This document shows positions 1-64,000 of a DNA stretch of 64,000 nucleotides, in pieces (position 1 is the first letter of the stretch; each line of letters starts with the position of its first letter). The notes beneath the pieces are model-generated. The model saw nothing but the letters and a program-made list of their open reading frames with translations, did not search any database and was not told the origin of the DNA. The position numbers and the translations under genes are program-made. The DNA comes from Ianthella basta (taxonomy: Eukaryota; Porifera; Demospongiae; Verongiida; Ianthellidae): NCBI GenBank assembly GCA_964019415.1, contig OZ025872.1:7519322-7583321 (forward strand), read 5' to 3'.

Positions 1-12
1 AGAGCAAGCTAA

Positions 13-879
13 ATGAGTCTTTTGTTATCTGGCGTGCTACGTCTTTGGATGACCTTCAATGGGTGATCAAATTAGCCACAGAAGACAGTTTTTGCCCCTG
101 TGTATAGAGGCTGAGTGTTACTTTCAGCAAATTTCTTCATTGGTAAACTGAATGGAGGGTGAATCAGTTGCATATCATTAGTCAAACCCACAGACTCTGC
201 GCTGTTGGAGGCTGCTACATCACTTCTAAGCCTTACAAAGGACATGGCTATGGAAGGAAGTGTTTGACTTTGCTGTGGGAACAGCGACCATGTAGTGCAA
301 CATTTAGATGCAGGCTCTAGTGCAAATTAAAGAACACAATCAGAAGGAAGGATATCACCCTTGCTGGTTAGTAAAGGTGTATGGATTCACTGCTCCACAT
401 GCTAGCTGTCATTGTCAGTTGCTCAGATATTGCCAGTCAGCCAAGCTGACTTCAACAAGTTGTTTGAGTATAGTGCAGACATGCTGGGCACATCACAGGC
501 ATGCAAGTACCTCCTAGCTGCATGGTTGGCTCATCTGCATAAGAGCAGCTGGGTTGCCATTGGCAACACAGGCAAAGTGATTGGATACTTGACAATGAGT
601 AAAACTACTCGCTTTCCAGAGGATGGCTACTGTGTAGCCCCCTTCTTTGCTGATAGTGCCCCCATTGCTCGCAGCCTTCTTAAGATGGCAGTCAGCTTTG
701 CCAGTGCGGACAACCCAAGACATAATATTGCTATGGACATTCCAGCTGATTACAACTTGGAAGGTGTGAGCATTCCGGTAAATGAACATGAGGCCAAGCC
801 AGTTCTTGACTTATTATTCATGTCCAGAGAGGAAGTTACCGTCAAGAGTCTTAGCAAAGTGTTTGGCAATGCTAGTTAA
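13..879 (+). pseudogene. Decayed GNAT N-acetyltransferase (YitH/HolE-like two-domain type)
   Basis: Fragments of one acetyltransferase follow in order on the plus strand but in several frames. Seen: an N-terminal piece (about 13-108) reading ...VIWRATSLDDLQWVIKLA ending at an in-frame TAG; a piece reading FFIGKLNGG near 140-170; the acetyl-CoA loop region at about 208-300 with VGGCYITSKPYKGHGYGRK, whose KGHGYG fits the GNAT motif A R/Q-x-x-G-x-G/A; and an open C-terminal part (412-879) with VAPFFADSAPIARSLLK, typical of the second Acetyltransf_18 type domain. At least four frame changes and a stop separate them, and no splice sites explain the breaks, so the gene is dead. The open tail of about 155 codons could still be translated but lacks the acetyl-CoA site. 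Family assignment is from memory of motifs, fairly sure; substrate unknown. Confidence 0.7.
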
Positions 880-2326
880 CAACTCATGTGAAAGCAGGTG
901 TCTAAACTGAATACCTATTTCATTTGAATTGCATTCAATCATTTATTCATGCCACCTTGGGCATTTCTTTGTATTGTGGTATCCCTCCGTATAAAGGATC
1001 ACACAGAAAAATTATAGGACAAGTGCATGAGACACTGCCTGCTGTCCCAACCACACACAACTACTGTACAATGAACGTGCCACAACCATTAGCTGTTTCA
1101 GTGTGGACTTAGTACGTATATAGTGACTGCCTAAATCAATACATAATACGTGCATGGCATTGCTAAGCACAAAGTACTGTTGATGTGTAAGGATGATGGT
1201 GGTTGTGTCTGTATGTTGTACTATACATTGAAAGAGAAGTGTTGTGCATTCTTGTGCAGGGACTAAAACTGATGAACAAAACCCCACGAGGAAAGGCTGT
1301 TCACCATATGGTGCCAACCTTACTTCTAAGTGGAAATGTGGCTTCGTGTAGGAAGTGCACTCAACGTTTTTGGTATTTACTGTAGTTTGTTCTTATTTTT
1401 CTTCTCTATTTTCAGGTGCTGTAGTGTGCGTAGCTCACAGAAAAGGAATGAGGGGGAATAGCTAGATATATTACAACACTAGTACATTTCAAAGGGTTGC
1501 AATCCTTTCCTACACACTAGAAAACATTTTCGCAAGTTCTAATTACAGATACCTCCAAATGTGGAGATCATTGAAATTGCACTAAATTTACAAATTAAGC
1601 TGGTACGGTCAGTTCCAAGGCATGTCGAGCAGCACTGTTCCAGACTCATTATTTTCAAACTTCATCTCTCTCACATTTCAGGAAACTAGTGTATCCCTGG
1701 TACACTAGTGGAAAACAGAGAATGCCAGAATAACGATAAAATAGCAAAGTCCCTTGTGCAGTAACAGCTCTTGCTATGGTATGCTTCTGTGCAGAAATGC
1801 TTCAAATGAAACAAAGGGGAGTAGGCATACTGACAATCAACCCAAAAGTTATGCGTAATTGCTTCCTTGAACAAACTAATCAGCTGATTAAAGAGGTGCT
1901 TAAGAATAACTCAAAGACAGTTGTAAACTTGCTATACACCCACTGAGGTGAGCCTGCATTAGTTAATGGGACCTGGACTACTTTACCTTTTCCGCCATGA
2001 AGGAGGCCACATCATCTGGCCAAGATGTTGGCAATCAATGCTTATAAGGCTGGTACACAGAGAAAGCTTGTTGAAATGAGTAGAACTGAGAAGCCTACTC
2101 TCCAACTTCAGTCATACCCAATATTTCAACATAACAATAGCTGCATGAATTTTGGATTCAGCTATGATTTACATCACGATTCCTTCTCATAAGAGCAAAC
2201 TAATACAATTGAGCACATGCCCAGTATACAGTAAGACTATTTTAAAAGGCAATAAAGCAAGGTGCAGGGGCAATTTCCTCTGGTGCTAGCAAGATTTGCC
2301 TTTGCTCCTCCCACTCATACTACTGA
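880..2326. other. Gene-poor stretch
   Basis: No coding region with convincing composition, splice sites or domain was found on either strand. The open frames here are short and of random character. Sequence is AT-rich with no obvious repeat above about 30 bp apart from the element that begins at its right edge. Confidence 0.5.
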
Positions 2327-2779
2327 GTAGTTTAGCCGCTAGCCCCTACTTTGTCACCGCACACAGGGGCGGAAGAAAAGTAGGGTCTAGCAGAATGTGT
2401 AAATTCCACACCTCGCAATGAGCGCACTACCAGGCGTTTATTAAGAACATCGATTACGAACAACGTCGACAAATAATACTCAGTAACGAGGGAAAAACGA
2501 TGCCCAGAGGGTGGTGAATGTCTTCACATAGGCTTTCCTCGAGGATTGCTGGCTCCATAGCCTGCAGCGAATGAATTATTGTCTCGGTTACTACTGTCAC
2601 CCTCTCTCTACTTTGGCACAATAAGCACCGGGTGTCTCCATAACTGCTGCTGTGATCTGAAGCAGCAGCGATCTCATTGATCAGTGCAAGGTGTGGAATT
2701 TACACATTCTGCTAGACCCTACTTTTCTTCCGCCCCGGCGTGTGATGACAAAGTAGGGGCTAGCGGCTAGACTAACTAC
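2327..2779. mobile_element. Foldback/MITE-like element with ~93-bp terminal inverted repeats
   Basis: Positions 2327-2418 reappear as the reverse complement at about 2685-2779 with only a handful of mismatches. Both arms hold the segment GCCGCTAGCCCCTACTTTGT and, inward, GGCGGAAGAAAAGTAGGGTC. The ~265-bp interior has no transposase-like frame and is richer in CpG than the flanks. Long arms, short interior and no coding capacity fit a non-autonomous foldback or MITE element; the superfamily cannot be named and no clear target-site duplication was identified. Confidence 0.75.
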
Positions 2780-4600
2780 CGAGATACAGAGCCCATCTCC
2801 TTGACAACGCATGCATGTATGTAATGACATGCACTGTGTACGATATACTGTACATGGTGAGATGGTAAGATGTGCACTGTGGATGGATTCAGAATGTTTT
2901 CTACTGGGTGTGTGCCCTTGATCTATTTCAGGAGCTGGAGGGAAATGTGCCAGTTGGAGGGAATACATGCATGCATTGTAAAGCAAACTGGCTACCCTGA
3001 ACTAAGTGCAAACACCCAGTGTGAAGCACTCATACGTAATTATAATTTGACACACAGTATATGACATATGCATTACCATATACAGTATGTCATAAAGAGA
3101 ACATGTCAACACGCATTGCCAGGCACACAGCCACTTTGTCCCATAGACTAATAATGTGTGTAGCAGTACAGAGGAGAGTGTGTCTGAATCGTCACAGGTG
3201 AGAGGTAATTACTCCTAGCCTCCTTGCACCACTGTTCTGTGAGGAAAAGGATTCTGTACTAATGCAAAGTGGAATCCAGTATTAGTGTTCATGCAACCGT
3301 CTTTATGTTGGGACAGAATAGGTACGTATACAGGTCATTCAGGTGTGCTGACACAGGCTCTCCTCATTGCATGGATATTAGGTTTGTTGCTTCTTCAAGT
3401 ACATATAATCATGCATCCTTGAGGACACATATTCATTTAAGGTACCTGCCTTTGTTCAAAGAAGCATTATGCACAAAAGATATGCTTTCTCCCCTTGGTT
3501 TTTTCAGACAAGAAAGCTGAACAGTAATCGTTTGTGTGGGAGTGTTACACCATTTCAATAATGTAGTCCTTTCTTCTGTAATGTCATTATTTGATTCCAC
3601 TATTCTGTACATCATTTTAGAAGTGCCACAATATGTAGCCTGGTTGTTTACGCACCCCTAGGCACATCTGCCCTATAACTTCAATGCCTTGCAATATTGC
3701 ATGCCTGTATGTTCAGTTGAATACTGTCAATAACACAAGGCATTTGGCATCAGGGTGAGTCAGTGTACAAAGGGGACTGCAGAGAGTGAGAATATATTCT
3801 GTTCCTTTCAATGATACTCCTTCTGGAGTGGAGCTGGAGTGTACATAGCTTAACATACTTGCACACATAACAACAAATAATGAGTACTTGCATATGATGG
3901 ATGTAACTTGATAACATGCATTGCATATGCTGCAACACCTGAGGTGATTTTCCTTGACATGACTGAAGTCAAATCATTGATGCAACTTTAAGGGCAGTAT
4001 TTAGTACTAGAAACACTCATTCTCTATCAACCTATGGCCAGCTCTTTCTCCCTGGCTGTCAGGGAGGGGCCACGGATAGGAGAGAGCGTTTCTCTAGATG
4101 CCCTTTCTGTGAGCTACAGTCTGGTTAGTTCAGCATGAAATACAGTATGCTTGCTCAAGAAATTTAAATCACCTCTACTCCAAACCCTACCATTAATCAG
4201 CACATTTGCACAGAACAGTAAAGTGCTGAGCTGGCAGATCTCATGACACAAAAATTATGAGAAACAATCTTCATAACCCAATGTGTATCCTCCAATCAGT
4301 ACCCATAGTCCTTCACATAGAGCCTAGTGCTCACTTCCGCTACTGTCAGGGATAAAAATTAATAGAGAAAGCGTAGAGTGCATTAATTCTGGCCACTGGA
4401 CAACTTCATGATTACACAATTTCTCGTTGTACATAACATCCTTGCAGTCTTGGTGCACTGCAGCACCAGTTTGCACTTGGCACTGCACATGGGTCAGGCA
4501 ATGCCACATGCAGGTCTGCCATATTGCAACTACTGTATGTGAACAGGATTGTTCCACAAGTGTCTGGTGCTGAGAACACTTTGTACAAATGAGGACTGAT
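2780..4600. other. Gene-poor stretch
   Basis: No supported gene. Open frames are short, lack initiation or splice context and resemble random translation. Low-complexity AT-rich DNA with scattered TACGTA and CATGCATG palindromes. Confidence 0.5.
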
Positions 4601-4604
4601 CCTA

Positions 4605-4770
4605 AGAAGCGGAATCGATCAACTGATTGCAGGACGTTTCAGTCTCATAGGCCTTCGGTAGCAGCATACAATACAGGCCTTTGTCAGCTTTTGTTAAATG
4701 TTTTGTACGCAGCTGCCAAAAGCCTACGAATCCAAAAGTCCTGTAATCAGTTGATTGATTGACTCTACTA
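4605..4770. mobile_element. MITE-like imperfect inverted repeat
   Basis: The left end (GATCAACTGATTGCAGGAC, about 4616) is an imperfect reverse complement of the right end (GTCCTGTAATCAGTTGATTG, about 4738). The inside carries a module GACGTTTC...TAGGCCTTCG followed by GTCAGCT and GCAGCTGCC. A related module recurs at 43645-43730, so this looks like a dispersed short non-autonomous element. Transposon family not assigned. Confidence 0.45.
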
Positions 4771-6090
4771 CGTCTCAGCTCATGATCAATTATTATAGTT
4801 GAACAAGGTACATATGTAGCATAGAGGCTCTATGACATTAACACTGTGTATTTATATACAGTGCAAGTTACAATATCAGAATACACACATGGCAGGTAGA
4901 CCATGAACACTAGGCAGCAGTTTACAGATGCTACAGGGAGTTACCATTGACTTTACGTGTTGTGTAGCTCATTTCAGTGTGACATTCAGTGATTGGATAT
5001 GAACAGACAAGTGCTGAATTAGGTGACACTTCAAGGGTACAAAGTTTACAAACACATTCAACAAGCCTGCAAAAGAGCCACATTGAGATATAGCAGTACA
5101 GGCAGTGGGGCAGTGGAGGAGACAGAAGTGAACACCTGAGGACTACCCAGTACTATTGGTGAGTACACTGAATTGACATTATGCCTGCTGTACATTGGAG
5201 CCATCCACTCCATTACTCCCACTGCTTCAGGCTGGTTGCTGAAAGCCTTTACAGTTACAAAGTTGTAAAGAGAGGAGCACACTGTTTTCTTACAAATGTG
5301 CACTAGGCTAATACAATATACGCTGTTGAGTTGTACAGGGCACTGGCAGAATTGCACAGTTATGGGTGTCTTGTGAATGGTATGCAGTACAAGAAGAACT
5401 TAGTGCAATTCCTACAGACTCAAACACTCCAAGTGTTGTCACAATGTTACACTACGTCTATTCCTTTATCAACAACTTGGAACTGGCTTCACAGTCACAC
5501 TTGACCACTGTGCAGCACTAGTGTCCCTCACAGGTGAGCACAATGCAATACCTTAGAAAGGCTGGCATTGTCTACCATCTGAAGGGTGTGCACAACATGG
5601 AACACTTCACAGTGCTATATACTAACAAGGCACAGCTTCCATACTTTGAGTACGTAGTCATGGTGCTGCACACAACATACCATCTTGTGTGGTTAGTAGG
5701 CATGTCTGGCTGGACAGGGCAGTAGAATAACATCCTCCTCAATTTACCATGTCCACTGGCAGATTTTGGGAAGGAGGCAGCTTTTGACAGTCCATGGAGT
5801 TAGCTCTCATACACACATACACTCATGCTCTATACATACATACCAGTGTTCAATCTACTGGGGAGGGGGGGGGGGGGGGGGGCTTCTCCAAACACTTCAG
5901 CTACCTCCATGAACTGACTGTCAATTACTGCAAAAACTGTCATAAATGTGACTTTTGCCTCTCAGATTTGATCAGAAGAGATCTTAGAGAGCATAAATCT
6001 GAACTATCTTTTGAGGGCATGATTCCAGTCCCCCTTTGGAGGCATATCCTCTGGGCTACTACATCTAAGTATGAATCTTAGACAGAACCT
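4771..6090. other. Gene-poor stretch with poly-G tract
   Basis: No supported gene. A run of about 20 G bases lies near 5863-5882, followed by CTTCTCCAAA. A similar G-run followed by CTTCCCAAAA occurs at about 38503-38528, suggesting the same dispersed repeat or a shared G-quadruplex-prone sequence. Confidence 0.5.
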
Positions 6091-6098
6091 ACACATAT

Positions 6099-6099
<1 letters not shown>

Positions 6100-6173
<74 letters not shown>

Positions 6174-6221
6174 ACACACAACACACACACACACCACACA
6201 CACATACGCACACACACACAC
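6100..6221. repeat. (CA)n microsatellite
   Basis: About 120 bp of nearly pure CA dinucleotide with a few CCA/ACA interruptions at the right side. The His-Thr and Cys-Val open frames across it on both strands are repeat artefacts. Confidence 0.97.
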
Positions 6222-7223
6222 AGAACCAAACCAATCAGTACGAATGTTATACAGCAGTTGCCTTCAAAATTTGACCACGACCACAGTACCAATACTTTAA
6301 CCCTTTAAATACCAATTTACACAACTGGTCAGAAAGGGTTAATCATGAGAGCCTGCTATGGCGACACAAGGTCTAGCAAGGTTAGCGGGATTCTGCCTGA
6401 TGCCATACAGTGAAGTGTTAGCAGTCTACAGCGGTTGCAACCTGTTTACTGCGGTTGACTCTTCCTACAAAGGTTTATGGAATTCATAGAAAAGGGGAGG
6501 GACTCAGCACGGCCCACTGCGTTCCATTTGTCATGAATATCAATCCTCCGCTACTGTATGACCATATTTGGTCACAAAAGAGCATCTAGTATTTAATACA
6601 GATGGACATACATATGTACATGTATAAATATAGTACTAGATTCTAGGAATGATTCTATACTATATTGCTGCTGCAATAGAAAGTGGGCTTGAATGAAGTA
6701 TCAAGATATGAAAGTGTTTCAGTATTACTGTACAATACAATGTCAAACCCCTCCCACACAGCAACCAGCTGTTGTTCCTGCGGTCAATAAGTATCCTCTC
6801 CTGGACAGCCTGGCGTCAGAAGGTTCTAGGGCTGCTGTTAGGAGGCGTACCCCCACTCTACGTCACTACTCCAGGACACGTGATCACACAACAGGGATTT
6901 CCTCTTACTGGCAGAAACAGTGAACACGAACCCTACAATGAACAAAATACTGGTAAGCTATATGGCGTGTGTGATAAAACAAACCAGAGATGTCTGTGGG
7001 CTCCTTGGCAGGTAGGACACAAATAAGCTCAGCAGCAGGATACTACAGAGGGCAGGACAGTTAATAATACTTACAGACTGTGTAGCCAGTAGAGCCAGAG
7101 AGTTACTGGTTTGTTGTCTTAGTACTACTGGGATCCTGAACAGCCAGGCTCCATTATAAGATACCAAATAAGCTTTGGAGGTGGCAGTAAACATGGTCAC
7201 TCTGTTAATTCCTTGCCACACAG
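6222..7223. other. No supported coding gene; possible 5-prime untranslated exons of the next gene
   Basis: No domain-bearing frame. An open frame near 6772-6950 runs into a good donor (ACTG|GTAAGC at 6953), so a 5-prime exon of the zinc-finger gene starting at 7249 could lie here, but this is speculative. Confidence 0.35.
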
Positions 7224-7248
7224 AGGGACAACAGCCGTGACTACTAAC

Positions 7249-7968
7249 ATGGCTGAAAAGGTAAAACTACAGAGATAGTGTACTATACATCAAATACAGT
7301 AGAGAACATGTGAAATTATATAAAATATATGTTCACAGATCTGCTAAAGATGTAATTTTATTATCCCACACACAAACTCGTGTATGAGTATACATAGTGT
7401 GTGCTTATTGCTGTTCTCATTGCTCATACAGAATGAAAACATAGATGGAGTACAGGGTCTGCTAAACAATGTAAGCAGACAGTGTGTCACACACACAGGC
7501 AGCACCAGAGGCTCACTACTGTTGTACGACTAGATGTGCCATTTACTGTACACTTCCTCCACTATCCCTTCAGGAGCGCAAGGTAGACAACGTCACTGGT
7601 ACTGTACAGTACACGCACAATGACATTCACAGTGAGGCACATACAGAGGTGAGTTGACAGAGACAAGTGAGAAGGCCTACAACTGCTACTCAGTATGTAG
7701 TGTCACAGCAGTGGATGTGTACACATCCATCAGTGCATGTTATGGCACACAGCAACTGCCCTGTGTATTGTCTTTCCATCTTTCTCAGACATTCCACAAA
7801 GTGTGCCCCATTTGCAACAAGTGTATGTCTCAGACAGTTACAATAAAGTATGATGAATGTGGTTGTGTTGAACGGGTGTGCAGTGATTGTGATGGTAAAT
7901 TACTGCAGTTAGGGAATGTCTTTTGCCACCTTCATGGCTTAAGTAAAAGAAAGAAACTTTCCAAATGA
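7249..7968 (+). CDS. Small Cys-rich zinc-finger protein, array member 1 (4 coding exons)
   Basis: Predicted 101-aa protein from exons 7249-7260, 7432-7470, 7574-7648 and 7789-7968. All three introns are GT-AG and phase 0: donors GTAAAA, GTAAGC, GTGAGT; acceptors CATACAG, CTTCAG, TCTCAG. The first exon contributes only MAEK after an untranslated part that starts after an acceptor at 7223. Exons 2-3 encode a polar, cysteine-free leader. Exon 4 holds the finger: CPIC, then C-x-C, then CSDC and finally CHLH, that is C-x2-C-x15-C-x-C-x5-C-x2-C-x12-C-x2-H, followed by the basic tail SKRKKLSK. Eight ligands in this order suggest a RING/ZZ-like two-zinc cross-brace fold (inference). No signal peptide or membrane segment. 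First member of a plus-strand array reaching 31.1 kb. Function unknown. Confidence 0.7.
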
Positions 7969-8451
7969 CCACTTCCTCATTTGCTCTTGTAAACTGCTGA
8001 AATCTGTCATTATGTATGATGTACATGTATGAATGCTGTGCTGTTACTTATGCATGTGTTATCAATGTGTAATGTTGATGCTCTAAGTTTCAAAAAGATT
8101 GAGTATGTGACAAGCTAAGCATGCTCAATCTGCCCACACTGCTGCCACTCTACAGAGATAATCCAATAACAGTCTAGCATCAGTGAAGTGAGCAAGCCAT
8201 GTCATAAGTCACAAACTTTGAAGTATGCATGGATTGAAAGGTCTTGCTGTTGAAATGCCAATTAGCATTCCATATGAAGCACCACAAAGATCGTATACAG
8301 TAGGCGTACATGTGAATACACATTATGTGACACTAGAGTGATGTGCCAAATGTGTAAGACATACAGTGGTAAGACGCATATAGTGTAGATCCTAGGTTGT
8401 AACTTGTGCAAGTCTTCAGCATTCCCACAGCTCATACAGCCAATGGAGCTA

Positions 8452-8594
8452 CACATAGCTACATCCTCACTTGTGGTGTACCCACACTTCCACAATGAAG
8501 AAACAATTCATTGTGCCTCAACAAGCTTAACCAAGATCACACTACTCCATCCACCGCCGATCATATATAGCCTTCTCTCCCTGCTGCTGTCTCA
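8452..8594. repeat. ~143-bp dispersed direct repeat, copy 1
   Basis: Nearly identical to 9558-9699, including the stretch ACTTGTGGTGTACCCACACT and a TATATAG motif in ACCGCCGATCATATATAG. The second copy sits inside an intron between the two finger exons of the next gene; this copy lies upstream of that gene. Probably a small duplication or mobile element. Confidence 0.8.
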
Positions 8595-9320
8595 TACGTA
8601 CGTATGTACTACACACTACACAGGGGCACAGGGGACTCATTCTATTCAACTTGTAAGTGTAAGTAAAAACCTTTGCAAACTTACAGAACCACTACACTGA
8701 ACTGATGCAGTTAAACCTATTCATTACGTGAATGACACGGAAGGTGAGACTAAGGTAAGCATTCACAGTGAGCCTACCAAAATGTACTCACTATAGCTAT
8801 GAAAGTGTACAAAACTGGAATTCCTGCACTGTACAGAAACTATATTGTAACACACTGTAGGAAATAGTACTGTATGAGGGAGTACTAAACCACAACTCAA
8901 CACGTCATCACACACACGTGCAGTGTCACAGGTTCCTAGAAATAGACGGAGGCACTTGTAAGAAAGAACCCAAAGTGAAAGATTAGTTAACCTTGCTGAG
9001 AAAGTGCAGAAAGGAGTGAAGGCAAAGAGATTCCTGTTGGAATATGTACGTAAGCATGCCTGCTACTCAGATCCAGAGATTGAAGGCTACCAGTGAAAAT
9101 CATTACTCTTCTAATCCTATTTTTTCAGCTAAGTTGGCAGTCTCTGAAGCTAACTCTACAATATGCCTGTACGTATCTCTGCTGCACTTAATTATGAGCA
9201 CACACACTTCAGCCCTAAACCCAATCATACACAACTGTATTCACACACTACCTGACACAGCAGTGATGTGGACCCACACACTGTACATCTATGTACTACG
9301 TACACTTTCATCCTGTTCAG

Positions 9321-9956
9321 AAGTGCAAGTTCTGTGGATGGCAGATCTCATCTGTAGTTCAAAGACAATTTGAGTGTGGTGATGTCTACTGGGTTTGTTA
9401 TGAGTGTGCTAATGTTCCAATATGCAGAAGGCATTACATGCAGAGAGATTCAGAACTAAACAATGCTCTGGTAAGAAACTATAAATCACACAGTAAATTT
9501 CTGCTGCTGTAAGACTCAGTCTACGTATGTCATGCCTTTGACTTGATAGAGAGCAAGCACATAGCTACATACATCCTCACTTGTGGTGTACCCACACTTC
9601 CACAAATGAGGAAACAATTCATTGTGCCTCAACAAGCTCAACCACACTCCTCCATCCACCGCCGATCATATATAGCCTTCTCTCCCTGCTGCTGTCTCAA
9701 CTCATTTAAAAGTAAACATAATGTCTTGTGGTAAACACTGTACCTCCCCGTGCAGGTCGAGTCCAATTGTGCTTTCTGTGGATACTATCAGACAACTACG
9801 TACAGCTTCAAGTGTGGATACAGCAGCTGTGATAGGCAACTGTGCAAGTGGTGTGTTACTGAGATAGTGTGTCCCATCCACCCCTCCAGTGGAGTAACAA
9901 AGAGAGATCAGAAGAAGGGAGATGACAGAGGAGCATTGCCAGTAGTGAAGTTCTAG
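9321..9956 (+). CDS. Two-finger Cys-rich protein, array member 2 (3-prime exons)
   Basis: Two exons are clear: 9321-9470 (50 codons) and 9756-9956 (66 codons plus stop), joined in phase 0 by a GT-AG intron (donor GTAAGA, acceptor CCGTGCAG). Each exon encodes one finger. The first has CKFC, an FECG turn, CYEC and CRRH; the second has CAFC, FKCG...C, CKWC and CPIH, then a basic tail TKRDQKKGDD. Earlier exons are likely: a frame ending ...RFLLEY at 9045 before GTACGT and one ending ...DTEGETK at 8755 before GTAAGC, both phase 0, but their starts could not be fixed, so the N-terminus is incomplete here. The one-exon-per-finger layout matches members at 25135-25705 and 30670-31117. Role unknown; zinc binding is inferred from ligand spacing. 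Confidence 0.65.
9558..9699. repeat. ~143-bp dispersed direct repeat, copy 2 (intronic)
   Basis: Second copy of the repeat at 8452-8594, located in the intron between the two finger exons of array member 2. It differs by a few substitutions and small indels. Confidence 0.8.
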
Positions 9957-9985
9957 TTAGACACTGTATCGGATTAAAGTTAGTC

Positions 9986-10430
9986 ATGGCACAAATACTC
10001 AAAGCATGCCTGCCTACTGCTGTAGCACACCATGTGATTCTTGCTACAGGTGGTGTGCTAAGTCATTGCCTCAAAGTATATCCTTGTAGGGGGAGTACCC
10101 ATTCAGGCAGCTGCCAAACAAATGCACCTACTGCCCAGTTGCATTCGCTTTGCCACAAAATGATACAACACCAAGTGAATGTACGTATCTTCACTGTACA
10201 GAGGAGTGCATATTGGTGCGTATACCTGCACACAATGCAGCTTCAAAACTGCTAGAGATACAGGGTGGTGCATCTGCAAGTCTTCGGTGACAATGCAAAA
10301 ATCTACTTACAGTAGAAGAAACCTGCTACCTGTAACAACAGTAATAAGCAGGCTGGGCCATACACATTCCCTCTGTGCTGGAGGAAGGCTCAGCAAACTT
10401 CTTTTGCTAGTTATATAGTAGGTCTAATGG
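9986..10430 (+). pseudogene. Possible degenerate Cys-rich unit
   Basis: Between two clear array members this stretch translates into cysteine-bearing pieces (a KCTYC motif near 10120 and CTQC near 10218) in different frames without the normal finger order or tail. It may be a decayed unit of the array or chance. Low confidence; no start, splice or stop can be defended. Confidence 0.25.
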
Positions 10431-11136
10431 CATGGTGCACACATGCTGCAGAAACAAGTTAGGTGGGAATACAGCTAAAGGAGCACTTATAAACTACAGA
10501 AACAATGTAAAAACAAGTTGCACAGTGCTCCTACAAACAGAATGGATGCCAACATTATCGGTTGAGAGAGGTTACTGGTAGTGAATTCTACAGGTCAATA
10601 TGCACTTACTGTATCACGAGGTGATGAATGGTGATTGCACAATATTGCACTCTTAAGTCTATTCATAAGCCATAACGTAATGCAGGGAGGACCTCCCTGA
10701 TTAACCACAAACGGCTCACACCAAAGAAGGCCTAGCGGACACAGACGGCAAATACCCAGGTACAGAAGGAACACCCTGGTGAAGTAACTTTAGGTGGAAT
10801 AGCCCACAACAAAGTAACACTAAGCACTGTACTCTTTTCCATAGAATCACTCTGACAGGATATACAGAGAACTCCAACAGAACATGCCTGTACGTAGGTA
10901 CCAGCATTCTGTCAATTCACCTATTACTAATGTAAATATCCAATTCAAAAGGTTGGGGCGGGGTGTGGGTGGGGGAGGAGGAATTGGGTGGAGGGATGGG
11001 GTAGGGGATGGGGTGGGGGATGTTCAGAGTACATCTCAGTCAGTTGGTAAAAAAGAGTAACACATCTTGGTGTATCAGCCAGTGACAGCTAATTCCCTAT
11101 TTCATAACACTTTTGTATTGCTCTTGGATGCTACAG

Positions 11137-11292
11137 AGTTGTGAGTGCTGTGGAGAAACCGTCACCAGCAGGCTGGTGCAGTTTGTCTGTGGCTGCTTCT
11201 ACTACCTGTGCTGCTGCTGTGTTTGCAAGGATGACACACTCTGCTGCATACATCAAGATTCATGCCCATGCAAAAAGTACAAACAGTACTGA
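11137..11292 (+). CDS. Cys-rich finger terminal exon, array member 3
   Basis: After a good acceptor (GATGCTACAG) an open frame of 51 codons runs to TGA. It has CECC, FVCGC, a run CCCC then C, CCIH and a final CPCKKYKQY, so the family order C-x2-C ... C-x-C ... C-x2-C ... C-x2-H is present, with extra cysteines. There is no usable ATG in the exon, so it needs an upstream exon; a candidate lies around 10886 (ATGCCTGTACG...), present also in the duplicate at 14633, but its splice donor is not clear. The same exon is deleted from the duplicated segment at 14.4-15.9 kb. Function unknown. Confidence 0.55.
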   Translation, partial: SCECCGETVTSRLVQFVCGCFYYLCCCCVCKDDTLCCIHQDSCPCKKYKQY

Positions 11293-11559
11293 ATGAGGCT
11301 TTAAATGGTGACAGTAGTGATAGTACTGGCCACACACAACACTTGCAAGTGCTGCTTGGGAACCATGAAACTGTAGTAGATTGATTCCATATTAATTGTT
11401 CAAGTGTGTTCACACTCAAGGGAATCCAGGAGCCAACCCACAGTGAGGAATAGCATGTGGTGCTTTAGTTGCTATCCAAGAATGGAACACTAGAGGTTAA
11501 AGGTGCTCTGGGTATCAACCGGAGGACAATGGAGGTTAGGAGTCAGTCCTGAGTAAGTA

Positions 11560-12102
11560 GCCTCATGGAGTATCACTTACGATAGCTGGGAACTACATTC
11601 CTTGTGGCCCAAGAATGTGCAGTGCTGAGTACAGTGGAGCTTCTACTTCTCTTTGCATATAGTTTATCCTCATACACACAATATATTCCAAACACTGTAA
11701 TAGCAATATTAACAAATAACATTCCTAACGGAAGTTCCACGTATACGTACCACATAATACATATTCAATAAGTACTATAATCACTATAAACTAATACCGG
11801 GAATCGTGCTACGGCAAAAATCAATACCAAGAACTCCCACAGAACTCTCTGTGACAGTCGGAGACGAGAACAACAGTTGAAGAAGTACTCACTTCAGAAC
11901 AACATTTTGTGAGTGAAACCTGAGGTAGTTAGAATACCATCATTAACATCTTCACGAATGAACTTACTGTTATACTACCAGTAACACTGTTCTAGAGAAT
12001 CTTTCAGTGCAATAGGGCCAGTAAGTACACCTATAAGTAATGATAGCTACCACTTCCACACTGTACATAGTGAAATCACTCCAAGGACAGCCACTACACA
12101 CA
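11560..12102 (+). promoter_or_regulatory. Array leader/promoter block (unit 12103)
   Basis: One of about ten copies of a block that precedes array genes. Landmarks: TTGCATATAG..., ACACTGTAATAGCAATA, CATACCAC/CACATAATACATATTC, a region with AATAC or AATATAAA followed by a GGAATCGTGCTACGGCAA-like motif, AACTCTCTGTGA, then GAAGAAGTACTCACTTCAGA, ACATTTTGTGAGTGAAAC, and CCAAGGACAGCCACT just before the ATG. Absence of long frames and the fixed distance to the ATG suggest promoter plus untranslated leader; that it drives transcription is inference. Confidence 0.6.
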
Positions 12103-12237
12103 ATGGGAAGCAGCAGTGCCAGGCTGAGGAAGCTGCAGTGCGGACACTATGTCAATGCAACTGCTGAGGAGGCCAAGCAACAACACTATTGCCGCATACA
12201 TGGATGGCAATATGTGGTTAAAGCAGATCAGAAATGA
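12103..12237 (+). CDS. 44-aa half-finger peptide, array member 4
   Basis: Single-exon frame starting at the ATG that ends the leader block; 44 residues, TGA stop. The N-terminal C-x2-C pair of the family is missing. What remains is LQCGHY (C-x-H), then CRIH (C-x2-H) and the tail HGWQYVVKADQK. The C-x-H and C-x2-H could bind a single zinc. It pairs with 15619-15753 as a duplicate whose flanks are about 98% alike while the coding part is far more diverged. The same start position is used by several units, which supports the ATG. Function unknown. Confidence 0.65.
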   Translation: MGSSSARLRKLQCGHYVNATAEEAKQQHYCRIHGWQYVVKADQK

Positions 12238-12360
12238 AGCAAAGGTCACACTACTCAGTAGTGTAAAACTGGTACTCATAAAGCATAGGCCTACACCATA
12301 ACCTGTAGTCACAAACATCAGCTTGTGTGCAGTGTGTACCCACTAGAGATTACATAGTCT
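12238..12360 (+). repeat. Array 3-prime block (copy after 12237)
   Basis: Contains GTAGTCACAAACATCAGCTT and GTGTGCAGTGTGTACCCACT followed by a GATTAATAGT-like run. Related sequences lie after other units near 15825, 17250, 20005, 21680, 22490, 23705 and, weaker, 26080. Probably the 3-prime untranslated region or downstream flank shared by the gene family; no AATAAA signal is evident. Confidence 0.6.
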
Positions 12361-12839
12361 GATTAATAGTACAGCATCCTTCAAGTGCACTGTGTGCTGA
12401 TTCGCTGCACAAATGACAACACTTACACTGCGCACAGTACACTCTGTGTTCACCTAACAGCTACTGTAAGCCTATGCTGGGTCCATGGGGAGAACTCCAA
12501 TGCTGGACTGCAACACCACACCAAAACCTGAAGGGTCAACCAAAAACCCTGCTAGAAGAGTAAGTGAAAGGGTAATTAACACAGTAGCTATCTCACAAGA
12601 CAGTGGGGTAGGGCTGTGTCAACATGTAGGCACAGACCAAAAAAGGACTATACGAAGCAGTCAGCAGCACACGAGGATTTGTAGGAGAGTACTTCTCGTT
12701 GCTACTGGTGATGCAACGCTGTAGGTCAAGTCAGTGCAGGCAGTCAATGACAGGCATCCTCTAAACGTAGCACCATCAGTTAATGGGCATAGCTTGCAGT
12801 CCTAAAGGTAGCACTGTGTGTGCCTAGTGTGCCGAGAAG

Positions 12840-13314
12840 TACAATCCTGAATAGGCTGAGAAGATACCGCCAATACTGGTATTTCCTGTGAGATCCACTA
12901 CTACAGTTCTTGCATATAGCTCACCGACGCAGACATTATACACAAATACTGCAGAAGAAATGAAATACTACGAATTTAGAAATGGCATTCTACGTACACC
13001 ACACATGCATATTCAACAAGTATGCCCATGAATAGGCACAACATCCAATATAAATGCACTGGTAAAAGGCGGTGAGGCATTTAGAAGTACAGTACCACAA
13101 GTTGGTCGGAAGTGAAATAGACTTGATTTGGCCTTCATTTCTACCACCACTGCAGAGAAGCAATACTTGTATTTCCTGTGAGTAAAATTATAACTTAATT
13201 CATTATATCATGGTAATCAATATCTACTCAAGTGAGCTTGTACTCGCACTGACCACTCTAATAGTAAGCTACCACTTTCCAAACACAGAAACACGCTAAT
13301 AACGACTCAACACC
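12840..13314 (+). promoter_or_regulatory. Array leader block, second subtype (unit 13315)
   Basis: Shares segments with 18750-19584: GGCTGAGAAGAT, ATGAATAGGCACAAC, GTGAAATAGACTT, TTCATTT(C/T)TACCACCACT and AACTTAATTCAT, ending with GACTCAACACC just before the ATG in both places. Includes AATATAAATGC near 13049, a possible TATA-type element. Promoter role inferred from position only. Confidence 0.5.
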
Positions 13315-13485
13315 ATGCCCAAATGTAAAAATTGTGAGAAAGACAGGATCAGCACTAAGAGGAGAAAACTCGTGTGTGGTTGCACTTATATGCTGTGCTA
13401 TACGTGTGCTCAAGGGATAATTTACTGTAATAAACATGGATATCAGGAAGTGAGAAAGAAAGATAAGAAGCGAGGCAAAGGTTAG
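13315..13485 (+). CDS. 56-aa single-finger Cys-rich protein, array member 5
   Basis: Intact single-exon gene, ATG in ACCATGCCC after the leader block, TAG stop. Ligands: C4, C7, C21, C23, C28, C31, C38 and H41, that is C-x2-C-x13-C-x-C-x4-C-x2-C-x6-C-x2-H, followed by HGYQEVRKKDKKRGKG. This is the cleanest example of the family. The order resembles a ZZ or RING finger (eight ligands, LC/MLC before the third pair), but the spacing fits neither exactly. The Lys/Arg-rich tail could bind nucleic acid or serve as a nuclear signal (inference). No signal peptide. Frame, composition and conservation with 29542-29696 and 21453-21635 make a real gene likely. Confidence 0.75.
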   Translation: MPKCKNCEKDRISTKRRKLVCGCTYMLCYTCAQGIIYCNKHGYQEVRKKDKKRGKG

Positions 13486-15074
13486 TTCATGGAAGCTCAA
13501 AGCTGGTATGTACGTACATTGAAAGGAATAGGTGTAGAACAGTATCTGACAGACATTAGCTATTGTGAGTTTGCATGCACTCCACATCAGCTACATACTC
13601 AGACAGTAGGTCTAATTGCTAATGCAAATTATTGCAACCCTTGAGCATGCTGTGCGTTGGTGTATCATTTATGATAAGTATGGCACCTCCTGCCAAACTA
13701 AGGGCAGGGATCTAACCTAGCTGTTTTCACTACAGTAATGGTGCAAAGATGGCACATAACAACACATTCTATGGTTACTCAGCAACATTTGAGGGTGGAA
13801 ACGTTTAAGAGCTAAACACCAGTAGCTTACAGCAGGGCATAGGGCTATTGGAGAAGGAATACAGGGTGCAACCAGGGTCACCTGAGAACACTGAATTTAC
13901 ATATGTAGGTGGGCATATATATATGTACGTAGATGGGCATTGGTATAGCAGAGCAGCTTTCACTGGATTAGGGTTAGGGATATCAGTGACTGCAGAAAGC
14001 AACAGCTCAGAAGGAAGTTGCAGATACTCAGTTCTCAATTCGAGAACAACGTGAGCTAGTGATCAGTGTTGAAGTGAGTACTTAAAGTGATCACTCTGAA
14101 CAGGTTCTATGCAATTACTCCCACCTGTTTACAGACAGGCACTGGCACATTCCAACAAAGAGAAAGAACCATTCAGGCATGCACAACAAACACAATGTAG
14201 ACTTCCTGTAGAAACCAGTTACATAAGTACAGGTAGGTGGGTTGAAACTGAGGGAGTAAGCTTAAACTACTAATTTCGTGCACATGTAACATGTTTGCTG
14301 CCATTTGTTGTCGACTGATCACTATTGGTTAAGAAAGAGGGTACTGTTAGTTTGCCTTTTGCCAACATGTGCACACCACAATTGCACAATATTGCACTCT
14401 TAAGCATATTCATATGCCATAACATAATGCAGGGAGGACCTCCCTGATTAACCACAAACGGCTCACACCAAAGAAGACCTAGTGGAAAACAGACGGCAAG
14501 TACCCAGGTACAGAAGGAACACCCTGGTGAAGTAACTTTAGGTGGAATAGCCCATAACAAAGTAACACTAAGCACTGTACTCTTTTCCATAGAATCACTC
14601 TGACAGGATATACAGAGAACTTCAACAGAACATGCCTGATGTACGTAGGAACCAGCATTCTGTCAATCTAGTCATGGCTGTCAATTCACCTATCACTAAT
14701 GTAAATATCCAATTCAAACGGTTGGGGCAGGGTGTGGGTGGGGGAGGAGGAATTGGGTGGAGGGATGGGGTAGGGGATGGGGTGGGGGGTTTTCACTGTA
14801 CATTTCATTCAGTTAGTAAAGAAAGAGTAGCACATCTTGGTGTATCAGCAACACTTGCAAGTGCTGCTTGGGAATCATGAAACTGTAGTACGTAGATTGA
14901 TTCCATAATAATTGTTCAAGTGTGTTCACACTCAAGGGAATCCAGGAGCCAACCCACAGTGAGGAATAGCATGTGGTGCTTTAGTTGCTATCCAAGAATG
15001 GAACACTAGAGGTTAAAGGTGCTCTGGGTATCAACCAGAGGACAATGGAGGTTAGGAGTCAGTCCTGAGTAAGT

Positions 15075-15618
15075 AGCCTCATGGAATAGCACTTACGATA
15101 GCTGGGAACTACATTCCTAGTGGCCCAAGAATGTGCAGTGCTGAGTACAGTGGAGCTTCTACTTCTCTTTGCATATAGTTTATCCTCATACACACAATAT
15201 ATTCCAAACACTGTAATAGCAATATTAACAAATAACATTCCTAACGGAAGTTCCACGTATACGTACCACATAATACATATTCAATAAGTACTATAATCAC
15301 TATAAACTAATACCGGGAATCGTGCTACGGCAAAAATCAATACCAAGAACTCCCACAGAACTCTCTGTGACAGTCGGAGACGAGAACAACAGTTGAAGAA
15401 GTACTCACTTCAGAACAACATTGTGTGAGTGAAACCTGAGATAGTTAGAATACCATCATTAACATCGTCTCGAATGAACTTACTGTTATACTACCAGTAA
15501 CACTGTTCTAGAGAATCTTTCAGTGCAATAGGACCAGTAAGTACACCTATAACTAATGATAGCTACCACTTCCTCACTGTACATAGTGAAATCACTCCAA
15601 GGACAGCCACTACACACA
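15075..15618 (+). promoter_or_regulatory. Array leader/promoter block (unit 15619)
   Basis: Differs from the block at 11560-12102 at only about ten of some 540 positions by eye. Same landmarks, including GAAGAAGTACTCACTTCAGA and CCAAGGACAGCCACT before the ATG. Confidence 0.6.
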
Positions 15619-15753
15619 ATGGAAAGCAGCAGTGCCAGCTGGAAGAAGCTGCAGTGCGAACACTACGTCGACATAACTGATGAGGAGGCTGAGGGACTAG
15701 TGTGGTGCCCTTATGGAGATGGATGGCAGTACGTGGTTAAAGAAGATCAGTAA
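15619..15753 (+). CDS. 44-aa half-finger peptide, array member 6
   Basis: Single-exon frame from the ATG at the end of the leader block to TAA. It is the duplicate of 12103-12237 but with many amino-acid changes. LQCEHY keeps C-x-H, while the last pair is degraded: CPYGDG replaces CRIHG, so the terminal His ligand is lost or moved. The tail GWQYVVKEDQ is kept. The frame is preserved despite the changes, which argues for translation rather than decay; zinc binding is doubtful. Function unknown. Confidence 0.6.
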   Translation: MESSSASWKKLQCEHYVDITDEEAEGLVWCPYGDGWQYVVKEDQ

Positions 15754-16531
15754 TGAACTAAAGATCACATACGTACAGTAGTTCAGTAGTGTAAAACTGG
15801 CACTCATAAAAACATAGGCCTAGAACATAACTTGTAGTCACAAGCTTGTGTGCAGTGTGTACCCATTAGAGATAATGTTTGACTGATTAATAGGGCAACA
15901 TACAGCATCCCTCAACACACAGCATACTGGTTCGCAGTATGAAACTGCAACACACACTGTGCGAGGTACACTCGGTGTGGACAGCTACCAGGAGCTCATG
16001 TTAGTACCATGATGAGAACTCCAATGACAGCTACTTGTGCTGCTGAAGTGGCACAAAGACTGCAAACAGCATACGTACCTACAACAGCACATTGAAAGTA
16101 AAGGGTTACTCAAAGATCCCGGATAATGCAGTAAATGAAGGGGTTATGAACACAGTAGCTACGTACCTTGCAAGCAAAATGAGGGAAGGGCTGTGTTAAC
16201 AGTGGGCACCATACAAAGTAGCCAGGGGCACACAAGGATTAATAGCGCAATACTTCTCACTGCTACTGGTTAGGCACAGTTTAGAGAAGTCATATGTAGC
16301 AGACACATCAGGCAGCCACAGGCAAGCAACAGTAATTGCACTGATGAGGTTCCTCACTCCATGCCGTGCACTGCTGTGCAATGAGCAACATGCACTTTCT
16401 TCTGTGACACTTAAATACAATAAAGCGTCCCTGTACAGTCAGCCAGTCCCATGGTGTGCACTGTAGATGTACTTGACACCACAGCATTCACACATATTGT
16501 ATGCTCTATTGATATACGAATGGGACATTGG

Positions 16532-17041
16532 TGAATCAAGTGAAAAAGAAACTAGTGCAGTGAAGCTTTTGTCACAATCCTTGCATATACTACCCTTACA
16601 TATTATACATAAAACACTACAATAGCAATAGTAAGAGAAGAGGGTGCCATAAAGGTCATCCCGTGCATACCACGTTATACATATTCAACAAGTTACGTAA
16701 TTATACCTACGTCACATCCAATACAACCAATACGGAGAACGGCAGACCAATACTAAGAATTCCAGAACATTTTGTGAGAGTCAGAGAAGAGAAGAATAGC
16801 TGAAGAAGTACTCAACTCAAGGTAACATTGTGTGAGTGAAACTACTAACACGAGTGAAGCACGTAGTTAGAATACTGTCAGTAGCATTTATAGACAAAGT
16901 GAGCCTGCTATTACACTATCAACATCAGACAATGTGTTAGATAATCTGTCAGTGCAGTACAATCAGTGTGGACACCTACTTTATGATCAGCTACCACTTC
17001 CTTAACACAGTACATCACTTCAAGGACAGCCACTAAACACA
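16532..17041 (+). promoter_or_regulatory. Array leader/promoter block (unit 17042)
   Basis: Leader block of the same family, ending CAAGGACAGCCACTAAACAC before the ATG. Its first ~390 bp recur at 17962-18349 with about 95% identity by eye. Confidence 0.6.
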
Positions 17042-17179
17042 ATGGGAGGCCAACATCACAGGCCAAGGAGGCTTGCATGCGGAGATACCGTGTCCGCAGC
17101 GGATGACGAAATAGTCAATGGACAATTGTGGTGTCCAAAACATGGATATCAGGACGTGGTTAAAGCAGATCTTCCATAG
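17042..17179 (+). CDS. 45-aa half-finger peptide, array member 7
   Basis: Single-exon frame, ATGGGAGGCC start immediately after the leader, TAG stop. Cysteines: LACGD (Cys with Asp two residues on, where relatives have His) and CPKH, followed by HGYQDVVKADLP. N-terminal C-x2-C pair absent, as in members 4 and 6. The sequence aligns throughout with those two and with the relic at 25895-26008. Function unknown. Confidence 0.6.
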   Translation: MGGQHHRPRRLACGDTVSAADDEIVNGQLWCPKHGYQDVVKADLP

Positions 17180-17961
17180 TGAAGGAGACATGAACAGGAG
17201 TGCAAAGCTGTTACTCAGGCTAGTCCTAGGAATAGAACAACATTCATAGCCATAGGCAACAACTTGTGTGTAGCTTGGAGTCAGCTAGGCAGTAGAATTA
17301 ATTAACGGTGTGTCAACTACAGCACAGTGAGGCACGGCATGGTCATTGACAGGTATCCTGTAAACAGAGCCAACACCAGACAGTAGACAGGCTAGCACAC
17401 AGAGAAATCACATGACCCATGAGCATGAGTGTCCCATTCACTAAGTAGGACAGCTACAACACTTGGTATGAATGAAACCATCCACCCCACTACCCACACT
17501 ACCACTGCCACCACACTGTTGGAAGGCTAGCATTGTAGCTGTGGCCATAGGCAGTTGGCTGACACTTAAACAGTGATCACTCTGAACAGATTCTACAGTG
17601 GTATCACCTGTTTACAGCCACAGGCATTTGACAGACAGTACTGTAGGTAAATTCTAACAGGGTGCTTCTACCATGTGGAGGGTGAAGACAGGAGTAGTGA
17701 CAGTGACTCAAAGGGTTAACCAACAGCCTACTGCAACACTACAGAATCCCACTATGTGCTATTTAGTGGCTCATGTGCCAAACAGTAGTGCAATCAACAT
17801 GGCTCATGTCCAGCATGTACTGCATGTGTAATCAATAGTAATCTATGATTATGCATACGTACCATTCTTGTACACAGAGGGACTATATATTTAAAGGGCA
17901 GCCATTCTGGACCATACATACGTACTATAACTACACACACAGTGGGAAATACTGAAAAATA
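17180..17961. other. Inter-unit spacer with a 3-prime block
   Basis: Contains a weak 3-prime block copy (ATAGGCAACAACTTGTGTGT, near 17257) and GTGTGTCAACTACAGCACA, shared with 23757. No gene seen in the remainder. Confidence 0.45.
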
Positions 17962-18349
17962 GTGAATCAAGAGAAAAAGAAACTAGTGCAGTGAAGCTTT
18001 TGTCACAATCCTTGGATATACTACCCTTACATATTATACACAAAACACTACAATAGCAATAGTAAGAGAGGAGGGTGTCGTAAAGGTTGTCCCGTGCATA
18101 CCACGTTATACATATTCAACAAGTTACGTAATTATACCTACGTCACATCCAATACAACCAATACGGAGAACAGCAGACCAACACTAAGAATTCCAGAACA
18201 TTTTGTGAGAGTCGGAGAAGAGAAGAACAGTCAAAGAAGTACTCAACTCAAGGTACCATTGTGTGAGTGAAACTACTAACACGAGTGAAGCACGTAGTTA
18301 GAATACTGTCAGTAGCATTTATAGACAAAGTGAGCCTGTTATTACACTA
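17962..18349 (+). repeat. Orphan leader/promoter block
   Basis: Nearly identical to 16532-16920 but the match stops abruptly at ATTACACTA, before the point where other units carry the CCAAGGACAGCCACT-ATG segment. No finger-coding frame follows; sequence changes to GGGGTATACACC. A truncated unit: leader kept, gene lost. Confidence 0.75.
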
Positions 18350-18749
18350 AGGGGTATACACCACTACCCTGTCTTCCAGCAGTGGGGAGGGCTCTAACAG
18401 CAGCTCCTTGCACTACTATAGCAGTACAAGGGCTGCACACAACAATAAAAGTACAACAGCACACATTACAGCTAAAGGGTTACCCAAATGACCATTGTTA
18501 ATGGAGTAATTCCAAGAGTTAACCACCACAGTATAACAGCCTATGTGGTCAGCATAGGTTCTGTGATATAAATAAAGGAGCTACCTAAACAGCCTTATTA
18601 GTAGTTCCAGAAGGAGCCACTTCTGAGGAAGACAGGGAGTACCCAGGGCCACTATCAGTGAAGAATCTCACAGATACAGGAAGGCAGGTATGGTAGTCCG
18701 TCATAAAGTGAGCATGTCTGCCAAGTACACCAGCGGTAAAGTGTGTTGA

Positions 18750-19584
18750 GATCTACAGTCCTAATAAGGCTGAGAAGATGTTAAACACTTTTCACTGTTG
18801 AAACTCCAATAGAGCCCTTGTACACAGTTCACCTACTCAGACATTATATGCAAGTAGTGCAGTAGAAATCAAAAAAAAGGAACTTACAAAATTAATGACA
18901 TTCTACGCCACATCATATATGGACAACAAGTTTGCCAATGAATAGGCACAACGTCTACTTATACTACTAATACTACTAACTTAACACACCAAAAAAAGTG
19001 TACTGGCATTTTGAAGTACAGCGAAAACTGTCTAAGGTGGTCACTGTGTATGGCAGCCACCTCACTAAAACTCGGCCCCAAACAGCACTAAAGCTTTGCA
19101 ATCTACGTACCTCTGTAGAACAGCCACCTCTCTATAAAGGTCAGTTAGAACTGGCCCATGGGTGGTTGTCTTAGACAGGCTCCACTGACCACAAGATGGT
19201 CTGTAGTGAAATAGACTTAATTTGCCCTTCATTTTTACCACCACTCAAGGAAAGTGATACTGGGATTTGTATGAGTGACAATTTAACTTAATTCATAGTT
19301 TTTTTTAATTTAGCCACATCTCATTATACCTCTTGATAATAAAAAAAAAACAAAGTGAAAGACTTGCATAATGTGATAATAATATAATAAAATCTAATAC
19401 TTAAATACTTAAAATAAGATTCATAATAAAATTCATAAGATTATGTGATCATTAGCTATTGAGTAAGCTTGTTCTTGCACTGTCATTAGTTGCAATGTCC
19501 AGTCAGTGGATTATGACCAATCTTACCAAATCATTACTAAACTCTCATTTCCAAACCTAGAAACATATTTGAGGACTCAACACC
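18750..19584 (+). promoter_or_regulatory. Leader block, second subtype, with inserted repeat (unit 19585)
   Basis: Collinear with 12840-13314 but interrupted around 19015-19205 by a repeat also found in reverse orientation at 37265-37480 (both contain CAGCCACCTCTCTATAAA on one strand). An AT-rich tract near 19290-19450 follows. Ends GACTCAACACC before the ATG, as at 13315. Confidence 0.5.
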
Positions 19585-19944
19585 ATGGATATATGCAAGA
19601 AGTGTGAAAAACGCACGGAATGTACAAAGAGAAGAAAACTGGAATGTAGAAGGTGTGAGCCACTTGCCCTGTGCGACAACTGTGCCAAGAAAGATACGTG
19701 GCAGTGTACGACATGTGGATGGCCAACTAAAACTGTTACGTCCAAGTGTGCTCAAACACCTTTGGTTAACAGTGATTGCGAAGACGAGAGTGACACTGTT
19801 TGGACAAGGGGGCTGCAGCTGTGCAATCACAGATTGGATGTGTGCCATGAATGTACCCGCAAGCTAGTTCGCTGTCAGGATAAAAAATGTAATTATGCCT
19901 GGCAGTATGTGAAACAAGAAGATAGAGATGAAAGGCAAAGTTGA
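19585..19944 (+). CDS. 119-aa double-finger Cys-rich protein, array member 8
   Basis: Single-exon frame, ATG in ACCATGGAT, TGA stop, the longest uninterrupted array member. Finger 1: C4, C7, C21, C24, C30, C33, C41, C44 (C-x2-C four times). A linker rich in acidic residues (SDCEDESD) follows. The second module, residues 80-102, has C80-x-H82, C87-x2-C90, C97 and C102, and ends with WQYVKQEDRDERQS. Thus it joins a full finger to a half-finger of the type seen in members 4, 6 and 7, without an intron. H82 occupies the place of the fourth RING ligand, supporting a cross-brace comparison. Function unknown. Confidence 0.75.
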   Translation: MDICKKCEKRTECTKRRKLECRRCEPLALCDNCAKKDTWQCTTCGWPTKTVTSKCAQTPLVNSDCEDESDTVWTRGLQLCNHRLDVCHECTRKLVRCQDKKCNYAWQYVKQEDRDERQS

Positions 19945-21039
19945 CATAAACAGAAGTGCAATACTGCTACTTTGACTACTGTAGGTATAGAGCATCATAT
20001 GTAGCCACAGATGTCAGCTTGTGTGCAGTCAATTAGACATTACATTTGATTAAAGGGGTGTTAACCACAACAAAGAAATGGAACAGTGAGGCATGGTGCA
20101 CTGCCAAATGCACATCCTGCAAACACAGTGGATGCTGGTCCACAGACATGGCTCACACGCACAAACCACACAGCCCACATGCATATGACACTCTTCCAAC
20201 GGACAGCTGGTATAGCAACACTGGGTTAGATTCGGTTGTTCACCCAAAAGACTACTACACTTTTCTACACTTTGCAAGTTGTGGTACAGGGAGGTGATCA
20301 ATACTGTAGAGGACTTCACATTAAACTATAGGGGAACCATTCAACTATGGCCACCTGTGGCATGTCCTGACCTGGATGCTATAGAGCAGCTGTATTGCAC
20401 AGCGACCCCAGCCAGGTGAGGCTGGCTACTATGGGAAGATGGCTGTAACATACAGTACTAAAGTTCCATGACACTTGCACATTTTTTACAGCTATTAGAA
20501 TAAGACATACCACAACACAATTCTAACAGGCCATTCCTACGTTGGAAGGGTGATGAGGAGGGTGCATCCGAGTGCTTCAAATGGTTACCACAGGTTCCAT
20601 TTAGTAGCGCTACCTGTTGATGCAGGGAGACTGCAGTGTCCCACAACACCATGCAGACAAATTTGGGGCTCAGTAGGTCACGTGCAGAATGCAGTCAGTC
20701 ACGCAGTCCAAAGAAGCTACACCGGGAAGGCGTTCAGAGCTAAGCTTGTGTGCATGGCAGAACGACTAATTGCTTGCCATCCAATGCCACATAGCAAAGC
20801 ATGCACAGTCTACATGTACTCCAACAATGCTTCAATTATACAGTAATAATACAGCAGCAGACTGCTAAGAAATCGGCTGGGTCTCAATAGGGGAGGATGG
20901 CAGAGAATAGGAATCAATCAAGTTTATACACTGGCTCAGGTTCCTTTATACTTTTGTTTGAAATGCAGAAGCATCTTAGGAGACTCTGCACAGTACACCG
21001 AGCTCTTACAAACCACACTTGAGCAAAGCCTATACTTGC
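19945..21039. other. Inter-unit spacer
   Basis: Starts with a 3-prime block copy (CCACAGATGTCAGCTTGTGT near 20005). Two open frames (20046-20297 and 20550-20846) were inspected; neither has the family finger, a leader, or a known domain. No supported gene. Confidence 0.45.
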
Positions 21040-21452
21040 AAACTATATAATACAAAAACACTTTAATAGCAATAGTGTTGACAGAACATATCTAAAGGGC
21101 TTTCCCAGTACGTCACACCACAAATCTTGGTATGCATAGCACCCAATATAAATTAATACTGAGAATCAGACTACGTCACAAATTCCCAAGAGACCGCGAC
21201 CTGAAGCACAGAAGGGCAACTGAAGAACTATTTCACTTCTGAGTAACTTTGTGTGAGTGAACCCACACACACCGACATCTGTAACTTTGGGAAAATGTAT
21301 GGGTAACGCCCAAACAAGTGGTACTGCTGTTACGCTATCATTAGTGACAGTGTGTGAAAGAACCAGTAACTGAACCTACACATGTGGTTAATAGTAAGCT
21401 ACGTACCACTTCTCCAACACAGAATACCATTTAAGGACACCCACTCAATACC
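21040..21452 (+). promoter_or_regulatory. Array leader/promoter block (unit 21453)
   Basis: Same family: AACACTTTAATAGCAATAG, CACCCAATATAAATTAATAC (TATA-like) near 21147, GAAGAACTATTTCACTTCTG, TTTGTGTGAGTGAAC, and AGGACACCCACTCAATACC directly before the ATG. Confidence 0.6.
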
Positions 21453-21635
21453 ATGCCTACATGCCAGGTGTGCCAGCAAAACAAGGACACCACTAAGACC
21501 AGAGCACTGGAATGTAGCTGTAACTATGCCCTATGCCATGACTGTGCTCAGAGACGAGTATACTGCACCACCACAACAGTGTTCTGCACAAAACATGGAC
21601 ATAAGGCAGTGAGAAGTGCTGACAGGAGGTCCTGA
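21453..21635 (+). CDS. 60-aa single-finger Cys-rich protein, array member 9
   Basis: Intact single-exon gene from ATGCCTACATGCCAG to TGA. CQVC, then ECSCNY (C-x-C), CHDC, an extra Cys in RVYC, and CTKH followed by HGHKAVRSADRRS. Pattern C-x2-C-x13-C-x-C-x4-C-x2-C ... C-x2-H as in members 5 and 13, with a longer loop before the last pair. Preceded by a full leader block and followed by a 3-prime block (TAGTCACAAACATTAGC). Zinc binding inferred. Function unknown. Confidence 0.75.
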   Translation: MPTCQVCQQNKDTTKTRALECSCNYALCHDCAQRRVYCTTTTVFCTKHGHKAVRSADRRS

Positions 21636-22979
21636 GGCACCCAGGAGTGACAACCTGCCACTCAGACTAAAGAACATCACTTGTAGTCACAAACATTAGC
21701 TAATACAGTATGCAGTGTGCACCACTAGAGGCTAAGCTGATTAATGGTGCAGCATCTGCAGCTTTTAGGCATGCAAAGTGCTGGTTGATAATGAGAGCCA
21801 GCAGCAATTATGTAGGTTGGTTGTGAACCATGGCTACGTATATATCCATATATTCACATTAACAACTACTATGAGCATTTCCACTGTGGATCCTTGATGT
21901 CAGTTATACAAGGGCCTCCTGAAGTGGGTGCTTACAGATGGGTAGCTGTAACAGTGGGTCAAAATGCCAAGATTCTACCTTTCAGGGCAAGAGGAGGCTG
22001 GACGCCTGCCTCAGCCATTCCAATAGAGCAGCAATACATAGACAGGTTCCACCACGTGTCCTCATAATAGCTGCTAGCACTACTGCGGTGGCACAAGGGC
22101 TACATGACAGTATAACTACTACACACATACACAAAGGGTTACTGAGAGATTCAGGGTTAAAGAAGACTTAAAGAGTTAAACGTGTCAGCTTCGCCACACG
22201 CATGACAAAATAAGGAAATATAGATCCTGCAATAACAGTGGTTCCAGTATGTGGTTCCAAAGTGAGCCACTGCTGAAGGAGTATAGGGAGCAGCCCACAA
22301 CCACCAACAGTGACAGCAGTGAAGAACAACATACTTGGACGACACAGACGGTTACTGATCAACCCTGAACTAGTAAGTACAGTACACTCACAAAGGCACC
22401 AGCAAGAGCACAAAGTGAGACAAAGTACTCTGGAACACAAGACTGGTATGCATTTACCTGAGCTTGAAAAACCATTGGCCTGGAACATCGCCAATAGTCA
22501 CAAACAGCAGCTTGTGTACAATGTGTATCAATAGCAGTAACGTATTGCAGTGGTTCCACTACTATAAATATCAGCTCATTTTGTAGCTGAACAATTACTA
22601 AAACACTAGGGTCGATGGAAATCTAAGGAGTTAAACTAAGTACATATGTAGTAGTGCCAATGCAGGATATAGGACTGCACTAATACACACACTGGTATTC
22701 TCCAAGAAAGGCCAGGGGAACAAGAAACTTTCATCCAGTGGTAGCAATAGTGTAAGACTCGCTGCCAGCGATGCAAAGTGGCATATCAATTCAATTGAGA
22801 TAAACACACTGAGCAACAGCTGAGGAGGCTGTTAGGGCACTTGGGACTAAACTGAAGGACAACAGAGGCTAGTAATTAGTATTGAAGTGAGCATGTAGTC
22901 ACTAAAGTAGCACTCAACACTGCTGGAGGACATTTCTATTAGCCCATCACTACCATCCTGAGTAGTACGACATGCTGGC
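21636..22979. other. Inter-unit spacer with orphan 3-prime block
   Basis: Holds the 3-prime block of unit 9 (near 21680) and a further isolated one (AATAGTCACAAACAGCAGCT, near 22493) with no recognisable gene before it, suggesting a lost unit. Open frames here lack family features. Confidence 0.45.
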
Positions 22980-23460
22980 ACTTTGCACTGTTGAGCTTCA
23001 ATTGTTTTCCTGGTACAACTCCCATACTTGTAAATTATACACAAACACTTCACTTATAAGCAATAGTAATCGTACAAGACGTTCACGCATGTATTCATGA
23101 AGTAACACAATTATGCACAACTTCTGATATAAACACAGCATTCCTGAGAATTGTAGATGGTAAATATTATAATAAGAACTCACGGCACTCTTTGTGAGAG
23201 CTGGAGAAGAGAGAACAGCTGAAGAAGTACTCACTTCAGAGCAACATTGTGTGAGTGAAACTACTAAACATGAGTGAGGTAGTTAGAATCAGTATCTTTT
23301 CATGAAAGAGCTTATGTACTGTTAGTGAACTTACTGTTATATGGACAAGTGTGTTAGAGAATATATCAAGCAATAGGACCAGAAAGTACACCAAAGTAAT
23401 AGTAAGTTCCACTTCCTCACACAGTAGTACCACAGTCAGGACTGTCACATACATATAGCA
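22980..23460 (+). promoter_or_regulatory. Array leader/promoter block (unit 23506)
   Basis: Leader landmarks present (CACTTATAAGCAATAGTAAT, TCTGATATAAACACAG, GAAGAAGTACTCACTTCAGA, CATTGTGTGAGTGAAAC), but the segment before the start reads GGACTGTCACATACATATAG, so the usual ATG position is lost. Confidence 0.6.
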
Positions 23461-23505
23461 CTACAAAACAGCGATCCTAAGCCAAGGCAGGCTCAGAGTG
23501 GACAA

Positions 23506-23640
23506 ATGAGTAATCCCAAGCCAAGGCAGGTTCAGAGTGGACAGACTGCTAACGTAGCTCAAGGGCAAGCCAAGCAGCCAGTGTACACTCCCCAATACGG
23601 GTATCAGGATGTAACTAAAAGGGAACAGAGGAAGAAGTAG
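23506..23640 (+). CDS. Cysteine-free 44-aa paralogue, array member 10
   Basis: First usable ATG after the leader gives 44 residues ending at TAG. There is no cysteine. The tail YGYQDVTKREQRKK aligns with the HGYQxVxKxD tail of other members. The N-terminal part is a repeat: PKPRQAQSGQ (before the ATG, in frame) and PKPRQVQSGQ, from a 39-bp duplication (about 23474-23551). It may be a pseudogene whose finger was replaced by repeat sequence, or a peptide where only the tail matters. The usual start codon is missing, which lowers confidence. Confidence 0.4.
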   Translation: MSNPKPRQVQSGQTANVAQGQAKQPVYTPQYGYQDVTKREQRKK

Positions 23641-24339
23641 TGCCCAGAACAGGAAGTGCAAAGCAGACTGCATTTAGGTCTACAGTAGAACAGCACTAGT
23701 AGCTATAGGCATCAGCTTGTGTGCAGTGTGCAGTAAACTAGACATCAGGGTTGATTAAAGGTGTGTCAACTACAACACACAAATGGAGCACAGTAAGGCA
23801 TGGTGCACTGTCACTGACAGTTATCCTTCAAGCATGGTCCACACTAGTGAACAGACATAGCTCACAGAAACAACCCACAAGTGTGTACTGTACATCCCCT
23901 CAGCCAGGGCAGCTACGACAGCAATATTTGGTCTAGATCAGGCTGTTTGCCCTATGCAACCACACCAATGTCACCACACTGTTCCTTACTTTTATGGGAT
24001 AACAGACTGCATAAAAAGACAGACAGGTAATGCTCTGCAAAAGGCTAGTGGAGAAGGAATGCAGTGAGCACCAGGGTCACCTGAGCTTTCACCTTAGTGA
24101 GGCAGTGGAATAATTCTTCCTGCCATACAGTTGACAGTGACGCAGGTAGAACTAGCCAGATGTGATAGACATAGTCAACTGCACGAAGAGCAACAGCCAC
24201 GCATTGAAGCTAGGACATTTGGGAATTTAAGTGGAAGGCAATGTACACTACAGCTCAGAGCTGCAGTGAGTGAGTACACTCACTAGAGTAGCAATTAAGA
24301 GTGCTGAAAATAACACCAAATAGCTCAAGAGCATGCTGC

Positions 24340-24832
24340 GCTGAGAACAGTGGTGCTTCTACCACTCCTTGCACATATGTACATAGCTCCCCTATTACAG
24401 TACTGTTACATTTATACACAAAACACTGTAATACAAAATGAATTAAGTATTTCTTAAGAACATGCCGTGCACATCACAAAAATACATATTCAGACGTACG
24501 CGCACTATCTAATATAAACACACTAACACTGGGATTCGTGGTACGGCAATTACAAATACCAAGAACTCCAGTGGTACCTCATGAAAGTGACGGCAGAAGA
24601 GGAGAAGTACATCAAAAGGATTGAGTTCACTTCAAAGCAACCTAGTGTGAGTAGAATTGTTAACATACTGAGACAATCACTTGGGTGAGGTGGCTATCCT
24701 CACAAGGCTGAGAGTCTGTTCTTACAGTGCCATCAGTAACAACATACACAGTAGCACACTGGTATAGTAAGACCAGTGGTGTTAGTAATAGCCAGCCACC
24801 ACTCGACATAGGAACACGCCAGTATTGGGAAT
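24340..24832 (+). promoter_or_regulatory. Leader/promoter and likely untranslated first exon (unit 25135)
   Basis: Contains CTATCTAATATAAACACAC (TATA-like, near 24508), GGGATTCGTGGTACGGCAAT, and the other leader landmarks. At the place where single-exon units carry the ATG, this one reads GTATTGGGAAT|GTAAGC (24832), a splice donor. The leader therefore probably acts as an untranslated exon spliced to the acceptor at 25093 (TTACAG). Confidence 0.55.
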
Positions 24833-25134
24833 GTAAGCACATACCTAACACAGAAAGTTGAATTACAGATCTAGAGTTAATAGAGTAAGTCAAAGGGTTA
24901 ATGAACACAATGGTGTATGTTATACATAGGCACTACTGGGAAAAGTAGACACGATCACTGACAGCAGTGAGAGCTGGTCTACAACCAATACCTGAATAAT
25001 TGCATATGCAGCTGTAATAAATCCAAAAGGCAGCTTCAGGAAGAACCAGAGATATAATAGAGAAATGACATGAGTACATTGTTACATTTACAGGGAATCA
25101 TTGTATTTCCAAGATCTTCAAGACCACACCGACC

Positions 25135-25705
25135 ATGGCAAGCAGGTCTCAAAAGAAAGTATGTAACTTCAAACAGTTGTGCACATGACCGTGATTGCAT
25201 AGAAATAGCACAATACGTATTATGTTCCAACACTTATGTACATAGATTAACACTTGTGCTCGATGTGGAAGCAAACGTGAATCTGCCTTGAACCGGGAGT
25301 TTGAGTGTGGAGTGAGAGAATGCATTCGGTGCTTGTGTTTCTACTGCTCTAACATACCCACATGCATAGATCACTCGGCACAAATTAATGTGAAAGCCAG
25401 TGAGGTGAGTACTAATCATTACAGTAACCAAAGGCATACTGCACCACTGTAATGAATGCAGTAATTACCCAAAGTAAAAGGCTTCAAATGGTAGGTAAGG
25501 ACAAGCTGTAAATTCATTGTCTGTTTTTCCATAGGGAGCAGGGGTGCTACGAAAGTGTGCATTCTGTGGGGATCAGAGGACGACTTACAAGTATACATGC
25601 ACAAGGCGTATCTGCCAGTTCTACCTGTGTGCATACTGTGCTACAGAGCCATTGTGCCAACGTCACAACAATGTTCTCAAGGCCAAAGACCGCAGGAAGA
25701 AATAA
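25135..25705 (+). CDS. Two-finger Cys-rich protein, array member 11 (3 coding exons)
   Basis: Exons 25135-25158 (MASRSQKK), 25246-25404 (53 codons) and 25535-25705 (56 codons plus stop) join in phase 0 through GT-AG introns (donors GTATGT, GTGAGT; acceptors TACATAG, TCCATAG), giving 117 aa. Finger 1: CARC, FECG, C...CLC, CFYC region, CIDH. Finger 2: CAFC, YTC, CQFYLC, CAYC, CQRH, then the basic end KAKDRRKK. Each finger follows C-x2-C ... C ... C-x2-C ... C-x2-H. An untranslated first exon in the leader block is likely. All frames and sites are intact, so this is the best-supported spliced member. Cytosolic or nuclear location is presumed as there is no signal peptide. Function unknown. Confidence 0.8.
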
Positions 25706-25894
25706 GAATTCAATAGATGCACACACATGGCAACATCTCACCTCTAGGACTAGTATTTGCAGCAGTAGGCTATGTGTGGACGCAATTTTTTTTAGGAACA
25801 CACTTTGTAGACCAATGGCATGTAATCACATTCCTGAGGAGCAGGGGCGGGGGGGGGGGGAGGGGGCAGAGGAGGCTGAAGCCCCTCCTTTTAA

Positions 25895-26008
25895 CAAGAA
25901 GAGGTGTATCAAAGTAACGTACGTCTTACTTCTGACAAAGTGGAGGGACAAGTGCAGTTTCCCAGTGGATATGGGTGGCAGAATGTAGTTACAGCAGATC
26001 AGGATTGA
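25895..26008 (+). pseudogene. Relic of half-finger peptide gene
   Basis: In one frame this reads ...TSDKVEGQVQFPSGYGWQNV and then VTADQD before TGA, aligning with member 7 (DDEIVNGQLWCPKHGYQDVV...). The zinc ligands are gone (FPSG for CPKH), there is no ATG, and a stop and a G-run (around 25848) precede it. The matching place in U2 (about 28665-28720) is more decayed. A dead copy in the tandem unit. Confidence 0.55.
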
Positions 26009-27129
26009 CATAAACACCATTACTAAGGAGCACAAGCTAACACTTGGAATAAGCATAGGACTAGAACTGCACTTGCCACAAACATCAACTAGAGTACATT
26101 GCGCAAAAATCAGATATTAGATAAGCAATACACAGCAATCCTAGAGTGCACCATCAGTGGACAAAATATGTGACTGCAGTTATTTGGACACTACGCAGGC
26201 AGCTGTATTTCAGGTGTAAAGCTGTAGGATACTGGAGGCAGTAATTTATCCTAACCCTTAAATTGAAGTGATCTCACACACTCACTAAAGTACCAGAACT
26301 GTATGTCTAATGAGCCCCAGAGCATGCTGCACCGAGTACAGTGGAGCCTCCAACACTCCTTGCACATACATAGCTCCCTTACACAATACGGCTATATTTT
26401 ATACACAAACACTGCAGTACAAATAAACTAAGCATTTCTTAAAAGATGTACCATCCACACCACAAAATGCATATTCAGACATACAGTACTCTTGATGGTT
26501 GCACATGATGGGGTGTACGATCAAAAACAGCACCATTCACAGTATGTGCAGCATGTTAAGCATACAGCAGGGATCTTGATGTTCTTCCTTTCAAACAGTG
26601 GGGAAGGGCTCTAAGAGTTACATAGCTACTTGTAATATTGCAGTAGCACAGAAACTACATACAACAGCACAAACTGCAGTTTAAAGGGTTATACAAACCA
26701 GAGTAAATCAAAGAGTTAAACCTACTAGTCGTGTTAGTGTGAGATAAAGGGTAGCACAAAACAACAGACACAGAGGCTGGGTTTTAGGGCCAGTGGAGAA
26801 AGAACAATACAGGGAGCAGGTAATGCTCTGCAAAAGGTTAGTGGAGAAGGAATGCAGGGAGCACCAGAGTCACCTGGGAAGTTTCATCTTAGTGAGGTAG
26901 TAGAATAATTCTTCCTGCCGTACAGTTGACAGTGACGCAGGTAGAACTAGCCAGATGTGATAGATATAGTCAATTGCACGAAGAGCAACAGCCACGCATT
27001 GAAGCTAGGACACTTGGGAATTTAAGTGGAAGGCAACGTACACTACAGCTCAGAGCTGCAGTGAGTGAGTACACTCACTAGAGTAACAATTAAGAGTGCT
27101 GAAAGCACCACCAAATAGCTTAAGAGCAT

Positions 27130-27630
27130 GCTGCACTAAGAACAGAGGAGCTTCTACCACTCCTTGCACATATGTAGCTACCCTATTACAGTACAGTACT
27201 GTTACATTTATACACAAAACACTGTAATATAAAATGAACTAAGTATTTCTTAAGAACATGCCGTGCACATCACAAAAATACATATTCAGACGTACGCGCA
27301 CTATCTAATATAAACACACTAACACTGGGATTCGTGGTACGGCAATTACAAATACCAAGAACTCCAGTGGTACCTCACGAAAGTGACGGCAGAAGAGGAG
27401 AAGTACATCAAAGGATTGAGTTCACTTCAAAGCAACCTAGTGTGAGTAGAATTGTTAACACACTGAGACAATCACTTGGGAGAGGTGGCTATCCTCACAA
27501 GACTGGGAGTCTGTTCTTACAGTGCCATCAGTAACAACATACACAGTAGCAATCTGGTATAGTAAGACCAGTGGTGTTAGTAATAGCCAGCCACCACTTA
27601 CTCAACATAGGAACACGCTAGTATTGGGAA
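27130..27630 (+). promoter_or_regulatory. Leader/promoter block of U2
   Basis: Nearly identical to 24340-24832, including CTATCTAATATAAACACAC and the donor TATTGGGAAT|GTAAGC near 27630. Its downstream gene is frameshifted. Confidence 0.55.
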
Positions 27631-27958
27631 TGTAAGCAGATGCGTACCTAACACAGAAAGGTAATCACAGATCTAGAGCTAATAGAGTAATGTAAGTCAA
27701 AATGTTAATGAACACAGTGATGTATGCTATACTTAGGCACTTTGAGAAGTATACATTATAAAGTGTATTCCTCACACAATCATGGACAGCAGTGAGAGCT
27801 GGTCTACATCCAATACCCAAGTAGTAGCATATGCAGCTGTGAGAAACCCAAGGGGCAGCTGCAAGAAGAACCACAAGGTATCAGAGAAATGACAATGTAC
27901 ACTGCTATTTTTACAGGAAACCATTGTATCTCCAAGGTCTTCAAGACCACACTGACCA

Positions 27959-28500
27959 TTGGCAAGCAGTAGCAGGTCTCAGCAGACAGTATGTAACTTA
28001 CCTAAAACAGCTGTTCAACATGTCAATGATTGCACAGAATCAGCGCAATGTTTCCATCACTTACTGTATGTAGATGAATACTTGTGTTCAATGTGGGAGC
28101 AAACGCAAGTCTGCCTTGAACCGAGGGTTCGAGTGTGGCCAATGCATCCAGTGCTTGTGTTACTACTGCTCAAACATACCCACATGCCCAGATCACAAGG
28201 CACCAATTAGTGTGATAGCCACTCAAGTGAGTATTAAACATTACAGTTAAAAACATACTGCATCACTGTAATGAATGCTGGTATACAAGGATGAACTGTA
28301 ACGTCATTGCCTGGTTTTCTATAGGGAGCAGGGGTGCTAAAGATGTGTGCCTACTGTGGAGATCAGAGGACCACTTACAAGTATACATGCACAAGGCGTA
28401 TCTGCCAGTATTACAGTACCTCTGTGCACCCTGTGCTACAGAGCCATTGTGCCAACGTCATGGGAATGCTCTCAGGGCCAAAGACCGCAGGAAGGAATAA
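27959..28500 (+). pseudogene. Broken two-finger Cys-rich gene, array member 12
   Basis: Duplicate of 25135-25705. Three lesions or changes: the start reads ACCATTGGCAAGC where the other copy reads ACCATGGCAAGC (one inserted T abolishes ATG); finger exon 1 (28074-28226) is intact and now begins with its own ATG (MNTCVQC...); finger exon 2 (28325-28500) has five extra bases (AGTAC, a local duplication near 28414) that throw the frame after CQYY, so the CAPC and CQRH pairs are out of frame. Splice sites remain. Finger 1 plus half of finger 2 could be made from the internal ATG, but the gene is most likely inactive. Confidence 0.7.
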
Positions 28501-29019
28501 GAATTCAATAGATGCACACACATGGCAACATCTTTAGGACTAGACCTTCCAGCAGTAGGCTAAGTGTGGATGAGTAGAGGAACACAGTAGTACACCATAA
28601 CATGTATTCACATGGTTGAAGTACGTATTATAGACGTAAGAGCAGGGTGAGAGGGGTGGGGGGTAGAGGAGGCTGGAGGCCCCCACATTTCAACAGGAAG
28701 AGGGCTGTCAAGGGTATGTCAACCGTTAAACCTTATTCCAACCTCTGCACTGTGCTTTGGCTTGCAAGAGCACACAACTACATTCAGGTTGTGCACAACT
28801 AACATGGCAGCTACTAAGATTTAGTGCCAAATCGAAACTGGACACCTAGGGATCACATGAACTGGATACTACACAGGCAGCTGTATTTCAGGTGTAAAGC
28901 TATGGGATAATGGAAACTAGTAATTAATCCTAACCCTTAAATTGAAGTGGCCAACCACACTCACTAAATAGGCAGAACTGTATTCCTAATGAGCCCCAGA
29001 GCATGTTGCACTGAGTACA

Positions 29020-29541
29020 GTGGAGCCTCCAACACTCCTTGCACATAGCTCCCTTACACAATACGGCTATATTTTATACACAAACACTGCAGTACAAATA
29101 AACTAAGCATTTCTTAAAAGATGTACCATCCACACCACAAAATGCATATTCAGACATACGCACACCATCTAATATAAACACACTAATTAGGATTCGTGGT
29201 ACGGTAATTATCAATACCAAGAACTCCAGTGGTACCTCACGAAGGTGACGGCAGAAGAGGAGCATATACGACAAACGATTGAGTTCAGTTCAGAGCAATC
29301 TTCAGGTTTGTGTGAGTAAAAGTGACTGTTAATAGACTGAGATAAATACCTATGAGAGGTAGTCAGATCACACAGCAATTAGTATGTATCTTCACACATG
29401 TGAGAGAGCCTGTTCCTACAGCTCCATCTGTAACAACATGCAAGGGAACCTGCCAGGGTGGTGAGGTCAGTGCTCGTTAATAATAGTGAGCCACCACTTT
29501 TCCAACACAGACACACAATTCTACTGAGAGTCAGCACTATC
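29020..29541 (+). promoter_or_regulatory. Leader/promoter block (unit 29542)
   Basis: Family landmarks: CTTGCACATAGCTCCCTTAC, ACACTGCAGTACAAATAAAC, CATCTAATATAAACACAC (TATA-like, near 29170), GGATTCGTGGTACGGTAAT, TTTGTGTGAGTAAA, GAGCCACCACTTTTCCAACA before the ATG. Confidence 0.55.
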
Positions 29542-29696
29542 ATGGCTAAGTGCAAGAAGTGTGAGAAAGATAAGTCAAGCACTAAAAGCAGAGAACTAGA
29601 GTGTGGTTGTTCTTATGACCTGTGCAAAGACTGTGCCAAAAGACAGTGAACTGTCCAACACACGGAAATCAGGAAGTGAAAAAGAAAGATCGGTAG
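29542..29696 (+). pseudogene. Single-finger Cys-rich gene with one frameshift, array member 13
   Basis: From ATGGCTAAGTGC the frame gives CKKC, ECGCSY (C-x-C), CKDC and then stops at TGA (29647-29649). The missing end is present directly after in another frame: CPTH, GNQEVKKKDR and TAG at 29696. A one-base insertion or two-base deletion around AGACAGTGAACTG explains it. Very close to member 5 (13315-13485) otherwise. Either a recent pseudogene or an assembly error; the lack of other damage leaves both open. Confidence 0.65.
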
Positions 29697-30669
29697 AAAT
29701 CAAACATGGCAGACAGAGCAGAGCTGATCTTAGTTCAGGTCCATAGGCAAAGGCACCATCTGTCAGACACAATAGCTATAGGTGCAGTGCATATCAAGCA
29801 GACATTATTAATGCTCATGCAACAATGACACAATGTGAAATGCGGCCATGCATTGTTCACTGTCAATTACAACATCCTGAAGAAATAGTCTGTAAGCGCC
29901 ACACTCTATGCATCTTAGCTTGATTCTGACTGTGCACACAAAGCGTGAGAGTGAATAGCCTGCCGCAGTGGACAAGACATACCAGCCATGAAAATGCCAC
30001 AATACTTACTGTACTGGTGTGCTGAGTGCCAGTGCAGGATAACAATAGCAGCAGCACTAAAGGCTGTGGCAAGTACCTCCTGTGCAGCTAACATCCCTTG
30101 TATGCCTGTCCTTCCAGCTGTACATGTCCACAGTAGGGCTATCACAACTATGTGTTAGTGGTACTGCATTAGCATTAGAAATGTTTGCACGCATTTAACA
30201 GAGGAAAGGTGAAGCACAGCTTGAGGGTTAATAGAGAAGTCAAAGAGTTAACATTACAAGTACTGAAGGGTAAAGCACAGGCACTAGTAATAACAGACAC
30301 ATACGTAACAGCACGTGTTAGGAGAAGGCGTAACTGTAGAAAGAAGATAAGCACATCCAGGGGATCGCAGACACTGTGTTGAGGAAAGGCCTCCTAACAA
30401 TCCTAACAAATCCTGAGTAAGTTCATAAGTAGCTGCCTGTGGCACACACACACACACATACACACACAAGAAGCAGCAGGAGGAGCCACAGGGTAGTAGA
30501 GAAACAGCATATATTATTACTCTTACAGGTAACTGTTGGAAATAACACACTAAAGTATGTCAGGTACCGCAAGCCACCACAGCAAGTATGCAACTTAGAA
30601 CAGGCGCGCCACTTGACAGTGATTGCAGAGAAATGAGCACAGTGACACTATGCTTCACCACTTAGGTAG

Positions 30670-31117
30670 ATGAACACTTGTGCTCATTGTGGAAGCACAC
30701 GCGAGTCTGCTGTGAACCGGGAGTTTGAGTGTGGCAAGTGTATTGTGTGCCTGTGTTACTACTGCTCTAACATACCAATATGCCGAGATCATGAGGCACA
30801 AATACAAGTCATTGAAGTGAGTACTAAATACTACGGTAACCAAACATTGCTGCACAAATGCACCGAATGCTGCAATAGCTCCAAATACACGAACACTTTC
30901 AATGGTATGCAAGAATGAACTGCAGTCTGATTGTCTGTCTTCATAGGAAGCAATGGCACTAGAAGAGTGTGCCTTCTGTGGGGATCAGAGGAACACACTT
31001 AAGTACAAATGCACAAAGGGTATCTGCCAGTTCTACCTCTGTGCACCCTGTGCTACAGAACCATTGTGCCAACGTCACAACAGTGTTCTCAGGGCCAAAG
31101 ACCGCAGGAAGAAATAA
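30670..31117 (+). CDS. Two-finger Cys-rich protein, array member 14 (2 coding exons)
   Basis: Exon 30670-30816 (49 codons from ATGAACACTTGT) and exon 30947-31117 (56 codons plus stop) join in phase 0 (donor GTGAGT, acceptor TTCATAG), 105 aa. Finger 1: CAHC, FECG, CIVC, CYYC, CRDH. Finger 2: CAFC, YKC, CQFYLC, CAPC, CQRH, end RAKDRRKK. An upstream exon like that of member 11 exists (ATGTCAGG near 30558, donor GTATGC at 30587) but joining it would put a stop at once, so translation from the finger-exon ATG is preferred. Last clear member of the array. Function unknown. Confidence 0.75.
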
Positions 31118-33357
31118 GGAGAATTCAAGAGATTCAGCACACATGACAACATCTCTAGGACTAGACCTTCCAGCAGTAGGCTATGTGTGGATGAGTAGAG
31201 GAATACACCAGTAGACCATGGCATGTATTCTATGTCCGATAATACCTTTACAATAGAGGCAGTATCAGCAATGGCTTTAAGGGTACATCGTAAGTGCCAG
31301 TAAAGTGGCATTAAAGGTATACACAGTCCAACTACTAAACCCACTGCTATGTGTGAACTACCACCAGTTCCACAAATCATCTTGTACCACACAACTAAGG
31401 TACCATCACATGACCCAGCTAAGACATGCAGCAGAAGACACTACAACAAAACAGTTCTCCAAATAAAGTCACAAAACAGAGTTATGGAACCCTCATATTG
31501 TAGCCACTGCATTATGCTTAGGAGGATTCACCAATTGTTACTAGTAACTACATATAGCATAAATGCGTGTATGCGTACTGTAGGTTTACGTGTATAAATA
31601 TATATGTATGAGTGAATAATCCATAATGAATGTGAAGTAAGGTGGAGTAACGTTGTAGCTAACACGGTGCATAGGTGGACACAGCATACAGCTAGCAGGA
31701 GCGCTCATTGCAAGCATGTCGAAACTGCTTCCACTGGACACAATGTAACAGAAGATGAATAATAGATAAGTAAAGACACTCTCGCTTGTCTAGCTATCAA
31801 ACCACAACGCAATGTAGACGAGTAGCTCCCAACACATGACAAGCATACAACAGTGGTAGCAGTGCACAGTGCCACACTCGCTGCACTGGCCCTCTCCATG
31901 ACAGTCACAGAAACGTGTGCCATAGCACACGGTGACCAGCTACATGAAATTATTACAAGGTGTACTTAGCTGTAGCTACCCCCGTATTCGAGGGGGGAGG
32001 GTCTAAATTTAACCGCATTCCCCACAAACTGACAAATGCATTGAGTACAAGAAAAATCTCATGTGTCCTATTCTCTGGAACTCACATTGGGCGCACTCAC
32101 CTACAGTCAACTAGCATTCGTGGTCTGTTTCAGACCCTTGGTTTAGGCTCGCGAGGGCAGCCATTCATCACGTGATCAGCAATTATGGCGGCGAAGTGCA
32201 TGTGTAGTGATGACCTATGTGCACGTGATGCAGCGGACTAGACTTAAAGTGCACGTTTCCGAAGTTATGTCAGCAAAATCAACAGTACTGTGGACATAGC
32301 CTCAACCATTATTCGCCATGAACCATGGACCATGTGTGGTCTCGGTCTGCACGTTGAGAAGCTCATGTGGCTAGCCAGCTACGAACGTAGCTGCAGCATA
32401 GATACAGGAAAGGATATATAAAGATGCGGATACACTCAAGAGAACATGGCCATTTCCAATCCCACCCTTTCTGTATGTATGGCTGCAGCTTGTAGCTAAT
32501 TAAATGCAAGTCTGTAAATTCGATGGCTATGACCCTTGTGAATGGGTTGGAAGATTTACATGCTAAATACGCGACTTATGCTCTTACACAAACTGTTAGC
32601 TACCTGTAGTCAATAGCTACTTGTTACATGTGCCACAATTTGCAAGTAGCGCTGGGACTGTCATAAGTTAAACTGGACACCAACCAAAGTTGTAAATGCA
32701 CACCTGAGCCTGCTTGGGCTGGAAGTAAACAGCCTCTCCCATAACTTGCACATCTGGCTCACCATCAACACATGGGTTCATTGATGAGATTACGTAGTTA
32801 CTGGATATGGAAAATTTATACTTGCTGTTTTTCATACTGTCAGCTAAAAACATGTCCGTAGCTGCATGTTGTAGCAATGTAACTATGCTGTGCTAGTTAA
32901 TGCAGTTGCCAACATGAAGACCCCAAGGAAGGTTTACCGCAGTGAGCTACAAAGGGAACTAACAAAGCGAACAAATGTGTACATGCACAACTGCCCATTT
33001 GACCCTATTTACTCATCTCTGAAACACATCATCACCCCAGGAACTGTATGGTTTGTATGTATCATAAAAATGCAGGGAAGAAGGAAATTGCAGACATTGT
33101 GAGGAATGTATCATCCTAGTATGGCTTCATGATAAGACTGTTTAGACCCGACCATAGCCAGCTGCCTATTGTATATAGTGAAATGATGCCAACAGATAGT
33201 ACATTATTCACATAATATATTGTTACATGGCCTCTCCCACTCACATGTCAAAGCATTGTGCACTATACAAAACTACAAGTACAGATACATTATTATTGTT
33301 GCTTACACTATGTATTTAAATACTGTAATAATTGTATAGTACAAGCTGAAGAGTAGG
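31118..33357. other. Gene-poor stretch with one CpG-bearing candidate start region
   Basis: Array similarity ends near 31200. No supported coding region follows. At 32169-32193 a CACGTG E-box and AATTATGGCGGC (YY1-like, typical of housekeeping promoters) occur together, but the frame from that ATG stops after 18 codons. Confidence 0.4.
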
Positions 33358-33364
33358 TATAAAA
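33358..33364 (+). promoter_or_regulatory. TATA box of the collagen-like gene
   Basis: TATAAAA in GTAGGTATAAAAGCAGAC, 50 bp before the ATG at 33414, a normal distance for a TATA-driven gene with a short leader. Confidence 0.6.
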
Positions 33365-33413
33365 GCAGACACAGAGTGGAGAAGGTTCACTCAACTCCAA
33401 CTGTTTCCCTACA

Positions 33414-34384
33414 ATGCCAGCTACCCTACTGCTGCTGTTAGTGTGTGCTATTAACTGCTTCTGGCTGAGTGCAGCCAGCAGTTGTCAAACTCTTACTGGG
33501 CTTCCAGGAAGGGATGGCAGAGATGGCAGAGATGGCATGCCTGGCCCAACTGGTCCACCTGGGTCCCCTGGTCAGTGTGATGTGAGTGAGCACACCATAC
33601 CCATCATTCTTCTGCAGATCAGCATATAAAACTGCAAGCAGGGCAATCTTGTGATATTTTTGTACACATACTGACATGTATGCCACGGTGTCCTCACTAA
33701 ACCATTCCTGTATTCAACTTACTCCCTCAGTGTCCTCCTAATAATGCAAGTGACAGTGAAGGGTGTGGATGTCCTGTTCTGCAAAAGAGGCTACTGACAC
33801 CAAGAGCACTGCATCAGTTTGCTTCTTCCTCAGAACTCACCAATGTTTCTGACAGAGAAATACACTTCACAGCAAGCCAGCTGTACAGCCGCCTTATCAG
33901 ACTTGTTCTAGGTCAACCGGGACAGGTGCCACCAAGTTCAGCCATCAACCTCATGCTCAGTGTGCAGTTGCATTTCCTCCGTTCACCAACAGGTGACTCT
34001 GATCCGATAGTGGCTATCTGCGATGACACCATTTGTAATGCAGTTGCCATTCTTGATGCTGGAAACCACCCCCATCCTTGTTGGTTTGCTATCTTTACAC
34101 CAGGGCCAAATGCTATTAATGTTATTGACTCCACTACCTGCAGTGGAGAGGTCCTTGATGGCCCTGCCTCTAGCACCTCACATCCAAGGATGGTAACCAT
34201 CAATTTTGCCCTAAATCAACGATGGGCATCTTTTAGTATACCAGAAGGCAATGGATTCACAGCATCAGGCACCTTTGACAGGCAGCTGGAGTTCACTCGT
34301 GGCCTAAGCTTGGAGATCTATGGTGATGACGCTGGTGAACAGTACCGGCTGGGGCTCATCAACCTGGAAATCTTTAGACATTAA
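33414..34384 (+). CDS. Secreted collagen-like protein with an unrecognised C-terminal domain
   Basis: Exons 33414-33581 (56 codons) and 33731-34384 (217 codons plus stop), phase 0, donor GTGAGT, acceptor CTCCCTCAG; 273 aa. Residues 1 to about 22 form a signal peptide (MPATLLLLLVCAINCFWLSA). Then comes a short Gly-x-y stretch of about eight triplets (GLPGRDGRDGRDGMPGPTGP...), too short for a fibrillar collagen but enough for trimer formation in collectin- or C1q-like molecules. The rest, about 215 residues, has several cysteines (SEGCGCP, AICDDTICN, HPCW, STTCSG) and a beta-rich look; I do not recognise the fold. Likely extracellular matrix or soluble recognition protein (inference). Upstream TATA box supports the start. 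Confidence 0.8.
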
Positions 34385-37300
34385 TGATTAGAACAAAAGC
34401 TGCAATATACATACAGACTGTATACACTAGGCCACTGCAGTGATTACAAATGTATATATGCTGTTAGTGTATGAATGCAGACAATGTTGCTCATACTATT
34501 CATAGAAAGGATTTGCAAATGTTCCCATTTTTGTATTATATATTATGACAGCTAGGTGAGAGAGCGAGTGAAAAGAACAATTAATGTTATTATAATTACT
34601 ACGAATGATTTATTATAGGAGTATTCATAGTACACACTTTAAATTTGGATCTGCAACTCAGGTAGTTAATAATTGAGCTAGTGATGACAGTATACCTGAT
34701 CTGTTGGTAGACAGTGTAGATTCATGGTATGTGGTCATGCAAGGCTAGATCCCTGTGACTGTTCTCATGCAGTGGTCTAGAGTGCAGGAGCATTACCAGT
34801 CTATAGAGGGGGTTTCCTCTTGTACAGAAATGTCTGTGCCATTCTCAGTCTCAATTTTCCAAATACCATTTATGCCATTCTTCCTGTTTCTAAAAACTGT
34901 TGCAGGAACATGACTTGCAGCCAAAATTGTTAATGACATCACACTGCATATGTACATAGCTCATTGATCTGTTACCAATATCTATAATGTATACCAATTG
35001 TAAACATCTGGCTGAAAACAGCTGACCCAAAGGGTACTGTATAATGTATACTGACCAACTTTAGCTGCTTTACACTGCCAGGCATACACTGAATGCATGC
35101 CAGCCACATACTAGTAATGTTATTCACTAGGGGTCCCGTAGTATTGTTGTTGGTTTGCTAGAATTAATACACCTGGAAGAGGTCATTGAATTTACCTTGG
35201 CACACTTACAAATCTTTGTACAAGGTATGGCTAGTAACAGAGGTTTGCACAGAACACTATGCTGTTGTCTTGGTCTGCAGCTGAGCATCATCGTACACAG
35301 CACATGCATGGTTGTCTGATTTGCGAACTGATTCACTAGCTATAGTGGCAAGTGACAGGAGTGTCACAAGCTCTGGCACTCAAAGAAAGAGTGGACTAGG
35401 ACTACATAGCTGCTAAGTTCCTGAAACCAATTCTAGGCAAAACAAATAGTCTGGATGAACTATATATACCAACAGATCTGGTCATGTACGCTATACACTG
35501 CCCTGGGTGGGATTAAAGACTACATTTGAGCATAACAATAGCAGTCATCATGAGACAGACAAGCATTCATTCACTGACAATCCTTATTCTCAGATCATTG
35601 ACTAGATAATATTATTGATGTGAACAAATTTGAGCTTGGTTTCACTGTACTTGAATTCAATCCATTAATAGTAAGACTAGCAGTTAAAATTTGTCAGATT
35701 ATGAATGTATTATACATTGTTGTGAGAATATTGCTAATTGATGGCAGATGGTTTGCTGTATATAAAGCACATTATAACTTGCATTGTACATGTTGTATGT
35801 ACTGTAGCTAACAGAGCTAATCAATCCACACTGGGAGGCCTTTGGTAGAGCTAGGGTTACAACTACTCAATCAGAAGTATTCAATTATCCTGCATGAATG
35901 TCAGGTCATCCTGTATTGGTAATGTTAGTAGGTGCTATTTGTGTAGGCAATACAGTTACCATAGTGATGTAAACCATAGTTAAATGTCGACAGTGTTACA
36001 GTACTACCATGTACTGCTTCCATCTTTAATAGGTCCTCATATCTGGTACACAATGGGGCAAGTACTGGACCACCTGAACACAAAACACCGCTTTAGGCCA
36101 ACTATGAGCAGTTTGGGAGTATAAGTCTCTAATTTCAACTAGTGTTGCAGTAATGTATTAGCAACATTAGAAGTGACTGGTATAATAGTAAACAACTTAC
36201 GCACAATTACATGCACAGCCTGGCACACACATTATGTGCATTAGACATACATTAAACTGAATATGACCACCACACACTTGCACACAATGCTATATAGTAG
36301 ATATGCACCAATTCAGCATGTGAGCGTATACGTACTGTATGTAAGCACAAACACAGTTCATGCAGAAGAGGTGTTTACTAAAATAAACTAAAGATTTCTC
36401 TTGAGTGTAGCAGAAATGACCTTCCTTACACTTCTGAAGACTTTTACAATATATAGACAATGATATGGTGATGCTTTCTGCACACTAGACAGCTTGCAGT
36501 CCTGGGATCATTGCATGTAATAGTGCATGTGAAACAAGCTTTATCTAATACTATAATACTGTATGTACATAAGAAGCAATCATACACAGTCACAATGATG
36601 TGTACTAGATATACCCATGGACATAACCATGCAGGAATGTATTTATGTAGTGTAGAAGGCACCATACCACCTGTTACATCCTTCCTCTTTATGTAGGTGA
36701 CGGATATGGCAACATGAGACATCATACCTTATAGTGTGGCAGGAAGTGCTAGGTTGTGGACCATGTGTACACACTGCAAAGTCAGTACTAGTGCTAGTCT
36801 GACGTAGGCTAGCCATTTCAGCCGTTTTATGTTGTGTGCAGAATGGAGACTGGAAGTGGTCTGGATCGAGACTAACTCAGTGCAAATGATCACGTATGTG
36901 CATTATCACGTGACAAGCCAATGACCATACTGTTATGGTCAACTAACTCTTCTAACCCGTCACACAAACACTCCATGAATGATGCGTACACATACAGTAC
37001 AATGGCTCCTGCCTCCCAGAGCCAATACTTACATGTACACATGCACATGTTTGTTATGTGTGAGTGCTCATTCTCACCCACTTTAGAGTGCATATATGTA
37101 CGTATCAAAGCACAGAACATTTTAGCCTGTGCAGCAGTGGAACAGCATATGCATGCGATAGGCCATGTAGCAGTCAAGTGCACAATCAGGAAACAATTTT
37201 GAAATTGTTGATTATGAAACTGATATAATTACAGTACATGTACATGACAGTACAGTATATGAGGTGGGATGCAGTAGATTCTGTCTAAGACAGCCAACTG

Positions 37301-38930
37301 TGGGCCACTTATAGCTGGCCTTTATAGAGAGGTGGCTGCATTGCAGAGGTAAATAGACTGCAATGTTCTAGTGCTAGCTATGTTAGTGCTATTTAGGCCC
37401 AGGAGGCTGGCTGTTACAGCAAGAGAGGTGGCTATCATACACAGTGACCATCTTGGACAGGTTTCACTGTATAACGGTGGCTGGGCAAGATGTGACACTA
37501 TCTGAATGGAAGTTGCCTTCATCACTAAATCATTCAGGAATTGAAACCAGCCCTACCATGTTCTGCACATTCCCTTTTCCTTCAGCTTTCTCCTATCCAC
37601 TAACTTTGCTTTTCATAAAATTATGTACAGTGTCCAAATATATCCAACAATACCATGCAATGCTGTGCATTGCAATGTCAGTACCCCCCGGCCCCCCCTC
37701 CCCATTCTTCCTGAACATTTTCAGCCTGCTAGTGCATGTACAGAATGCATGTGTTTCCCAAAACTACAGTATCATCTTTGTACCTTTGTTCGTTTTCTAC
37801 AAAGAAACACTGTTCTACATGTAAGAACAAAACATTATCCCATCTTAATAAATTAATACTGCTATGGAATGAGAGAAACACCTTCGCCATGCTGCTGCAT
37901 GTTAGCTAGCAATCCTGCAGCAAACCAGCGTGAAGTGGGTTGCATATAGTGTAGCTATGCATGCTTATTGTTGAACATTGCATATCTGTTTGCATCATTA
38001 GGACAAGTTACTTTGAGCATACATTATCCATGAACTGGGAAGCGATGAGGATTGAAGCTAGCTAGGTAGGGAAGACGACATTGCACTCTGATAGTACTAA
38101 CTTCATTACATTGTCCTTTCACTTAAATTTGCAGGAGCTCCAATAACCTTGGGCCATCACACATAATTATGTGTTTCAACATACGTACTACAGTAGAGTG
38201 TGCTGTATAGTAGTTGACCAGATATAGAACCTCGTACTGACCATTGCCATAGCCACCAGAGTATATAGTCAGGTAAGATGCAGGTTCATTACTAACAAGC
38301 TCTCCTCTTGGGGGGGAGGGGGGAGGAGGAGGAGGCTAGGGCATGTCATGCTCCAAGGAATTGTTGTGATTTCTTGTTTTCTGTGACTGTTCTGCTAAAT
38401 TTAGGATGCACTTGGAGCAATATCTATGGTCAAGTGCTTGCATGCTAGTGATAATAGACACTGCACTCAGCATGGAGCACTACTGGGATAGGCATAAAAT
38501 GCAGGGGGGGGGGGGGGGGGGGGGCTTCCCAAAACTGAACCTTTCAAATAAGTCAAAGCATGTGTAATACTTGGTACAGATCACATGATGACAGATGATG
38601 TCGTGCAGCAACAGCTGACTGCCTTTGATTGTTGTAGAATTGCAGAAAGGAGAATTGCTTTAGCATACAAGTGACAAATGCTTTAAGTATGGCAATGTAA
38701 AGGTAAATATATAGTACTCAAGTACTTGACTTGATCTAGTGTGAAACTGTTCACGTGTATAGTGCAATATAGCCATTTAATGGAGAGGAATCTTTACAAC
38801 TGTTGATAATGTGCAAGTAAGAAGTGATGCAGTTAAGAGTGGATCAACCACACCAGTGGCTACGGCCCTGCCAACATACCATATGCCACACTGATATTCC
38901 TAGCTATTCTGAGCGTGATGGTATTTCCTG
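34385..38930. other. Long gene-poor stretch with a dispersed repeat
   Basis: No supported gene on either strand. 37265-37480 carries, in reverse, the repeat found at 19015-19205 (shared TTTATAGAGAGGTGGCTG). A G-run of about 20 lies near 38504-38524. Confidence 0.45.
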
Positions 38931-38933
38931 CAG

Positions 38934-39071
38934 GTCACCGCTTGGTGCTGCAGTACTATGGCAGCAGAACTGCCTACTCATAACCACCTGCTACCATTAC
39001 AGCCCAGGATGGAGGACATTCCTACGACAGTACACAAACTGTTCCACCAACAGGCTTGCATTCTTCAGATG
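38934..39071 (+). other. Candidate isolated exon (unproven)
   Basis: An acceptor (TATTTCCTGCAG) and a donor (CAGATG|GTGAGC) bound 46 open codons in phase 0 that contain MAAELPTHNHLLPLQPRMED. No partner exon could be joined with confidence, and no domain is recognised. Confidence 0.25.
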
Positions 39072-39491
39072 GTGAGCATTACAGCCATATTAAATCACTT
39101 CTAACTTAATCACATGCTTGATGCATGCAAACAGTGCAGTGTTAGCCCAATCTGTACTGCTCTGCTCATGGCATGCGCATATACACAGACACAGACATAC
39201 AGTATAAAACATACACATGAAACATTGATTCCCTAACAACATGACACAAGCTGTTTCAATTATGGTACCATTAGGTCTCATAAGTAGTGTGACATCAGTA
39301 ATTGCTGGTCATTATGAAGAACCATCACCATTCAAGCAAGAAGGGCTACCACCAGAAAAAGGTTTATGGTGCCACAACCATTCTAACTGCAACAATTGTA
39401 AATCTTGTGCTTATAATCAAGACATTTGGAGCTCCCACTCTGGAAGAGGGCCATTGCTGGCAGATGTGTATGCAGAGTCAGTGTGTGTGCT

Positions 39492-39800
39492 TGCGTGTTG
39501 TGTGTGTGTGTGTGTGTGTGTATCATTGTACTGCATTCGCAGAGGTGAACCTAATTAGTGCATGAGACAGTCTGCAGAATAGAACTTGCACTGTCGTCCA
39601 TTGTTCGTATACGTATCTATGCAATACATAGCTAGTGCTAGTAGTAGATGAACAAGACCAGAATGTCATCACAACACACACTAACAACACACACACACGC
39701 ACACAACACACACAACACACACACACACACAACACACAACACACACAACACACACACACAACACACACAACACACACACAGATGCACACACACACCATTT
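39492..39800. repeat. (GT)n and (CA)n-rich low-complexity tracts
   Basis: A GT run at about 39497-39521 and an impure CA tract (ACACAC/AACACAC) at about 39671-39797. Open frames across them are artefacts. Confidence 0.9.
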
Positions 39801-41430
39801 GCTGCCCACAGCAACAGACTGCCTCACAAATATAGTGGAAGCTCCTATTACTAACACATGCCATAGCACTACAGCGACATTCTCCCAAGTGGAAGATCCC
39901 ACATGCTGTGACCGCATGGTGATGCCATACAAGTGATGATATATGTAGCAATAGTGTGATAACGGAACAGCCCACTCTCATGAACACCTTCTAATGTTAC
40001 ATTCCCCTATTGTTCATTGGCTGATAAGCGCCCTATTCAATAAAGTGCAACACTATCTAGCTGTCTGGAGGACATCCCAACGGAAGTAGCTACAAGCTGC
40101 AACTGCTTGTTGATCTTGAATGCCAAGGCTATCAATACCTATCCTCCCACACTGGGTATAACATCCAAACTAATTCTGTCTAACATTGTCTATCATCACA
40201 TACTTGCTGTTTGTGAGCAGAAAGATTCAGAGACACTCTAGATAAATTCCATGCTTTATGGCAATCAATTAAAAATGAGAATGACTATAATTATAGATTA
40301 CAGAACCATGTGTTTAGTAGCTTACAGTAGTTAGTAATAGTCTGTGATGGGCAGCCATACTTTGCACATCATCCATGGACAAACCACCTTTTGGTTAAAG
40401 ACCTTTCCATGCACACAGGTATCATCAGGGAAGTGCCATTTAGCATATTTTGGTAAAGTGCATAGTGATTTGGTCCGTAGGTCTTCCCAATGATAAAATC
40501 CTTTAGTTTTGTCGTCACTACAAACACAATTGTGTATATCAATGGAATTAGTGCATGCATGTCAGTGTGTATGTATAAAGCACACAATGTGTACATACAG
40601 TACATAATACCATGTCAGTGTGTATGTATAAAGCACACAATGTGTACATACAGTACATGATACCATGTCAGTGTGTATGTATAAAGCACACAATGTGTAC
40701 ATACAGTACATAATGCTGTGATGCAGTCTGTACTTTGTCAAGTACACATGTAAAGAAGCATTTCACACCTAATACAAATAATCTATGTATGCACATAATA
40801 CCAAATTACACACACAATTTTTCACAGTCACTCCTAACATCGATGTGCCAAAGTTGATAATTATCAACCCGTGCAAGAGCTTAACAACCTGCAATTGGGC
40901 TGAAGTATGATGTGCTTACATCCGGTCAGCATGCTTGGTATTCCACATGCAGGGACACCTTCACCTTCTGCTGTTGCAAATTCCACATTATCCGTTTTGC
41001 TTCTGTAATTTAACAGCTTGCATGATGTGGATTGCTTCCATGCTAGAAACCATGCCATCATTCAAGCTCATTACACTCACAGCAAAGCGGGTCATTTTGA
41101 ACAATCAGATTACAAAAGAGTCGATTATAGGCAGCCTGTTTCCTGTCTCTCTTGTATTATGTAAAACACAATCAGTGAAAGGCATAGTACCAGAGGAGAT
41201 GGCCAACTCCTCCCTCTTCCTTATGCTGACAGGTACCATCAGTTTGTGGGTCAACTTGTCCTAGGCTTTCTGACATAAGCACTACTCAGACCCACCCAAA
41301 GTGTATTTCAACTCAATCCAAGATTGAGATCTGCACTTTGTATTTCACTGCGTCACCATGGTAGTCGAACCTGGTTCATCTCCATTAGTGCATCTCATCT
41401 GCAATTCAGGTCTCGTCTGCCCCTCTGCAC
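39801..41430. other. No supported gene
   Basis: Apart from the 53-bp tandem repeat, frames at 40864-41264 on both strands were read; neither has a recognisable domain or a clear gene structure. Confidence 0.4.
40559..40712. repeat. 53-bp tandem repeat, about 3 copies
   Basis: Units begin GTCAGTGTGTATGTATAAAG at 40561, 40614 and 40667 and end in CATACAGTACATAATACCAT with one or two mismatches between copies. Confidence 0.92.
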
Positions 41431-41433
41431 ACA

Positions 41434-41470
<37 letters not shown>
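41434..41470. repeat. (CA)n microsatellite
   Basis: About 18 CA units. Confidence 0.95.
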
Positions 41471-41472
<2 letters not shown>

Positions 41473-42397
41473 CATACCATAACTTACAGTATCTGAAGGC
41501 ATTCAGCTCAAGAGAGCAGGCCAAGAAAAGTTCACACTTGTGCTTGTAATTTGACAAAGCAACAAACAATGACATGAGCTATGTGCACATGCAGTTGGCA
41601 CAGGTAAAAGTGAAGGTACAGGCAAGAATGCAGAAATGCAGAAATCCAACTCCATTCATTTTACGTAATAAAGTCACATAAGTCTTGTACATATGTCTCT
41701 TTGACTACCTAAACTTAACAATAAACATTACCTCTAAACTAACCTTACCACATTTCTAATGGAGCCTATTAACCTTTTGCAACACCACACAGTGCAGCAA
41801 TAGTGTGATATTAGAATTTGCCTAGAAGCATTTCAAAGAGATGATATAATCATAGTTTCTCAAGTATTATTCATAGTTTCCAGGTAGGGGAATCAACACA
41901 TGTATACCACAACACAGATAGAGCATGTGTGTCAATTGCAATGCAACCTTGTCTACCTATTTCTGAGATTTACAAACAATTTGTCAATAAGCCACTGGAT
42001 CACCATTACATTACATGTAATGTCACTAACTGTGACATCTATCAACTTAAATGTAATTTGAATTAAATTAGTATTGGCTTGTAACATACAAAAACACCTA
42101 CTATACACGACAGACGCAGGACACATGAGACACAGTCAATGTTGAACGCAAACTACTTGTTGGTTTGTAAGACCATTTCTTCTCAGCCCACTCAGTGGAC
42201 TGCTTTTGGACTCTCAATGTCACATGTACTCATTCTGACATTGTGAACTCAAAACTTCAATTAAAGTTGAAGAACTATAAAACATAGGCGAATAGTTTGT
42301 GGACAACTATAAAACATACTGCACACGTCAAACGTTGACTGGAAGACACAAGACTATGATTACACTAGTGCCTAACACATGTGCTTGCAGAGTCACT
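41471..42397. other. 3-prime flank of the NHL gene; no other gene seen
   Basis: AT-rich; includes AATAAA-type signals on the minus strand within the first few hundred bases beyond the stop at 42398. No other supported feature. Confidence 0.4.
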
Positions 42398-44053
42398 TTA
42401 AGAGAAAACCTGTACACGGCCATTTCCAAGCTCAGCTATATACACCAGTCCTCCATTGTCAACGCATATCCCCAGAGGTCCACTAAGCATCCCTACATCA
42501 GTTCCCATCTCTCCAAAGTCATGAAGCAGTTCACCTCCTGCAGTGTACACCATGACAGTGTTGGAGCGCTGTGAGGTGATCAACAAATGGTTGTCACTTG
42601 TAGAAGCAATGTAATGTGGATCATGCCTTATCTTGAAATCTCTCTGAAACATGCCTTCTTTAGACCACACGCAAACACGAGGCCTTTTGTAACTGCCATC
42701 AATAACATATAGCAAACCATCTGCGCCAACTGCTATGTCACGAGGTACTCCAAAACACTCCGGACCACTTCCTTTTGAACCAAAAGCAAACAGAAACTTG
42801 CCAGTTTCATCATAAACTGTGACTCGATGGTTGCCTAAATCAGCGATATACATGACATCTTCTGGGCTAATGGACAAACCCCACAGCTGGCTAAAATTAT
42901 CACCTTCACTGCCTACGTGCTTTATAGTTTGAAGGAGTTGCCCATTAATAGATAACTTGATAACTGTGTTGCAGCGATGACTTGTGGTCCAAATGTTTCC
43001 TTTTAGATCAAAAGCAACACCAAACAAGCCACCACTGAGCACACCTTTTCCAATGGTCCTGACCAGCGAACCGTATTTGGTTAAAAGATGAACACAATCA
43101 TTTTTTGCCCCATCTGTTACAGCAATCATGCCCTCACTGCTTACTGCCACTGCCCAATACCAACCAGTATGAGGATGGTGTTGGATGACTTTCCAGCACC
43201 GTCCAAACTGCCTCCAGTCCCTGGGAGCGTGCTTCACCTGTAGGTGTAATAAGGCACTCACATTGAAGTACACACCATAATTCAGATTATAGCTATAATA
43301 TACTTCACAGAAACAAAGGGAAATGTGTACTCATGAGTGTTCATATGGTATATGAGGACTATGCACCTACTGAATGTAGAGAGTGCTACTGCACTCTCTA
43401 ATACTCAACATAGCAGGGCCGTGTGTAATATTCAGGTCAGAACAAATCGACCGGACCAGACCAATACATTAGATAGGGGCCTGTGCAGTCAATCAAAAGC
43501 TGCTACTCACACTTTCGCCCCTTGTATTGACTTGTCTTACTCTCCATTGGTACGGACAATGTTGTAGGGGATCAATGCTAAATGGTTCAACATAGTGAGT
43601 TGACCTTGCACAAAATCAACGTGTAGCAGAATCAATATATTAGAGCTGAAGGCAAGACGTTTCGGCTTCGTAGGCCTTCGTCAGCTGCAAACAAAATGTA
43701 CCTGTTTCGTATGCAGCTAACGGAGACCTAGCTACCATGTGTCACTAGACCATCACACCATAGATCCTCTATCTATGATCACACACACATAAAGCTGTGG
43801 GCGTGGAGGTGTCGCTGCGGCAGATTAGTAAGTGCTAGCGCAGGGCTAGCGTGCACAAAACACTCACCCATTGAGCTGCTACCGTCTGACCTTCCCGGCC
43901 TGGGGCAGGCTGTTCGCCTCCAGGTTTTGCATCCTCCTCTTCCGTGAAAGCTCTATCAATGTTTCTAAATACCTCGTCTAGGTGCCGAACCGACTCGTAT
44001 TGCTCAGTAATCACATCATCTTCTTCCCGAAGCACCTCATTTGCTGCCATCAT
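42398..44053 (-). CDS. NHL-repeat beta-propeller protein
   Basis: Two exons on the minus strand: 44053-43868 (62 codons from MMAANEV) and 43237-42398 (279 codons plus stop), phase 0; donor CAATGG|GTGAGT, acceptor CACCTACAG; 341 aa. The first exon is acidic and probably disordered (EEDDVITEQYE, TEEEDAKPGGE). The second holds about six NHL-type blades with motifs such as WAVAVSSEGMIAVTDG, GVAFDLKGNIWTT, WGLSISPEDVMYIADLGNHR, RDIAVGADGLLYVIDG and LGICVDNGGLVYIAELGNGR. TRIM-NHL proteins have RING, B-box and coiled coil before such a propeller; none is present, so this is a propeller-only relative. Such propellers bind proteins or RNA. The start codon lies in a CpG-bearing region that resembles a promoter. 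Confidence 0.85.
43640..43740. mobile_element. Short MITE-like relic
   Basis: Carries GACGTTTCGGCTTCGTAGGCC, TTCGTCAGCTGCAAACAAAATG and TGCAGCTAACGG, related to the element at 4605-4770. It lies inside the intron of the minus-strand NHL gene. Confidence 0.45.
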
Positions 44054-44240
44054 AGTATTCTCGGTACTCCGTCAGAGCATAGATAGTGTGGTTTTTACTA
44101 TCGATGGTCAGAAGACCGTCGTTTCCGCCATGTCTATAATTACGTCATTGGTCACCTGACAATTTATCTATGGTTGGCCAATAGCAGGGGGGTCGGTCAA
44201 GGTCACGTGTGTCCGCAAGATGGCCGACGTGGCTGCTCTT
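44054..44240. promoter_or_regulatory. CpG-bearing promoter-like region, possibly bidirectional
   Basis: Directly upstream of the NHL gene start (minus). Seen: ATTACGTCATTGG (CRE/ATF-like) near 44138, CCAAT at 44178-44182, CACGTG at 44204-44209 and CAAGATGGCCGAC (YY1-like) near 44217. The last one contains an ATG on the plus strand but its frame stops after 14 codons. Sites are consensus matches only. Confidence 0.4.
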
Positions 44241-44567
44241 TACTGTGCATTTTACCTATACTAGCTAAGAGCAGACATATTTCGAGAAACACGTTGCATC
44301 GCTTGTTTCTTTGCTTCTGAGCACACAGTTGGACAAGGGCTATTAGAAAATGGACCCTTCCCCGCCCTTCCCCAGCATCTAGGTAGGTTTTGCGAGCATT
44401 TTCCAACACCGGTGTACGAGTGTTCGCTGATGCTGGCTACGAGGCAGATGGAGCCTAATCTGGAGTACTGAGCAAGGGCTCCTGTGGAAGTGACTCCTTA
44501 GAAGCTGGTAGCGAGTCCTCATTGATCACTTCAGGACTGCAAGACTGATAGGTTGACTGCTTCTGCA

Positions 44568-44849
44568 ATGGAAGTGCAATCGGCAGCCACGTCCTTTCAA
44601 TCGTCTTGGTTCTGTACACAATTTGTCACATTCGATAGCAGGGATGCTAGAAATGGCTTAAGTGTGCTGGCAATTGTCAAGAAACGCTGCGATAACTTGC
44701 AAAACTATATCGTGAAAGCGGTCAGACAATTAAGCCCAACCCACCGTATGGCTCCTTGGCTACGTACGTACGGGTCATACCAGGGGCGCGAATGCAGTAC
44801 AAGGCCCTGCCATGGCTCAGGGTATGCACATTCGGCCTTGGTCAGCTAA
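44568..44849 (+). CDS. Hypothetical GC-rich ORF (93 aa), doubtful
   Basis: ATG at 44568 opens a 93-codon frame. The region to about 45150 is richer in GC and CpG than its surroundings and is open in more than one frame (44812-45156 also gives 115 codons), which can happen by composition alone. There is no recognisable domain; the middle (VLAIVKKRCDNLQNYIVKAV) could form a helix. It may be a first exon, an old transposon fragment or chance. Confidence 0.25.
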   Translation: MEVQSAATSFQSSWFCTQFVTFDSRDARNGLSVLAIVKKRCDNLQNYIVKAVRQLSPTHRMAPWLRTYGSYQGRECSTRPCHGSGYAHSALVS

Positions 44850-45545
44850 CATATGGAGACGCGATTGGAATGTCAGGAATGCAATTATCGAGGTGCTGGT
44901 ATTGTGCAATCCCAGGACCTTGTCCGACCCCCCCTGGGCCAATAGTATTATTTCAGAATTGTTAAAAGCTGGTAGCTGCCGGTCGAGTCGATTTATGGCT
45001 GCATCTAGTGGATATATCACTTCTACCAGTGTATGTGAGGTATGGATATCCCCTTTTGCATATTCTCAACTAAACGGGCAATCTGCATCCCCAGCGGTCA
45101 TGACAATCTTACAGCCAGCAGGACATTTGCATATTACTGTGGGTCCAAAATGTTAGATCTTACAAATATTTGCAGCATTTACACCCGCATGTGCAGGATT
45201 GAATACCCCTGACAACCCCCTACAACTGGAGAATTCGTTGAGATGAAACACCCATCTATCTGTAACCCAGTGCATTTACCTTTTAGGGGGCAGGTGTGTG
45301 TGTGTACGTGTTGGGAGGAGGGATGAGTGGTCTTTACTTGAATGCTATAACGCAGTTGTTTGCAGTATTTAGTGGAATCTCATTATAAAGGGCACCCTAA
45401 AAGTGCATCCTACCTGTCTAATGAGGACAGTGCCTCCTATCCCAGCTGCACAGAGATGTACAAAATTATAGCTACCTCTGATATATGGACACTTCTCTAA
45501 TAAGGACAGGGTCAGCTGACCCAGCTACATAGAAGTGTGTACAAA
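44850..45545. other. Unassigned; dispersed repeat at right side
   Basis: Around 45370-45540 a repeat with AATGAGGACAGTGCCT and CCCAGCTGCACAGAGATGTA, also found at about 58322-58420 (AATGAGGACAGTGCCTACAG). No other feature supported. Confidence 0.4.
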
Positions 45546-45559
45546 GCTACCTTCCCATT

Positions 45560-45985
45560 CTCATTGCATATCTGTTCACTGAGCCTCCCAAGGACCTCCC
45601 CCTGATCTCTGTCATTGCCCTCCCTGGCAATCTGATGCCCTACCACAATCAGCAGGTACCTTCATGCCACTGTCTTGCAACTTTGCATAGAATTCATCAT
45701 TAACATCCTGGCTTCTATCCTTTGTTGGTGCATATACCTGTATCAAACTCACCCAGACACCCTTTCACCCTTCTTTCAACCGAACCAGCACAATTCTTCA
45801 TTATTACACTTTGACTCTTTCAAAAAGATGCCAATGCATAATAGGGTGTAAATGCTGCCAAAACTCACCAACAAGAGTATTGCTACACCACCTTTGCGCT
45901 TCCATCCTGCAAGTTCTTTTAGTGGACAATAGACAGAATATTCAGAGCACACAGTCAAGACAAAGGCTGGCATCGAGGAATATCA
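45560..45985 (-). mobile_element. Non-LTR retrotransposon endonuclease relic
   Basis: Minus-strand frames, broken by shifts, give the order expected of a LINE-type AP endonuclease: KRKGGVAILL (about 45880), then SLIQVYAPTKDRSQDVNDEF (about 45750-45690), a block DSGMKV, then LLIVVGHQIAREGNDRD (about 45655-45600) and GEVLGRLSEQ. These match the family motifs R-x-G-G-V-A-I/L, I-x-V-Y-A-P-T and L-I-x-x-G-D-F-N-A, with the catalytic GDFN now GHQI. Reverse transcriptase not seen. Dead fragment; clade not assigned. Confidence 0.6.
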
Positions 45986-46615
45986 AATCTTTCTGACTAA
46001 CAGCTTACCAACTAGGCTAGAGTATACAGCAGCTGAGGGTGAAGTCGCGCAAGGTAGGTAGGCACCAATCAGTAATTCTATGTGATGTTTGTTCACTAAA
46101 GGAACCAGCAACTGTGAACATGCTTTGTAACAGGGATGAGGTGAGGCAAATGAAGTAATTGCATGAACTATTTTGTGGACTTTGATCCGGTCTCGATGAT
46201 ATTTTTGTGGTACTTTATATCCTGAATGAATGTGGAGAGGTGTGCAACCTTAGTACTTTGTACAGGATTTGTGTTAGCAGTAAGTGTGTCCATCCTTGAT
46301 GTTTAATAGCTTCATGGATGATGCTTTCTGGACAAACTTTGAGAGCATCCTGAGGTTTGGTACACCACTGTCCAAGATGTAGAAGGGTATGATCCCATTC
46401 TCAACCCTGCATGTGCTGAACTGTGAGGTTTGAAGAACTGGTGGTAGAGTATTGCTCACTGGGAGATCAGGACATTGACTTGCCACCATCCTTTAACATC
46501 TTCCTATCAGCTCGGAATCCAAGTGTAAGATTAGAAGATTAATTATTATGCACATATGTGGCTGCACTGCTAGTGTGCATGTGGTGTACTTGACTGTCTG
46601 TTTGCTTCCATGTAG
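45986..46615. other. No supported feature
   Basis: No gene or repeat recognised before the dynein relic. The exons of an intact dynein gene that should precede the relic were not found here. Confidence 0.4.
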
Positions 46616-48387
<1,772 letters not shown>

Positions 48388-48389
48388 TC

Positions 48390-49401
48390 TCATGTGTCTG
48401 GTGACAGTGGTGTGTGTGTGTGTGTGCTGAGGTTACTGAGGTATATGACACAATGTCATGTTTCCCTATTGTGAGTGACAGAGCTGCGACTGAAGGGAGT
48501 GGGTATTTTGAGTTGGGGCGGCAGCCCCACGAGTTTTTTAACTCGAAATATTTGCATGTGTTACTTGTATAATGTCTTAGTATAACTGTTAGGAGGCCAA
48601 TACCTCCACACTTACAAGTCAACTACAGCATACTCTACTGCGAAACATCTTCCAAATGTATGCGCTTCTCAGGTCTGCCTTCTAATTGATCATGAACAAT
48701 ATCATTTTAGAGTCATTACAGTCCCTGGTGATGGTATAACCTCACTGACCATGTGCACCTACAGCTGCATGTACCTACAGATCTAGTATTTACTGACCAT
48801 GCATTTGCATAATTGTTTAATACATTAACTATTTTTTCAATATGACAGACCATCCATATGACAGGTAAAGGTACACATACACTAAAGGACCAGGTAATAC
48901 TAAAAGCAAACAAAGCATTACTTCCAACAGCAGCTTAGAAATAAGAGCCCTGATTTTGTTAAAGTCTTTGAATTCATAGCTAATATGTCTTTTTTTAGCA
49001 GTGCAGTCCAAATAGTTCTCAACCATACATGTGAAACAATGGGTAGGTGTTTGCTGTTTCAGGGTACTATGATAACTGATACGTGATACGTCAAATACAT
49101 GTAGGCAGTGCACAGCACCACCTACGCAAATATGACAACAATGTCTTAAATTAACTATTATTGTACTCACTTTATACCAGTATTAATGTACTATAGCAAT
49201 GGTGCTACTCTATATTAGCAATTTGGCTTCACCTTGCAAAGAAACGAAAGCTTGATTTAACAATGTCATACAAAATCCCAACTTCCCTAAGTTTCATGTC
49301 TTGCTTACACCTCTGTGCTGCAGGGTACCCAAATCCTAACTCACTATTGAATGGACATCAACTGCAGCTATCACATATGCAATACGAAACAAGAACAGAA
49401 C
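48390..49401. other. No supported gene
   Basis: AT-rich. Around 49153-49192 there is weak similarity to 52509-52551 (TTAACTATTATT/TACC...AGTAT), the left fringe of the direct repeat described next. Confidence 0.4.
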
Positions 49402-49828
49402 ATTGTTATACAAGTAAGCAATACTAATTTCACATTGAGACTTATACTATTACACTGAAAATTGAAACAAAAATTTACAAATTTGACAAGTCACATTGCA
49501 TAATTATGATCAAAATCACATTAAAGAAGAACAAATAGCATGTTGACACTGACGTCACTTGAACACACACAAAGCAAACACACATTACTACACCAGAACA
49601 GCTATCGAAGAGAGGATGTCCATTGTACGTACGTATCTTGTTTGTAGTAAAGTTGGCTAACACAAAAATACGTAACTACACATAAACTAGGTAGTGATTA
49701 CGGCCAAATCAGTGATATGTAACAGGGAAGTGAGTTTATAAGGCTAACATACCCTAATAAAGGCTACAGAGAGAGGACGCAGGGAGGAGCAATTCAAGTC
49801 AGAGTTCATTCTGTTGCAATGAGTTGGA
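49402..49828. repeat. ~430-bp direct repeat, copy 1 (abuts Kelch ORF)
   Basis: About 97% identical by eye to 52578-53008. In copy 2 the right end encodes, on the minus strand, the last residues (SNSSQQNEL, stop) of the TRAF-type gene; copy 1 still reads SNSLQQNEL. The match stops at GAGTTGGA, exactly where the Kelch reading frame begins. Confidence 0.9.
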
Positions 49829-50669
49829 CAAGAAGGCATGGACCAAACTCCCTCCTTCTCCTCAGTACAGCAGTGAAGCTGCTGCCATCAACAACATGCT
49901 GGTCCTAATCGGTGGGCATGAGGCTTCATCCAACATGGTCAGCACATGGACTGGAAAAATGTGGGCGATTACCATACCAGCATTGCCTACCAAGAGGATG
50001 CGACCCAGTGTAATGACCTATGGTACCTATGTGATAGTGGCAGGAGGGGTAGCGGAGGATGACCAGACTCTTCTTAGCAGCATGGATGTACTGAACACCA
50101 CCACATGGCAGTGGCGAACACTAGCTAACTTGCAACTCAATCAGTCAATGTGTGGAATGCAAATGACAGTGTGTGCCACACACATCTACGTGACCAGTGC
50201 TCACATCACGTATGATTCAAATACTGGCAAAAGCACATCTTCTAACAGTGTCTGGAAAATGCCAGTGAGTACACTTGTAGATGTACTTGAGAAAGAAGAC
50301 CGTAGTTCACATCTGTGGATGATGGCTGCTCCTACTCCATTCTGCCGTCCAGCACTGTTGCAGCACACTGCCCATCTATTGGCTGTTGGTGGACGTAATG
50401 ATTCATACAACCCAACTTCTGACATTGCCATGTATGATCCCCACAGTAACAAGTGGTTAACAGTTGGAAAACTACTTAAACCACGCGTGAAGTGTACTGT
50501 TGTTAGTCTCAGTAGGAGTTCCTTTATGGTGTGTGGTGGATGTAGCGATCCTCAGAACCCACAATCCATGCTCAATTCTGTTGAGCTAGTTGCCATGAAG
50601 TGCATGCATGACATCATTACTTTGTTAACGTGTTTCATATCAATAATTCTATCTCATATTAGGAAATAA
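49824..50669 (+). CDS. Kelch-repeat protein, 5-prime truncated or chimeric
   Basis: Open frame of about 281 codons to TAA; first in-frame ATG at 49896 (MLVLIGG), so the initial 24 codons need an upstream exon. Kelch blades show the Gly-Gly pair and later Trp: MLVLIGGHEAS...W, YVIVAGGVAEDDQTLLSSMD...W-x-W, LLAVGGRNDSYNPTSDIAMY...W, FMVCGGCSDPQNPQSMLNSV. Roughly four to five blades, short of the usual five to seven. The end (HDIITLLTCFISIILSHIRK) is hydrophobic and could be a membrane anchor or read-through of lost splice signals. Joined on the left to the 430-bp repeat, whose CTACAG near 49768 could serve as an acceptor. Sponge Kelch proteins usually carry another domain before the propeller; none is seen. 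Likely a duplicated fragment, status uncertain. Confidence 0.7.
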   Translation: MDKKAWTKLPPSPQYSSEAAAINNMLVLIGGHEASSNMVSTWTGKMWAITIPALPTKRMRPSVMTYGTYVIVAGGVAEDDQTLLSSMDVLNTTTWQWRTLANLQLNQSMCGMQMTVCATHIYVTSAHITYDSNTGKSTSSNSVWKMPVSTLVDVLEKEDRSSHLWMMAAPTPFCRPALLQHTAHLLAVGGRNDSYNPTSDIAMYDPHSNKWLTVGKLLKPRVKCTVVSLSRSSFMVCGGCSDPQNPQSMLNSVELVAMKCMHDIITLLTCFISIILSHIRK

Positions 50670-51219
50670 TCTTTCTGTGTGTGCTTTTTACAAATGGCCC
50701 TTTATGTAAGTACTTTGATCATTTTTGCCACTTTTGTAAACTTATCTTTCCTCGAGCTTGCTGCTTATTGTAAGCTCTGTGCTACTGCATAGGTGCCACA
50801 TTCTGTAACAGTGAGTAGTGTAACAGTGTGCAATGACTTTTGTAGTTATAGTTGATTTCATTTTTTTTTAATTTTTCTTGTATGCCCCTCTGGGCCTAGC
50901 TCACCTGATGATGTTGTATAACAATTATTCTCTGTACATCTCCAGTACTGTTTGCTGATTGTACATACCCATTTGTGTTAACATTACCTCTCCTGTATGC
51001 ATGTGTTGTTGTATACTAGCCTCTTGTTGTGCTTCAATTGGTCTGTTACCTTGTGTTTGAGCACTGTGTCAGGTGCTTATAGAGTGAGAGAGTTCTGTTA
51101 ATTGTTAACTGCTAGCTCATTGACAAGCTGTTGATCGTGAGTATATAGCTGATCAATGGAGTTGGATAGACAGTGAATGAACCAAAATCATGCTGAAATG
51201 ATGTCGTTATATAATACCG
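50670..51219. other. 3-prime flank of the Kelch ORF
   Basis: T-rich, no gene seen. Confidence 0.4.
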
Positions 51220-51798
51220 TATCCGCTCTATAAATTCGTCACCCCTAGTGCAGCGAACATTTCGTCTTTTGAGGCAATTAGAGCTGGAATGGAGAAGGCC
51301 GTCGAAAGTGACGAATATTTAGAGTTTCCGGACGAAACATTAGAGCGAAGGCGAAACATTAGAGAGCTTTTCAGTATGGGCGTTCCTTGCTGAAATAGCC
51401 GCTTTCACGTTCACCGTGCGAACAGCAGTGCGAGGCTGCCGCCCGAACGAAAAGGATCTGGAGACGATTCGCGATCGCTGAACTCCATTGTCGCACCAAA
51501 AGGAAAATGAACGACGTACACAGCGTTGAAAAGGCTTATAGACGAACGGAACAATGCCAGAATGACAAAGACAACAACGAGCGTTGTTGGCTTAGTTCCT
51601 AGGTTTTGTTCCTTGGCCGTCGCAGCCATATTGCAGGCATTTCCGACGAATATTTAGAACGCTTCCTGTTCATGACGAAAATTAGAGGCCAATGGCGGAA
51701 ATTAGAGAGACAGGAAATTCGTCACGATTAGAGTACACTTGACTTTTTTTTCCCCTGACGAAAATTAGAATGACGAATTTTTAGAGCGGATACGGTAA
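51220..51798. mobile_element. Foldback DNA transposon relic (~580 bp)
   Basis: Left end TACCGTATCCGCTCTATAAA (51220) and right end TTTTTAGAGCGGATACGGTA (about 51778-51797) are inverted repeats. Inside are many subterminal copies of GACGAA(A/T)ATTAGAG-like words (GACGAATATTTAGAG, GACGAAAATTAGAG, CGAAACATTAGAG). No transposase. CpG content is far above the flanks. Non-autonomous element; superfamily not assigned. Confidence 0.75.
51411..51629 (-). CDS. ORF inside the foldback element with a hydrophobic segment (doubtful)
   Basis: 72-codon frame starting MAATAKEQNLGT with one hydrophobic segment (TTLVVVFVILALF) followed by FNAVYVVHFPFG. It fills the GC-rich centre of the foldback element and could be a captured host exon. 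No family recognised; may be chance. Confidence 0.3.
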   Translation of the reverse strand: MAATAKEQNLGTKPTTLVVVFVILALFRSSISLFNAVYVVHFPFGATMEFSDRESSPDPFRSGGSLALLFAR

Positions 51799-52577
51799 AT
51801 ATTATTATAATGAGAAGATGAAAACAGTGATATATATGCATGTCAGCTGTTCATTATTGTTTATGGACCACCTGGACACTGCATGTCTTCCCTTAACTAG
51901 CTTGATCACGTGCATTAATTGATTGGGAGATATTGATGGCATCAGGGACAGCATGGCTGGATGCATGGGTATGTGGTGATAGTCAACTGATCTAGAGCTA
52001 GCCTCGTAGGTATGATAGCTGATCATGCACAACAGGGAAAGCTCATGCAGGCAGCAGTGGCCCATGGGTCTATTCCACTATCCAATAATGCTTCTGCTTC
52101 TTGCTGATGAGGGCTGTATGGACTTTGGGCACCCTGTGGCACAAACTATTGGCAAGATGTCATACATAATAATTAGGGACAGTGTAAAGATTTTAAATAT
52201 AACAGAATTTTTAATTGGGCCTTCGTTTACATGTAAGGTGGCACCAAATTACAAAGACAAAATGCCATAGCCTCATAACATTGCTATGGCACATTTATAC
52301 TGATAGCGGGTGTTATAATAATTTAATATGAAAAGCCAGCTCACAAAAATTTGTATATATAGGCAGGTGCAAGTGGTCAATGAGACTGTGCACTCAGCAA
52401 TGATTACTAATTAAAGACTCTGCTGTTCAATTAAAAGGCTGACAATTTAATGTGACATCATAGAACGTTGACGCTTCATTGTGACGTCATCCAAACGTCA
52501 CACCCTAGTATTAACTATTATCATACCCACTATAATTACATCAGTATAAATGTACGGAATGGATCATTGTACGGATC
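51799..52577. other. No supported gene
   Basis: AT-rich stretch between the foldback element and the second 430-bp repeat copy. Confidence 0.4.
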
Positions 52578-52978
52578 ATTGTTATACAAGTAAGCAATAC
52601 TAATTTCACATTGAGACTTACGTATATTATTACACTGAAAATTGAAACAAAAATTTACAAATTTGACAAGTCACATTGCATAATTATGATCAAAATCACA
52701 TTAAAGAAGAACAAATAGCATGTTGACACTGACGTCACTTGAACACACACAAAGCAAACACTCAATACTACACCAGAACAGCTATCGAAGAGAGGATGTC
52801 CATCGTATGTACGTATCTTGTTTGTAGTAAAGTTGGCTAACACAAAAATACGTAACTACACATAAACTAGGTAGTGATTACGGCCAAATCAGTGATATGT
52901 AACAGGGAAGTGAGTTTATAAGACTAACATACCCTAATAAAGGCTACAGAGAGAGGACGTAGGGAGGAGCAATTCAAG

Positions 52979-53008
<30 letters not shown>
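52578..53008. repeat. ~430-bp direct repeat, copy 2 (3-prime end of TRAF-type gene)
   Basis: Presumed source copy: it includes the last codons and stop (52979) of the minus-strand gene plus its 3-prime flank. Confidence 0.9.
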
Positions 53009-62728
<9,720 letters not shown>

Positions 62729-63482
62729 CTGCAGACACACAGCAACAGATAGAGACAGAGACAGAGAGAGTGAGGGGGTACCCACAAACACAACACAGCA
62801 AGATTCTCTAGCCACACAAAAGGCGGATAGGGGTGTACCGCTCCTGTTGAGCACTTTACAAATGGCACTGAACAGAACCAGCTCAAAAGGGCACAGAACT
62901 GCACTACACATTACATTCAAGCATATTTATACACATAACATAGTGACTACTCACATATACTGTACTATAGATACACTGTGGTGATAGGTGCATGCACACA
63001 TCTAACCATTTATATATAAGTGCACAGACGACAGCTACTATCAGACAAAAAGTCTTCTGGTTTATTTTCATGGTACAAATACATTGGCAACAATTTGACT
63101 AAAGGACAGATTTATTGATATTGTAGCTTGCAGTTACGTGTGTTACCATGGTAACAGCCAATGTGTTGTCAGCCCCAGACAGCCTCACACACACAGCATA
63201 CCTATCTGGGCACATCACCATGTGGTAACAGAATTCATAACAAGAAGCCATACATGTAATGAAATTCATAGTGTAGTTAATGAGATTCATTGCTGTACCC
63301 TAACAAGTTTGCAAAGAAACCTTGCAAAAGGTGTGGGATGTAGTGCTCAGGGCTGATAACTAATCCTCTCAATTTTCATGGGTGCACCTCACTGTACAAA
63401 TACACATCACACTCCCACACATGGTGGGTACACACAAAGGAACATGTGAGCACACACACAGACACACACACACAGACACACA

Positions 63483-63569
<87 letters not shown>

Positions 63570-64000
63570 GAGCGCATGCACTACAGTCATACACATCCAC
63601 AGGAGCACAAACATAGCCTGCCACACCACAAATGTGTCAGTGGCCAATATACAACATAGACAAGTCATTGGGAGGGAAGAAAACCAACTCAAATTGTTCC
63701 ACTGAGCTACTGTACCACACAAAGCACAACCAGCTCCCCTACAGAGATGACATCTGTTTCAACATACACACATAGTCACACTAATACATCAGTACGCCCA
63801 CCTACACTATGGGATATAAGTTGCTGCCAGTACCACAAAAGCCCCATAGACGTATAATGCAGGTATACAGTAGACCCGTTGTATGCGTGGTGAGGTGTGC
63901 TGTACCACACACTGAACATCTGCACTCTTATTTGCAGTAACAGTGACACAACACAACTACACAGGAAGCACATGTTAAAGTGCTTGTGAGGTGCACACAG
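62729..64000. other. Upstream intron(s) of the TRAF-type gene; RING start not found
   Basis: A minus-strand search for the missing RING part (C-x2-C ... C-G-H-x-F-C-x2-C) found only weak cysteine-bearing frames near 63230 and 63600, neither convincing. The missing exons may lie beyond the window. Confidence 0.4.
63452..63565. repeat. (CA)n microsatellite
   Basis: About 110 bp of CA with a few interruptions. Confidence 0.97.

Follow-up and report, generated by a model that had tools for sequence, protein, structure and literature searches.

The array and its units

The 64,000-nucleotide window of the Ianthella basta genome analysed here (contig OZ025872.1) contains an array of small zinc-finger units that extends from position 7249, where the initial gene model has its first ATG, to position 31117, the stop of the final one. 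A sequence-only reading of the window had described about fifteen tiny neighbouring genes on the plus strand, coding for proteins of 44-119 aa, and this description holds: 14 units and one cysteine-free relic were counted, with 11 pattern-matching fingers in the window, all on the plus strand. The finger pattern, C-x2-C-x(10-14)-C-x(1-4)-[CHD]-x(4-5)-C-x2-C-x(4-13)-C-x2-H, was drawn from the array units and applied to all six frames of 264 kb (the window plus 100 kb on each side). It gave 13 raw matches corresponding to 12 distinct fingers, 11 of them between 7804 and 31078 and the twelfth in u0, an inverted, minus-strand relative located just beyond the window, 11 kb upstream of the array (C5:7515038-7515346). 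No other match was found, a result that applies to these 264 kb rather than to the genome, and 15 first-order Markov simulations yielded none.

The units of the array, all on the plus strand, vary in architecture. In u1 (7249-7968), four exons read by eye, all in phase 0 (7249-7260, 7432-7470, 7574-7648 and 7789-7968), carry the finger in the last one, and u2 (9321-9956) has two finger exons (9321-9470 and 9756-9956) separated by a phase-0 intron, likewise read by eye. u3 (11128-11292) is an ORF of 54 aa in which the ligand pattern is complete; the segment that holds it (11080-11336) is missing from the adjoining duplicate block. u4 (12103-12237; TATA 11785, donor 11909, acceptor ending at 12070) encodes a half-finger of 44 aa, C-x-H-x14-C-x2-H, followed by a tail, and u5 (13315-13485; TATA 13049, donor 13178, acceptor ending at 13288) a full finger and tail of 56 aa. 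Two further half-fingers are u6 (15619-15753; TATA 15301, donor 15425), with ligands C, H, C and perhaps D and no match to the half-finger ligand pattern, and u7 (17042-17179; TATA-like AATACAAC at 16720, donor 16832), with C, D, C and H. The u7 leader (16531-16918) recurs at 95.6% identity as an orphan leader at 17962-18349, and no finger unit was found between this orphan and u8.

Downstream, u8 (19585-19944; TATA 19133, donor-like GTATGAGT at 19269) is a single-exon double finger of 119 aa with a degenerate second finger and a tail, u9 (21453-21635; TATA 21147, donor 21253) a full finger and tail of 60 aa, and u10 (23506-23640; TATA 23128, donor 23251) a cysteine-free protein of 44 aa in which the leader and the tail (GYQDVTKREQRKK) are kept. 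Two finger exons separated by a phase-0 intron, read by eye, make up both u11 (25246-25705; exons 25246-25404 and 25535-25705; leader TATA 24513, donor 24647) and u14 (30670-31117; exons 30670-30816 and 30947-31117). A cysteine-free tail relic, u11c (25895-26008, ending in GYGWQNVVTADQD), lies in a frame without ATG and was absent from the list of the earlier reading. In u12 (28074-28500; finger exons 28074-28226 and 28325-28500; leader TATA 27309, donor 27442), the frame of the second finger (u12b) is broken, as is that of u13 (29542-29695; TATA 29173, donor 29312), a u5-like finger with a u11/u12-like leader. Half-finger, double-finger, cysteine-free and broken copies (u13 and the second finger of u12) do lie side by side as had been noticed, and the proposed turnover of copies is supported.

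Finger ligands, tails and selection

Fourteen full or partial fingers were aligned, leaving out the half-fingers u4, u6 and u7 as well as u8, u10 and u12b. Each of the eight ligand columns shows no variation or a conservation of at least 90%, in rows that share 25-63% identity with the first row. The fourth ligand of full fingers is Cys or Asp (Asp in u2a), and the eighth is His in 13 of 14; ligands 4 and 5 are four residues apart in 13 of 14 full fingers, and the two-residue spacings between ligands 5 and 6 and between 7 and 8, which the pattern requires, occur in all 14. The complete spacing of u12a and u14a is 2-13-2-4-2-5-2. Leave-group-out profiles still recover u5/u9/u13, u11a/u12a/u14a, u11b/u14b, u2a and u2b (E 1.3e-5 to 2.8e-12, with 2.8e-12 and 1.1e-8 for the u2a and u2b finger exons); scores are weak for u1 (E 0.0064) and u0 (E 1.8), and u3 is not recovered (E 12), though its full ligand pattern is present. 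In u4, ligands 3, 4, 7 and 8 are kept and the other four are absent; the kept set would correspond to one site of a cross-brace, a topology that we infer from the half-fingers only.

The tail motif [HY]-G-[YW]-Q-x-V recurs among the units; it persists in u10, which lacks cysteines, and in u11c, a sequence that was not part of the training set. Nucleic-acid binding is common among zinc fingers, and the Lys/Arg-rich tails of u1, u5, u9, u10, u11b and u14b would suit small nuclear DNA- or RNA-binding factors, with the fold maintained by the finger and nucleic acid contacted by the basic tail. This explanation is unlikely, given that the tails of u4 (VVKADQK), u6 (VVKEDQ) and u7 (VVKADLP) are not basic, that cross-brace domains mostly bind proteins and that no nucleic-acid-binding Pfam family scored above cut-off in the sequences scanned.

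Selection was assessed in nine pairs (six full-finger and three half-finger), with uncorrected p values and pairs that are not independent. In frame 0, pN was lower than pS for u11a/u14a (p=0.003), u12a/u14a (p=0.005), u5/u9 (p=0.005) and u11a/u12a (p=0.04), all of which are free of stops in that frame and have stops in frames 1 and 2, where p is at least 0.08. The comparison was not significant for u11b/u14b (p 0.10), u0/u1 (0.54) and the three half-finger pairs (0.05-0.32), and for u4/u6 an off-frame (0.053) scored better than the coding frame (0.23). These substitution patterns indicate purifying selection on four of six full-finger pairs and none of three half-finger pairs.

Leaders, promoters and relatives elsewhere in the genome

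A TATA-like box is predicted 106-139 bp ahead of a donor-like site in ten units. GTGAGT occurs 34 times in the whole window and has a TATAAA 100-142 bp upstream in 8 cases, all eight at finger units; no TATA/donor pair was found in the 950 bp upstream of u14. Eight units were modelled with a spliced 5'UTR, exon 1 being assumed to begin 30 bp past the TATA box and acceptors being picked by eye, and in seven of them no ATG of the predicted transcript precedes that of the finger; in the u8 model the finger ATG is not the first. Within 600 nt, poly(A) signals were found for 5 of 15 units, about the density expectation, with no enrichment.

The claim that units have a common leader stands for two subsets, which from TATA to donor show 76-99% (u4/u6/u7/u10) and 88-99% (u11/u12/u13) identity, but the identity of many other pairs is not clearly above the 65% obtained for shuffled sequence with the same gapped alignment. 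Between u4 and u6, 1 of 124 leader positions is mismatched vs 24 of 130 in the CDS, and u13 combines its u11/u12-like leader (88-89%) with a u5-like body, a pattern which indicates that the leaders and bodies of the units have separate histories. For u11/u12 and u0/u1, other non-coding stretches are as diverged as the coding part or more. Leader/body differences may in part reflect duplication borders and not conversion.

Small size, many cysteines, a tandem array and TATA-like promoters are features that metallothionein-like metal-buffering peptides would share, yet the number of ligands is fixed and their spacing nearly so, and the tail is kept in a cysteine-free copy. In the 300 bp before 11 TATA boxes, moreover, what we take to be the core motif of the metal-response element was seen once against 4.0 expected. 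We consider such peptides very improbable.

Relatives exist outside the locus, which corrects the earlier reading, in which a single locus was described. One is a half-finger relative on C18 (E 5.7e-6), with C-x-H-x14-C-x3-H in the 76 bases examined, and this copy keeps the half-finger ligands 3, 4, 7 and 8. Others, on C2, are related to the u4 unit at the DNA level (E to 5e-47); none of these C2 places was among the matches listed by tblastn with u4. Similarity is weaker for sister-like fingers at C5:7.095 Mb and on C6, whose resemblance to u0/u1 does not go beyond E 0.008-0.13. Scores from these own-genome searches cover the best candidates only. Weak matches on C9, C11, C15, C22 and C3 were not accepted as relatives; the one on C11, L005, has a tail-like end but E values of 0.085 with the finger profile and 5.3 with the tail profile. 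Separately, u8 gave weak matches on C18, C6, C7, C1 and C5 (E 0.03-0.8).

The array could also be a decaying relic, left by a gene that once had a function and now duplicates and degenerates without one. The broken u12b and u13, the cysteine-free u10 and u11c, the orphan leader at 18 kb, the five of nine pairs without significant selection and the lack of poly(A) enrichment all fit such a history, but the purifying selection in four full-finger pairs, the near-invariant ligands, the TATA/donor pairs at eight units and the ligands retained on C18 argue against it and leave it improbable.

Affinities and putative role of the family

The family was reported as unrecognised, and it remains so: no Pfam family scored above cut-off in three partly overlapping sets of 7, 13 and 6 sequences, no PDB match reached E<0.02, and profile-profile comparison was equally without a significant match. 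The best RING-type Pfam score, for zf-RING_4, was 19.4 bits against a cut-off of 27 and concerned one unit only. PF00643 (zf-B_box) was not listed for the 7 sequences at E<=10, the 13 at E<=1 or the 6 at E<=5, and none of its genome matches lies in the array among the best 150 of 237 candidates; the ZZ finger (PF00569) was not listed for any unit sequence of the three sets. The best PDB profile match, an IAP RING, fell from E 0.023 with the first alignment to E 0.88-2.2 with a wider one, and hhalign comparisons with IAP RINGs, TRIM5 B-boxes and piggyBac-type fingers, each represented by a small set, all stayed under 4% probability. In the portions of open-licence literature covered by the search, no such finger family was found. 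With u11b as query, none of 50 pattern matches in prokaryote genomes proved to be a relative, and viral contigs gave 2 pattern matches, one of which was initially accepted as a relative; its 19 matching residues fall within a frame of L052 that is of low complexity (profile E 6.3), and it was rejected as chance.

The ligand string also resembles the Cys-rich end of piggyBac transposases, and the genome does contain ten matches to the corresponding profile (PF13842) at E<=1. None of the ten lies in the array, PF13842 was not listed for the scanned units, and the array profile gave E 6.4 and 11 for the piggyBac-type fingers of L045 and L047 and left L046 and L048 unlisted at E<=20. The hhalign probability was 2%, though above five shuffled controls. 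Domesticated or fragmentary piggyBac-type ends are accordingly regarded as extremely improbable, in agreement with the sequence-only reading.

That reading's comparison with RING- and ZZ-like cross-brace fingers is upheld by ligand order, and the order and spacing of the ligands appear intermediate between RING and B-box. The order C-x2-C ... C-x-[CH] ... C-x2-C ... C-x2-ligand is common to the array and the IAP RINGs of BIRC7 and BIRC2/3. The array fingers differ from RINGs in their residues at ligands 4 and 8 and in the four residues, in place of two or three, between ligands 4 and 5; none of the eight RING types listed in PMC3166285 has the array's ligand set. B-box2 of TRIM21, as described in PMC5533445, has eight ligands (Cys92, His95, Cys103, Asp106, Cys111, Cys114, His120 and His123) in cross-brace pairs, as we infer for the array. 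The spacing that follows from this numbering, 2-7-2-4-2-5-2, is identical to that of u12a/u14a from ligand 3 on, and Asp at ligand 4 is common to TRIM21 and u2a. The array fingers differ from type 2 B-boxes in a longer loop between ligands 2 and 3 and in Cys for His at ligands 2 and 7; the hhalign scores with three TRIM5 B-boxes fall within shuffled controls, and no RING or coiled coil was seen attached to the finger, unlike in TRIM proteins. KRAB and C2H2 zinc-finger genes lie in tandem clusters. They differ from the array in ligand pattern, size and architecture; such families are thought to change fast according to PMC4592553.

The explanation that we prefer, tentatively and at slightly under an even chance, is that the units encode stand-alone zinc microproteins that work inside the cell by binding other proteins and perhaps compete with RING/TRIM partners. 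It builds on the open reading frames, the ligand conservation, the purifying selection seen for some of the full fingers and the separate leader and body histories. The array would be a protein-coding gene family, part intact and part decayed, in which a full unit would yield one, sometimes two, eight-ligand cross-brace fingers (C-x2-C-x10-14-C-x1-4-C/D-x4-C-x2-C-x5-13-C-x2-H) and a short tail at the C-terminus, which in several units is basic. One zinc would be bound by ligands 1, 2, 5 and 6 and the second by ligands 3, 4, 7 and 8. Many units would each carry a separate TATA-like promoter and start with a non-coding exon predicted to be spliced just before the finger ATG; tandem duplication would multiply copies, which decay, and recombination or gene conversion would pair leaders with differing bodies. 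The products would presumably act inside the cell, because no signal peptide was seen by eye, most likely by contacting other proteins through the finger face and the recurring tail. The proposed role towards larger RING, B-box or TRIM-like proteins is probably that of an adaptor or of a competing "microProtein" partner. A microProtein (PMC6003976) would be expected to interfere with a larger protein that has a compatible domain; single-protein searches of the sponge's own genome found no larger protein with the array finger.

A wider and rather unlikely proposal is a genome-wide cassette system of several arrays (here and perhaps at C2:3.92-4.08 Mb, C6:9.48 Mb and C5:7.07-7.10 Mb), whose promoter-leader module would be recombined with interchangeable finger, half-finger or tail bodies, to give co-expressed, fast-changing decoys or adaptors that tune a large RING/TRIM repertoire in immunity or self-recognition. 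If so, the half-fingers would represent a cross-brace domain split by evolution into a stand-alone zinc site and a tail.

Genes so small, with short spliced leaders, are easily overlooked by annotation. If the preferred reading is right, the locus would exemplify arrays of zinc microproteins with one domain each, from a cross-brace family without a name, in which the promoter module is kept and the body changes. The half-finger genes would offer a natural test of cross-brace ligand pairing and of a single zinc site standing alone, and such variable, similarly controlled arrays of small proteins would be candidates for conflict or recognition systems.

Composition and anatomy of the array

The genome of I. 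basta amounts to 209 Mb in 96 contigs, and the window (contig C5, 7519322-7583321) holds 14 finger units (u1-u14) and one relic at window positions 7249-31117, all on the plus strand, which bears out the tandem array of about fifteen zinc-finger genes described in the sequence-only reading. The full finger, C-x2-C-x(10-14)-C-x(1,2,4)-[CD]-x4-C-x2-C-x(5-13)-C-x2-H, fits 14 of the 17 rows examined, including u0 (an inverted outlier outside the window), u1 and one finger of L051, a stretch with a finger gene and two RING-like frames; the first finger of u8 departs slightly (x5, last ligand Cys). Over 264 kb, a pattern drawn from the units picked out 12 distinct fingers, of which 11 belong to the array and the twelfth is u0 just outside it; nothing else in the 264 kb matched, nor did anything in 15 simulations: the array exceeds chance expectation. 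Profiles built with a subgroup left out recovered u5/u9/u13, the first fingers of u11, u12 and u14 (u11a, u12a, u14a), the second fingers u11b/u14b, and both u2 fingers (u2a, u2b), with E values between 1.3e-5 and 2.8e-12; they were weak for u1 and u0, and the profile built without u3 did not recover it, so that membership of u0, u1 and u3 rests on ligand pattern and position. A block at 10634-12502 recurs at 14381-16026 with ~90% identity, the second copy lacking the 257 bp that hold u3.

Ten units carry a TATA-like box 106-139 bp ahead of GTGAGT (in u8, GTATGAGT instead), and in eight of these an acceptor was picked by the author 24-81 bp before the finger ATG, which is the first ATG of the predicted transcript in seven of the eight modelled units. 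TATAAA lies 100-142 bp upstream of eight of the 34 GTGAGT motifs in the window, and all eight are at finger units. By eye, u2, u11, u12 and u14 have two finger exons linked via a phase-0 intron, and the genes of u0, u1 and L051 begin with short exons, every one of them phase 0. Poly(A) signals checked at the units gave no support for genes.

The window also contains an NHL-repeat gene and a Kelch-repeat gene, and an alpha-N-acetylglucosaminidase gene lies directly upstream of it. The gene at 33414-34384 has a signal-like start (by eye) and a short Gly-X-Y stretch; its C-terminal part had no Pfam match at E<=0.01.

Leader and body histories

The proposal that units share the same leader (the TATA-to-donor region) holds for subsets of them, including u11/u12 and u4/u6, and u13 with u11/u12 at 88-89%; in many other pairs the leaders have diverged too far for shared history to be judged. 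Between u4 and u6, mismatches number 1/124 from TATA to donor, 24/130 in the CDS and 35/141 in the stretch beyond the next 100 bp (CDS vs intron, p 6e-5; CDS vs following 100 bp, p 0.05). Between u11 and u12 they number 1/133 from TATA to donor and 27/153 in the first finger, and non-coding neighbours diverged about equally to the finger (13/92, 24/137, 44/294). Introns 2 and 3 of u0/u1 differ at 7/243 sites vs 19/177 in the finger exon (p 0.0016), and intron 1 (34/145) and the 3' flank (24/129) diverged more than that exon. These comparisons thus point to conservation of the leader or of certain tracts, rather than to divergence confined to the coding part. The leader of u13 is joined to a u5-like body, and the u11-type leader has six matches in its own genome, all inside the array; the simplest reading of the leader/body mismatch would be unit-to-unit conversion or recombination.

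Selection on the fingers bears on the second rival explanation of the array, that it represents decay. pN was below pS in frame at p<0.05 for u11a/u14a, u12a/u14a, u5/u9 and u11a/u12a; no significant purifying selection was detected for u11b/u14b (p 0.10), half-finger pairs (0.05-0.32) or u0/u1 (0.54), and for u4/u6 an off-frame scored better than the coding frame. An earlier protein-aligned count gave ratios of 0.19-1.07 in nine pairs, four further pairs being saturated. The tail motif survives finger loss in u10 and in the cysteine-free relic at 25895-26008 (E 3.6e-4 with a profile built without the relic).

Relatives elsewhere in the genome

Confinement to one locus did not hold. A half-finger on contig C18, 58% identical (E 5.7e-6), reads C-x-H-x14-C-x3-H and lacks ligands 5 and 6 (76 bases were fetched, the region for ligands 1/2 lying outside them). 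The u4-unit DNA matched seven places at C2:3920992-4075383, spaced 23-28 kb, and one more at C2:6754582. For six of those seven places the alignment starts at query base 188 (two bases past the TATAAA start), runs across the CDS and stops at 694, 737 or 800; the seventh aligns at 614-737 only. None of the C2 places was among the tblastn matches listed for u4.

A finger gene at C5:7095446-7095664 is 76-78% identical to four tandem finger genes at C6:9476606-9481255. These match u0/u1 at only 31-35% identity (E 0.008-0.13); kinship is nonetheless favoured by a ligand pattern common to both groups and by exons in phase 0. Adjoining the C5 gene is a minus-strand array of 14 tiny RING-like frames (C5:7068274-7094501; 14 of 15 matches, one frame with an internal stop). 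The two RING-like copies in L051 read C-x2-C-x11-C-x-H-x4-C-x2-H-x4-C-x2-C, with no Pfam match over cut-off. A possible dispersed relic at C11:4067891-4067983 (C-x-C-x4-C ... GNQQVKK) was not significant.

Known folds and putative action

Pfam scans of three partly overlapping sets (7, 13 and 6 sequences) gave no family over cut-off, in agreement with the view that the family is unrecognised. In the PDB profile search, the first alignment matched an IAP RING best (E 0.023); with a wider alignment that match dropped to E 0.88-2.2, ClpX being best at 0.07. With comparison sets of two to four sequences each, hhalign probabilities were 4% for IAP RING, 2% for piggyBac-type fingers and 7% for the L051 RING-like pieces, each above five shuffled controls; the B-box set did no better than such controls. 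The spacing of u12a and u14a is nevertheless identical to that of B-box2 from ligand 3 on, so that the array finger may plausibly work like a cross-brace domain without scoring as a B-box. Of 150 B-box matches scored in this genome, 149 passed the cut-off. Long open reading frames that carry B-box matches, many of them 700-850 aa in length, cluster on C8, C13, C15, C16, C1 and C21, which suggests TRIM-like arrays.

The half-fingers of the array (u4, u6 and u7) bear on ligand pairing. Ligands 3, 4, 7 and 8 are kept in u4 and 1, 2, 5 and 6 are gone, with a ligand 4-7 gap of 14 residues, like u5; in u6 the residues are C, H, C and possibly D, and in u7 C, D, C and H. In the published account of TRIM21 B-box2, site I comprises Cys92, His95, Cys111 and Cys114, and site II Cys103, Asp106, His120 and His123; the half-finger residues correspond to this second site (PMC5533445). 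The set kept supports cross-brace pairing short of proof, and may reflect a single evolutionary loss.

The array products are proposed to be intracellular zinc microproteins that would work through contacts with other proteins, perhaps as competitors of RING or TRIM partners; the main rival is that they bind nucleic acid. The turnover of the copies is compatible with a candidate immune or recognition role.
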